Source: an uncultured Oscillospiraceae bacterium
GTDB taxonomy: Bacteria > Bacillota > Clostridia > Oscillospirales > Oscillospiraceae
Assembly (NCBI GenBank): GCA_947628315.1
Contig: CANQZJ010000013.1
Coordinates: forward strand, 1 to 46,237
DNA length: 46,237 bases
Direction of reading: 5' to 3'
Shown here: positions 1-46,237 of the stretch, piece after piece
Layout of the letters: every line of letters starts with the position of its first letter
Numbering within the stretch: position 1 is the first letter of the stretch
The notes under the pieces: generated by a model
Told to the model about the DNA's origin: nothing
The model's input: the letters and a program-made list of their open reading frames with translations, nothing else
Databases searched by the model: none
Translations under genes and position numbers: made by a program

Positions 1-490
1 ACATATCCAGCAGCCGCCGCGCGATCTCCTCCGCGGCGCCGTCCTCCAGGTGGCCGGAACCCGCCCCCAGGAACAGATAATAGGTCTCGTCCCCATAGGT
101 GATGTAGTCCGTCAGGACGCCCTCCCCGGTGTCCGGGTCGTAGATCACCGTGCCGTCATTCCCCTCCAGGGGGATGATCTCGTCCCCCATCTCGGGCACG
201 TCGACGGCGGGGATGATGAGGACGTCCGCCCGCTGGATGGACACGGTGTCGAACATCACATAGTCGAAGGAGTGCACCTGCACCATTTTGATGCCCTCCG
301 GCAGATCCTCCTCCAGCGCCTCAGCCAGATCCACGTCCTGGATGGCGGGCACGTGGGCGAAGATCATCACCTTTTTGTCGAAGGTGGTGTCGGTGACCAG
401 GTTGAAGATCCACCCCCAGATCAGAACGGACATCAGCGCCCACAGAGCGAAGCTGTGCAGCTGGGAGAGGATGTTTTTCAGCACTTTCAT
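1..490 (-). CDS. Membrane-anchored protein of unknown function, C-terminus cut by window edge
   Basis: Reading the minus strand from the ATG at 490 gives 163 codons without a stop, so the gene runs off the left edge. A GGAGG motif lies 7 bases before the ATG. The product begins MKVLKNILSQLHSFALW and has one hydrophobic segment at about residues 13-31. An acidic soluble part follows, containing IQDVDLAEALEEDLPEG and VIYDPDTGEGVLTDY. The single N-terminal membrane segment suggests an extracytoplasmic domain anchored in the membrane. The start overlaps the stop of the upstream gene by four bases (ATGA), so the two are translationally coupled. I do not recognise the family. Confidence is high that it is a gene and nil on function. 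Confidence 0.75.
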   Translation of the reverse strand, partial: MKVLKNILSQLHSFALWALMSVLIWGWIFNLVTDTTFDKKVMIFAHVPAIQDVDLAEALEEDLPEGIKMVQVHSFDYVMFDTVSIQRADVLIIPAVDVPEMGDEIIPLEGNDGTVIYDPDTGEGVLTDYITYGDETYYLFLGAGSGHLEDGAAEEIARRLLDM

Positions 491-978
491 CCCTCCACCT
501 CCACTGCCGCCACATAGCCGTGGGCGGTGTACACGGCGGTGACTGCCCTGCCCTTCAGCAGGGGCGTCCGGGTGTCGCACACCAGCGCCTTTTGGGGGCC
601 GGTCTCCGTGTCGATGACCACCCGGCGGACGGCGATGCTGCCCCGGATGCGGAACCGCTCGTCCGTCACGGTGAGGGGGCCGTCGACGCGCTCCCGCTCG
701 CCGCTGCGGAGCATATTGGCGTGGCCGATCTCTTTTTTACCGCCGCTCACGATAAAAACGCCGTCGTAAATGCAGATCCACCCCACAACGATGCTGATGG
801 CGATGACTGTCGGCTCCGTCCAGGAGATGTTCCGCAGGTTGGTCAGCGCCGCCAGCGTCACACAGGCGATGAGGGCGCACACAGCCAGCGCGATCAGGGC
901 GGCGCGGTGCCGCCTGACCTTGCGCTCCAGCTTTGCGACGTCCTCCTCGGTATACAGTTCCACGATGTTTCGGGGCAT
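487..978 (-). CDS. Small two-span membrane protein, unknown function
   Basis: This is a 163-residue protein if translation starts at the ATG at 978 (MPRNIVELYTEEDV), which is preceded by GGTGGTGGAG. The open frame extends 28 codons further upstream, but that stretch overlaps the promoter and has no ribosome binding site. A charged N-terminal helix (KLERKVRRHR) is followed by two hydrophobic segments at about residues 27-50 and 57-80, then a soluble C-terminal part of about 80 residues. The latter reads like a small beta-rich domain (VRRVVIDTETGPQKALVCD). The gene is first in a two-gene operon with the partial gene at 1-490 and is transcribed away from the starch genes. No family is recognised. 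Confidence 0.7.
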   Translation of the reverse strand: MPRNIVELYTEEDVAKLERKVRRHRAALIALAVCALIACVTLAALTNLRNISWTEPTVIAISIVVGWICIYDGVFIVSGGKKEIGHANMLRSGERERVDGPLTVTDERFRIRGSIAVRRVVIDTETGPQKALVCDTRTPLLKGRAVTAVYTAHGYVAAVEVEG

Positions 979-999
979 CTCTCCACCACCTTTTCCGAT

Positions 1000-1028
1000 A
1001 CAGTACCACAAATCCCCCTCATTTTCAA
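1000..1028 (-). promoter_or_regulatory. Probable promoter of the minus-strand membrane operon
   Basis: On the minus strand TTGAAA and TACTGT are separated by exactly 17 bases, about 20 bases before the start at 978. It is back to back with the promoter of the amylase operon. Confidence 0.5.
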
Positions 1029-1055
1029 GCGGGGCCGCAAACCGTTTTTTTCGGC

Positions 1056-1085
1056 TTGACAATTCCCGCGCGGGGGCTGCATAAT
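1056..1085 (+). promoter_or_regulatory. Probable promoter of the starch/glycogen operon
   Basis: A perfect -35 TTGACA and a CATAAT -10 lie 18 bases apart, 46 bases before the chosen amylase start. The spacer contains the palindrome CCCGCGCGGG, a possible operator (inference). Confidence 0.6.
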
Positions 1086-1131
1086 ATTACCGAACCACCG
1101 CCCTATACATTAAATGAAACGGGGTATCCAC

Positions 1132-2781
1132 ATGAAAAAGCTGTCGGCCCTTGCCCTCTCCCTCCTGATGCTGCTCTCCGCCTGCGGCTCCCAGGCCGGG
1201 GCGCCCGCCTCCGGCGCGCCCTCCGCGGAGCCCTCCGGCGACGCCGTCCCCGCCGGCGAGTACGCCGTCACCGACGTGACCGTGGAGAACAGCGACGTCA
1301 TCGACGACAACTGCCGGGTGTTCTACGAGATCTTCGTGGGCTCCTTCTCCGACTCCGACGGCGACGGCACCGGCGACCTGCGGGGCATCATCAACCGCAT
1401 GGACTACCTGAACGACGGCGACCCCGCCGACGGCCTCAGCCTGGGCGTCGAGGGCATCTGGCTCTCCCCCATCCTCACCTCCAAGAGCTACCACAAATAC
1501 GATGTGGACGACTACTACGCCGTCGACCCCGCCTTCGGCACCGAGGACGATCTGAAAGAGCTGGTAGACCTGTGCCATGAGCGGAACGTGAAGGTCATCA
1601 TGGACATGGTCATCAACCACAGCGGCTCCAACAACCCCTGGTTTGAGTCCTTTGCGGCCGCCCACAAGAGCGGCGACACCTCCGACCCCTACTACGACTT
1701 TTATACCTGGTGCGCCGGCGCCGGCGCGATCCCCGCGGGCCGGACGTTCCGGCAGATCCCCGGCTGCGATGATTACTATGAGTGCAACTTCTCCGGCGAC
1801 ATGCCCGAGCTGAACTACGACAACGACGCCGTCCGCCAGGCGGTGGTGGATGTGGCGAAGCACTATCTGGATCTGGGCGTGGACGGCTTCCGCTTCGACG
1901 CCGCCAAGTACATCTACTATGGTGACAACGAGCAGAGCGGCCAGTTCTGGGTGTGGTACATGGATCAGCTCAAGGCCATCAAGCCCGACATCTACACCGT
2001 GGCCGAGGTGTGGGACGCCGACGCCGTCACCGACTACTACTTCCCCGCCCTCAACTGCTTTGACTTCACCACCAGCCAGGGCGAGGGCCTCATCGCCGCC
2101 ACCGCCAAGGGCGGCAGCGTCAGCGCCTTTACCGGCTATGTGGACGGCTATCTGGACGAGATCAAGGCTCTCAACGAGGACGCCATGATGGTGCCCTTTA
2201 TCGCCAACCACGACACCGACCGGGCCGCCGGCTACCTGAAGGCCGACAACGGCACCGCCCAGATGGCGGCCAACCTCTACATCCTCTCCCCCGGCACCCC
2301 CTTCCTCTACTATGGGGAGGAGATCGGTCTGAAGGGCTCCCGGGGCGGCGCCAACACCGACGCCAACCGCCGCCTGAAGATGGAGTGGGGCGACGGCGAC
2401 ACCATCGCCGACCCGGAGGGCAGCACCTACAAAGCCGACAACCGGGTGGCCGCCACCGCCCAGGAACAGCTCTCCGACCAGAACAGCCTCTACAATTACT
2501 ATAAAAAGGTCATTCTGGTGCGCAAAGCCAACCCCGCCATCGCCCGTGGCGACTACACCCCCCTGACCTTTGGGGACAGCAAGGCGGGCGGCTTCCTCGC
2601 CGCCTATGAGGGTACCACCGTGGCCGTCATCCACAACACCTCCACCGAGGCGGTGACCCTGGATCTGTCCGCCGCCGGTGTGACCCTCTCCCAAATCAAC
2701 GACGTCGTGGGCATGGGTACCGCCTCCCTGGACGGCGCCACCCTCACCCTGGACGCCCAGACCAGCGTGGTGATCGCATGA
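1132..2781 (+). CDS. Secreted GH13 alpha-amylase family lipoprotein
   Basis: The enzyme should cleave alpha-1,4-glucans at the cell surface. With the start at 1132 the protein is 549 residues and begins with a classic lipoprotein signal (MKKLSALALSLLMLLSAC, lipid Cys18); the ATG at 1114 would add six residues and break that form. The GH13 regions are in order: region I DMVINHSG, region II GVDGFRFDAAK with nucleophile Asp256, region III VAEVWD with acid/base Glu292, and region IV FIANHDTDR with Asp361. A short beta-rich C-terminal domain follows. Ca-binding-like acidic text (DSDGDGTGD) sits near the N-terminus of the barrel. The gene is first of four coupled genes, and its stop overlaps the pullulanase start by four bases. 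Exact specificity (amylase or neopullulanase type) cannot be read from motifs. Confidence 0.9.
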   Translation: MKKLSALALSLLMLLSACGSQAGAPASGAPSAEPSGDAVPAGEYAVTDVTVENSDVIDDNCRVFYEIFVGSFSDSDGDGTGDLRGIINRMDYLNDGDPADGLSLGVEGIWLSPILTSKSYHKYDVDDYYAVDPAFGTEDDLKELVDLCHERNVKVIMDMVINHSGSNNPWFESFAAAHKSGDTSDPYYDFYTWCAGAGAIPAGRTFRQIPGCDDYYECNFSGDMPELNYDNDAVRQAVVDVAKHYLDLGVDGFRFDAAKYIYYGDNEQSGQFWVWYMDQLKAIKPDIYTVAEVWDADAVTDYYFPALNCFDFTTSQGEGLIAATAKGGSVSAFTGYVDGYLDEIKALNEDAMMVPFIANHDTDRAAGYLKADNGTAQMAANLYILSPGTPFLYYGEEIGLKGSRGGANTDANRRLKMEWGDGDTIADPEGSTYKADNRVAATAQEQLSDQNSLYNYYKKVILVRKANPAIARGDYTPLTFGDSKAGGFLAAYEGTTVAVIHNTSTEAVTLDLSAAGVTLSQINDVVGMGTASLDGATLTLDAQTSVVIA

Positions 2782-4727
2782 AGGGCAAAATAACCCCATC
2801 CCTGAAAAAGTACTTCGACTCCCGGGAATTCCGGGAGCGGTACCACTATGACGGCGTCCTGGGGGCCCTCTGGGCGCCCGGCAAGACCACTTTCCGCCTG
2901 TGGGCGCCCACCGCGCAGGATGTGACTCTGCGCCTCTTCAAGCGGGGCCGCGGCGGCAGGGCGCTGGAGCAGTTCCCCCTTGCGCCGGGGGAACAGGGCG
3001 TCTGGAGCCTGGAGGTTCCCGGCGATCTGGACGGCGTGTACTACGACTACCGGGTCACCGTGGACGGCGTCACCCGGCGCACGGCGGATCCCTACGCCGT
3101 GGCCTGCGGGCTGGAGGGCGGCCGGAGCATGGTGGTCGATCTGCGCCGCACCGACCCGGAGGGCTGGGCGGAAGACAGAGCCCCCGCCCGGCAGCCGGAG
3201 ACGGTCATCTATGAGCTCCACGTCAAGGACTTCTCCTGGGATCCGGCCTCCGGCGTCAAGCCGGAGTGGCGGGGCAAGTTCAAGGCCTTCTGCCAGGAGG
3301 ACGCCACCCTCAACGGCGACGGCGTCCACCCCACCTGCCTGCCCTATCTGCGGGGACTGGGCGTCACCCATGTGCAGCTGCTCCCTGTCTTCGACTACGG
3401 CTCGGTGGCGGAGGGGGGCGATCCGGCGGAGTACAACTGGGGCTACGACCCGGTGAACTACAACGTGCCCGAGGGCTCATACTCCACCGACCCGGCGGAC
3501 GGCGCGGTGCGCATCCGGGAGCTGAAGGAGGCCGTCCAGTCCCTCCACAAAAACGGCCTGCGGGTCATCATGGACGTGGTATACAACCACACCTATCACC
3601 TGGACTCCTGGCTGTGGCGGACGGTGCCCGGCTACTACTGCCGCCAGCGGACGGACGGCACCCCCTCCAACGGCTCCGGCTGCGGCAACGATCTGGCCTC
3701 CGAGCGGAGCATGTGCGGCAAGTACATTCTGGACTCTGTCCTCTACTGGGCGGAGGAGTACCACATCGACGGCTTCCGGTTCGACCTGATGGGCCTGCTG
3801 GACGCGCCCCTGATGAACCGCATCCGGCGGGCGCTGGACAGGCGGTACGGCCCCGGCGAAAAGGTGATGCTGGGCGAGCCCTGGAGCGCCTCCGATACCG
3901 CCGCCCGCCCCGGCACCCGCCTGGCGAACAAGGGCAATCTGACCCGGCTGAACCGCGGCGTGGCCGCCTTCTGCGACGCCACGCGGGACGCGGTAAAGGG
4001 CAGCCTGTTCGACGGGGAGGCCGCCGGCTTTGTCAACGGCGGCGGGCTGGACGCGGAAGAGCTGGCCTGTTGTCTCAGGGGCTGGGCGGACGGCTGGGAG
4101 GGCGCCCCCCACTCCCCCGCCCAGACCGTCAACTATCTGTCCTGCCACGACGACTGGACGCTGTGGGATAAACTGATCCAGACCGGGGGCCGTGCCCCGG
4201 ATTTCCAGTCCCTCCACCCCGAGCTGCTGCGGCAGAACAAGCTGGCGGCGGCCATCGATCTCACCTGCCAGGGAACGCTGTTTTTCCTGGCGGGGGAGGA
4301 GTTCGCCCGCACCAAGTATGGCGTGAAGAACTCCTACCGCTCCCCGGCGGAGCTGAACCGGCTGGACTGGAACCGCGCCTGGGAGAACCGGGCGCTGGTC
4401 GACTACTACCGGGGCCTCATCGCCCTGCGGAAACAGGCGCCCGGTTTGATGGACAAGTCGGAACAGGCGGCGGCCCGGCTGCTGACGGGGGGACAGGAGG
4501 CCGACGACTGCGCCGGCTACCTGCTGGACAACTCCGGCAACAGCCCCTGGCACACCCTGGCGCTGATCTACAACGCCAGCCTGGAGACGGTTTCCGTATA
4601 CCTCCCCGAGGGGACTTGGGAGGTGCTGGTGGACGGGGAGTCCAGCTTCCTCTGGCAGAACCCCGGAACCGTAGAGCACGTAGTGGCGGTGCCGCCGGTC
4701 TCCGCCCTCATTCTTGGCCAGCGCTGA
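2778..4727 (+). CDS. pulA: Type I pullulanase (GH13, CBM48), cytoplasmic
   Basis: A 649-residue debranching enzyme that should hydrolyse alpha-1,6 branches in imported maltodextrins or glycogen. An N-terminal CBM48-like beta domain (ALWAPGKTTFRLWAPTA) precedes the type I pullulanase signature YNWGYDP at residue 219. The catalytic barrel shows DVVYNHT, GFRFDLMG with nucleophile Asp336, MLGEPW with Glu367 and SCHDDWTLWDK with Asp458. There is no signal peptide, so it acts inside the cell, unlike the amylase before it. Its ATG overlaps the amylase stop (ATGA) and the next gene begins 12 bases after its stop. Length and motif order match the family. Confidence 0.92.
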   Translation: MKGKITPSLKKYFDSREFRERYHYDGVLGALWAPGKTTFRLWAPTAQDVTLRLFKRGRGGRALEQFPLAPGEQGVWSLEVPGDLDGVYYDYRVTVDGVTRRTADPYAVACGLEGGRSMVVDLRRTDPEGWAEDRAPARQPETVIYELHVKDFSWDPASGVKPEWRGKFKAFCQEDATLNGDGVHPTCLPYLRGLGVTHVQLLPVFDYGSVAEGGDPAEYNWGYDPVNYNVPEGSYSTDPADGAVRIRELKEAVQSLHKNGLRVIMDVVYNHTYHLDSWLWRTVPGYYCRQRTDGTPSNGSGCGNDLASERSMCGKYILDSVLYWAEEYHIDGFRFDLMGLLDAPLMNRIRRALDRRYGPGEKVMLGEPWSASDTAARPGTRLANKGNLTRLNRGVAAFCDATRDAVKGSLFDGEAAGFVNGGGLDAEELACCLRGWADGWEGAPHSPAQTVNYLSCHDDWTLWDKLIQTGGRAPDFQSLHPELLRQNKLAAAIDLTCQGTLFFLAGEEFARTKYGVKNSYRSPAELNRLDWNRAWENRALVDYYRGLIALRKQAPGLMDKSEQAAARLLTGGQEADDCAGYLLDNSGNSPWHTLALIYNASLETVSVYLPEGTWEVLVDGESSFLWQNPGTVEHVVAVPPVSALILGQR

Positions 4728-4739
4728 CGAGGTGATATC

Positions 4740-6698
4740 GTGCGATTCGTCTATGACAAGGGGGATATGCCCACCCTGGAGCGGGCAGAGGAGAACTGCT
4801 GGCTGCTGGCCAACGGTCTGGGGGGCTACGCCTCCACGTCGGCGGCCTTTTCCGTGTCCCGGTGCGACCAGGGCCTGCTGATCGCGGCCCGATCCCCCAA
4901 CCGGCGGTTCGGGCTGGTACACCGCCTGTCCGAGGCGCTGACAGTCGGCGACAAAACAGTCTTTCTCTCCTCCCAGCGCTTCGCCGACAACACGCCCCCG
5001 GAGGACGGCTGGCGGCGGCTGATTGCTTTTACATTCGACGGCGTGCCCATGTGGGACTATGAGATCGGGGACGTCCACGTCCGCCGGCAGGTCGCCGCAG
5101 ACCACGGCTCCAACCGGGCGGCGGTGGTCTACACCGTGGAGAACCGCTCCGCCGGGGACTGCACCCTCCGGGTGACGCCGTCCTTCCACTTCACCCCCAA
5201 GGGCGAGCCGCCCAGAAAGGCGGTATCGCTGACCTTTGAAAACGGCGTCATCCACCGGGATGGGCTGTCTCTCCGCATCACTGCAAACGGGCAGCTCTCC
5301 GCCCGCCCCGAGCGGGCGGAGGCGCTTTTCTACGCCCACGACGCCCGGGACGGCCGGGCGGAGCACGGCCTGGGGCTGATCTGCTGCCGTGCGGAGTGGG
5401 CTGTGCCCGCCGGCGAAACCCGGCAGCTTGAACTGGTGTTCTCCACCGAGCCCACGGAGCGCACCGCCGGCGATATCCTTCGGGACTGCGCCGCGCGGCA
5501 GCGGGCCCTTTTGGACAGCGCCCCCTTCCGGGATCCGGCGGCAAAAGAACTGGTGCGCGCCGCCGACGCCTATATCGCCTGCCGCGCTTCCACAAACGGA
5601 AAGACCATCATCGCCGGCTACCCCTTTTTCGGGGACTGGGGGCGGGACACCATGATCGCCCTCCCCGGCTGCGCCCTGGCCGCCGGCCGGTACGACACGG
5701 CCAAAAGTATTCTCCGCACCTTCCTGGCCTACGAAAAAGACGGCCTGCTGCCCAACCTCTTTCCCGAGGGGGCCGAGACGCCGGAGTACAACTCGGCGGA
5801 CGCCCCCCTGCTGCTCATCAACGGGGTGTGGCTGTACTGGCAGAAGACCGGCGACGCCGATTTCATCCGGGAGGCGTGGCCGGTGTTGACCCGCATCGTC
5901 CGGGCGTATCAGAGCGGCACCCGCTATGCCATCGCCATGGATGACGACGGCCTCATCCGGGCCGGCTCCGGGCTGGATCAGGTGACCTGGATGGACGTGC
6001 GGATCGGCGATATCCTCCCTACCCCCCGCCACGGCAAGCCGGTGGAGATCAACGCCTACTGGTACAGCGATCTGCGGATCATGGCCCGTCTCGCGCCCGC
6101 CGCCGGTGAGGACGGCGCCCCCTTCGACAGGCTGGCGGAGCGGGTTAAGACCTCTTTCAACGAGAAATTCTGGCTGCCGGAGCGGGGCTGCCTGAAAGAC
6201 GTCATTTCCGGCACAACAGCCGATACCCAACTGCGGTGCAATCAGATCTGGGCGGTGTCCATGCCCTTCACCATGCTGCCCCCGGAGCGGGAACGCATGG
6301 TGGTGGAAGCGGTGGAGCGCAGCCTCTACACCGGCCACGGCCTGCGCACCCTCTCCCCCGGCGACCCGGAGTTCCATCCCACCTACGGCGGCCCTCAGAA
6401 GGCGCGGGATCTGGCCTATCACCAGGGCACCGTCTGGCCGTTCCCCCTGGGCGGATACTATCTGGCGTATCTGAAAGTCCACGGCAACACCCCGGAGGCG
6501 GCGGCCCGGGTGCGGGAGAAGCTCTCCGCCATGCCCGCCCTGCTCCGGGAGGGCTGTGCCGGGCAGCTGCCTGAGATTTACGACGGCATGGATCCCGGCC
6601 CCTCCAGGGGCTGCTTCGCCCAGGCCTGGAGCGTGGGCGAGCTGCTGCGGGTGTACGAGGCGCTGGAACAGATCGAGCGGGAGGCGGACTGTCCGTGA
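4740..6698 (+). CDS. Amylo-alpha-1,6-glucosidase (glycogen debranching enzyme)
   Basis: A 652-residue protein of the bacterial glycogen debranching family. The N-terminal domain opens with the characteristic ENCWLLANGLGGYASTS and the C-terminal (alpha/alpha)6 barrel carries FFGDWGRDTMIALPG, QVTWMDV and GTVWPFPLGGYY. It should remove alpha-1,6-linked glucose stubs, complementing the pullulanase. The start is a GTG preceded by GAGGTGAT; the ATG at 4769 would cut into the conserved N-terminus. No signal peptide is seen, so it is cytoplasmic. It lies in the middle of the operon, 12 bases after pulA and overlapping the HAD gene by four bases (GTGA). Two different debranching enzymes side by side suggest thorough use of branched glucans. 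Confidence 0.9.
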   Translation: MRFVYDKGDMPTLERAEENCWLLANGLGGYASTSAAFSVSRCDQGLLIAARSPNRRFGLVHRLSEALTVGDKTVFLSSQRFADNTPPEDGWRRLIAFTFDGVPMWDYEIGDVHVRRQVAADHGSNRAAVVYTVENRSAGDCTLRVTPSFHFTPKGEPPRKAVSLTFENGVIHRDGLSLRITANGQLSARPERAEALFYAHDARDGRAEHGLGLICCRAEWAVPAGETRQLELVFSTEPTERTAGDILRDCAARQRALLDSAPFRDPAAKELVRAADAYIACRASTNGKTIIAGYPFFGDWGRDTMIALPGCALAAGRYDTAKSILRTFLAYEKDGLLPNLFPEGAETPEYNSADAPLLLINGVWLYWQKTGDADFIREAWPVLTRIVRAYQSGTRYAIAMDDDGLIRAGSGLDQVTWMDVRIGDILPTPRHGKPVEINAYWYSDLRIMARLAPAAGEDGAPFDRLAERVKTSFNEKFWLPERGCLKDVISGTTADTQLRCNQIWAVSMPFTMLPPERERMVVEAVERSLYTGHGLRTLSPGDPEFHPTYGGPQKARDLAYHQGTVWPFPLGGYYLAYLKVHGNTPEAAARVREKLSAMPALLREGCAGQLPEIYDGMDPGPSRGCFAQAWSVGELLRVYEALEQIEREADCP

Positions 6699-7426
6699 AA
6701 TACACCGACTGCATCTTTGATCTGTACGGCACCCTGGTGGACATCCGCACCGACGAGCGCAAGCCCGCGCTGTGGCGGGCGCTGGCCGCGTGGTACAAAG
6801 CGCACGGCGCGGCCTATCGCCCCAAAGAGCTTGAGACCGCCTATTTCGCCGCCGTGGCCGAAAAGGAAAAGGGCATGACTGCCCTGCGGCACGACAGCCA
6901 CGAAGCCCACCCCGAGATCAGGCTGGAGGAGGTCTTTTTTGAGCTGTTCCGGCAAAAGGGCGTGGACGCCGGCCTGCCCCTGGCCGTCTCCGCCGGGGAG
7001 CGGTTCCGGGCGCTGTCCATGGACTACATCCGCCTGTACCCCGGCGCGCTGGAGCTGCTGGCCCGTCTCCGGGGGGCGGGGATGCGGCTGTGGCTGCTGT
7101 CCAACGCCCAGCGCATCTTCACGGAGTACGAACTCCGCACCCTGGGGCTGGAGGGCCAGTTTGACGGCGTATACCTCTCCTCCGACTACGGCGTGAAAAA
7201 GCCGGATCGGCGGTTCTTCGACCTTCTGCTGACGGAGCGGCGCATCGACGTGAACACCGCCGTCATGATAGGCAACGACGGGGTCTGCGACGTCGCCGGC
7301 GCCCGCTCGGCGGGGCTCGCCACGGTATATATCCGCTCCAACATCTCCCCCGATGAGCCGCTGCCGCAGGCGGACTACGTGCTGGAGAAAATGGATCTGG
7401 AACGAGTGGCAGACATCCTGCTCTGA
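6695..7426 (+). CDS. HAD-superfamily phosphatase (YjjG/haloacid dehalogenase-like)
   Basis: A 243-residue HAD hydrolase. Motif I is FDLYGTLVD near the N-terminus; the usual second Asp is Tyr, as in the haloacid-dehalogenase and YjjG-like subgroup. Motif II is LLSNAQ, motif III VKKPDRRFF and motif IV MIGNDGVCDVAGA. A helical cap of about 80 residues lies between motifs I and II. The start is a GTG overlapping the previous stop, so it is coupled to the starch operon. Its substrate could be a sugar phosphate or a nucleotide; the context favours a role beside glucan breakdown, but that is inference. It is the last gene before a strong terminator. Confidence 0.85.
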   Translation: MKYTDCIFDLYGTLVDIRTDERKPALWRALAAWYKAHGAAYRPKELETAYFAAVAEKEKGMTALRHDSHEAHPEIRLEEVFFELFRQKGVDAGLPLAVSAGERFRALSMDYIRLYPGALELLARLRGAGMRLWLLSNAQRIFTEYELRTLGLEGQFDGVYLSSDYGVKKPDRRFFDLLLTERRIDVNTAVMIGNDGVCDVAGARSAGLATVYIRSNISPDEPLPQADYVLEKMDLERVADILL

Positions 7427-7438
7427 ATCTCAACGCGC

Positions 7439-7475
7439 AAAAGCGCCTGAAATCGTGAGATTTCAGGCGCTTTTT
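7439..7475. terminator. Bidirectional intrinsic terminator
   Basis: A perfect 12-bp stem (7443-7454 with 7459-7470) has loop GTGA, five T on the plus side and AAAA on the other side. It lies between the converging HAD and CoA-transferase genes and can end both transcripts. Confidence 0.85.
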
Positions 7476-7500
7476 CATTCATCATTCAATTCGCGGCAGA

Positions 7501-8802
7501 TCAGAGCAGCAGGCCCCGCTTTTTGGCCTCGAACGTCAGCTCGTCCCGGAAGTTGGGGTGGGCAATGGCGATCAGCCCCTGCACCCGCTGGCGCAGCGTT
7601 CTGCCCCGCAGCTTGGCCACGCCGTACTCGGTGACGACGCAGTCCACGTCATTCTTGGAGGTGGTTACGATGGCCCCCGGCGTCAAGGTCGACTTGATCC
7701 GGCTGATCTGGCCGCCCTTGGCGGTGGAGGGGAAGGCGATGAAGCTCTGCCCGCCCTCAGACATCACGGCGCCCCGGACGTAGTCCACCTGGCCGCCGGT
7801 GCCGGAGACGTGCCGCGTGCCCACCGACTCGGCGCACACCTGGCCGAAGAAGTCCACCTCCAGCGCGGCGTTGATGGACACGAAGTTGGGGTGCTTGGCG
7901 ATCACGATGGGGCTGTTTACATAACTCACCGGTAACATCTCAAAATCCGGATTGTGGTCGATGTAGTCGTACATCCGCTTGGAGCCGTAGGCGAAGGCGG
8001 ACACCGTCTTGCCGGTGTGGATGGGCTTCATGGAGTTGTCCACCGCGCCGCACTGGATCAGTTCCACCATGCTGTCGGTGAACAGCTCGGTGTGCAGGCC
8101 CAGGTGCTTTTTCTCCCGCAGGGCCAGGCCCACCGCGTCGGGGATGGCCCCGATGCCCAGCTGGATGGTGGCGCCGTCTGGGATGCGCTCCGCGATATAG
8201 TTGCCGATGGCCAGGCTGACGTCGTCCAGATTGCTGGCGGGCAGGGTGGCCAGGGGCCGGTCGTTCTCGCACAGCCCGTCGATCTCCTCCAGCCGGAACG
8301 GGGTGGCGGAGGCGGAGAAGGGCATGTTGGCGTTGACCTCCAGGAAGATGTGCTTTGCCTTTCTCTTCAGCGCCTCCAGCGCGGCGCCGCTGCACCCGCA
8401 GGCGAACACGCCGCCCTCCTGCATGGAGGAGACGGTGACGCACAGATAGTCCACGTCGATATACTGCTCGAACAGCCCGGGGAAGTCCCGGAAAAAGCCG
8501 GGCATGACGTCCGCCCAGCCGCCGTTGACGGCCATGCGGGCGTCGCCGCTGGAGAACCAGGACACGCCGGTGAGCCCTCCCGCCACGTCCTGCTGGTAGC
8601 AGGGGGTGCCCGGCACCTCTAGGATGGTGTGCTGGGTCAGACCGGTCACCTCCCCGGCCCGCACCCGATCCGCCACGGCCTCCATAATGCCGTAGGGCAT
8701 GGACAGGGCGGTGTCGGTGCTGATGACGGAGCCGGAGGGGATCTTAGCGGCGATCTCCCGGGGCGTCATGCGCTTCTGGTTGTAGAGTTCCTGCACGGTC
8801 AT
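7501..8802 (-). CDS. Acetyl-CoA hydrolase/transferase family CoA-transferase
   Basis: A 433-residue protein of the acetate:acyl-CoA transferase family (AbfT, Cat and But relatives). It transfers CoA between acyl-CoA and acetate or a related acid. Visible family marks are QLGIGAIPDAV, the LHTELF segment with Glu239 at the place of the catalytic glutamate, and the C-terminal SGTGGQVDYVRGA and VTEYGVAKLRGRT. No signal peptide is seen; it is cytoplasmic. A butyryl-, propionyl- or 4-hydroxybutyryl-CoA substrate cannot be told apart by eye. The gene is second in a minus-strand pair, 46 bases after the isomerase-family gene, and ends at the bidirectional terminator. A fermentation role, recovering CoA with acetate, is the natural reading. 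Confidence 0.88.
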   Translation of the reverse strand: MTVQELYNQKRMTPREIAAKIPSGSVISTDTALSMPYGIMEAVADRVRAGEVTGLTQHTILEVPGTPCYQQDVAGGLTGVSWFSSGDARMAVNGGWADVMPGFFRDFPGLFEQYIDVDYLCVTVSSMQEGGVFACGCSGAALEALKRKAKHIFLEVNANMPFSASATPFRLEEIDGLCENDRPLATLPASNLDDVSLAIGNYIAERIPDGATIQLGIGAIPDAVGLALREKKHLGLHTELFTDSMVELIQCGAVDNSMKPIHTGKTVSAFAYGSKRMYDYIDHNPDFEMLPVSYVNSPIVIAKHPNFVSINAALEVDFFGQVCAESVGTRHVSGTGGQVDYVRGAVMSEGGQSFIAFPSTAKGGQISRIKSTLTPGAIVTTSKNDVDCVVTEYGVAKLRGRTLRQRVQGLIAIAHPNFRDELTFEAKKRGLLL

Positions 8803-8848
8803 GCGATCAGATCCCTTCTGAGATGGTGTACGAACAAGCGCCCGCGGC

Positions 8849-10336
8849 TCACGCCCAGGGGTTCTCCGTGGGATAGGGCAGGCTCCTGGGCTGGTTCCAG
8901 GCGATGTCCTCCACGCCCAGGAATTTGAACACCTCGAACAGCGCCTTGCCGTAGTGGCCGAAGGCCACCGCGCCGTGGTGGGGGTACCGCTTCTGGATCA
9001 GCACGTGGCGGTAAAACCGGCCCATCTCCGGAATGGCGAAGATGCCGATGCCGCCGAAGGAGCAGGTCTTGACCGGCAGAATCTCGCCCTGGGCGATGTA
9101 GCTGCGGAGATTCCCCTCGCTGTCGCACTGGAGGCGGAAGAAGGTGATGTCGCCGGGGGCGATGTCGCCCTCCAGGGTGCCGCGGGTGAAGTCGGGCTCG
9201 CTGCCCTTTGGCTCCAGCAGACGGTGCTGGATCAGCTGATACTTCACGGCCCGATCCCCGCACAGCTTGCACTCCGGCGTATTGCCGCAGTGGAAGCCCA
9301 TGAAGGTGTCGGTGAGCCGGTAGTCGAACCTGCCGGCGATGTCCCGGTCATAGGTGGACTTGGGCACACTGTTGTTGATGTCCAGCAGGGTCACCGCGTC
9401 GCCGGACACGCAGGCGCCGATGTACTCGCTGAGGGCGCCGTAGATGTCCACCTCGCAGGCCACGGGGATACCCCGGGACGCCAGGCGGGAGTTGACATAA
9501 CACGGCTCAAATCCAAAGGCCTCGGGGAAAGCGGGCCAGCACTTGTCAGCGAAGGCAACATACTTGCGGGCGCCCCTGTGCTGCTCCGCCCAGTCCAGCA
9601 GGGTCAGCTCAAACTGGGCCATCCGGGCGGACAGCTCGGGATAGAATCTGCCCTCCCCCATCTCCCTGGCCATCTCGTCGCAGATACCGGCGATGCGGGG
9701 GTCGCCCTCGTGGGCCTTATAGGCCACCAGCAGATCCAGCTCGGAGTTCTCCTCGATCTCCACGCCGATCTCATACAGGCCCTTGATGGGCGCGTTGCAG
9801 GCGAAGAAGTCCTGGGGCCGGGGGCCGAAGGTGATGATCTTCAGATTCGCCACGCCGATCAGCGCCCGGGCGATGGGCACAAAGTCCGCGATCATCTTCG
9901 CGATGTCCTCGGCGGTGCCCACGGGGTACTCCGGGATGTAAGCCTTGAGATGCCGCATGCCCAGGTTATAAGAGCAGTTCAGCATGCCGCAGTAGGCGTC
10001 GCCCCGGCCGTCGATCAGGTCGCCGTCCCCCTCGGCGGCGGCTGCGTACATCACCGGGCCGTCAAAGTTCCTGGCGATGAGGGTCTCCGGGGTCTCGGGG
10101 CCGAAGTTGCCCAGGAACACCACCAGGGCGTTGCAGCCGGCGTCCTTCACCTCTGCCACGGCCTTGAGCATATCCGCCTCGTTCTCCACGGTGGTCTGGG
10201 CCTCATAGAGGTCTAAACCGCTGCCCTTGCAGGCGGCCACGATGGCGCTTCTTCTCCGCTGAGACAGGGAGATGACAAAGCAGTCGCGGCTGACGGCCAC
10301 AATGCCCAGCTTTACCTCAGGAATGTTATTCCACAT
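8849..10336 (-). CDS. L-fucose/L-arabinose isomerase family protein
   Basis: A 495-residue protein when started at the ATG at 10336 (MWNNIPEVKLGIVAVSRDCF), which has an ideal AAGGAGG about 8 bases upstream. An in-frame ATG seven codons earlier overlaps that site. The sequence shows the aldose-ketose isomerase layout. A Rossmann-like N-terminal half (NALVVFLGNFGPETPETLI) is followed by CEVDIYGALSEY, which supplies the Glu and Asp of the metal site, and a C-terminal domain with PHHGAVAFGHYG, a likely metal-binding His. The true sugar is unknown; many members of this branch are not proven fucose isomerases. It heads a two-gene operon with a CoA-transferase, an unusual pairing. No transporter or kinase for the sugar is nearby. 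Confidence 0.8.
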   Translation of the reverse strand: MWNNIPEVKLGIVAVSRDCFVISLSQRRRSAIVAACKGSGLDLYEAQTTVENEADMLKAVAEVKDAGCNALVVFLGNFGPETPETLIARNFDGPVMYAAAAEGDGDLIDGRGDAYCGMLNCSYNLGMRHLKAYIPEYPVGTAEDIAKMIADFVPIARALIGVANLKIITFGPRPQDFFACNAPIKGLYEIGVEIEENSELDLLVAYKAHEGDPRIAGICDEMAREMGEGRFYPELSARMAQFELTLLDWAEQHRGARKYVAFADKCWPAFPEAFGFEPCYVNSRLASRGIPVACEVDIYGALSEYIGACVSGDAVTLLDINNSVPKSTYDRDIAGRFDYRLTDTFMGFHCGNTPECKLCGDRAVKYQLIQHRLLEPKGSEPDFTRGTLEGDIAPGDITFFRLQCDSEGNLRSYIAQGEILPVKTCSFGGIGIFAIPEMGRFYRHVLIQKRYPHHGAVAFGHYGKALFEVFKFLGVEDIAWNQPRSLPYPTENPWA

Positions 10337-10387
10337 AGCGTTTTCCTCCTTAAACATATCGTTGATGATATCAATGTCATTGCCTTT

Positions 10388-10416
10388 ATTCTATAAAGGA
10401 AAAGGGCAAATGTCAA
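10388..10416 (-). promoter_or_regulatory. Promoter of the isomerase/CoA-transferase operon
   Basis: On the minus strand TTGACA and TAGAAT are spaced by exactly 17 bases, about 50 bases before the start. The leader contains TGATATCA, an 8-bp palindrome at 10367-10374 that could be an operator. Confidence 0.7.
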
Positions 10417-10465
10417 CCGCGGATATCCCTTTTGCGGCAAAGCGCCGCCGCTGTGGACGAACCGC

Positions 10466-10497
10466 AAAAAAGCGGCGGACTTATCAGCCCGCCGCTT
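10466..10497 (-). terminator. Intrinsic terminator of the kinase/solute-binding operon
   Basis: A 9-bp GC stem (10470-10478 with 10489-10497) is followed on the minus strand by six T. It lies 37 bases beyond the stop of the hybrid kinase at 10534. Confidence 0.8.
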
Positions 10498-10533
10498 TCC
10501 GTATCTTGGGAAGCAAAAAAGAAGTGGGAGTTA

Positions 10534-13500
10534 TTACTCTCCGTGGAATATCTCCCGCAGGAGGGCCATCATCCTGTCCATGTCGATGGGCTTGGCCAGA
10601 TGGCCGTTCATCCCCGCCTCCATGGCCCGCGCCCGATCCTCCTCAAAGGCGTTGGCGGTCATGGCGATGATGGGGACCCCCGCCAGGGCGGGGTCGTCCA
10701 TGGCACGGATGGCCCGGGTGGCGGCATAGCCGTCCATAATGGGCATCTGGATGTCCATCAGAACCAGGTTGTAGTACCCCGGCAGAGACCGCCCGACCAT
10801 GTTACAGGCCTCCTGCCCGTTCTCGGCGCACTCCACCAGGAAACCGGCCTCCTGCAGCAGTTCGGCGGCGATCTCCCGGTTCAGCTCGTTGTCCTCCACC
10901 AGCAGGATCCGTTTGCCCGCGAAATCGTCCCCGCCCTCGGGAACGGCGGCCGTCTTCGCGGAGGGCGCCTCCGCGCTGAGCCCCAGGCTGCGCTCCAGGG
11001 TGTGGTGGAGGTCGGAGGCGAACAGGGGCTTGCTGATGAAGCCGGTGACCCCGGCGGCCCGGGCCTCCTGCTCGATGTCCGTCCAGTCATAGGCGGACAT
11101 GAGGATGATGGGGGAATCGTGCCCCACGATCCTGCGGATCTGCCGGACAGTCTCGATGCCGCTGAGCTCTGGCATGGACCAGTCCACGATATATACCTCG
11201 AAGGGGTCGGCCAGATCCACGGCTTCGGTGGTGCGGGCGATGGCCTCCCGGCCGGACAGGGCCCACTCCGCCCGCATACCGATCTCCCGCAGCATCTTGG
11301 ACACGCTCTGGCAGCAGACCATGTCGTCGTCCACCACCAGGCCCCGGAAGCCCTTCAGCTCCGCGATGGGGCCCATCTCCTGGCGGGCGGCGGAGAGGCG
11401 CAGCTCCAGGTTCACGGTGAAGGTAGTGCCCTTCCCCTGCTCGCTCTCCACAGAGATGGTGCCGCCCATCATGTCCACGATGTTCTTGGTGATGGCCATG
11501 CCCAGGCCGGTGCCCTGGATGCCGCTGACGGTGGAGGTCTGTTCCCGGGTGAAGGGGTCGAACACGGTCTTGGCGAACTCCGGGCTCATGCCGATGCCGG
11601 TGTCGCTGACCCGGAACTCATAGAGGCCCCGCTTGGGGGATCGGGAGGGCTTCTGGGTGACCCGGACGGCCACCGTGCCCCCCGCGGGGGTGAATTTGAT
11701 GGCGTTGGAGGTCAGGTTCAGCAGGATCTGGTTCAGCCGCAGCTTGTCGCAGTAGACCTTCTCGTCGGTGACGTCCACGGTGTCGATGAACAGCTCCATG
11801 TGCTTGGCGTGGACGTCGGACTGGATGATGTTCCTGAGCCCCTGGAGGATGTCCGCCAGATCCTCGGGCCGCTCGTTGATGGTGACCTTGCCTGACTCGA
11901 TGCGGCTCATGTCCAGCACATCGTTGATGAGAGAGAGCAGATGGTTGGACGCCTGAGCGATCTTGGCCAGATAGTCCCGGGCCCGCTCCTTGTTGTCCAG
12001 GTGGGTGGTGGTCAGGGCGGTGTAGCCGATGATGGCGTTCATGGGGGTGCGGATGTCGTGGGACATATTGTTGAGGAAAGTGGTCTTGGCCCGGTTGGCG
12101 GCGTCCGCCGCCTGGAGGGCCCGGGACAGCTCCTCCGTCTTGGCCTCCAGTTCCCCGGTGGCCAGGGCGATCTTCTTTTTCAGCTGCCGCTGGTTGCGGG
12201 TCCGCACCGCCAGCATGGCCAGGGCGAAGAGGAGCATCAGGACCAGAAACACGCCCAGCACGCTGTAGATCGGGTTTTTGTACAGAAAGGCCACCAGGCT
12301 GACGCTGTCATCCCGCCCGGCGTCGACCTCCCGGGACAGGATGGCATCCAGCTCCGCCCCGGAAATGCTGTCCGCCCCCTTGTCCAGCAGGGAGAGCAGG
12401 TAGCGCCCGCCGTGGACGCCCTCCCCCACGGCGAAGGACAGGGAGGTCTCCCCGATGACCACGGAGGCCAGCCGGTTCTGCTCGTCCCGCTGGGCGTACC
12501 ACTCGGCGGTGTAGGCATAGAGGATGGTGGCGTCCGCGTCGCCGTTCAGCACCGCCCTGACACACTCCCGCGAGGTGGGATACCGGAGCAGGGCCTCCTC
12601 CGGGTACCGGCTGGCGATGTAGCTGTTGATGGCCTCCGCCCGCTCCATCACCGCCAGGTGCTTGGCCGTCCCGGAAAAGCCGTCCAGAGCCAGGCGGGCG
12701 AAGTTGGTCTGGAAGTAGGGCACCGTGATCTTGTAGCCTTCCTCCTCCGCCAGATAATAGTCGCCGGTGAAGTCCAGCACCACATCGGCCTCGCCCGCCG
12801 CGCGCATGGCGTAGTACTCCTCCCGATCCTTCACGGGGACGAACTCATAGCTGAGCCCCAGCCGCTGGGCCAGAACGTCGAAAATGGCGGGCAGGATACC
12901 CTTGGCCTCCCCGTCCTCGAAGTAGCAGTAGGGGGGGCGGTCCGGGTTGAACAGCAGCCGCAGGGGCCGGCCGGAGGCGCGGTGCTCCTCCAGGTAGGCC
13001 CGCTCCCCGGCGTTCATGATGATGGCGCCGTCCTGGTCGGTGGCGTAATAGGTCTCGTGAAGGGTGTCCCGCCAGTTGGGGGCGTGGAGATCCATCTCGT
13101 TGATGGCCTCGTCGATCCGATCCATCAGGTCGGCGCGGTCCTTCCGGGTGCAGATGTAGAAGGGGCTGGCGTCGAAGGACTCCAGCAGCCACTCGTTTTC
13201 CAGCAGCCGCAGGCTGCCGGTGACGGCGGCGTCCACCTCCCCCGCCTGGAGGGCGGCGGAGAGCTTGTCCTGGCCGGCGAAGTACACCGGTCGGAAGGAG
13301 AAGCCGTGTTCGGAGGCGAACTGCTCAAAATTTGCGTTTTTGGAGTTGCCCTCCAGCATCCCCACGGCGATGCCGTCGTAGGTGGCGTAGTCCCCCTCCA
13401 CGATGTCCTGGTTCCCGGCCTTTACGGTGAAGATGGTGGAATTGACGCCGATGGACTGGTCGGAGAACAGGAACTCCTCCTCCCGCTCAGGCGTTTTGGA

Positions 13501-13803
13501 CACGGAGGTGACGATATCCACTTCGCCGCTCCGCAGCATATCCAGGGCCTCGGCGTAGGAGCGGTCGTACCCCACATATTCATAGGACCAGCCGCCGTGG
13601 ATGGCCAGGCGCTGGAGGAACTCGTAGCCGTAGCCGCTCCGGCGGCCGTCTTCCTCTATGACATGGTACCCCGAGAAGGCGAAAAAGCCCACCCGAAGGA
13701 CCTCCGGCCGATCCGCTGCCGGCCCCGCGGCCCGGACAGCGAGGCATAACGGCGTCAACAGCAGCGCACACAGCGCGAAGCACAGCAGGCGAACCCTTTT
13801 CAT
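10534..13803 (-). CDS. Hybrid sensor histidine kinase with two periplasmic-binding sensor domains and two receivers
   Basis: The start at 13803 is set by GGAGGAGGG about 8 bases upstream and by the signal peptide that follows (MKRVRLLCFALCALLL); the frame stays open 26 codons further but without support. The protein is 1,089 residues. Two tandem solute-binding family 3-like domains lie at about 35-260 and 295-500. A membrane segment is near 515-540. HisKA carries NNMSHDIRTPMNAIIGY near 580, and the ATPase shows NLTSNAIKFTPAGG and GTGLGMAITKN. REC1 has its Asp in YIVDWSMPE and REC2 in LVLMDIQMP near the end. It should sense small molecules such as amino acids outside the cell. It shares an operon with a solute-binding lipoprotein and a second hybrid kinase. 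No DNA-binding response regulator is adjacent, so the output partner is not obvious. Confidence 0.9.
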   Translation of the reverse strand: MKRVRLLCFALCALLLTPLCLAVRAAGPAADRPEVLRVGFFAFSGYHVIEEDGRRSGYGYEFLQRLAIHGGWSYEYVGYDRSYAEALDMLRSGEVDIVTSVSKTPEREEEFLFSDQSIGVNSTIFTVKAGNQDIVEGDYATYDGIAVGMLEGNSKNANFEQFASEHGFSFRPVYFAGQDKLSAALQAGEVDAAVTGSLRLLENEWLLESFDASPFYICTRKDRADLMDRIDEAINEMDLHAPNWRDTLHETYYATDQDGAIIMNAGERAYLEEHRASGRPLRLLFNPDRPPYCYFEDGEAKGILPAIFDVLAQRLGLSYEFVPVKDREEYYAMRAAGEADVVLDFTGDYYLAEEEGYKITVPYFQTNFARLALDGFSGTAKHLAVMERAEAINSYIASRYPEEALLRYPTSRECVRAVLNGDADATILYAYTAEWYAQRDEQNRLASVVIGETSLSFAVGEGVHGGRYLLSLLDKGADSISGAELDAILSREVDAGRDDSVSLVAFLYKNPIYSVLGVFLVLMLLFALAMLAVRTRNQRQLKKKIALATGELEAKTEELSRALQAADAANRAKTTFLNNMSHDIRTPMNAIIGYTALTTTHLDNKERARDYLAKIAQASNHLLSLINDVLDMSRIESGKVTINERPEDLADILQGLRNIIQSDVHAKHMELFIDTVDVTDEKVYCDKLRLNQILLNLTSNAIKFTPAGGTVAVRVTQKPSRSPKRGLYEFRVSDTGIGMSPEFAKTVFDPFTREQTSTVSGIQGTGLGMAITKNIVDMMGGTISVESEQGKGTTFTVNLELRLSAARQEMGPIAELKGFRGLVVDDDMVCCQSVSKMLREIGMRAEWALSGREAIARTTEAVDLADPFEVYIVDWSMPELSGIETVRQIRRIVGHDSPIILMSAYDWTDIEQEARAAGVTGFISKPLFASDLHHTLERSLGLSAEAPSAKTAAVPEGGDDFAGKRILLVEDNELNREIAAELLQEAGFLVECAENGQEACNMVGRSLPGYYNLVLMDIQMPIMDGYAATRAIRAMDDPALAGVPIIAMTANAFEEDRARAMEAGMNGHLAKPIDMDRMMALLREIFHGE

Positions 13804-13887
13804 AGAATATACCCTCCTCCGGATCGGCGGCGCATCCTTTGCAAAAATGCTCCGCGCGTCCACATCCACGCATAAATCCAATTATAC

Positions 13888-15159
13888 TTATCCATTTTCC
13901 GTCCGCGACAGGCGCGAATCGTCCATCATCTTCACGCAGCCCTTCACGTCTGTCTCCCCCCGGAACATGCTGTTCAGGGCCGCCGCCACATCGTCGCCGC
14001 TGTAACCCTCGATCCGGGTGGCGGCGGTGGACACCCGCTCTTTGGCCGCAATAGAGGCGGCGGCGTCGGTGACCATCTGGGACTGGATGTTGGTGGTCTG
14101 CCCCTTGAAGCAGCTCACGGTGGGGATGCCCGCAAAGGCGGCGTTGTAGTTCTCCGGCTGGGCGCAGAAGGCCAGGAAGTCCAGAGCGGCCTCCACCTGC
14201 GCCCCGTTCCTGTTGACCATCATCATGTTCAGGTTGCCGCCCTCATAGGTGCCCCCCTCCGCCGTGTTCAGAAACGCGGGCATGAGGGCGAAGTCGTCCA
14301 CGGTATACTTCCCGCCCTCCTCCAGGTCGGTATAGAACCAGGTGTCCCAGATAAAGGTCATCACCGCCTTGCCGGAGGCGAGAGTGGAGCTGATGTCCGA
14401 CCAGCCGGTGTTCAGGTAGCGGTCGCCGAACCAGCCCCTGCCGGCCGCGTCGGCGATCCACTGGATCAAATCGGTCACCGCGGGGATGTCGGCGTAGGCG
14501 ATCTCATGGTCGTTCAGCTTCTCCAGCGTGGAGGGATCGTCGGCAAAGATGGGATCCAGCCCGAACTGAGCCATCCAGCTGCAGCCGTCGGCGGGCCAGC
14601 AGATGGGCGTGTAGCCGATCTCCGCCAGGGCCTGGCAGAGGGTGTCGAATTCCGCCTGGGTGGCGGCGGCCTTCAGCCCCAGGCTGTCCAGCAGGGTCTT
14701 GTTGTAATAGCAGCCGGACACGGAGCTCTCCCAGAAGGGCAGGCCCAGCAGATTGCCGTCGCTGTCCGTGCAGTAGGCCCGGGCGCTGTCGGTCAGATCG
14801 TCCACCCACGCCTGGTCGTTGAGATACCGAAAGTCGGCGGCCACGTCAAAGCGGTTCAGATCCGCGTTGTGGAAGTGCATGAACACATCCGGGCCCTTCC
14901 CCTCCTGGAACAGCCGGACGGCCTCCGCCTCGTACTCGCTGTCCTCGGGGTCGATGATCTTCACCTCATTGCCGGTGGCGGTCTCGTACCGCTCAAAAAT
15001 GCGGGTCATATAGGTCTTCCCCAGATCGCTCCGCTTGCCCAGGACGGTCAGGGTCAGATGGCTGTCCCCGGACTTCTGGCCCCCGCAGGAGGCGAGCAGC
15101 ACCGCGGCGCTCAGGGCCAGGGCAAGTATGGAAAACAGGCGCGTCCTTTTCCGTCTCAT
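13888..15159 (-). CDS. Extracellular solute-binding lipoprotein (sugar type, family 1)
   Basis: A 423-residue lipoprotein. The signal ends LLASC, with the lipid-bearing Cys25 followed by GGQKSG. The mature part has the family 1 binding-protein layout: an N-terminal alpha/beta lobe (TLTVLGKRSDLG, GPDVFMHFH), a hinge region and late segments such as KAVMTFIWDTWFY and AAFAGIPTV. Such proteins normally feed an ABC importer, usually for oligosaccharides. Here no permease or ATPase is in the operon. The ATG overlaps the stop of the upstream hybrid kinase (ATGA at 15156-15159), and another hybrid kinase follows 84 bases later. The context suggests it presents a ligand to one or both kinases rather than to a transporter (inference). 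Confidence 0.88.
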   Translation of the reverse strand: MRRKRTRLFSILALALSAAVLLASCGGQKSGDSHLTLTVLGKRSDLGKTYMTRIFERYETATGNEVKIIDPEDSEYEAEAVRLFQEGKGPDVFMHFHNADLNRFDVAADFRYLNDQAWVDDLTDSARAYCTDSDGNLLGLPFWESSVSGCYYNKTLLDSLGLKAAATQAEFDTLCQALAEIGYTPICWPADGCSWMAQFGLDPIFADDPSTLEKLNDHEIAYADIPAVTDLIQWIADAAGRGWFGDRYLNTGWSDISSTLASGKAVMTFIWDTWFYTDLEEGGKYTVDDFALMPAFLNTAEGGTYEGGNLNMMMVNRNGAQVEAALDFLAFCAQPENYNAAFAGIPTVSCFKGQTTNIQSQMVTDAAASIAAKERVSTAATRIEGYSGDDVAAALNSMFRGETDVKGCVKMMDDSRLSRTENG

Positions 15160-17684
15160 TGCTCTCCCCTCCCCAGCAGGCGGCCCACCGTCTCCCGCAC
15201 GGCGGCCATGTCGATGGGTTTGGCCAGATGGCCGTCCATCCCGGCGTCCAGGGCGCTCTTCACGTCCTCGGCAAAGGTGTTGGCCGTCATGGCCACGATG
15301 GGGATGGTCTTCGCCTCGGGATGATCGCAGGCCCGGATGGCCCGGGCGGCCTCGTAGCCGTTCATCACCGGCATCTGCACGTCCATAAAGATCATATCGT
15401 AGTGCCCAGGCTCGGAGTGCTGGAACAGCTCAAGGGCCTGCCGGCCGTCCGCCGCCACCTCGCACCGGGCGCCCTCCATGTCCAGCAGCTCGGTGAGGAT
15501 CTCGGCGTTCAGCTCGTTGTCCTCCGCCACCAGGAACAGGCGGCCCCGCATCACGTCCCCGGCGTCGGCCCCGGGGGCGGCGCCGGCACGGGGCTCCTCC
15601 CCCGCCGCGTCCTGCTCCGGGAGGGCGAAGGACAGCTCCACCGTAAAGGTGCTGCCCTGCCCCGGCGCGCTCTCCACCTGGATGACGCCGCCCATCAGAT
15701 CCACCAGGTTCTTGGTGATGGCCATGCCCAGGCCGGTGCCCTGGATCTTGTTGGTCACCGAGTTGATCTCCCGGCTGAAGGGGACGAATATCTGCTTTTG
15801 GTACTCCTCGCTCATGCCGATGCCGTCGTCCCGGACGGTGAAGCGCAGCTTGGCGTACTGCGGGGCGCTCTGGGGCAGCTCCTCCACCAGGAACTGGATA
15901 TTGCCCCCCTCCGGGGTGTACTTGATGGCATTGGAGAGCAGGTTGATGAGGATCTGGTTCAGGCGGAGCTTGTCGCCCATCAGGTACTCCGGGGGCGTCC
16001 CCTCCACCCGAACGGTGAAGCTCTGCTCCCTGGCCCTGGCCTGGGGCAGCAGGATGATGTTCAGCTCCTCCATCAGCTCAGGCAGGCTGAACCGCTCCAC
16101 ATTCAGGGAGGTCTTGCCGCTCTCGATCTTGCTCATGTCCAGCACGTCGTTGATGAGGGAGAGCAGATGGCGGCTGGAGGCGGTGATCTTCCTGGCGTGC
16201 TCACGCACCCTGTCGGGCCGGTCCGCGTCCTTCTCCAGCAGCACGGCAAAGCCCACGATGGCGTTCATGGGGGTGCGGATGTCGTGGGACATATTGGACA
16301 GGAAATTGCTCTTGGCCTCGTTGGCGCTGCGGGCGGCGTCCAGGGCCTCCTGGAGCTTCTGGTTCATCTGCCGCTCCAGGGTGCGGTCAGACAGCACCAC
16401 GATGAACTTCTCCACCTGCCGGATGCTCATGCGGTATACCGTCATCCGGTACCAGCGGCGCTCCCCGGTGGTCTGGTGCATGTACTCGCACTCCCGGTAC
16501 ATATTCCCCCCCAGGGGGATGGCGTCCAGCTCGCTCTTGGGGATCACCACGTCGTAGTCCACGGCGCACTTCTCCATCACCCGGATCTCCCTCCGGGCCT
16601 CCTCCACCGGCACGCCCAGCAGCCGCTCAATGTTGGGGCTGACGTATTCCGCCCGCTCCCTCTCCTTGTCCAGCATCAAAAAGATGTCGTCCACGTTGTT
16701 GGACAGCACATCGAACATCAGCTCCCGGTACTCCAGCTCCGTCCGGCTCCGGCGGAACTGGCTGCGGCTGCGCAGGATCAGCAGGGTGACCACCACCGTC
16801 CCCACCAGCAGGAAGATGGCGGCCAGGCCGTAGATGGTGGTGTGCTGAACCGACAGGAAGCCGGCGCTCACCGCGCTCTGGGGCACCGCGCTGAGCAGGA
16901 TATACCCCTGATAGCCCACAGGCTGGTACAGGATGCAGCAGTTCTCCCCGCCGATCCTGCACTGGAGCAGCCCGGAGGCGCCCCGCTCCCAGTCGCTCTG
17001 GAGGGCCGCCAGCTCCGCCCCGTCCAGGTCGGAAGCGGCCCGCAGATAGGCCAGATAGTCGGCGAACACATTGCCGCCGGTCTGGGTGGAGAGCAGCACC
17101 TTTCCGTCGCTGCCGATGATGAAGCACCTGGCCTTGCCGGAAAAGGCGTCCACTTTCAAAGAGTCCACCAGATCGGCGTTGGTGTAGCTGACCGCCACCG
17201 CCTCATAGGCGAAGCCCCGGTAATTTCCCGGCGACGCCGGCGCGGCGAACACGGTGACCTCCTGCCCGTCCGGCTGGGTCTCCCCCGCCATCACGCGCCC
17301 GCCCCGGGCCAGATCCTCCCGGACACCCTCCAGCGCCATGGTCCCCCGGTCGCCGTCCAGAGTCATGCAGGAGCCGTCCCCGGCGAGGAGATAGAACTTG
17401 GAAAAGCCCCAGTAGTCCCGCTCCTCCTCCAGAAAGGCTGCGGCCTCGCCGTCCTCCCCGCGGGCGAGGCAGTCCTCCCAGTCCCGCAGGAGGCCCCAGT
17501 TCCGCTCCACAAATGCGCCGAACGCGCGGTTCACCTGGCCGTAGATCTCCTGGAGATGGCCGGTGCTGTCCTCATAGATGCGCTGGGAGATGAACCGGAA
17601 ATAGACGGTGCCGATCACCGCCACCGCCGCGGCCGCGGCGCAGATCAGTGCCGCCGCCACCAGCTTGACAGGCCGCTTTTTCAT
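15156..17684 (-). CDS. Hybrid sensor histidine kinase with extracellular sensor, PAS and one receiver
   Basis: An 842-residue kinase; the ATG at 17684 (MKKRPVKLV) has AAGGAGGGG just upstream, while the frame extends seven codons more. TM1 is at about residues 7-28, an extracytoplasmic sensor fills about 30-280, and TM2 is near 285-305 (IFLLVGTVVVTLLIL). A PAS-like domain at about 330-440 contains YVSPNIERLLG. HisKA has SNMSHDIRTPMNAIVGF near 470. The ATPase shows NLLSNAIKYTPEGG and GTGLGMAITKN, and a single C-terminal REC has EDNELN and the phosphoacceptor in MIFMDVQMP. It is the first gene of the three-gene minus-strand operon and overlaps the solute-binding lipoprotein. It has one receiver, whereas its operon partner has two. 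Confidence 0.9.
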   Translation of the reverse strand: MKKRPVKLVAAALICAAAAAVAVIGTVYFRFISQRIYEDSTGHLQEIYGQVNRAFGAFVERNWGLLRDWEDCLARGEDGEAAAFLEEERDYWGFSKFYLLAGDGSCMTLDGDRGTMALEGVREDLARGGRVMAGETQPDGQEVTVFAAPASPGNYRGFAYEAVAVSYTNADLVDSLKVDAFSGKARCFIIGSDGKVLLSTQTGGNVFADYLAYLRAASDLDGAELAALQSDWERGASGLLQCRIGGENCCILYQPVGYQGYILLSAVPQSAVSAGFLSVQHTTIYGLAAIFLLVGTVVVTLLILRSRSQFRRSRTELEYRELMFDVLSNNVDDIFLMLDKERERAEYVSPNIERLLGVPVEEARREIRVMEKCAVDYDVVIPKSELDAIPLGGNMYRECEYMHQTTGERRWYRMTVYRMSIRQVEKFIVVLSDRTLERQMNQKLQEALDAARSANEAKSNFLSNMSHDIRTPMNAIVGFAVLLEKDADRPDRVREHARKITASSRHLLSLINDVLDMSKIESGKTSLNVERFSLPELMEELNIILLPQARAREQSFTVRVEGTPPEYLMGDKLRLNQILINLLSNAIKYTPEGGNIQFLVEELPQSAPQYAKLRFTVRDDGIGMSEEYQKQIFVPFSREINSVTNKIQGTGLGMAITKNLVDLMGGVIQVESAPGQGSTFTVELSFALPEQDAAGEEPRAGAAPGADAGDVMRGRLFLVAEDNELNAEILTELLDMEGARCEVAADGRQALELFQHSEPGHYDMIFMDVQMPVMNGYEAARAIRACDHPEAKTIPIVAMTANTFAEDVKSALDAGMDGHLAKPIDMAAVRETVGRLLGRGEQ

Positions 17685-17721
17685 TTCCACCCCTCCTTCG
17701 CGCACAGGGTATATTTTTTAG

Positions 17722-17750
17722 ATTTTACCACAGTACGGACGGAAAATCAA
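17722..17750 (-). promoter_or_regulatory. Promoter of the kinase / solute-binding protein / kinase operon
   Basis: On the minus strand TTGATT and TAAAAT are separated by 17 bases, about 38 bases before the start at 17684. Confidence 0.6.
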
Positions 17751-17771
17751 TCACCGCTTCCCCCATCCCGC

Positions 17772-17804
17772 AAAAAGGCCCCGTGACCGCAGTCACGGGG
17801 CCTT
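17772..17804 (-). terminator. Intrinsic terminator after prepilin peptidase and small ORF
   Basis: A perfect 13-bp stem (17775-17787 with 17792-17804) has a 4-base loop and, on the minus strand, a run of five T. It starts only a few bases after the stop of the 23-codon ORF. Confidence 0.85.
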
Positions 17805-17812
17805 ATGCGCCT

Positions 17813-17884
17813 TTACGGCTGGTATTCAAAGAAGATGATGATGGCGGACACGTCTACCTCAACGCCCAATTTTCTGTGCCACAC
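17813..17884 (-). CDS. Possible 23-residue small protein
   Basis: A short frame starts at a GTG at 17884, with AAGGAGGGAGA directly before it, and ends at TAA about 9 bases before the terminator stem. The peptide would begin MWHRKLGVEVDVSAIIIFF and end EYQP. It lies 23 bases after the prepilin peptidase stop, inside the same predicted transcript. No family is recognised. The good ribosome binding site and the snug fit before the terminator are the only support; the frame could be chance. Confidence 0.35.
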   Translation of the reverse strand: MWHRKLGVEVDVSAIIIFFEYQP

Positions 17885-17907
17885 TCTCCCTCCTTTACCC
17901 GTCCGCC

Positions 17908-18714
17908 TCAAAGCAGCGATAGATACCACTCCACCAGCGGGCCGCCGAACACCGCCGTCACCACCGTCCCCAGGGCGATCCAGGGGCCGAAGGGCATGGG
18001 CTCCGTCCGCTTCTTCCGGGCGATGGCCGCGTACAACAGCCCCAGCACGCAGGACACCAGCAGGGTCAGCACCGTCTCCGCCCAGGTGAAGTACAGCCCC
18101 ACCACGAAAAACAGTTTGATGTCCCCGCCGCCCATGGTCTCCCGCTTCATCACCTTGTCCATGATAAGCACCACGATCAGCAGCGGCAGCGACACCGACA
18201 GCGCGCTCCCCACCAGCCCCGGCAGCCGCGCCAGCCGATCCGGCGGGATGAGCCAGAAGATCAGCCGCACGATGGCCGCCGCGATGAGCAGCCCGTCGGG
18301 CAGGATGCGCCGGTGGTGATCCTCCAGGGACAGCCACAGCAGCAGCGCCCCGAAGATCAGCCACTGGAGCGTCTCCAGGGACAGGCCGAACCGCAGCGTG
18401 ATGGCCACCGCCCCCGCCGCCCCGGCAATCTCCGCCCACAGGGCGTCCGGCGGGATCTTCGCCCCGCACTTGCGGCAGCGGCCACGCTGGAAGATGTAGC
18501 TGAAAATGGGAATCAGCTCCAGCGCCCCAAGCTCCCGGCCGCAGGAATCGCACTTGGACCGCCCCTTCCAGGGGGAGATCCCCGCCGCGTGGCGGGCGGC
18601 CACGCAGTCGAAAAAGCTGCCCAGCACCGCCCCGAGGATCCCCAGGAATACCGCGTACAGGGGGATCAGGGCGCTGTCCAGGGCGTAAAGCTCCCAAAAT
18701 GTATGTTCGTGCAT
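17908..18714 (-). CDS. Type IV prepilin peptidase (A24 family)
   Basis: A 268-residue polytopic membrane protease that cleaves, and usually N-methylates, type IV pilin or pseudopilin precursors. The start at 18714 (MHEHTFWELY) follows GGAGGTCACATATTC; the frame is open 28 codons upstream but without a site. The N-terminal domain has the four-cysteine zinc motif (Cys55, Cys58, Cys80, Cys83 in CDSCGRELG and GRCRKCG). Aspartyl protease residues are Asp132 in LEDHHRRILPD and Asp198 in GGGDIKL. About seven membrane segments are visible. No pilin, ATPase or secretin gene is next to it, so its substrates are elsewhere. It is transcribed divergently from the c-di-GMP enzyme gene. Confidence 0.9.
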   Translation of the reverse strand: MHEHTFWELYALDSALIPLYAVFLGILGAVLGSFFDCVAARHAAGISPWKGRSKCDSCGRELGALELIPIFSYIFQRGRCRKCGAKIPPDALWAEIAGAAGAVAITLRFGLSLETLQWLIFGALLLWLSLEDHHRRILPDGLLIAAAIVRLIFWLIPPDRLARLPGLVGSALSVSLPLLIVVLIMDKVMKRETMGGGDIKLFFVVGLYFTWAETVLTLLVSCVLGLLYAAIARKKRTEPMPFGPWIALGTVVTAVFGGPLVEWYLSLL

Positions 18715-18806
18715 GAATATGTGACCTCCGTTCCTTCGGTTCGGAAAGCGGCCGAACACCCGGTTCCCCGCGCCGCAACCCACAGCGCGGGAGAACACTA
18801 TTTACG

Positions 18807-18835
18807 AATATATGTCATTCCCCAACAAAATGCAA
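18807..18835 (-). promoter_or_regulatory. Promoter of the prepilin peptidase gene
   Basis: On the minus strand TTGCAT and TATATT are spaced by 17 bases, about 93 bases before the start. The 285-base divergent region 18715-18999 holds this promoter, the opposite one at 18914-18942 and no gene. Confidence 0.6.
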
Positions 18836-18913
18836 GAACTGATTCCAGAAAAAACCGTAAATTATTTCCTGTCCGGCCGGGCCGCGGAAACGGAAAAGGA
18901 AACACATTCCCGC

Positions 18914-18942
18914 TTGCAACTGCCGGGAAAAAATGATATCAT
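18914..18942 (+). promoter_or_regulatory. Promoter of the c-di-GMP enzyme / Hpt / kinase operon
   Basis: TTGCAA and TATCAT are separated by 17 bases, 58 bases before the ATG at 19000. Confidence 0.6.
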
Positions 18943-18999
18943 GTTTTATCATTATGCGGAGATTTCGCCGTCTTCCCTTTATGAAAGGATCACACCGGT

Positions 19000-21060
19000 A
19001 TGCAACAGAACAAAATACTGATTGTAGACGACTCTGAGATGAACCGCTCCATCCTGGCGGATATGCTCAGCGACGAATACGAGATCATCGAGGCGGAGGA
19101 CGGGATCCAGGCCCTGGCCGCCCTCCAGAAGGGTTCCGGCGTCTCGCTGGTACTGCTGGACATCGTCATGCCCAACCTGGACGGCTTCGGCGTGCTGGAG
19201 GCCATGAACCACAACCAGTGGATCAAGGACACGCCGGTGGTCATCATCTCGGCGGAAAACAGCCCCGAACATATGGAGCGCGCCTACTCCCTGGGGGCCG
19301 CCGACTTCATCACCCGCCCCTTCGACGCGCTCATCGTCCAGCGGCGGGTGGTGAACACCCTGCTGTTGTACGCCAAGCAGAAGCGCCTGGTGGGCATGGT
19401 GGAGGAGCAGGTATACGCCCGGGAGCGGCAGGGCGATATGATGATCGACATCCTCAGCCACATCGTGGAGTTCCGCAACGGCGAAAGCGGCTTGCACATC
19501 CTCCACGTCCGCACCCTCACCGACCTGCTGCTGAACTGCCTCATCCGGAAGACCGAACGCTATCATCTGACCATGGAGGACATCGCCACCATCAGCACCG
19601 CCTCCGCCCTGCACGACATCGGCAAGATCGCCATCGACGACAAGATCCTCAACAAGCCCGGGCGGCTCACGCCCGAGGAGTTCGCCATTATGAAGACCCA
19701 CGCGGCGATGGGGGCGGAGATGCTGGAAAAGCTGGCGGAGCACCAGGAGGAGCCCCTGGTGAAGCGCGCCTTTGAGATCTGCCGCTGGCACCATGAGCGG
19801 TGGGACGGCAGGGGCTATCCCGACGGCCTGAAAGAGGACGACATCCCCATCGCCGCCCAGGTGGTGGCCCTGGCCGACGTGTACGACGCTCTCACCAGCC
19901 AGCGGGTCTACAAGCCCCCCTTCTCCCACGAGCAGGCGGTGCAGATGATCCTGAACGGCGAGTGCGGCGCGTTCAATCCTCTGCTGCTGGAGTGCCTCAG
20001 CGAGAACGCCGAGGAGGTTCACACCGCCCTGGAGAACGAGTCCGGCCGGGATCTGCGCCAGAAAAAACTGCGGGGCATCTCCCTGGAAACGCTGAAAAAC
20101 ATCGACGGGGGCGCCTCCCAGCGGACTCTGCGGCTGCTGGACAGAGAGCGGATGAAGAACAGTTTTTACGCCGCCCTGACCGAGGCCATCCAATTCGAGT
20201 ACACGGTATCCCCGCCCATGGTGACCATCTCCTCCTGGGGCGCCAGGAAGCTGGGGCTCCCCGAGATCATCACCAATCCCCGCCAGGACGCGGCCCTCCA
20301 GAACCTGCTGGACACAAACACCTGGGAGGAGCTCTCCCAGCGCCTCCGCGCCACCACGCCGGATCATCCGGAGGTTCGGTTGCCCTGTCAGATCCGCTAC
20401 GACGGCGCCACCCGGTGGCACCGGGTGGTCACCCGGTCCCTCTGGTCCGACGATATCGAGCCCGTGTTTGAAGGGGCGCTGGGCACTGTGGTGGATATCC
20501 ACGACACCCACCAGAAAATGCAGGAGCTGGAGCAGAAGGCCTCCCGGGATCCGCTGACCGGGCTTTTGAACCGGGCCAGCGCCAAAGAGCAGATCGAACT
20601 CAGGACGGAGAACGACCCGGGCAGCCATTTTGCCCTGGCGGAGCTGGACATCGACGACTTCAAGAAGATCAACGACCGGTACGGCCACATCTTCGGCGAC
20701 GAGATCCTCCAGGAGCTGGGCCGCCGCATGAAGAGCAGCGTCCGCCGGTCCGACATCTGCTGCCGCGCCGGCGGCGAGGAGTTCTTCCTCTTCCTGGAGT
20801 ACAATACCGACATTGAAAAGACCATCGATCGTATCTGGCACAGCCTGTGCTTCGAGTACAAGGGGTGCCGGGTCACAATTTCCATGGGCGTGGCCCTGGG
20901 CGAGATGGTGGGCCTCTCCTACGACGCGCTCTACCGGGCGGCCGACCTTGCCCTGTACAAGGCGAAGCAGTCCGGAAAAAATCAGTACATCTTCTATGAT
21001 CCGACCATGACCGGCACACTCAGCACTCCCTCCGCCGGCGGGCCGGAGACGGAATCCTGA
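19000..21060 (+). CDS. Response regulator with HD-GYP and GGDEF domains (c-di-GMP turnover)
   Basis: A 686-residue protein with opposite c-di-GMP activities. REC occupies about 1-125 with phosphoacceptor in LLDIVMP near residue 53. HD-GYP follows with HDIGKIAI near 206 and HHERWDGRGYPDG near 265-275, so the phosphodiesterase residues are present. A PAS-like linker at about 385-505 leads to a GGDEF domain at about 515-680. Its active site is GGEEF at about 592, with DIDDFKKINDRYGH before it and an RxxD inhibitory site (RRSD) five residues upstream. Both halves therefore look catalytically intact, so net output may depend on phosphorylation. The gene is first in an operon with an Hpt protein and a hybrid kinase. 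GAAAGG precedes the ATG. Confidence 0.92.
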   Translation: MQQNKILIVDDSEMNRSILADMLSDEYEIIEAEDGIQALAALQKGSGVSLVLLDIVMPNLDGFGVLEAMNHNQWIKDTPVVIISAENSPEHMERAYSLGAADFITRPFDALIVQRRVVNTLLLYAKQKRLVGMVEEQVYARERQGDMMIDILSHIVEFRNGESGLHILHVRTLTDLLLNCLIRKTERYHLTMEDIATISTASALHDIGKIAIDDKILNKPGRLTPEEFAIMKTHAAMGAEMLEKLAEHQEEPLVKRAFEICRWHHERWDGRGYPDGLKEDDIPIAAQVVALADVYDALTSQRVYKPPFSHEQAVQMILNGECGAFNPLLLECLSENAEEVHTALENESGRDLRQKKLRGISLETLKNIDGGASQRTLRLLDRERMKNSFYAALTEAIQFEYTVSPPMVTISSWGARKLGLPEIITNPRQDAALQNLLDTNTWEELSQRLRATTPDHPEVRLPCQIRYDGATRWHRVVTRSLWSDDIEPVFEGALGTVVDIHDTHQKMQELEQKASRDPLTGLLNRASAKEQIELRTENDPGSHFALAELDIDDFKKINDRYGHIFGDEILQELGRRMKSSVRRSDICCRAGGEEFFLFLEYNTDIEKTIDRIWHSLCFEYKGCRVTISMGVALGEMVGLSYDALYRAADLALYKAKQSGKNQYIFYDPTMTGTLSTPSAGGPETES

Positions 21061-21079
21061 TACGAGGGGAGAGCTTATC

Positions 21080-21436
21080 ATGACACTGAAAGAGTGCTAC
21101 ACCGCCCTGGGCGGGGATCTGGACGACGTCCTGGCGAGGCTCCGCAGCGAGCGGATGGTTCAGAAATTCGTGCTCAAGTTCCCGGAGGACGGCAGCTTCG
21201 ATCTGCTGTGCGATTCCTTTGCGCAGGGGAACTGGGAGGACGCCTTCCGGGCATCCCACACCATCAAGGGGATGTGCCAGAACCTGAGCTTCACCGCCCT
21301 GGGCCAGTCCAGCCACGATCTCACCGAGGCCCTGCGGGGCGGCAAAAAGCCGGAGGCCGACGGACTGCTGGTCAAGGTGAAAGAGGACTACCGGCGCACC
21401 GTAGAGGCCATCGAGGCCCTCCGCGCCTCCCTGTGA
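21080..21436 (+). CDS. Stand-alone Hpt phosphotransfer protein
   Basis: A 118-residue all-helical protein with the histidine phosphotransfer signature SHTIKGMCQNLSF; the phosphorylated residue would be His60. Such proteins carry phosphoryl groups between the receiver of a hybrid kinase and a response regulator. It lies 19 bases after the REC/HD-GYP/GGDEF gene and 38 bases before a hybrid kinase with two receivers, so the operon holds all links of a four-step relay. GAGGGGAG precedes the ATG at 21080. A second long frame overlaps it in another phase, which is only the upstream extension of the kinase frame. Confidence 0.9.
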   Translation: MTLKECYTALGGDLDDVLARLRSERMVQKFVLKFPEDGSFDLLCDSFAQGNWEDAFRASHTIKGMCQNLSFTALGQSSHDLTEALRGGKKPEADGLLVKVKEDYRRTVEAIEALRASL

Positions 21437-21474
21437 CGGCCAAGACAGATACCACTGCGAAAGGTGGAGACAGC

Positions 21475-24051
21475 ATGAAAAAGCACACGCCCCGCCAGGG
21501 GAGCATCACCGTCACGGTGGTGCTGATCGTCATCATCGTGATCCTGTTCGTGGCGGAGTTCTTCCTCATCAGCGCCAACCTCCGGGAGCGCTCCCTGGGC
21601 CGGATGGAGGAGGGGGTCAACACCGTCATCAGCGAGGTCGCCGCCAAGCTGGAGCAGGACAGCCGCATCCTCAACGCCACGGCGGACATCATCTCCTCCG
21701 CCAACAACTTCGACATCGACGCCACCCGGGAGATCATGGAGCAGGTGACCCCCCTGCTGGAGACCATGAAGATCCGGGTTCTCATGCCCGACGACCAGGT
21801 CATCACCCCCGACGGCGGCATCACCGACGCCTCGGAAGACAGCGGCCTGTCCTTCGCCGCGGAGGCCCCCCTGGGAGAACATATCTCCGACCGGGTGTAT
21901 AGCCTGAACGGCTCGGTGCCCATGCTGCGGCACTTCGTGCCCATCGTCCAGGACGGGCAGACCGCCGCCCTGCTCTACGGCGTCACCCGGCTGGACGAGC
22001 TGCCCGACACCCTGAACATCGACAACCTCTACAACGCCTCCGCCAGCGTGTACATCATCGACACCCGAACCGGCGACTTCATCCTGGACACCTACCCCAC
22101 CCACACGGAGCTGGGCAATGTCAAAGACTTCAACACCCCTGACCGGGAGGTCAGGGGGGACAAAGGCTGGAGCGAGTACGCCGACGATTTGATGAACCTT
22201 GGCACCGGCTATGTGATCTACCGCACCAAAAGCACCGGTGGCTGGGAGTATATGTACTACGCCCCGGCGGGCATCAACCAGTGGTCCATCAACGTCTCCG
22301 TGCCGGAGCGTGAGGCCTTCGCCAGCGTGTACACGGTGCGAACCATCTGTTTCGTGGTGGGCGCGCTCATGGCGCTCACGGTCATCGTATACTACATCGT
22401 CATCCACCGGCAGTCCCGGCGGGTCATGGCCCAGGCGGTGGAGCGGGCCGTGCTGGAGGAAAAGCTGAAAAAGGCGGAGGCCGCCGAGCGGGCCAAGAGC
22501 ACCTTCCTCAGCAATATGTCCCACGATATCCGCACCCCCATGAACGCCATCATCGGCTTCACCACCCTGGCGGAGGCCAACATCGACAGCAAGCCCAAGG
22601 TTCAGGAGTATCTGGCCAAGATCATGTCCTCCGGCAACCACCTGCTCTCCCTCATCAACGACGTGCTGGACATGAGCCGCATCGAGTCGGGCAAGCTCAA
22701 CATCGACGAGAAGCCCTGCTCCCTGTCCGACATCTTCCGGGATATGCGCAACATCATCCAGAGCCAGATGCAGGCCAAGCAGCTGAGCTTCTACATGGAC
22801 ACCCTGGACGTGATGGACGAGAACATCTACTGCGACAAGCTCCATGTGAACCAGGTGCTGCTGAACCTGCTGTCCAACGCCATCAAATTCACCCCCGCCG
22901 GCGGCTCCGTCTCCCTGACGGTTCAGCAGAAGCCCGCCGTCCTCAAGGGATACGGCCACTATGAGATCCGGGTGAAGGACACCGGCATCGGCATGAGCCC
23001 CGAGTTTGCCGAGCATATCTTCGAGCCCTTCGAGCGGGAGCGCAACTCCACCGTCAGCGGCATCCAGGGCACCGGCCTGGGCATGGCCATCACCAAGAGC
23101 ATCGTGGATACCATGGGCGGCACCATCGAGTTGGAGACCGAGCAGGGCAAGGGCACGGAATTTATCATCAACTTTGAGTTCCGCCTCCAGGACGGCAGCG
23201 AGCGGGAGATCGCCATCCGGGAGCTGGCCGGGGTTCGGGGCCTGGTGGTGGACGACAGCTTCGCCACCTGCGACAGCGTGTCCAAAATGCTCGCCCAGAT
23301 CGGCATGCGGGCCGAGTGGACCATGCACGGCCACGAGGCCGTCCTCCGGGCCAAACAGGCCGTGGAGATGGGCGACGAGTTCTACGCCTACATCATCGAC
23401 TGGCTGCTGCCCGACCTGAGCGGCCTGGAGGTGGCCCGGCAGATCCGCGCCATCGTGGGACAGCACGTGCCCATCATCATCCTCTCCGCCTACGACTGGA
23501 CCGCCATCGAGGAGGAGGCCCGGCAGGCCGGCGTCACCGCCTTCTGCAACAAGCCCATCTTCCTCTCCGAGCTGCGGGACACCCTCATCACCGCCCTGGG
23601 GACGGTGGATCTCCCCTCCCCCGCCCCCAAGCCCGACCCGGTGTCCAGCCTCCACGGCAGCCGCCTGCTGCTGGTAGAGGACAACGAGCTCAACCGGGAA
23701 ATCGCCCAGGAGCTGCTGGAGGAGAGCGGCTTCCTGGTGGAGACCGCCGTCAACGGCGCCATCGCCGTGGACATGATGAAAAACTCCGCCCCCGGCTACT
23801 ACGCCCTGGTGCTCATGGACGTGCAGATGCCCGTGATGAACGGGTACGACGCCGCCCGGGCCATCCGCGCCCTGGATGACCCCGGCCTCAACTCCGTCCC
23901 CATCGTGGCCATGACCGCCAACGCCTTCGAGGAGGATCGGAAGATGGCCCTCCAGAGCGGCATGAACGACCACGTGGCCAAGCCCATCGACCTGGATCGG
24001 CTGCTCCAGGTGCTGGCCGCCCAGCTCACCGAAAAGCGGCCCACAGTGTGA
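21475..24051 (+). CDS. Hybrid sensor histidine kinase with two receivers
   Basis: An 858-residue kinase; the ATG at 21475 follows AGGTGGAGA, and the open frame upstream of it only overlaps the Hpt gene. TM1 lies at about residues 12-36. A Cache-like extracytoplasmic sensor follows, with TM2 near 285-305 (VVGALMALTVIVYYIVI). HisKA has SNMSHDIRTPMNAIIGF near 350. The ATPase shows NLLSNAIKFTPAGG, DTGIGMSPEF and GTGLGMAITKS. REC1 lies at about 583-705 with Asp in YIIDWLLPD, and REC2 at about 730-850 with Asp in LVLMDVQMP. The kinase core and both receivers closely resemble those of the protein at 10534-13803, so the two are recent paralogues with different sensor halves. It ends 20 bases before a bidirectional terminator. 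Confidence 0.92.
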   Translation: MKKHTPRQGSITVTVVLIVIIVILFVAEFFLISANLRERSLGRMEEGVNTVISEVAAKLEQDSRILNATADIISSANNFDIDATREIMEQVTPLLETMKIRVLMPDDQVITPDGGITDASEDSGLSFAAEAPLGEHISDRVYSLNGSVPMLRHFVPIVQDGQTAALLYGVTRLDELPDTLNIDNLYNASASVYIIDTRTGDFILDTYPTHTELGNVKDFNTPDREVRGDKGWSEYADDLMNLGTGYVIYRTKSTGGWEYMYYAPAGINQWSINVSVPEREAFASVYTVRTICFVVGALMALTVIVYYIVIHRQSRRVMAQAVERAVLEEKLKKAEAAERAKSTFLSNMSHDIRTPMNAIIGFTTLAEANIDSKPKVQEYLAKIMSSGNHLLSLINDVLDMSRIESGKLNIDEKPCSLSDIFRDMRNIIQSQMQAKQLSFYMDTLDVMDENIYCDKLHVNQVLLNLLSNAIKFTPAGGSVSLTVQQKPAVLKGYGHYEIRVKDTGIGMSPEFAEHIFEPFERERNSTVSGIQGTGLGMAITKSIVDTMGGTIELETEQGKGTEFIINFEFRLQDGSEREIAIRELAGVRGLVVDDSFATCDSVSKMLAQIGMRAEWTMHGHEAVLRAKQAVEMGDEFYAYIIDWLLPDLSGLEVARQIRAIVGQHVPIIILSAYDWTAIEEEARQAGVTAFCNKPIFLSELRDTLITALGTVDLPSPAPKPDPVSSLHGSRLLLVEDNELNREIAQELLEESGFLVETAVNGAIAVDMMKNSAPGYYALVLMDVQMPVMNGYDAARAIRALDDPGLNSVPIVAMTANAFEEDRKMALQSGMNDHVAKPIDLDRLLQVLAAQLTEKRPTV

Positions 24052-24070
24052 CCCCTCAACAACAAGTTAG

Positions 24071-24106
24071 AAAAACCGCCGTTTTCTTGCGAAAACGGCG
24101 GTTTTT
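24071..24106. terminator. Bidirectional terminator between hybrid kinase and tRNA-Thr remnant
   Basis: A perfect 16-bp stem (24071-24086 with 24091-24106) has loop TTGC and A/T runs at both outer edges. It would end the kinase transcript on the plus strand and the tRNA transcript on the minus strand. Confidence 0.9.
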
Positions 24107-24107
24107 G

Positions 24108-24152
24108 TGGAGCTGCTGGGCAGATTCGAACTGCCGACCTCATCCTTACCAA
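24108..24152 (-). tRNA. Truncated 3' part of tRNA-Thr(GGT): integration site (att)
   Basis: On the minus strand the sequence reads from an anticodon loop TTGGTAA (anticodon GGT), through the 3' anticodon stem GGATG and a short variable loop, to a T arm GGCAG-TTCGAAT-CTGCC. The acceptor strand CAGCAGC, T and encoded CCA follow. The expected 5' half is missing: the bases before TTGGTAA do not pair with GGATG and no D arm is seen. The terminator directly behind the CCA is what a tRNA gene would have. I read this as the 3' half displaced by integration; the intact gene should lie at the other end of the element. Confidence 0.85.
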
Positions 24153-24365
24153 CACGAAAAGCCGGTTATTTGTGATAATTTCCTGGCATTTTTAGTTGTT
24201 TCCGCTCCAAAACAATTCTTTTCCGGCACTTTTTGAAAACAGGTTCTCCGTTGTTTCCAGCTCCGTCTGTGGCCGGTTATGTGGTCAAATACGGTTTCAG
24301 TCGCCAAAATGCGGTCAGCCACGGTAAGAGGGTCGTGCAAAAACTTCCCTGCATAAAACATGAAC

Positions 24366-24400
24366 GAGAGTTTTCCGTCAGCCGGAAAGCTCTCTTTTTT
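24366..24400 (+). terminator. Plus-strand terminator in the element's left end
   Basis: A 12-bp stem with one G-T pair (24366-24377 with 24383-24394) is followed by six T. It may shield the integrase from read-through out of the chromosome. Confidence 0.65.
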
Positions 24401-24525
24401 CGCATTTGCAGCCATAACGGCATAACTTGACGGTCGCAGAGTTTGCCCCTCTGCGCCATCTGGCCCGATTTCCGCCGGTCCGGCCCGGTTTGCCGTCAGG
24501 ATCGCTGAACGCTGACTAAAAAACC

Positions 24526-24534
24526 TGACTGCGA
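24526..24534 (+). repeat. TGACTGCGA repeat, possible integrase arm site
   Basis: The same 9-mer occurs at 25734-25742 and inverted at 25754-25762, so copies flank the integrase gene on both sides. Confidence 0.35.
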
Positions 24535-24539
24535 ATATC

Positions 24540-25655
24540 TCACAGGCCCACCGCCGCCAGCTTGTCCATATTCTCGCGTTTCAGCTCCATAGAGGAGTGG
24601 ACATAGCGGTTCAGCGTGATGGAGGTGTCAGCGTGGCCCAAGATCTCGCTGAGGCTTTTGATTTCAAAGCCCGCCTCCACACAGCGGGTGGCGAAAGTGT
24701 GGCGGAGCGTGTGGAAATGGACCCTCTCCAAGCCGCACTCCCGGGTGTATTTGGCCAGCCGCTTTTGCACCTCTCGTGGCTCCATGAACCGCTCTGTGCC
24801 GGCCAAAAGAAAGGCGGTCGGGCAGTGCGGATCGTACCGTCCGCAGAGCCTGACCGCGTTCTCGGTGAGCGGGATCGTCCGAACCGAGGTGTCGCTCTTG
24901 GGGCTGCTGATCACTACTTTCGTTTTCCCGCCTCCCGTGTTTTCATAATTTCGAAGCCGCTGCATCGTTGCGCACACATGGATCGTCCTGTTTTTCAGCG
25001 AGACGTTCTCCCATCTCAGGGCGCACAGCTCCCCGAGACGGATTCCCGTGAGCAGCGCCAGCAGGATGCCAAATTTGCACTCGTCCATGTCCGCCCGGAG
25101 ATAGGCCGCAAAGCGCCGCTGTTCCTCCGGATCCAGGACGCGGGCCTCCTTTTTCGGCTCCTTGGGGTAGGTGATCTCAACGGCGGGAAGCCCGCCGGGG
25201 AACTGCGCCCCGGCGTATTTCAAAACCGTGCGCAGCACCGTGAGGACATCCCGCACCGTCTTTGCGGAAAGGCCTTTGTCCAGCAGCCCCTGTTTGAACT
25301 GCTCCACCTGCCGGGTGGTGATCCCCGGCAGAAAGCAGCCGCCCAGGCCGGGCAGAATGTGCTTTGCCAGGATCGTGTCGTATTTGACATAAGTGGATCC
25401 CTTCACCTTCCCTTTCTCCAGCTCCATCCACTCCCGGCAGAAAGCGGCGAGCCGGCGGCGGCTGCCCGGCTCAGGCAAGGGCGCACCCGACAGCATGGCC
25501 GCCTTACAGAGCGTGACCTTTTCCTTTGCCTCTTTGTAGGTTTTGCCGTAGCAGAATCCGTATCTGATCTTACCGGAGAGTTCGCGACCCTTGATATAGC
25601 GGGCCTCCCAGCGTCCATCCCCGCGTTTGAAGATATTTTCACCTTTCCTCGCCAT
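24540..25655 (-). CDS. int: Tyrosine-type site-specific integrase
   Basis: A 371-residue phage/transposon-type integrase. The N-terminus has a small arm-binding-like domain (GDGRWEARYIKG), then a core-binding SAM-like domain (FCREWMELEKG to about residue 150). The catalytic domain has Arg206 in LLTGIRLGELCALRW, HTLRHTFATR with the His-x-x-Arg pair near 313-317, LGHADTSITLNRYVH and the nucleophile Tyr351. Length and order match integrases of Tn916-like and tRNA-targeted elements. GGGAGG lies 8 bases before the ATG at 25655. It sits next to the tRNA-Thr 3' remnant and is transcribed toward it. Between its start and the adhesin promoter is an inverted repeat of its putative arm-site sequence. 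Confidence 0.92.
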   Translation of the reverse strand: MARKGENIFKRGDGRWEARYIKGRELSGKIRYGFCYGKTYKEAKEKVTLCKAAMLSGAPLPEPGSRRRLAAFCREWMELEKGKVKGSTYVKYDTILAKHILPGLGGCFLPGITTRQVEQFKQGLLDKGLSAKTVRDVLTVLRTVLKYAGAQFPGGLPAVEITYPKEPKKEARVLDPEEQRRFAAYLRADMDECKFGILLALLTGIRLGELCALRWENVSLKNRTIHVCATMQRLRNYENTGGGKTKVVISSPKSDTSVRTIPLTENAVRLCGRYDPHCPTAFLLAGTERFMEPREVQKRLAKYTRECGLERVHFHTLRHTFATRCVEAGFEIKSLSEILGHADTSITLNRYVHSSMELKRENMDKLAAVGL

Positions 25656-25733
25656 ACCGTATGCCTCCCATCATATTTTTTTGACGTTTCTAATAGCATT
25701 ATAACGCCCTGCCGGAGGCCTCGACTGCGCGTA

Positions 25734-25762
25734 TGACTGCGATTGATTGGGAATCGCAGTCA
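25734..25762. repeat. 11-bp inverted repeat upstream of int
   Basis: TGACTGCGATT (25734-25744) and AATCGCAGTCA (25752-25762) are separated by 7 bases and followed on the plus strand by ATTTTT. It could be an integrase or excisionase binding site, or a terminator insulating the adhesin promoter from behind. Confidence 0.55.
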
Positions 25763-25842
25763 ATTTTTACAGGGAACGGCCCGCTTTCCGGCGGGCGCAC
25801 TCCGCACTTGCACAAATTTTATGAAAATGACGCACAAAACTA

Positions 25843-25871
25843 TTGCACCCGGTTGACCCAAATGCTATACT
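25843..25871 (+). promoter_or_regulatory. Promoter of the giant surface protein gene
   Basis: TTGCAC and TATACT are separated by 17 bases. Transcription should start near 25878, giving a leader of about 138 bases. The intergenic region 25656-26015 holds this promoter, the inverted repeat at 25734-25762 and the structured leader, but no gene. Confidence 0.7.
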
Positions 25872-25877
25872 TTACAT

Positions 25878-26000
25878 AAAATTAGGCTTGGGTAATTGGA
25901 CGCAGAGGGGCGAACTCTGCGACCATACCGCCCATGAGGCTTTCCCCCTTTCCGGAGGCGCTGTGCGCCGCCCGGATCGGAACCGTGAACTACCATTTGT
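25878..26000 (+). promoter_or_regulatory. Structured 5' leader with possible pseudoknot
   Basis: Hairpin 1 is a perfect 7-bp stem (25901-25907 with 25915-25921) with loop GGGCGAA. Loop bases GGGCG (25908-25912) are complementary to CGCCC at 25929-25933, allowing an H-type pseudoknot. Hairpin 2 pairs TCCGG and GGCGC with GCGCC and CCGGA (25951-25976). A ribosome binding site AGGAG follows at 26002-26006. It does not match the c-di-GMP-I or -II, fluoride, ZTP or preQ1 patterns I know. It may be a riboswitch-like or protein-binding leader (inference). Confidence 0.45.
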
Positions 26001-26015
26001 CAGGAGTGACCAATC

Positions 26016-29000
26016 ATGAGATCTGTCAAAAAGAATTCCCTGCCGCGCAGGCTTGCGGCTGCCCTGCTGTGCGCCTGCCTGGTGCTCTCGCTGTGCGAGG
26101 GGCTGCACCTGCTCCTCCCCACCGCCCACGCGGCGTCCACAGGGGGACCCACCGCCGGCGTCGATCGGCAGGCCGACCCCAGCACCATGGATACCTATCA
26201 ACAGATGCTGGATTTCTCCACAAACACCCGCAACGCCGGGCGTCTGTGGTCGGATAAGTCCGTGTTCGCCCTGGGCTATAAAGATGCGGGCGGCAGAAGC
26301 GGGCTGTGGGCCGAGGGCAACGACACGACCAACGGCGTTCTGTCTCTGACGAAAGACCTTGACGGCGTGGAGGGCACGGTCTCGCTCAACGACGACTTCC
26401 TGCACGTCTATTCCGCGCTGGGCTCCAGCCTGGAGGTCATCGGCGTGCCCCCCGTCCGGGCCGTCATCGTGTTCGATAACTCCGGGTCCATGTATAACAG
26501 CAACTCCACCGGAAAAGTAACGACGAATGACGGAACCGGCGAAAAAACCGAGTATAAGTCCGACGAAGATCTGTGGAAGCTGCAGCGGATCGCCCTGACC
26601 GTCGAGGCCATCGACCGGGCCATCGACACGCTGATGGAGGCCAGCGTTTACAATGAGGTCTCCGTGGTGCTGTTCGGCGACGGGGCAAACAACGATATCA
26701 ATGAAACCAACAGTACCCACCCCTACCACGGCAACAGCACCGCCGTGACCATCCTGCCCATGAAGCACTACGAGCCTAAGAAAGATGGTGGGGAGTATAC
26801 CCCCTACCTCACCGCCGGGTGGAAAGGTACTGGAGAAATCAATGGAGAAACCCCTCTGCATACTGGCGCTAGTCCTTCTGCTGATGACACGACAAATAAC
26901 CCGGGCATCAAACAAAAGGCGTATAGCGGCGGCTGGGTGTTCGTAAACAACGAGATCTGCCAGTTGAAACAATCCAACAAAGATGGTAGCGCAAACCCCG
27001 GAGACAATCCCGGGCACGACTGGTATAAAGCCGAGAGCTGGAGCGGCTGGAACAACTGCAACGATAATACATACACCGCCTACCAGAACGGCACCACCGA
27101 CATCCAGGCCGGTTACTATGTGGGCATGCAGGAGTTGCTGAACGCCGAGAAGACCGAGACGGTGGGCAACCAGACCTATCAGTGCGTCCCCTCCCTGGTG
27201 ATGCTGACCGACGGCCAGGCCACCGATATGCTGACGGGGAACTATATCAAGCCGGACTTTGATGAAAAGAGCGGCGAGCCCACAGCCCGGGGCTTTGTCA
27301 ACGACACCGGAAACAGACTGCGGTCCTTCACCGGGGCCACCGGAAAAAACGCTAAAGAAATAGGCAATTTCTGGGATATGTTCGTCGAGATGGAAAAGGG
27401 GAGTTCTGGGAAGTATCAGTCCGCCGCATGGTACGAGGACATAACAGCCGCTGAAAAGAAATTGACGACTCCCACGGGCACGATGCTGGATCATATGAAA
27501 GCAGTGGCGAGGACCTACAGCGACTCCGTCGCCTCCATGCTGCTGGGCACCCTGATGACCACCGCCTACTACAAGGAGGCGGTGAAGCGCGCCTATAACG
27601 TGGCGGACCACTGGAACATCTACACCATCTCGGTGGATATGATAGACCTCGAAACCATGCCGGGCACTGCGGCAGCGGACGCAAAAAGCGCTTCTTCAAA
27701 TCCGGAGCCAAAAAACGAACTGCCCGATAAGTGGGAGTATGGCATCAACAGCAACGCCCCCACCATGGACCCCGCGGATTACTTCTATAAAGATGGGAAG
27801 GTAGATATCGGCTGGCTGGTCGACAAGGGCTACATTGATGGGTTGGACAAAGGCCAACTGGCAGCTGCGATAGCCGCCGACGCCGAAAAAGATGCCGATG
27901 TTACGGGAAAGACCGTCTATCCCGACTGGTCCGTGGGTGAGATGCTCATCCAGGGCATCGTGACGGCGGCGCAGGAGCTGAATAGATGGCAGAGCGGGAG
28001 CCACAAGATTGAGTTAAACTACCAGTCCTGGAACTCGGCCAAGGGGATACTAAAACGTGAAACAAAGAAAGTAGACGGTAAGGATCAAGATGTCCTGGAT
28101 GAGGATGAGAATCGGCAGCCGGCTGATTCGGACAAGTGGATTAAAGGCACGTACATAAACCCCTGGGGTCATAGCGACGGCTATCTCCTCAAAGAGCGGC
28201 AGGATGTCAAATTCCCGGCTCTTAGTGCGAGTGATGAGACAGACACAAACCCCTACGGCCTGAACGTAGCTGACGTGATGAAGAACATCGCGTACAACAA
28301 TTTTGCCTACTATCCCTCGACCGCAAATGCCTCGGCGCAGGACCTGGCCGGCACCTTCGTAGAGATCATCGACTCCATCACGGAGCACCTGTTCGCCCCC
28401 GTAGGCGGCACCAACGACCTGGGCGTGGGCGACGCCGTCACCTACGTGGACCCGGTGGGCAAGTACATGGACGTGAAGGACGTCAAGAACCTGACCCTGT
28501 TCGGCAAGCTGTATGATCTCACCAAGACCGCCGTGTACGACTACCAGTGGAACCACCAGTACCAGGAGAACAAGGGCTATGCTACGCAACCCCTCGACGA
28601 GGGCTGGTACAAGGGCGAGCCCACCGACAACAGCAACGACGGCGTGGACTACGCAGGAGCCCCTGATAAGCTTCCCAGCGGTTGTGACAGCGCTGCGGAT
28701 GCCTGGGCCAACGGCTGGGTCTACCGCGTCAGCTATTCCAACGCGTCGAAATACGTGCCCACGCTGAATGATATTAATAATGAAATCCCAAATCCCGAGC
28801 AAAGCACCGCGCTTGACAAGATGCGGCACACCACCTACACCTTCTACCGAATCGATAAAGGCCAGGAAGAGCGCGACGCGCTCCACATGAACCCCGCCTA
28901 CCTTTCCGCGGGAGATAAGGAAGGAGATCTGGAGCTCAAAGCGGGTGACCCCGGCGTGTACGCCCTGTCCGACCTGCGCATCTGGGTGGAGGACAGCGGC

Positions 29001-32000
29001 GATTACAGCGCCAGCCTGGGCAGTTCCAAGACCGACACCAACTATGACGAGGCCCTGTGGATCAACATCCCGGTGAACATGCTGCCCCTGCGCACCATGT
29101 CCATCAACCTGGGCAAGACGGAGGAAGACGCCGACCATTGGGCGTACAAAACCAACCTGACCGCTGAGGCCGGCGACGCCTATAAAGCCAGCTTCCCCCT
29201 GCGTGTGTTCTACACCGTAGGCGTCAGCGACGAGGTGCTGGAGAACAGCAACCGCATCAACATCGCCGGGGGCATCAGCCCGGAGTACATCCTGCGCAAC
29301 AAGATCACCACGCCGGCGGCGGCAGGCGCCCGGGGCATCGACCAGGGGAACCTGGAATTTTTCTCCAACTGGTACAATCCCCTGAACCGCTACGGCGACT
29401 ACGCCACCACCAGCACCGACTACACCTTCGGCGACCCGGTGACCTCCTTTGCGCCCAGCACCGCCAACCGGTACTATATGTTTGAGAAGGCCCTGCCGCT
29501 GTACAGCACGGCCTATCAATTCACGGGCGGCAAGTGGCAAAAAGTGGAAATGCACGACGGGATCTCCGCCAACTTCGGCGGCAGGCTGCTGGAAGAGGTA
29601 AAGAAGGATAAAATCGGCACCAGCAGCACTGAGAAGGCCGTCACCAGCGAACAGATCACAGCCGTGCTGGAAACGAAAGAGAAACCCGTGGAGGGCGATA
29701 TCGTCCTGCTGGAAGCGGACCGCCTGACCAATGTGGACAGACCCGCTGACGGCTCGGGACTCGTCGATCCGTTCCCCTCCAGCGACTATTTCTACCTGGC
29801 CATCGAGTACTACAACCTGGACGGTGAGAACGCCACCTGGACGCAGTTTGTCATCACCCGGAAGAGCAGCGAGTTCGGCTCGGCCTACGAGTCGGCCCAC
29901 ATCGCCAACGGCGACATGCTGTGCTGGCACGACCTGAGCGGCAAGTATCCCGACTACCCGTATCTGTCCTACACTGATACCAAGGACAGCAGCCGTGGCC
30001 GGAACTCCATCGGCTGGCCCCTGGATTCGAGCGGCTATTATGTGGGCTACAAGAAGGGCGAGAAGGAAGTACCCAGTGAGGATAAGTATAAGGCTGCAAT
30101 CGAAGGGTTGACGGGCTACGACGAAAGCTGGACTACACAGCACGAAAATGTCCTGAGCGGCGGCAATTGGGTGCTTTGCGCCAAGCCCGGCGGGCTGCGC
30201 GTGGGCGATCTGGCCCAGAACGTCAAGAACAAGGGCGGCACCTATAATCAAGGCGGCGATATTCAAAAGTACTACGGCGAAGAGCAGTACAAGCAGGAGA
30301 CCGAGGACAAGGGCCTGAAGTGGGGCTTCTTTACGAACAACGTCACCCGCACCGCCAACAACTACTACATGCCCACCATCAGCGCGGCGTCCAGGACCGA
30401 GGAGGAGGCCGGCGGCACGGCCGGGACCGGGGACAACGGCATCATCGTGAACGTGTACCTGGGCAACAACGGCCGGCTGTGGGTGAACGACACCACCCTG
30501 CTGGTGACGAAGCTGATCGATCCCCCGCTGGACCAGGAGATCGACGAGAACGACGCCAAGGAGGAGTTCAACTACCAGGTCTACATCCAGGGCATGGAGG
30601 GCAAACAGAGCGCCGTGGTGATCCACTGGAACCAGGCCACGCAGAGCTGGCAGCGTCAGTTCCACTATATCGATCTGGAGCTGGACAGCCAGCTGTTCCT
30701 CCAGACCCAGGACGGCCAGAAGGCCGTGGTGGACGGGGACGGCAAGCGCGTGGTCCCCAATCCTGATGGCACGGGGTACGTCTATGCCGATAGCAACGCC
30801 CCGTGTACCGACCCTTACTATGTCTACATCGGCAAAAACCGGTCGGGAAACGCGGAAGGTTTCGGCGCTTCCGAAGCGGGCTTCCGCGTCTACCACAACG
30901 ATGCGGTGGACACGAACGGTACGGTTGATAAGGCAGACGTTATAAGCGAAGGTACAGGCGACAACGAGGGCACGTTCTATGCCGCCACGGTGTGGCTGGT
31001 GTCCGTGGATGACTATACCAGCAAATGGCAGAACGCCGAAGGAGGGCCTCTTGATCCGGTCAACGCAGGAAGCTTTGACGCCACAAACTACGGTGGAATA
31101 GTGAAAACCAACTTTGAGCTGCTGACCATCGATCCCAACGTCAGCGGCGCCGACACCACCGAGATCGCCATTACCTCGGACTACCTCACCAGCAGCGCCT
31201 ACTGGACGAAGGATGTGTATTTCGGCTATAAGGATGTTAAGTTTAATGAGTCGGGCGCCATTGACGAGAGCAGCAGCAAAAAGCTGACCGAGGGCGACCT
31301 CTACGATCAGATCATCCCCAGCGGCGACCGCCCGGATTATTTCGATAATGATCCGGCTGGCAGAAATAATGCGGACAAAGGAACCATCGCGAAGAACACC
31401 GCCGAGTTCACCCTGAAGCACGGCGAGGCGCTGCTGTTCAGCGGCATCCCCTCCGCCTCCGTGTACCGGGTCACCGAGAAGCTGACCGACCGGCAGCTGG
31501 ACGAGGGCTATTCCCTGAAAGAAGTGAGCCACGTCCAGCAGGTGGGCTCCGACAGCACCTACCGCCCCGGCGCCCAGAGCATCCCCGTCTATTATAACGA
31601 GGGCACGACCTACGGCGAGTACGGCGGCGACGTGTATCCGAATGCCTACGATAGCTACAAGACCGAAAAGGGCCTGACGTGGGCGGTGGATCAGGACGGA
31701 ACGGCGAATAAGGACGACTATCTCCATTACGAGCCGTTCCACCACACCAACGCCGTTGTGTGGGAAGCCTATTCCACCATGGACGCGGCCGCGCAAGGCG
31801 ACAACCACCACCAGCCGGCCGGCTTCCTTGCGGCTGGAAAGAACGGGACGTCGCCGTTCTATCTGTGGAACGGCACAACGAGCGAGAACACAGAGCAGAC
31901 ACATCGCGTCCAGGACAACCCCAACTGCAAGTCCCTGGAGGATGGCGGCTGCGACGAGGACATCGGCGGCGGCCAGGTCCGGCACTACTTCTTCAAAGGC

Positions 32001-35000
32001 GGCGAACTTCTTGACGCGCACTACCAGGGCGAGGGTTCCGGCTATATCCGGAACATAGGCCGCTACATCACCAGCCCCACGGTCCACTTCGGCGTGAAGG
32101 ACGAGCAGCAGAAGGACGCGGAAACGTCCATGCCGGATATGAAGTCCAACACCGATTACACCGGCGTGTACTCCGTGTTCGGCAACACCGGCACCTTTGA
32201 GGAGTCCGCCAACTTCGTCAACACCAAGAAGGCCGACAAGCGGGAGACCGCCATCAACGGCGACGAGGACAGGATCAGCGGCAACGGCACCGGCACCCAG
32301 CCCGGCGTCCAGGCGGGCGACACCATCACCTACACGATCGACTGGTCCAACGATACCGGCAGCAAGGCCCGGGTGGTCATCATCGACCCGCTGGACGCCG
32401 GCGTGGAGTTCGTCGAAGCCACCACCGAAGTGGGAGAGTATGAGTACTTGGGAGAGTATAAGTACTTCGGAGGCATAAACGAGGCGAACGCGTACCTTGC
32501 CACGATCTACACCGATCCCAAAAAACCGGTCACGGTGGACTCCGGCCATGTGGTGATCTGGGATCTGGGCGAACGGGCCCCCGACGAACACGGCAGCGTG
32601 ACCCTCACCGTGAAGGTGAAGGAGAACGCGGCGGAGTGGTGGGACTACGACGGCGACGGCGTGGCCGACAAGCCCGTTTCCGCCGATCCTGACCATCTGG
32701 TGCGGGACCGTGCCACCGTCCGGGTGGCGGACAACGCCTATTACACCAACACCGTGGTCAACCCCGTGGGCAAACCGGACAAGGACGAGACCAAGATCGA
32801 CCGCGCGGCTGGCGGCGACCCCGAAACTCTGACCGATGGCAACTTTGTCCCCAAGGATGGGGCCGAGAACACCGAGGTCGGCCCGCTAGTGTACGTGGGT
32901 GACAAGATCACCTACAAGATCACCTGGCGGAACTATAAGACCGAGCCGGCGCTGGTCACCATCACCGACCCGCTGGATGCCAACGTGAAGATCATCAGCG
33001 CGGAGTTTGACCCCACGAAGACCCTGGACAGCAAGGGAGAACCGCTCAATACCTCCACCGGCTACACGGGCGCTCAGAAGGCGGATTTGACGAACCTTGT
33101 GCCCACCACCGGCGACGCCAAGCCCGCGGGTACGGATTCTACCGTGCAAGTCAATGTTGACAGCACCGAGCCTGAGAGCAAGCGTCCCGTCATCCAGTAC
33201 ACCAACGGGGAGGACTACCAGGTCGTCTGGAACCTGGGCTTCCAGCCCGCCGGGGCCTCCGGCGTGGTGACCCTGACGGTGGAGGTGCTGAGCACCGCCG
33301 CCGCGGCGGGCTATGTGGACAACACCGCCTTTGTGAAGATCAACGGCGACGCGGTGCAGCAGACCAAGACCGTGGAGAACCCCACCCCCGAGGTGGAGAA
33401 GGAGGAGACCAACCCCGGCAAGGGAGAACGCCTCACGGTGGGCCAGCAGGTGGACTATGAGATCTCCTGGCGCAACTACCAGTCTGCCGCCGCCAAGGTG
33501 ACGGTCACCGACGTCCTGGATCCCGGCGTGGACTTCGAAAACGCCGCTTTTGGCGAAGTGACGCTCACTAAGGACGACGTTGGGCCGAAAGAGGGCACCG
33601 TCACTATCGGCGAGCAGACGGTCAACGTCAAGATCGAGTATACCCCGCACCAGATCACCTGGACGCTGGAGGATGTCCCCGCCAATTACGAAGGGAAGGT
33701 GACCTTCTCCGTCGCGGTGAACTCGAAAGCCTTTGAAAAGCACACCTATGACGGAAACGGCGCGTTCAAGACAGACGAGCCCGGCGACGAGACTGACGAC
33801 AAGATCCTGAACCAGGGCGGCGTCCGGATCGACGACGACGCCAAGGTTCTCACCGAGATCATCCCCAACCCCGTGCTCAATACCGGCGCTCTCAAGATCT
33901 CCAAGAAGGTCGAAGGCACCGGCGGGGACAAGACTGCCTATTTCGCCTTCCGCATCGAGCTGGAGGGCGCGTTGGAGACCTTCGGCCCGCTGGACGGGGC
34001 GTACCCCTACGAAGGCAAAGTGGAGGACAAGGACAATGACAGCCTCGCTCTCGACGCTGAGGGCAACAAAATTATTACCTTCACGGGCGGCCAGGCCAGA
34101 GTGTATTTGAGGGATGGCGAGTCCATCACCATCAAGGGCCTGCCCGAGGGCGTCGACTACACCGTCACCGAGGAGAACCCCGGGGAACACACTGTGACGG
34201 TGAAGGTGACCCCCAACGAGGGTAACGAAGTAAATGAAGAGAAACACTCTGTCACCGGCAAGATCGAGGCGGACGAAACCAAAACCGTCGCTGTAGAGTT
34301 CACCAACAAAAAGGATCTGGCGCCGGTCGATCTGACCATCAAAAAGGCCGTCCTCGGCGAGGAAGATCCCAAGACGGAATTTACATTTACTCTTGAACTC
34401 ACGCCGCCGAAGGACGTTACGTTGGCGGGGTCTTATCCTTATACCCTGACCGGCCCCGGCGCGGAGGAGATCGAGAGGGGCACAGTCGAGGTCGACGCGG
34501 ACGGCAATGTGAAGATCAAGGACGGCGGCGACATCACGCTCAAGCACAACCAGTCCATCACCATCACCGGCCTGCCCAACGGGACGACGTATACCGTTAC
34601 CGAGACGGCGGATTCGCGGAGCGGTTATGACACCACCGTAGACGGCGCGGAGGGGTACTCTACGTCCGGCACGCTGACCAACGAGGGCGGCAATGTGACG
34701 GTGGTCTCCTTCGAGAACACCAAGCAGCATGAAACCAAGCCCGGCTTTGGCGACGTGCAGATCACCAAGAAGGTCACCGGCGTGAACCTGTCCACCAAGG
34801 ACGAGTTTACCTTCCACGTGGAGTTGGAATTCCCGGAGGGGACAGATCCTATCCCCGAGGTCAAGTACACCGGCACGGTGAGCGACACCATTGAAAACGG
34901 CAAGGGCGACATCACCCTGCCCGCCGGCGGAACGGTTCTGTTCAATGACCTGCCGGAGGGGACTGTCGTCACCGTGACCGAGACGGGTCTGGACGGCGAT

Positions 35001-38000
35001 AAGTACAAAATGACGGCGGAAGGCGGGGAAACGGTAGAGAACGGCGTGAAGGTTACCGTGACCGAGGGCGCCACCGCCGCCGTGAACATCGTGTTCACCA
35101 ACGAGCGGAAGACCGGCGGCCTGACCGTGACCAAGACGGTCTCCGGCGAGGGCGCGGACACCGAGCGGCACTGGAACTTCACCGTGACCCTGGAGGATAC
35201 CAGCATCAACGGCAAATTCGGCGACATGACCTTTAAAGACGGTGTGGCCACCTTCCAGCTGAACGGCAAGGATCCCAAGACCACCACCGCTACCGGCCTG
35301 CCCGCGGGGATCAAGTACACCGTGACCGAGGACGACTACACGGCGGAGGGCTACACCACTACGCCGGCTGACGGCGCCACCGGGATCATCCCGGCGGGCG
35401 ACAAGGCCAGCGAGGAGTTCTTCAACTACAAGGGTAAGCCGGAAACGGGCGGCCTGAAGGTCACCAAGACGGTCACCGGCAACGCCGACGATCCCAACAA
35501 GGACTGGAGCTTCACCGTGGCCTTCACCGCCCCGGATGAGGACTCGGTGAATTGGGAAAAGATCGCGGAACTGAAGTTCAGCGTCCGTGAATCCACGGAG
35601 CACGTCGTCACGTGGGACGGCAATATGCTGACGTTCACCCTGAAGCACGGCGAGTCTGTGGAGATCACCAACCTGCCCGTGAATACCAGCTATACCGTGA
35701 CCGAGGACTACACGGGAGGCTACTTTACCGCCACCGTTACCGACAGCGACGACCCCTTTAACGACGGCAAGGGTGCCATTGGCACGGCGGGTGAAATGGA
35801 CAACGTCGAGTTTGTGAACGACTTCGGCGAGGTGCTTGAGCCCAAGATCGGCTGCCTGACTGTCTCCAAGATTGTCTCCAAGGCGGTCGAGGGCGGCGAC
35901 GAGGCCGTGGGGACGGACTTCCGCTTCAAGGTGGAGTTCACCGCCCCGGCCGGGGTGTCGGTCAACTGGAGCGGCGTGGAACTGGTCTTCAGCGACGAAA
36001 CCGCGAACCACAACTACGGTTGGAAGGGCAATGAGCTGACCTTCACCCTCAGGGACGGCGAGTCCGTGACGATCTCCGGCCTGCCTCTGGGCACGAAGTA
36101 CACCGTCACGGAGGAGTCCGGCGAGTACAGCACCACGGCGACTGTCACCGTCGGTACGGTCACGAAGGAAGGCACTGCAACGGAAGGCGGCTACACCGTC
36201 TCCGGCGACCTCGGCAGCACGGGTGAGGCGAAGGTGGAATACACCAACACCATGCCCACGGTCGGGGAGGCCACCGTCAATGTGGAACTCACCAAGACGT
36301 TGAAGGGCGGCACGCTGGAGGCCGGCAAGTTCACCTTCGTGGTGACGCCCGACGCCGGCAATGACAAGGACTCCGACCCGCTGCACGGCGAACCTCTGGA
36401 GGTCAAAAACGGAACACCCACAGCCGAGGGAATCGCCACGGTGGAGCTCTTCGGCGCGGAACGTGCCTTTACACAGGCGGGCACCTACAAGTACACCGTG
36501 CGGGAGAAGGCCGACGGCCAGCCGGGCATTTCCTACGACGACCGGGTCTATACGGTCACTGTTGTCGTAACAAAGGAGGAGTACAACAGCGACACGAACA
36601 CCTGGCCGCTGAAAGCGGAGGCGACCGTGACCAAAGACGGCGCGGAGCCGGGTGCGGGCGGTCTCGCCTTCACCAACGAGTATAAGACCGGCGAGATCAG
36701 CGTCCCCCTGCAGGCGCGGAAGGTGCTGACGGGCGCCACGCTGAGGGCGGGGCAGTTCAGCTTTACCCTGACCCCGGGCGAGTCCACCGTCGATGGCGTG
36801 ACGGGCACTTCCCCCATGCCGGACGGCACGTCCAGCCCACTCACCGTGACCAATGACGGCAGCAACTGGGTGAACTTCGGCTCCGTGAAATTCACCAGGG
36901 CGGGGATCTACTATTACACCATTCAGGAGGTCAAGCCGGAGGGCGCCCCGGGCTACGTCACGTATGACGACACGGAGTACCATGTGACGGTGACCGTGAC
37001 CAGAGAGGGCGACGCGCTCCAGGCGACGGTCACATATAAGGACGGCACGGACGGCGTGGCAAGCACGAACGTCCCCACCTTCACCAACACTGCCAACACC
37101 GGCAGCCTGACCGTGAAAAAGACGGTCACTGGCCTCGTCGGTGATCGCAGCGAGAACTGGATGTTTACGGTGGTGTTCACCGACCCGGAGGGGGAGACGG
37201 TGGATTGGAAAAACACCGCAAAGCTGACGTTCAGCGACAAAACCGAGGAAGGACACAGCGTCAGTTGGGCCAGCAATACGCTCACCTTCACCCTGAAGGA
37301 CGGCGAGTCTGTGACGATCAGCGAGCTGCCCGTGGACACAGGGTACACGGTGACCGAGCCAGATGCCAACAAGGGCGGCTACACCACCACGCCCGAGACA
37401 GGCGTTGCCGACGGCACGATCGAGGCGGAAAAAACCGCCACTGTGGAATTTATCAACAACAAAGACACGGCGGAGACCGGTGATCTCAAGGTGACCAAGA
37501 CGGTCAGCGGCGCCGTCACGGACAAAGCGTTCCACTTCACCGTGACCTTCAGCGCCCCGGTGGATCAGAAAATGGTAACGCTCACGTTCAGCCCCAAGGA
37601 TGAAACCGCAGACCCCGAGGATGAAACCGCAGATTACGGCGTCGAGTGGACGGATGACCATACGCTGACGTTCGACCTGAAGAACGGCCAGACCATGACC
37701 GCAAGCGGCCTGCCGGCGGGCATCACCTACCATGTGACCGAGGACAAATACGAGGACTACACCACTGAGATCCACGGCGATGAAGAGGGCTTCATCCCCA
37801 CGAATGCCGCCGCTGAGCTGCAGTACATCAACCGCGGCAAGGGGCAGAGTCCCAAGACACGCAGCCTGACGGTCTCCAAGACGGTCACCGGCGAGGGGGA
37901 CACGGAGAAAGACTGGACTTTCACCGTGGTGTTCACCGCCCCGGAGGAGCAGATGATCGACCATAGCAGCGTAAAGCTGGACTTCAGTGGCGAGACCAAA

Positions 38001-41000
38001 GACCACAAAAATAAATGGACGGACGACCATACGCTGACGTTCACCCTGAGGCACAACGAGTCTGTGGAGATCACCGGTCTGCCCGACGGCACAGGGTATA
38101 CGGTGACCGAGACAGAGGCCAATCAGGACGGCTACATCACCACACCCACCAGCGCCAGCGGCACCATCTCTGAAACCGACGCGGCCACGGCGGTCTTTAC
38201 CAACGATAAGCACACTACGCTGCCGGACAAGGGCAATCTGACCGTGAGCAAGACGGTCACCGGCAAGAACGGGGACACGACCAAGGAGTTCCACTTCAAG
38301 GTGACCATTTACACGGACGAAACCCGCGAAACTGTGGATGAAAGCTTCAACGGCACCTACGGTCACATGACCTTTAAGGACGGCGTGGCGGAGTTCGACC
38401 TGAAGCACGGCGAGAGCCTGACCGCCACCGATCTGCCCAAGGACCTCACCTACACGGTGACCGAGGGCGACTACACGGGAGAGGGCTACATCACCACGCC
38501 CGCCGGCAACGAGGGGACTATCCCCGGCGGCGATACGGTTACGGCTGCCTTTAGCAACGCAAAGCCGGGCAAGGGGAACCTGATCGTCACCAAGATGGTG
38601 TCCGGCGCGGGCGATACGGCCAAGGACTTCACCTTTACCGTGACCTTCACCCCCCCGGCCGATGCACCGGCGGACTGGCAAAAAGGTGTGACGCTCACAA
38701 AGTATAACGCCGACGGAACCACTGTCACGGAGAACCCCACCATCACGGGCAACAGCCTGACGTTCACCCTGAAGCACAACGAGTCTGTGGAGATCGAAGG
38801 CCTGCCCGAGAAGACAGGGTACACCGTGACCGAGACCGATGCCAACGCGGACGGCTACACCACCACGGTCACCGGCAGCGGCACAGTGGAGGACGGCAGC
38901 ATATCCGGCAAAATCGAGGCGGAAAAAGCCGCCAGCGCGTCCTTTGAAAACAGCAAAGACAAGCCGGAGCCGAAGGTCGGCAGCCTCACCGTGACCAAGA
39001 CGGTCGCCGGCCCGGGCGGGGACAAGGCCAGGCCGTTCCACTTCAAGGTGACGCTGAGCAAACCTCTCAACGGCAAGTACGGCGATATGATCTTCACCAA
39101 CGGTGAGGCAGAGATTACCCTGAAGCACGGCGAGACCATGACCGCCGAGGGTCTGCCCGCGGACACAGAGTACACGGTGACCGAGTTTGAGGCCAACAAG
39201 GATCACTACAGCACCACGTCCGAGGGCACCAGCGGCACCATCGCCAGTGACGAGGAGGCCAAAGCGGAGTTCACCAACACCAGGAAGACGGGCAGCCTGT
39301 CCGTGACCAAGACGGTCACCGGCGAGGAAAGCTCGGACACGGGCTTCACCTTTACCGTGGAGTTCACCGTCCCGGCGGGGTCGGAGATGGGTGATTGGAA
39401 GAATGCCGTGGAGGTGACGTTCAGCGGCGATGGAATCGAGGAAACGCCTAGTGCCACATGGACGGACGGCAATCATCTGACGTTCACCCTGAAGCACGGC
39501 CAGACCATGACCGCCGAGAATCTGCCCGCGGGCGTCACCTACACGGTGACCGAGACTGAGGCCGACGAGGACGACTACACCACCACCTCCTCCGGCGAAA
39601 CCGGAACCATCCCCGACGTCGGTAAAGCTGAGGCTGTCTTTAACAACCACAAGGATCCCACGGCAGATTCGAACAAGGGAGACCTGATCGTGACCAAGGA
39701 GGTCACCGGCGAGGACAACTCGACCACGGCGTTCAACTTCACCGTGGTGTTTACCGTCCCGGACGGTACGGCGGAAAGCTGGCAAGATGATGTGACGATC
39801 ACAAAGTATGACGCCGACGGAACCGATGTCACGGATGGCCTCACCATCGAGGGCAACGAGCTGGAGTTCACCCTGAAACACGGCCAACGGTTGGAAGTCA
39901 CCGGCCTGCCCAAGGACATCACCTACAAGGTGACCGAGGAAGCCTGCGAGGGCTACACCACCACGCCCGAGGAAGGCGTTGCCGACGGCACGATCGTGGC
40001 GGGAAAAACCGCCAGCGCGGAGTTCGTCAACGACAAGGGAGAGGAGTCGCCCCCCGGGGACGAGGGTACCGGCAGCCTGTCCGTGACCAAGACGGTCGAC
40101 GGCACCGCCGGAAGCACGACCCAGGAGTTCACCTTCACCGTGACGTTGAGCGACACGACCGTCACTGGCACGCACGGTGATATGGAGTTCACCAACGGCG
40201 TGGCCACATTCACCCTGAAGCACGGCCAGACTATGACCGCCGATAATCTGCCCGCGGACGTCACTTACGAGGTGACCGAGGCCGGCGTGGACGGCTACAC
40301 CACCGGCTCCACCGGTTCCACCGGGACGATCCCGGACGGCGGCACCGCCGAGGCGAAGTTCACCAACATCAATGATTCGTCCGAATACGGGGAACTGACC
40401 GTGCACAAGACGGTCTCCGGCGACGCGGGGGATGCGAAGTTCCACTTCAAGGTGACGCTGACCGGCGCCGCTGCCGACGGCACCCCGGCCGGCTCCATCA
40501 CCGGCCAGTATGGCGACATGCACTTTACAAATGGCGTAGCGGAGTTCGACCTGACGGCCGGCAATAGCCTGACCGCCACCGGCCTGCCCAAGGGCATCGG
40601 CTATACCGTGGAAGAGATGCCGGTGGAAGGCTTTACCGTCGAAAGTCCCGAAGATGGCTCCGCCAGTGGGATCATCCCCGGCGGCAGCGAGGCCAAGGCA
40701 GATTTTGTCAACAAACCCGTCACCACGGAAGACCCGAAGCCCGGCAGCCTCAAGGTGACCAAGACGGTCACCGGCGAGGGCGGCGAACAGGATAAGGACT
40801 TCACCTTCAGCGTGGAGTTCACCGCCCCGGAGGGGAAGACGATCGACCAAAGCAGCGTGAAGCTGACGTTCAGCGCCCGCGACTCTGAAAAACACAAGGT
40901 CGCGTGGGAGGACGGCAAACTGACGTTCACCCTCAGGCACAACGAGGATGTGACGATCACCGGTCTGCCCATCGGCACAGAGTACACGGTGACCGAGGAC

Positions 41001-42260
41001 GACTACAAGGCTGACGACTATGTCACCTCCTACACCGGCGACACCGGAACCATCCCGAAGGACGCCGCGGTCGAGGCCCGCTTTGTCAACCACAAGATCC
41101 TCCCCGGCGATCTGTCCGTCACCAAGACGGTCACCGGCGAGGGCGGAGACACGACCAGGGAGTTCAACTTCACCGTGACGCTGAGCGACACCAGCATCAA
41201 CGGCACCTATGGCGGCATGACCTTCGTGAACGGCGTGGCCAAGTTCACCCTGAAGCATGGGGAGAACAAGACCGCCAGCGGCCTGCCTGCCGGCCTCCAG
41301 TACACGGTGACCGAGGAAGACTGCAAGGGCTACACCACCACGGTCACCGGCACCGGCACAGTGGGCGAGGATGGCAGCATATCCGGCAAGATCCAGAAAG
41401 CTACCCCGGAGCGGGCTGACTTCACCAACAAAAAGGATCCGCAGGGCAGCCTGACCGTGACCAAGACGGTCACCGGCGATGGTGGAGACAAGAACAAAGA
41501 CTTCCACTTCACCGTGACCTTCGATGCCCCGGCCGGTACGGCGGAGGGCTGGCAAGATGATGTGACGATCACAAAGCACAACGCCGACGGAACCGCTGTC
41601 GAGGAGAGCCTCTCCATCACGGGCAACGAGCTGACGTTCACCCTGCACGACGGCCAGAATGTGACCGTCACCGGCCTGCCGGCGGATGTCACCTACACGG
41701 TGACGGAGACCGAGGCCAACCAGAACGGCTACACCACCACTGTCACCGATAGCGACGTCCCCAAAAACGACGGTAAGGGAGCCATCGAGGCGGACAAGAC
41801 GGACGAGGTGAAATTCGTCAACGACAAGCCCAACGACCCGCCTCCGCCTCCGCCGCCGGGGCCCAGCGAGACGCCGGGGCCCAGTGAGACGCCCGGGCCC
41901 AGTGAGACGCCCGGGCCCAGTGAGACGCCCGGGCCCAGCGAGACCCCCGGGCCCAGCGAGACCCCCGGGCCCAGCGAGACGCCCGGACCCAGTGAGACGC
42001 CCGGGCCCAGCGAGACACCCGGGCCCAGCGAGACACCCGGGCCCAGCGAGACACCCGGGCCCAACGAGACGCCGGGGCCTGGCGAGACACCCCAGCCCAC
42101 CACCCCGTCGGACGACACGCCCAAGACCGGCGACGACAGCCATATGGGGCTGTGGATCGTGCTGATGGTCATCGGCATCGTCGGAGCAGCCGCGGCGCTC
42201 TGGCCGACGCCGTGGCAGAACGGGCACGGCGGCAATAAGGGCCGGCGCATCAAGAAATAG
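26016..42260 (+). CDS. Giant cell-wall-anchored vWA adhesin (5,414 residues)
   Basis: One uninterrupted frame. A signal peptide (about 1-40, ending PTAHAA) is followed by a von Willebrand A domain with MIDAS DNSGS from Asp154 and the later MLTDGQATD near 396. A long unassigned N-terminal region runs to about 2090. Three DUF11-like domains follow (about 2095-2255, 2290-2460, 2470-2620), then a stalk of about 19 Cna-B/DUF7601-like units and two FctA-like pilin domains, each with Y-T-V-T-E-type strands. Proline-rich GPSETP repeats precede the sorting signal TPKTG at 5368-5372, a membrane helix and the tail KGRRIKK. The tip would bind host or bacterial ligands on a very long stalk. A class B sortase follows 75 bases on. 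AGGAG precedes the ATG. Which ligand is bound is unknown. Confidence 0.93.
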   Translation: MRSVKKNSLPRRLAAALLCACLVLSLCEGLHLLLPTAHAASTGGPTAGVDRQADPSTMDTYQQMLDFSTNTRNAGRLWSDKSVFALGYKDAGGRSGLWAEGNDTTNGVLSLTKDLDGVEGTVSLNDDFLHVYSALGSSLEVIGVPPVRAVIVFDNSGSMYNSNSTGKVTTNDGTGEKTEYKSDEDLWKLQRIALTVEAIDRAIDTLMEASVYNEVSVVLFGDGANNDINETNSTHPYHGNSTAVTILPMKHYEPKKDGGEYTPYLTAGWKGTGEINGETPLHTGASPSADDTTNNPGIKQKAYSGGWVFVNNEICQLKQSNKDGSANPGDNPGHDWYKAESWSGWNNCNDNTYTAYQNGTTDIQAGYYVGMQELLNAEKTETVGNQTYQCVPSLVMLTDGQATDMLTGNYIKPDFDEKSGEPTARGFVNDTGNRLRSFTGATGKNAKEIGNFWDMFVEMEKGSSGKYQSAAWYEDITAAEKKLTTPTGTMLDHMKAVARTYSDSVASMLLGTLMTTAYYKEAVKRAYNVADHWNIYTISVDMIDLETMPGTAAADAKSASSNPEPKNELPDKWEYGINSNAPTMDPADYFYKDGKVDIGWLVDKGYIDGLDKGQLAAAIAADAEKDADVTGKTVYPDWSVGEMLIQGIVTAAQELNRWQSGSHKIELNYQSWNSAKGILKRETKKVDGKDQDVLDEDENRQPADSDKWIKGTYINPWGHSDGYLLKERQDVKFPALSASDETDTNPYGLNVADVMKNIAYNNFAYYPSTANASAQDLAGTFVEIIDSITEHLFAPVGGTNDLGVGDAVTYVDPVGKYMDVKDVKNLTLFGKLYDLTKTAVYDYQWNHQYQENKGYATQPLDEGWYKGEPTDNSNDGVDYAGAPDKLPSGCDSAADAWANGWVYRVSYSNASKYVPTLNDINNEIPNPEQSTALDKMRHTTYTFYRIDKGQEERDALHMNPAYLSAGDKEGDLELKAGDPGVYALSDLRIWVEDSGDYSASLGSSKTDTNYDEALWINIPVNMLPLRTMSINLGKTEEDADHWAYKTNLTAEAGDAYKASFPLRVFYTVGVSDEVLENSNRINIAGGISPEYILRNKITTPAAAGARGIDQGNLEFFSNWYNPLNRYGDYATTSTDYTFGDPVTSFAPSTANRYYMFEKALPLYSTAYQFTGGKWQKVEMHDGISANFGGRLLEEVKKDKIGTSSTEKAVTSEQITAVLETKEKPVEGDIVLLEADRLTNVDRPADGSGLVDPFPSSDYFYLAIEYYNLDGENATWTQFVITRKSSEFGSAYESAHIANGDMLCWHDLSGKYPDYPYLSYTDTKDSSRGRNSIGWPLDSSGYYVGYKKGEKEVPSEDKYKAAIEGLTGYDESWTTQHENVLSGGNWVLCAKPGGLRVGDLAQNVKNKGGTYNQGGDIQKYYGEEQYKQETEDKGLKWGFFTNNVTRTANNYYMPTISAASRTEEEAGGTAGTGDNGIIVNVYLGNNGRLWVNDTTLLVTKLIDPPLDQEIDENDAKEEFNYQVYIQGMEGKQSAVVIHWNQATQSWQRQFHYIDLELDSQLFLQTQDGQKAVVDGDGKRVVPNPDGTGYVYADSNAPCTDPYYVYIGKNRSGNAEGFGASEAGFRVYHNDAVDTNGTVDKADVISEGTGDNEGTFYAATVWLVSVDDYTSKWQNAEGGPLDPVNAGSFDATNYGGIVKTNFELLTIDPNVSGADTTEIAITSDYLTSSAYWTKDVYFGYKDVKFNESGAIDESSSKKLTEGDLYDQIIPSGDRPDYFDNDPAGRNNADKGTIAKNTAEFTLKHGEALLFSGIPSASVYRVTEKLTDRQLDEGYSLKEVSHVQQVGSDSTYRPGAQSIPVYYNEGTTYGEYGGDVYPNAYDSYKTEKGLTWAVDQDGTANKDDYLHYEPFHHTNAVVWEAYSTMDAAAQGDNHHQPAGFLAAGKNGTSPFYLWNGTTSENTEQTHRVQDNPNCKSLEDGGCDEDIGGGQVRHYFFKGGELLDAHYQGEGSGYIRNIGRYITSPTVHFGVKDEQQKDAETSMPDMKSNTDYTGVYSVFGNTGTFEESANFVNTKKADKRETAINGDEDRISGNGTGTQPGVQAGDTITYTIDWSNDTGSKARVVIIDPLDAGVEFVEATTEVGEYEYLGEYKYFGGINEANAYLATIYTDPKKPVTVDSGHVVIWDLGERAPDEHGSVTLTVKVKENAAEWWDYDGDGVADKPVSADPDHLVRDRATVRVADNAYYTNTVVNPVGKPDKDETKIDRAAGGDPETLTDGNFVPKDGAENTEVGPLVYVGDKITYKITWRNYKTEPALVTITDPLDANVKIISAEFDPTKTLDSKGEPLNTSTGYTGAQKADLTNLVPTTGDAKPAGTDSTVQVNVDSTEPESKRPVIQYTNGEDYQVVWNLGFQPAGASGVVTLTVEVLSTAAAAGYVDNTAFVKINGDAVQQTKTVENPTPEVEKEETNPGKGERLTVGQQVDYEISWRNYQSAAAKVTVTDVLDPGVDFENAAFGEVTLTKDDVGPKEGTVTIGEQTVNVKIEYTPHQITWTLEDVPANYEGKVTFSVAVNSKAFEKHTYDGNGAFKTDEPGDETDDKILNQGGVRIDDDAKVLTEIIPNPVLNTGALKISKKVEGTGGDKTAYFAFRIELEGALETFGPLDGAYPYEGKVEDKDNDSLALDAEGNKIITFTGGQARVYLRDGESITIKGLPEGVDYTVTEENPGEHTVTVKVTPNEGNEVNEEKHSVTGKIEADETKTVAVEFTNKKDLAPVDLTIKKAVLGEEDPKTEFTFTLELTPPKDVTLAGSYPYTLTGPGAEEIERGTVEVDADGNVKIKDGGDITLKHNQSITITGLPNGTTYTVTETADSRSGYDTTVDGAEGYSTSGTLTNEGGNVTVVSFENTKQHETKPGFGDVQITKKVTGVNLSTKDEFTFHVELEFPEGTDPIPEVKYTGTVSDTIENGKGDITLPAGGTVLFNDLPEGTVVTVTETGLDGDKYKMTAEGGETVENGVKVTVTEGATAAVNIVFTNERKTGGLTVTKTVSGEGADTERHWNFTVTLEDTSINGKFGDMTFKDGVATFQLNGKDPKTTTATGLPAGIKYTVTEDDYTAEGYTTTPADGATGIIPAGDKASEEFFNYKGKPETGGLKVTKTVTGNADDPNKDWSFTVAFTAPDEDSVNWEKIAELKFSVRESTEHVVTWDGNMLTFTLKHGESVEITNLPVNTSYTVTEDYTGGYFTATVTDSDDPFNDGKGAIGTAGEMDNVEFVNDFGEVLEPKIGCLTVSKIVSKAVEGGDEAVGTDFRFKVEFTAPAGVSVNWSGVELVFSDETANHNYGWKGNELTFTLRDGESVTISGLPLGTKYTVTEESGEYSTTATVTVGTVTKEGTATEGGYTVSGDLGSTGEAKVEYTNTMPTVGEATVNVELTKTLKGGTLEAGKFTFVVTPDAGNDKDSDPLHGEPLEVKNGTPTAEGIATVELFGAERAFTQAGTYKYTVREKADGQPGISYDDRVYTVTVVVTKEEYNSDTNTWPLKAEATVTKDGAEPGAGGLAFTNEYKTGEISVPLQARKVLTGATLRAGQFSFTLTPGESTVDGVTGTSPMPDGTSSPLTVTNDGSNWVNFGSVKFTRAGIYYYTIQEVKPEGAPGYVTYDDTEYHVTVTVTREGDALQATVTYKDGTDGVASTNVPTFTNTANTGSLTVKKTVTGLVGDRSENWMFTVVFTDPEGETVDWKNTAKLTFSDKTEEGHSVSWASNTLTFTLKDGESVTISELPVDTGYTVTEPDANKGGYTTTPETGVADGTIEAEKTATVEFINNKDTAETGDLKVTKTVSGAVTDKAFHFTVTFSAPVDQKMVTLTFSPKDETADPEDETADYGVEWTDDHTLTFDLKNGQTMTASGLPAGITYHVTEDKYEDYTTEIHGDEEGFIPTNAAAELQYINRGKGQSPKTRSLTVSKTVTGEGDTEKDWTFTVVFTAPEEQMIDHSSVKLDFSGETKDHKNKWTDDHTLTFTLRHNESVEITGLPDGTGYTVTETEANQDGYITTPTSASGTISETDAATAVFTNDKHTTLPDKGNLTVSKTVTGKNGDTTKEFHFKVTIYTDETRETVDESFNGTYGHMTFKDGVAEFDLKHGESLTATDLPKDLTYTVTEGDYTGEGYITTPAGNEGTIPGGDTVTAAFSNAKPGKGNLIVTKMVSGAGDTAKDFTFTVTFTPPADAPADWQKGVTLTKYNADGTTVTENPTITGNSLTFTLKHNESVEIEGLPEKTGYTVTETDANADGYTTTVTGSGTVEDGSISGKIEAEKAASASFENSKDKPEPKVGSLTVTKTVAGPGGDKARPFHFKVTLSKPLNGKYGDMIFTNGEAEITLKHGETMTAEGLPADTEYTVTEFEANKDHYSTTSEGTSGTIASDEEAKAEFTNTRKTGSLSVTKTVTGEESSDTGFTFTVEFTVPAGSEMGDWKNAVEVTFSGDGIEETPSATWTDGNHLTFTLKHGQTMTAENLPAGVTYTVTETEADEDDYTTTSSGETGTIPDVGKAEAVFNNHKDPTADSNKGDLIVTKEVTGEDNSTTAFNFTVVFTVPDGTAESWQDDVTITKYDADGTDVTDGLTIEGNELEFTLKHGQRLEVTGLPKDITYKVTEEACEGYTTTPEEGVADGTIVAGKTASAEFVNDKGEESPPGDEGTGSLSVTKTVDGTAGSTTQEFTFTVTLSDTTVTGTHGDMEFTNGVATFTLKHGQTMTADNLPADVTYEVTEAGVDGYTTGSTGSTGTIPDGGTAEAKFTNINDSSEYGELTVHKTVSGDAGDAKFHFKVTLTGAAADGTPAGSITGQYGDMHFTNGVAEFDLTAGNSLTATGLPKGIGYTVEEMPVEGFTVESPEDGSASGIIPGGSEAKADFVNKPVTTEDPKPGSLKVTKTVTGEGGEQDKDFTFSVEFTAPEGKTIDQSSVKLTFSARDSEKHKVAWEDGKLTFTLRHNEDVTITGLPIGTEYTVTEDDYKADDYVTSYTGDTGTIPKDAAVEARFVNHKILPGDLSVTKTVTGEGGDTTREFNFTVTLSDTSINGTYGGMTFVNGVAKFTLKHGENKTASGLPAGLQYTVTEEDCKGYTTTVTGTGTVGEDGSISGKIQKATPERADFTNKKDPQGSLTVTKTVTGDGGDKNKDFHFTVTFDAPAGTAEGWQDDVTITKHNADGTAVEESLSITGNELTFTLHDGQNVTVTGLPADVTYTVTETEANQNGYTTTVTDSDVPKNDGKGAIEADKTDEVKFVNDKPNDPPPPPPPGPSETPGPSETPGPSETPGPSETPGPSETPGPSETPGPSETPGPSETPGPSETPGPSETPGPSETPGPNETPGPGETPQPTTPSDDTPKTGDDSHMGLWIVLMVIGIVGAAAALWPTPWQNGHGGNKGRRIKK
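33880..41820 (+). repeat. Stalk repeats of the adhesin (about 19 Cna-B/DUF7601-like units, two FctA-like)
   Basis: Units of about 290-430 bases each begin with a strand of the type G-x-L-x-V-T-K-T-V-T-G and contain a late Y-T-V-T-E. Starts are visible near 33889, 34327, 34750, 35115, 35450, 35850, 37100, 37482, 37861, 38232, 38574, 38980, 39290, 39680, 40072, 40390, 40743, 41106 and 41442. FctA-like units start near 36270 and 36690. Several units share near-identical DNA cassettes, for example around 38700, 39796 and 41565, and around 38865 and 41340. Confidence 0.85.
41859..42092 (+). repeat. Thirteen 18-bp tandem repeats encoding GPSETP
   Basis: Eleven GPSETP hexapeptides are followed by GPNETP and GPGETP, in frame with the adhesin. 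Third-base differences occur between copies. The stretch forms a wall-spanning proline-rich linker before the sorting signal. Confidence 0.95.
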
Positions 42261-42272
42261 CAGACGCGAAAA

Positions 42273-42304
42273 GGCGGCGGACAGGCATACGCCTGTCCGC
42301 CGCC
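42273..42304 (+). other. Strong intercistronic hairpin between adhesin and sortase
   Basis: A perfect 14-bp GC-rich stem (42273-42286 with 42291-42304) has loop ATAC and no T run after it. It is 12 bases beyond the adhesin stop and 30 before the sortase ATG. It may protect the 16-kb message or reduce read-through into the sortase gene. Confidence 0.7.
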
Positions 42305-42334
42305 CTGCACAGAAAAGCCCGGAGGAGGCGGAGA

Positions 42335-43150
42335 ATGAACCGGAAAACAGGCAAAAGACCGCCTCTGCGGATCATCATCGGCGTGTGCTGCCTCCTGTTG
42401 GCCTGCGTATCCGCGTATATGGTCATCTCCCAGCTGATCCGGGAAAAGCGGGACGCGGACGCCTTCGAGGCACTGATCGACCAGATCGAACAGGATGAAC
42501 CGACGGCCACCCCCGGCCCCGCCGTCTCCGCCGTCCCCGCCGGCAGCCCCCCGCCCCAGGCGGAGCCGACCCCGTCTGGCTTCCACAAATACGATGTGCT
42601 CTATAAGCAGAACCACGACCTGTTCGGCTGGGTCGGCATCGACGGAACAGCGCTCAACTACCCGGTCATGCACACGCCGGACGACCCGGAGCACTACCTC
42701 CGCCGCGCCTTTGACGGGTCGTACTCCGTCAGCGGCGTCCCCTTTCTGGACGGGGACTGCTATACCGGCTGCGGCAACTATATCGTCTACGGCCACCACA
42801 TGATGAACGGCACCATGTTCACCGCGATCACGGACTACGCCGACGAGTCCTTCTGGAAGGCGCACTCCGTCATCCGTTTCGACACGCTGGACGAGGCGGG
42901 CGAATACGAGGTGCTGGCGGCGTTTTACGCCAAGGTCTACAAGGTGAACGAGCAGGGCGTCTTTCGCTATTACAACTATACCGACCTGACGGACGAGGCG
43001 GTCTTTGACGAATATCTGGATCATGTCCGCGCGGCGGCCCTCTACGACACCGGCGTCACGGCGGAATACGGGGATCAGCTCCTCACCCTCTCCACATGCA
43101 GCTACTACACTGCGGACGGCAGGTTCGTGGTGGTGGCGAGGAAAGTTTAA
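42335..43150 (+). CDS. srtB: Class B sortase
   Basis: A 271-residue transpeptidase that should cut the adhesin at its TPKTG signal and link it to peptidoglycan. An N-terminal membrane anchor (about 11-32) and a proline-rich linker (about 55-81) precede a class B catalytic domain opening with KYDVLYKQNHDLFGWV. The active site is complete: His154 in NYIVYGHHM, Cys255 in LLTLSTCSY and Arg263 in DGRFVVVARK. GGAGGAGGCGGAG precedes the ATG. It lies 75 bases after the adhesin gene on the same strand, behind a strong hairpin. Class B enzymes often recognise NPxTN or, in Clostridioides, (S/P)PxTG, so a TPKTG substrate is plausible. Confidence 0.93.
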   Translation: MNRKTGKRPPLRIIIGVCCLLLACVSAYMVISQLIREKRDADAFEALIDQIEQDEPTATPGPAVSAVPAGSPPPQAEPTPSGFHKYDVLYKQNHDLFGWVGIDGTALNYPVMHTPDDPEHYLRRAFDGSYSVSGVPFLDGDCYTGCGNYIVYGHHMMNGTMFTAITDYADESFWKAHSVIRFDTLDEAGEYEVLAAFYAKVYKVNEQGVFRYYNYTDLTDEAVFDEYLDHVRAAALYDTGVTAEYGDQLLTLSTCSYYTADGRFVVVARKV

Positions 43151-43260
43151 CGAGTAAATCATCCCGTAGATACAGTTCAGAAAGTGTTGAATCACATCTG
43201 TGAACAGTGGCCGGCGATCTTGTGGAGCAATCAAGGCCCTATTCCTGTGCCGCCGAAACA

Positions 43261-43306
43261 AAGAGGAAGCCCCGGTCGATCTTGAGATCGACCGGGGCTT
43301 CCTCTT
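43261..43306. repeat. Perfect 22-bp inverted repeat with 2-base centre
   Basis: Arms 43261-43282 and 43285-43306 are exactly complementary, around TG. No T run follows. It lies 110 bases after the sortase stop and may be a terminator-like or mobile-repeat remnant. Confidence 0.85.
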
Positions 43307-43464
43307 GCCTTGCTCTGAAATTCCTCCCGCATCCGGTACCCGCAAACCCCGAACCCAGGCTCCTGCCCCATGCTCTCTCGGGGTATCATCATAAGCGTAA
43401 AATGCAGCGGCGGATATACAGCTTGATAGAGTATCACAAAACTGCTGAGATGGTATAATGGCCG

Positions 43465-43500
43465 CCGCTCCCACATTTTCGTGGGAGCGGTATTTTATTT
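43465..43500 (+). terminator. Plus-strand terminator downstream of the sortase
   Basis: CCGCTCCCAC and GTGGGAGCGG form a 10-bp stem with loop ATTTTC, followed by TATTTTATTTTT. A TATAAT lies directly upstream at 43453-43458, without a good -35. Confidence 0.7.
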
Positions 43501-43526
43501 TTCAAAGAAGTGATGTCCTATGGAAC

Positions 43527-43550
43527 CATTTTCGTGACCTCACGAAAATG
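43527..43550. repeat. Palindrome with 11-bp arms
   Basis: CATTTTCGTGA and TCACGAAAATG flank a 2-base centre. Its ATTTTCGTG core is also in the loop and stem of the terminator just before it. It could be a protein-binding site. Confidence 0.6.
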
Positions 43551-43670
43551 ATCAGACACCGCAATCACACTTGTTTCGCAGGACTCAATTGCGCATAAAA
43601 ATAATTAAAATGTAAGCGGAAAGGGAGAAAATTGCAATCCCATTTGAGCCGTTGCATCCCGAGATAAGCG

Positions 43671-44744
43671 TTACCGAGCGTTCAACTCCCGCCGAAGTTC
43701 CTCTGTGATCGCCGCCCGCTCACTCGTCTCTGCGCACTCATATTTCTCCAACGCCTGATCCCGCAGTTCCTCCGCTCCCCGGGCCCAAATCTCAAACTCT
43801 CCCTTGGTCATTGTTCCCTTCCGGACCCTAGCGTGGTATTTTTTGTAGGCCCGTTGGTGGAGCTTCCAGATATCGTTGTTGCGTACCTTGGCCTGAAAGC
43901 TGACAGCGGCACCTACGTCCCGGCAGGTCTTCTCTGCCTCTCCTGGAGCGATCCTGTCACAATAGGCATACGTCGCTCCCGGTTCCTGCAAAAACCATTT
44001 GCCACAGTTGCCACATCGCTTTGGAATAAACCCTTTCTGTATCCCCTTCATAAATTCCACATAGACAAAATCCGCCAGCCGGTCAAAATACACCTGTTCC
44101 ACTGCCTCCGGCTTACTGTTCGTCGGTTCGTAGATCATGTACTGCACGTTGACCCGCGGCGCATCCACCGCTCGATCCTCGCCCAAGCTCCGCCCACTGA
44201 CGTAAGGTTCCAGCGTCCGCTCCACTATCTGCTCGGCCAGAGAATGCTTTCTCTGGCCCTTTTTCTTTTCCGATGTCTGTCCCTTCGCCAACTCATCCAG
44301 AAACCAGGTATACCGGCGCTGGATAAACAGGATATCGTCACGGGCCCACACATACCTGTTCAAAATGTGCCCGTCATCTGAAATGATCTTGTCTGCCAAC
44401 GCCGGCGCGTTTGCGTCATTGATCAGGCCGCCAATGATCCCGGGCTCCAGCGTATCGTAGTCCTCTACATACAAACTGTAATACGGCAGGAGGGCAAACT
44501 TCCGTATGACCTCTTCAAACGCATTCAGTGTCTCCCGACTGTCGCGCTTCCCCTTCTCCAGCAGCAAACGGTCTATAGCCTGACCGTACTCGCTGGCATC
44601 GTAGTTGAGCAGTTCCGTCAGTATGGCCCCATAGGTCTGCGGCAGTTCGCAATGCTCGATCCAGTACTGCTGATCGCCAAACCGCACCTTCACGTGATCG
44701 ATCGGTCGTCCAATGTTAAAAAGGTCTTTTCCCAAAACTCCCAT
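43671..44744 (-). CDS. DUF6076-type zinc-finger protein of mobile elements
   Basis: A 357-residue protein when started at the ATG at 44744 (MGVLGKDLFNIGR), which has GGAGG 8 bases upstream; a longer frame from 44840 overlaps the promoter. The C-terminal third has a zinc-ribbon-like motif RCGNCGKWF, then YCDR and a further Cys in KTCRDVG. A basic helical tail follows (HQRAYKKYHARVRKG). The N-terminal two thirds are mostly helical and contain AILTELLNYDASEYG. Proteins of this type (DUF6076, from memory) are common in integrative elements of Clostridia, and their role is not known. It is transcribed divergently from the HTH operon with shared operator-like repeats, so a part in element regulation is possible. 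Codon use is less GC-rich than in the adhesin. Confidence 0.75.
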   Translation of the reverse strand: MGVLGKDLFNIGRPIDHVKVRFGDQQYWIEHCELPQTYGAILTELLNYDASEYGQAIDRLLLEKGKRDSRETLNAFEEVIRKFALLPYYSLYVEDYDTLEPGIIGGLINDANAPALADKIISDDGHILNRYVWARDDILFIQRRYTWFLDELAKGQTSEKKKGQRKHSLAEQIVERTLEPYVSGRSLGEDRAVDAPRVNVQYMIYEPTNSKPEAVEQVYFDRLADFVYVEFMKGIQKGFIPKRCGNCGKWFLQEPGATYAYCDRIAPGEAEKTCRDVGAAVSFQAKVRNNDIWKLHQRAYKKYHARVRKGTMTKGEFEIWARGAEELRDQALEKYECAETSERAAITEELRRELNAR

Positions 44745-44796
44745 AGACCGTCCCTCCAATAGATAACCTATCTCCCGCAATCGTGTATGCTGGTTT

Positions 44797-44825
44797 ATTA
44801 TACATTTTCTATTGACAGAATGCAA
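44797..44825 (-). promoter_or_regulatory. Promoter of the DUF6076-type gene
   Basis: On the minus strand TTGCAT and a perfect TATAAT are separated by 17 bases, about 53 bases before the start at 44744. A copy of AGATA-ACC-TATCT at 44761-44773 lies in its leader. Confidence 0.75.
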
Positions 44826-44833
44826 GAGGACTG

Positions 44834-44862
44834 TTGCCATCTGTGATAGATAATTTTATTAT
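44834..44862 (+). promoter_or_regulatory. Promoter of the HTH/winged-helix operon
   Basis: TTGCCA and TATTAT are separated by 17 bases, 72 bases before the ATG at 44934. It is back to back with the promoter at 44797-44825. Confidence 0.6.
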
Positions 44863-44876
44863 TTGAAGATTATCTA
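44847..44876. promoter_or_regulatory. Operator-like inverted repeat TAGATAAT...ATTATCTA
   Basis: Two 8-base arms (44847-44854 and 44869-44876), 14 bases apart, bracket the -10 of the rightward promoter. A related half-site pair lies at 44761-44773 beyond the leftward promoter. This suggests a regulator controlling both divergent genes. Confidence 0.55.
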
Positions 44877-44933
44877 ATCCGGAATAGCAGTACCTCAAAA
44901 ACGATTCCCAAAATCATCATGGAGGAAGAAACT

Positions 44934-45143
44934 ATGAAAGAATCAATCTACAAGACCTACGACGAACTGCCGCTGTTCCTCAACGCGCAAACGGTGGCGA
45001 AGGTGCTGGGCGTGTCGCCCAGCAGTGGTTATGAACTGCTGCGCGAAAAAGATTTCCCGTCTCTGCGGATCGGTAACCGCATCGTGGTTCCCAAGGAAGA
45101 TTTCATCCGCTGGGTGGAGCGGAGGACGGGAGGCGCGGAATGA
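44934..45143 (+). CDS. Excisionase-like helix-turn-helix protein
   Basis: A 69-residue protein with the start at 44934 (MKESIYKTYDELPLF). The GGAGG at 44921-44925 is 8 bases before this ATG and would be inside the gene if the ATG at 44919 were used, so the shorter form is preferred. It is a MerR-like winged helix of the excisionase type: LNAQTVAKVLGVSPSSGYELL is the DNA-binding helix pair, and FPSLRIGNRIVVPKEDFIRWV is the wing. Such proteins direct integrase toward excision or act as small regulators. The stop overlaps the next gene's ATG. It is a candidate for the factor binding the repeats upstream of its own gene. Confidence 0.85.
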   Translation: MKESIYKTYDELPLFLNAQTVAKVLGVSPSSGYELLREKDFPSLRIGNRIVVPKEDFIRWVERRTGGAE

Positions 45144-45544
45144 ATCACGACCTGCTCATCCACTCTCCCGCGTCAACAGACTTCCCTCTGCCCGGCGAGG
45201 TGTTCCGTATCCCGCCGAAGCGCGGCAGGCTGGCGGTCTATCTTTTTCTCGTCCGCTGGCTGAGCGAACAGCGCGACGGTCTCAGCTGCTCCGTCATAAG
45301 TCAGTCTCTGCGCTTGGGTAAGCGGACAGTAAAAAAGCATCTCCGCGCTCTGGTAACGGATGGTCTCATCCTGCTTGAGGAGTGCGGCGACGATCTCACC
45401 GTCACCCTCTGTCCTATCGCGGACAAGATCCAGAAGGAAGAAGCGGAGCAGCTCCAGATCAGGATGCCGCGCACACCGAGAGTATGGCGTGAACGTGTAC
45501 GCTCGGCGCGCCGGGACGACGACTGGGAACCGCTGCCACTGTGA
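45140..45544 (+). CDS. Winged-helix DNA-binding protein (first of two tandem paralogues)
   Basis: A 134-residue protein. The N-terminus has FPLPGEVFRIPPKRGRLAVYLFL, split here as FPLPGEVF and RLAVYLFLVRWL. A helix-turn-helix follows (SCSVISQSLRLGKRTVKKHL, then LVTDGLI). The same layout recurs in the next gene, so the two are tandem paralogues. Proteins of this kind sit in replication or maintenance modules of integrative elements and plasmids, where they resemble the DNA-binding part of replication initiators; that role is inferred. The ATG overlaps the previous stop by four bases. The C-terminal tail is basic and arginine-rich (RVWRERVRSARRDDDW). Confidence 0.75.
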   Translation: MNHDLLIHSPASTDFPLPGEVFRIPPKRGRLAVYLFLVRWLSEQRDGLSCSVISQSLRLGKRTVKKHLRALVTDGLILLEECGDDLTVTLCPIADKIQKEEAEQLQIRMPRTPRVWRERVRSARRDDDWEPLPL

Positions 45545-45560
45545 GTGAGGAGGCGAACTC

Positions 45561-45989
45561 GTGAAGCAAACCTGGCTCACCGGCGAGGTGTTCCAAAATA
45601 TTTTTCCGATCCCCCGCGCGGTGTTCGATCTCGGCCTCAGTCCCGGCGACCTGCTGGTCTACGTCTATCTGCTCTATCGAAAAAACGGTCGCAGCGGGAA
45701 ATGCTGGCCCAGCTACCGGGACATCGGCAAGGCGGTGGGGCTGAACCGAAAAACCATTCGCAAACACGTCTGCTCCCTGGTGGACGCCGGACTCATCGAG
45801 ACGGAAAACACCACCGTCCGCTGGGGCGGCCACACCTACAACGGCAATCTCTGCTACACGCTCATCCCGATCAAAGATGTGCTGGCGCGGCGCAACAAGG
45901 CTCTGCTGGCGAAGCTCTCCGCCCTGCAAAAACGCCCCTCGCCTGAAACAGCAGGGACGCCTCCTCCGAGGCGGATAGAGCCGTGCTAA
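45561..45989 (+). CDS. Winged-helix DNA-binding protein, replication-initiator-like (second paralogue)
   Basis: A 142-residue protein starting at GTG 45561 (MKQTWLTGEVFQNIF) with GAGGAGG 8 bases upstream. FPIPRAVFDLGLSPGDLLVY matches the N-terminal pattern of RepA-like and related element proteins. A winged helix follows (SYRDIGKAVGLNRKTIRKHV, then DAGLIETENTTV). It lies 16 bases after its paralogue and last in the visible operon. The 205 bases after it hold two hairpins before the next gene. A replication or regulatory role in the element is likely but not proven from sequence. Confidence 0.75.
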   Translation: MKQTWLTGEVFQNIFPIPRAVFDLGLSPGDLLVYVYLLYRKNGRSGKCWPSYRDIGKAVGLNRKTIRKHVCSLVDAGLIETENTTVRWGGHTYNGNLCYTLIPIKDVLARRNKALLAKLSALQKRPSPETAGTPPPRRIEPC

Positions 45990-46021
45990 CGAGGGGGGCG
46001 AGGGTGGCAGGAGAAAGCCCC

Positions 46022-46069
46022 GGCGCTTTTCAGCGCCAGGGCGGTCACTTCTGCCCGCAGTGCGGGCAG
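46022..46069. repeat. Two hairpins in the element's right intergenic region
   Basis: GGCGCT...AGCGCC (46022-46037) is a 6-bp stem. CTGCCCGCA-G-TGCGGGCAG (46051-46069) is a perfect 9-bp palindrome around one base. No T run follows either. They may be regulatory, or part of an origin or transfer region (inference). Confidence 0.5.
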
Positions 46070-46194
46070 TTTCAAGGGATGGGCCTGACGCTTTTGTCAA
46101 CAGCCCATTCTGGCTTTGACGCTAAAAAGCCGGTAAAACCCACCGTTCGGGGATTCTACTGGCGCTTATCAAAAAATCAGGAGGTTTCAGACCA

Positions 46195-46237
46195 ATGGCA
46201 GAAGAAAAAAGCAGACACTCCGTCTGGCTGGCCCACG
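46195..46237 (+). CDS. Start of a further element gene, cut by window edge
   Basis: AGGAGG at 46179-46184 is followed 10 bases later by ATG and 14 codons reading MAEEKSRHSVWLAH. The opening resembles small proteins of integrative conjugative elements, but too little is visible for assignment. Confidence 0.6.
   Translation, partial: MAEEKSRHSVWLAH

Follow-up and report, generated by a model that had tools for sequence, protein, structure and literature searches.

Described systems resemble the locus analyzed here in part, as far as the portions of the reports available to us go. In Streptococcus zooepidemicus, the LPXTG protein SZO08560 has an invertible promoter; five reads show the flip, and RT-qPCR compares both promoter directions (PMC2654543). 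In Clostridioides difficile, cwpV encodes a large surface protein whose phase variation is controlled by inversion; the segment is 195 bp long and promoterless, a terminator model is given, and the recombinase, RecV, was identified separately (PMC2784873). For the flagellar switch Hin and the 844-bp fimbrial segment of Providencia stuartii, the latter with 14-bp repeats, the recombinase gene lies inside the invertible segment (PMC5903667). Carriage on mobile elements is known as well. The conjugative transposon 023_CTnT of C. difficile RT023 has a sortase and its substrates as cargo (PMC6814731), and Cna-B proteins occur on C. difficile conjugative transposons (PMC3158075). For stalk length, the nearest counterpart is the giant adhesin of Mobiluncus mulieris, with 7,651 residues (PMC10619420).

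Here, we analyze a contig of 46,237 nucleotides (the window) from an uncultured Oscillospiraceae bacterium, on which a giant adhesin gene is followed by a sortase gene. We consider it likely that this pair is cargo of a tRNA-Thr integrative mobilizable element and that a self-contained DNA-inversion switch governs when it is expressed. As with SZO08560, the gene of an LPXTG surface protein is accompanied by inverted repeats and by a gene for a recombinase, but the streptococcal segment is only about 115 bp long, has another repeat sequence, and leaves the recombinase outside; carriage on a mobile element is not described in the available part of that report (PMC2654543). The likeness to cwpV would lie in a large, phase-variable surface protein of a gut clostridium (PMC2784873); that to the shorter Providencia segment, by description only, lies in a recombinase gene within the segment (PMC5903667). 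As on 023_CTnT and the Cna-B transposons, sortase and putative substrate would ride a mobile element; those two are conjugative transposons, the former with serine recombinases (PMC6814731, PMC3158075), and the word “inversion” is absent from the main text on 023_CTnT (PMC6814731). The M. mulieris adhesin shares a very long stalk built from cross-linked Ig-like domains, while the accessible text mentions no switch or mobile element (PMC10619420). Tn916 and Tn1549 have a conjugation module and insert at non-tRNA sites; in the window, where only part of the element is seen, the boundary is a tRNA-Thr remnant. A preliminary description held cargo of this type to be less often described than resistance or metabolic genes; a conjugative transposon of C. 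difficile that carries a sortase with its substrates has already been published (PMC6814731). Invertible promoters are likewise known. We regard the combination of the two, and this switch family, as a variation on known systems that is new.

Anatomy of the proposed switch

Two 24-nt inverted sites enclose a segment of approximately 1.5 kb that contains the recombinase gene (Table 1). Their sole mismatch falls in the spacer, where one of seven bases differs. The only promoter-like sequence in the segment, identified as a consensus match only, reads out toward the adhesin. The locus combines two elements of a DNA-inversion switch: a recombinase with inverted sites and, as a consensus match, a promoter directed at the neighboring gene. 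In the mechanism that we propose, the recombinase would act on the two sites and flip the segment together with its own gene and the promoter. As assembled, the promoter would read into the adhesin gene about 134 bp away (ON), and after inversion it would face away from it (OFF). From these sequences, we infer that the segment inverts and that its orientation controls adhesin transcription. An Rfam scan of the window gave no match, and PADLOC gave none for four proteins.

Table 1. Positions of features in the window.
Feature	Position	Strand	Basis or remark
tRNA-Thr intrinsic terminator	24061..24107	-	hairpin arms 24071-24086, 24091-24106
tRNA-Thr(GGT) 3' remnant, 45 nt, attR-like element boundary	24108..24152	-	intact gene on C50
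Element arm, att remnant to switch	24153..24431	.	similarity to other elements
Inverted site distal to adhesin, GGTCGCAGAG-TTTGCCC-CTCTGCG	24432..24455	+	
Tyrosine recombinase, 371 aa, proposed DNA invertase inside invertible segment	24540..25655	-	PF00589
Outward promoter-like site TTGACC-18-TAAAAT, aimed into adhesin, proposed ON	25853..25882	+	consensus match
Inverted site proximal to adhesin	25901..25924	-	23/24 bases match distal site
Surface adhesin, 5,414 aa	26016..42260	+	ORF; signal-like N terminus, vWA-like head, DUF11, FctA, DUF5979/DUF7601 stalk, sortase signal
vWA-like region with MIDAS-type DNSGSM and LTDG motifs	26457..27635	+	limits approximate, by eye
PSETPG wall spacer, 18-bp tandem repeat, 13.3 copies	41854..42092	+	
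Class-B-like sortase, 271 aa	42335..43150	+	Pfam Sortase, PDB matches
Element backbone start	43392..43700	.	94.8% identical to G007:C4
DUF6076 protein, accessory gene of element family	43671..44840	-	
Excisionase-like HTH protein (HTH_17 / excise)	44934..45143	+	
HTH-like protein	45140..45544	+	HTH_20, below cut-off
HTH_36 protein	45561..45989	+	
Gene start, cut by contig end	46195..46237	+	

Hin is a serine recombinase. Although the gene in the window likewise lies inside its segment, it encodes a tyrosine recombinase (PF00589), which sets it apart from the Hin-type class. An IMG/VR scan found only two relatives of this protein, at 25% each. The preliminary description had placed the adhesin and sortase between the integrase and a maintenance module of the element. 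A recombinase does adjoin the pair, but it looks like a phase-switch DNA invertase and is probably not the integrase of the element. We think it unlikely that this protein performs integration and excision, with inverted sites that are incidental or regulatory, even though about 390 bp separate the end of its gene from the att remnant, beside which lies an arm that recurs in other elements. Its best matches are also compatible with such a role: the closest solved relatives, 6en0 and 6emy, are named “Int protein” (we take these chains to be Tn1549 Int), and the best PHROG match is an integrase. However, contig C50 of the same genome has two other integrases beside a relaxase (MobL), next to an intact tRNA-Thr gene; both recur in G030 and C102, and they are probably the element's own. 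The single integrase at the MobL end of related elements (G029:C6, G029:C30, and G004) differs from the window recombinase as well. Finally, homologs elsewhere retain the inverted sites, many of them near surface-gene operons, and spacers in inverted orientation lend excision no support.

Homologs of the recombinase

Inverted repeats scoring at least 15 were present at 27 of 35 homologous loci, while 20 letter-shuffles of the flanks per locus gave best scores of 10–13, once 15 and once 0. Where the pair was absent (8/35), the flank was shortened by a contig end at L200, L202, L205, L210, and L226; L181, L182, and L222 have full flanks yet no inverted pair. With duplicates and short-flanked loci left out and the threshold kept at 15, paired inverted sites accompanied 23 of 29 homologs, whereas none of 22 other tyrosine recombinases reached the threshold (best score 13); two 43% homologs, which would bring the latter group to 24, are counted here as family. 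At 27 of 28 loci, both spacers of the pair were identical, and 24 different spacers occurred. These matches, except for L264, come from a search selecting for similarity. L264, obtained afterwards, has the pair (score 17) and the same spacer. As the spacers are in inverted orientation, inversion is possible and excision is not. The window is the only one of the 28 pairs with differing spacers, and its own copy may invert poorly. An arms-only pattern search of 42 congeneric genomes found paired sites at just three such recombinases, a small set in which two of three pairs had identical spacers.

The outward promoter is a feature of the family. At a threshold of 10/12 or better, it was found at 15 of 25 loci, compared with 1.6 expected from shuffles, and was absent at the other 10; an inward promoter was found at 1 of 25 (1.2 expected). 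Loosening the threshold to 9/12 gave outward promoters at 22 of 27 loci and inward ones at 8 of 27. The homologs adjoin giant vWA-type adhesins and SipW-TasA-like operons, in either orientation. For example, the recombinase of G064 (77%) has sites of the same sequence and stands in opposite orientation ahead of that genome's own adhesin, and the adhesins of L238 and L241, 70% identical over 603 aa, have switches in opposite orientations. These contrasts are between species, with one genome per species, and could represent independent insertions. At L241, a pilin-like gene lies on the promoter side. Genes point away on both sides at about ten loci, so the ON state can be ambiguous. Among 37 other sources, Rfam identified one c-di-GMP-I riboswitch, two tRNAs, one SRP RNA, and one group II intron; the riboswitch lies inside the flipping segment in one genome.

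Could recombinase and sites instead form a miniature tyrosine transposon that landed either way upstream of surface genes and has no regulatory role? The neighbors vary, and in G064 the unit sits, insertion-like when read by eye, between the adhesin and a leader common to G029 and G060. Such a transposon predicts direct spacers and conserved inner ends, whereas here the outer arms are conserved and the spacers are inverted, and outward promoters are far above expectation. We regard it as quite improbable.

A separate lead is an XerC-like recombinase of 278 aa with inverted repeats of approximately 225 bp in G029, G060, and G065, a possible second switch in the same orientation in all three. 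On what is available of the cwpV/RecV report, these loci are closer to that system than the window switch is.

Adhesin and sortase

The 16.2-kb gene for a surface protein of 5,414 residues was confirmed as an open reading frame. Its product has 19 DUF7601 and 18 DUF5979 stretches, two models that cover the same repeats, as well as two FctA stretches, the PSETPG repeat, and the sorting signal TPKTGDDSHMGLW. Of the vWA adhesin described earlier, we keep a protein with a vWA-like head. Pfam vWA models (VWA/VWA_2) have no match in it, and a Pfam VWA search of its own genome also gave none. The call is made because MIDAS-like D-x-SGSM and LTDG residues are invariant across five aligned adhesin heads and VWA_2 matched all four homologous heads tested (one over the cut-off, three below). 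Profile searching of the PDB with the heads yielded a single weak match (E 0.31), and no relative of the adhesin head turned up in an IMG/VR scan.

The sortase has a Pfam Sortase match at 2e-12, and its best matches among solved structures are sortase B chains (best E 9.4e-27). It scores 130.4 bits against NCBIfam TIGR03064 (class B), under the cut-off of 153.75. Of the dedicated class B sortase claimed earlier, we keep a class-B-like enzyme. We infer that it anchors the adhesin of the window: the secreted adhesin would be joined to the wall by this downstream sortase and would display its vWA-like head on the long DUF7601/DUF5979 stalk.

The probable mobile element and its boundaries

Since ARAGORN found no complete tRNA in the window, a remnant was sought by DNA similarity. 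Together with its terminator (24061-24152), the remnant matches the intact tRNA-Thr(GGT) gene on C50 across 92 bp at 97.8% identity. Stretches of 119–211 bp, 80–90% identical to the adjoining arm, occur in G029:C26, G007:C4, and contig C77 of the same genome. On the right, the excisionase-like protein is 88–94% identical in the closest related elements. The earlier “maintenance module” comprises an excisionase-like HTH gene and two more HTH genes; its maintenance role is putative. As the window spans a whole contig (C13), the element is truncated on the right; a stretch on C77 matching 46195..46237 runs into a mobilization-type gene. Contigs C13 and C50 may be two ends of one element, although they are unjoined in the assembly and the att repeat and MobL are on different contigs.

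Relatives support carriage on a mobilizable element well. In the closest, G029, adhesin and sortase lie inside a unit of approximately 29.5 kb between 160-bp direct repeats, together with an integrase, a MobL relaxase, and an excisionase 90% identical to that of the window. With a tyrosine integrase, direct-repeat ends, and a relaxase on one contig, G029:C6 has the makeup of a putative integrative mobilizable element; no full conjugation set was noticed in its gene list. The G007:C4 backbone lacks adhesin, sortase, and switch. Both observations bear out the earlier claim that the pair is cargo of tRNA-integrated elements. Other tRNAs also have relatives of the pair nearby: tRNA-Pro in G060 (1.6 kb from the sortase) and G062 (about 23 kb), in G029 the 3' end of a tRNA-Met (read by eye), and in G064 a tRNA 3' remnant (by eye, 78% over 50 bp) with the switch about 1 kb away. 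L028, considered as a cassette at another tRNA-Thr, was rejected because its sortase stands alone, without an adhesin upstream.

The arrangement that the preliminary description had set against cargo status, the pair at one chromosomal place lacking integrase and tRNA, occurs in part: related adhesins of G011 and G025 share a chromosomal place where no integrase or tRNA was seen, but the G025 adhesin has no adjacent sortase, and the G011 contig ends inside the adhesin. We give least credence to the pair being ordinary chromosomal surface genes beside a degenerate island, which these two genomes and the truncated far end of the window would allow, given the G029 repeats that enclose all five genes, the cargo-free G007 backbone, and the patchy distribution of strong adhesin-head matches (4/60 genomes, own included).

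Implications

On balance, and with some hesitation, we favor a broader reading in which portable inversion cassettes of approximately 1.5 kb, each with an outward promoter, sites of the TTTCGCAGAGT type, and a tyrosine recombinase of its own, are widespread within Oscillospirales, an order of gut Clostridia, and have been recruited repeatedly before unrelated fiber systems, at least one version being on a mobilizable element where fiber, anchor, and bet-hedging switch move together. The recruited systems would comprise giant vWA adhesins, SipW-TasA-like operons, Cna_B, and SLH proteins. It had been proposed that transfer would supply a complete, self-anchoring fiber in one step. The cargo is there, but as the adjacent “integrase” looks like a phase-switch DNA invertase, the adhesin passed to a recipient would be switchable and not permanent. 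An “integrase” adjoining surface genes may, as a caution, be an invertase.

Surface fibers help set the attachment of gut bacteria, but they come at a cost and can be seen by phage and by the host immune system. If fiber, anchoring enzyme, and autonomous ON/OFF switch move together, a single transfer would give recipients a heritable trait for bet-hedging. The sequence rule of the family (outer arm TTTCGCAGAGT, matched spacers of approximately 7 nt, and a recombinase in between) could be used to find phase-variable fibers in unread gut genomes and can be checked in existing metagenome reads.

Results

The preliminary description took the recombinase upstream of the adhesin for the integrase of a tRNA-integrated element. 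The inverted geometry of the spacers in the sites around it points instead to inversion, since an inserted element would hold its spacer in direct orientation. Each site has a conserved outer arm (TTTCGCAGAGT or near it), a roughly 7-nt spacer differing among loci, and a looser inner arm. The spacers lie in inverted orientation. Within a pair they are identical at 27 of 28 loci, of which three are near copies, and 24 distinct spacers are represented; the sole exception is the window, with one spacer mismatch, by which its own copy may be slowed. An inverted pair scoring at least 15 was found in 27 of 35 recombinase loci, compared with 10–13 for the best of 20 letter shuffles per locus, apart from a single 15 and a 0 where one flank was short. 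Of the eight loci lacking a pair, five have a flank cut by the contig (L200, L202, L205, L210, and L226) and three have full flanks (L181, L182, and L222). With duplicates and very short flanks removed, 23 of 29 family members passed, two 43% relatives being counted as family, versus 0 of 22 other tyrosine recombinases from the same data (best 13). Because this search is biased towards similar pairs, tests less prone to that bias carry weight. When 42 genomes were searched with an arms-only pattern, the only pairs were those of three such recombinases; the spacers matched exactly in two and differed at one position in the window. Single sites turned up in G008, G025, and G011. A locus added later (L264) also has a pair, scoring 17, whose spacers are identical and whose arms show one mismatch.

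Counting the own genome each time, recombinase homologues were present in 5 of 42 congeneric genomes (E 1e-60). At E 1e-90 the tally was at least 27 of 394 in the order and at least 5 of 391 in the class, both lower bounds, as few candidates per genome were scored in these two scans. A related recombinase (77%) in genome G064 shares the sites of the window, but its gene is oriented oppositely relative to a 5,974-aa adhesin. In G029, the closest relative, a 92%-identical recombinase with inverted sites stands at a contig start; judged by eye, the opening 53 bp of that contig look like the leader of the window adhesin, and the gene beyond falls outside the assembled contig.

Coordinates of features in the window and, where named, in other loci
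Feature	Position	Strand	Description
tRNA-Thr repeat	24061-24152		92 bp
24-nt inverted repeat	24432-24455 and 25901-25924		flanks recombinase
Recombinase	24540-25655	-	371 aa
Adhesin ORF	26016-42260	+	5,414 residues; signal-like N terminus, ~1,200-residue head, DUF11, FctA, DUF7601/DUF5979 stalk, PSETPG spacer, sorting signal
Antisense open frame	32886-42227	-	3,113 codons
Sortase	42335-43150	+	class-B-like, 271 aa
DUF6076 gene	43671-44840	-	
Direct repeat	G029:C6, 601-760 and 30067-30226		160 bp, 97.5%
RdRP-matching gene	L078:6674-9736 (G029:C6)		1,020 aa
Contig start beside the 92%-identical recombinase	L183:1-76 (G029:C26)		
c-di-GMP-I riboswitch	L184:4625-4710 (G030:C10)		82 bits
Lone-sortase locus	L028:10004-11995		class-B-like
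XerC-like inverted-repeat loci	L079:8556-8815; L171:16125-16385; L175:9363-9620		

Between the recombinase 5' end and the adjacent site, outward promoter-like sequences matching at least 10/12 were found in 15 of 25 loci versus 1.6 expected from shuffles, and inward ones in 1 of 25 versus 1.2 expected; at a looser 9/12, the counts were 22 of 27 outward and 8 of 27 inward. The single promoter-like site found in window positions 24140-26030 is aimed at the adhesin. Judged by consensus match, the assembled state would be ON (promoter facing the adhesin) in the window and L238, and OFF (facing away) in G064, L241, L232, and L233. The neighbours at these other loci are adhesins of the window type by homology, directly or past one TetR-like gene. 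The adhesins of L238 and L241 are 70% identical over 603 aa, and their switch orientations are opposite. At some loci, L241 included, genes point away on both sides, and the two states may there serve different genes.

Other neighbours vary. Beside SipW-TasA-like operons, the recombinase faces away in L239, L243, L245, L246, and L247 and faces the operon in L236 and L242. Pfam matches support Peptidase_S26 in L236, L242, and L245; for Peptidase_M73 they do so in L242 and L245 and, narrowly under the cut-off, in L239. The remaining operons are so labelled by similarity to these. L243 alone among the seven loci reaches 10/12 for an outward promoter. In genome G030, the segment holds a riboswitch behind an outward promoter, and a Cna_B surface protein adjoins. 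Surface-type genes also adjoin the switch in L231 (SLH) and L234 (Listeria-Bacteroides repeats), and no clear surface role was seen by eye among the neighbours in L235, L237, L240, and L248 to L253. L250, L251, and L252, which at 43% are remoter relatives of the switch, lie near a gene that begins like an Erm(B)-type rRNA methylase. Three adhesin loci carry a 278-aa XerC-like recombinase followed by a short inverted repeat (222-227 bp between arms), all in the same orientation, a layout to which that of the cwpV switch is similar.

The adhesin had been described as a vWA protein. Pfam calls no vWA in the window protein itself, but D-x-SGSM and LTDG residues are invariant across five aligned heads, and the other four match VWA_2 (E 0.0073 to 4.7e-6, one above the cut-off). 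Searching 60 genomes with the head gave matches in 9 at E 0.001, four of them strong, both counts including the own genome. In the stalk, the DUF7601 and DUF5979 models match identical repeats. The open frame antisense to it is probably a shadow of adhesin codon use. The sorting signal, TPKTGDDSHMGLW, follows the PSETPG spacer, and the sortase starts 74 bp downstream. An extended signal, P[KT]TGD[DN]SH, ends the protein just upstream in six of the eight closest sortase relatives (L019 to L024), as in the window; L025 has another gene type upstream and L026 no called gene. These shared signals fit a sortase dedicated to the adhesin, as had been suggested, while falling short of proof.

The window genome is fragmented (2.69 Mb, 198 contigs, 76.8% complete), and the window spans its contig C13 from end to end. 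Near the switch, the 3' end and terminator of a tRNA-Thr(GGT) are repeated at 97.8%; the intact gene is on contig C50, flanked on its far side by two integrases and a MobL relaxase that the start of the contig truncates. The terminal 77 bp of C13 and the opening 200 bp of C50 both have copies at 97% elsewhere in the genome, which can explain the assembly break between them, and the two contigs are probably the ends of one element. A second copy of the element family within this genome (G000:C77, L120) carries, by eye, restriction-modification and toxin-antitoxin-like genes in place of the adhesin. The DUF6076 gene, of a family whose function Pfam lists as unknown, adjoins the excisionase again in at least four genomes (G000, G007, G023, and G030).

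The proposal that adhesin and sortase are element cargo was supported elsewhere. Direct repeats on G029:C6 enclose an integrase, MobL, HTH, excisionase, further genes, sortase, a 5,336-aa adhesin, and an XerC-like gene, with 90% (excisionase), 82% (sortase), and 74% (adhesin head) identity to the window; as read from sequence, this is a clean case of adhesin and sortase inside a bounded element. Contig G007:C4 has the backbone (94.8% to window 43392-43700), then by eye a G029-type arm, and lacks adhesin, sortase, and switch. The suggested look at other tRNA sites also turned up relatives of the pair. The G029:C6 repeat contains a tRNA-Met-like 3' end (by eye), and a second G029 contig has a 98%-identical integrase beside intact tRNA-Met. 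In G060, tRNA-Pro is 1.6 kb away from a sortase (74%) and a 4,356-aa repeat protein whose head differs, and the intervening DNA holds a broken-looking integrase. In G062, some 23 kb separate a sortase from an integrase adjoining the same tRNA-Pro. G064 has a tRNA 3' remnant (78% over 50 bp, by eye) some 1 kb away from the switch, and its distance to the adhesin is 2.5 kb. Adhesin relatives in G011 and G025, at one common chromosomal place where no integrase or tRNA was seen, count against adhesins being exclusive to elements. The preliminary description had set a fixed adhesin–sortase pair against its own reading; here G025 has no sortase downstream, and the G011 contig ends inside the adhesin gene.

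Two further observations concern these elements. L028 holds a lone sortase, with no adhesin; next to it are a tRNA-Thr-like 3' remnant and a different integrase. An accessory gene adjoining the G029:C6 excisionase gives a hit at E 5e-12 to the RdRP family of Pfam (RNA dependent RNA polymerase), has 90-96% identical copies, cut by contig ends, in three related elements (L163, L165, and L168), and has no PADLOC match.

Discussion

Published work describes invertible promoters upstream of sortase-type proteins (PMC2654543), an invertible segment enclosing its recombinase (PMC5903667), sortases with substrates as mobile cargo (PMC6814731, PMC3158075), a phase-variable large clostridial surface protein (PMC2784873), and, from a survey of invertons, one group linked to MobC and relaxase genes (PMC11892184). 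In a limited literature search, we recognised no publication that describes the present family of switches or a mobilizable element carrying one. Because the parts are already in print and no account of the family was recognised, we claim novelty only as a variant.

Flipping, expression, anchoring, and transfer are proposed here from sequence. The recombinase would pair the two inverted sites and flip the segment, so that the inner promoter would drive the adhesin in one state and read away in the other. A clone would thus be a mix of fibre-bearing and bare cells. The neighbouring sortase would anchor the adhesin.
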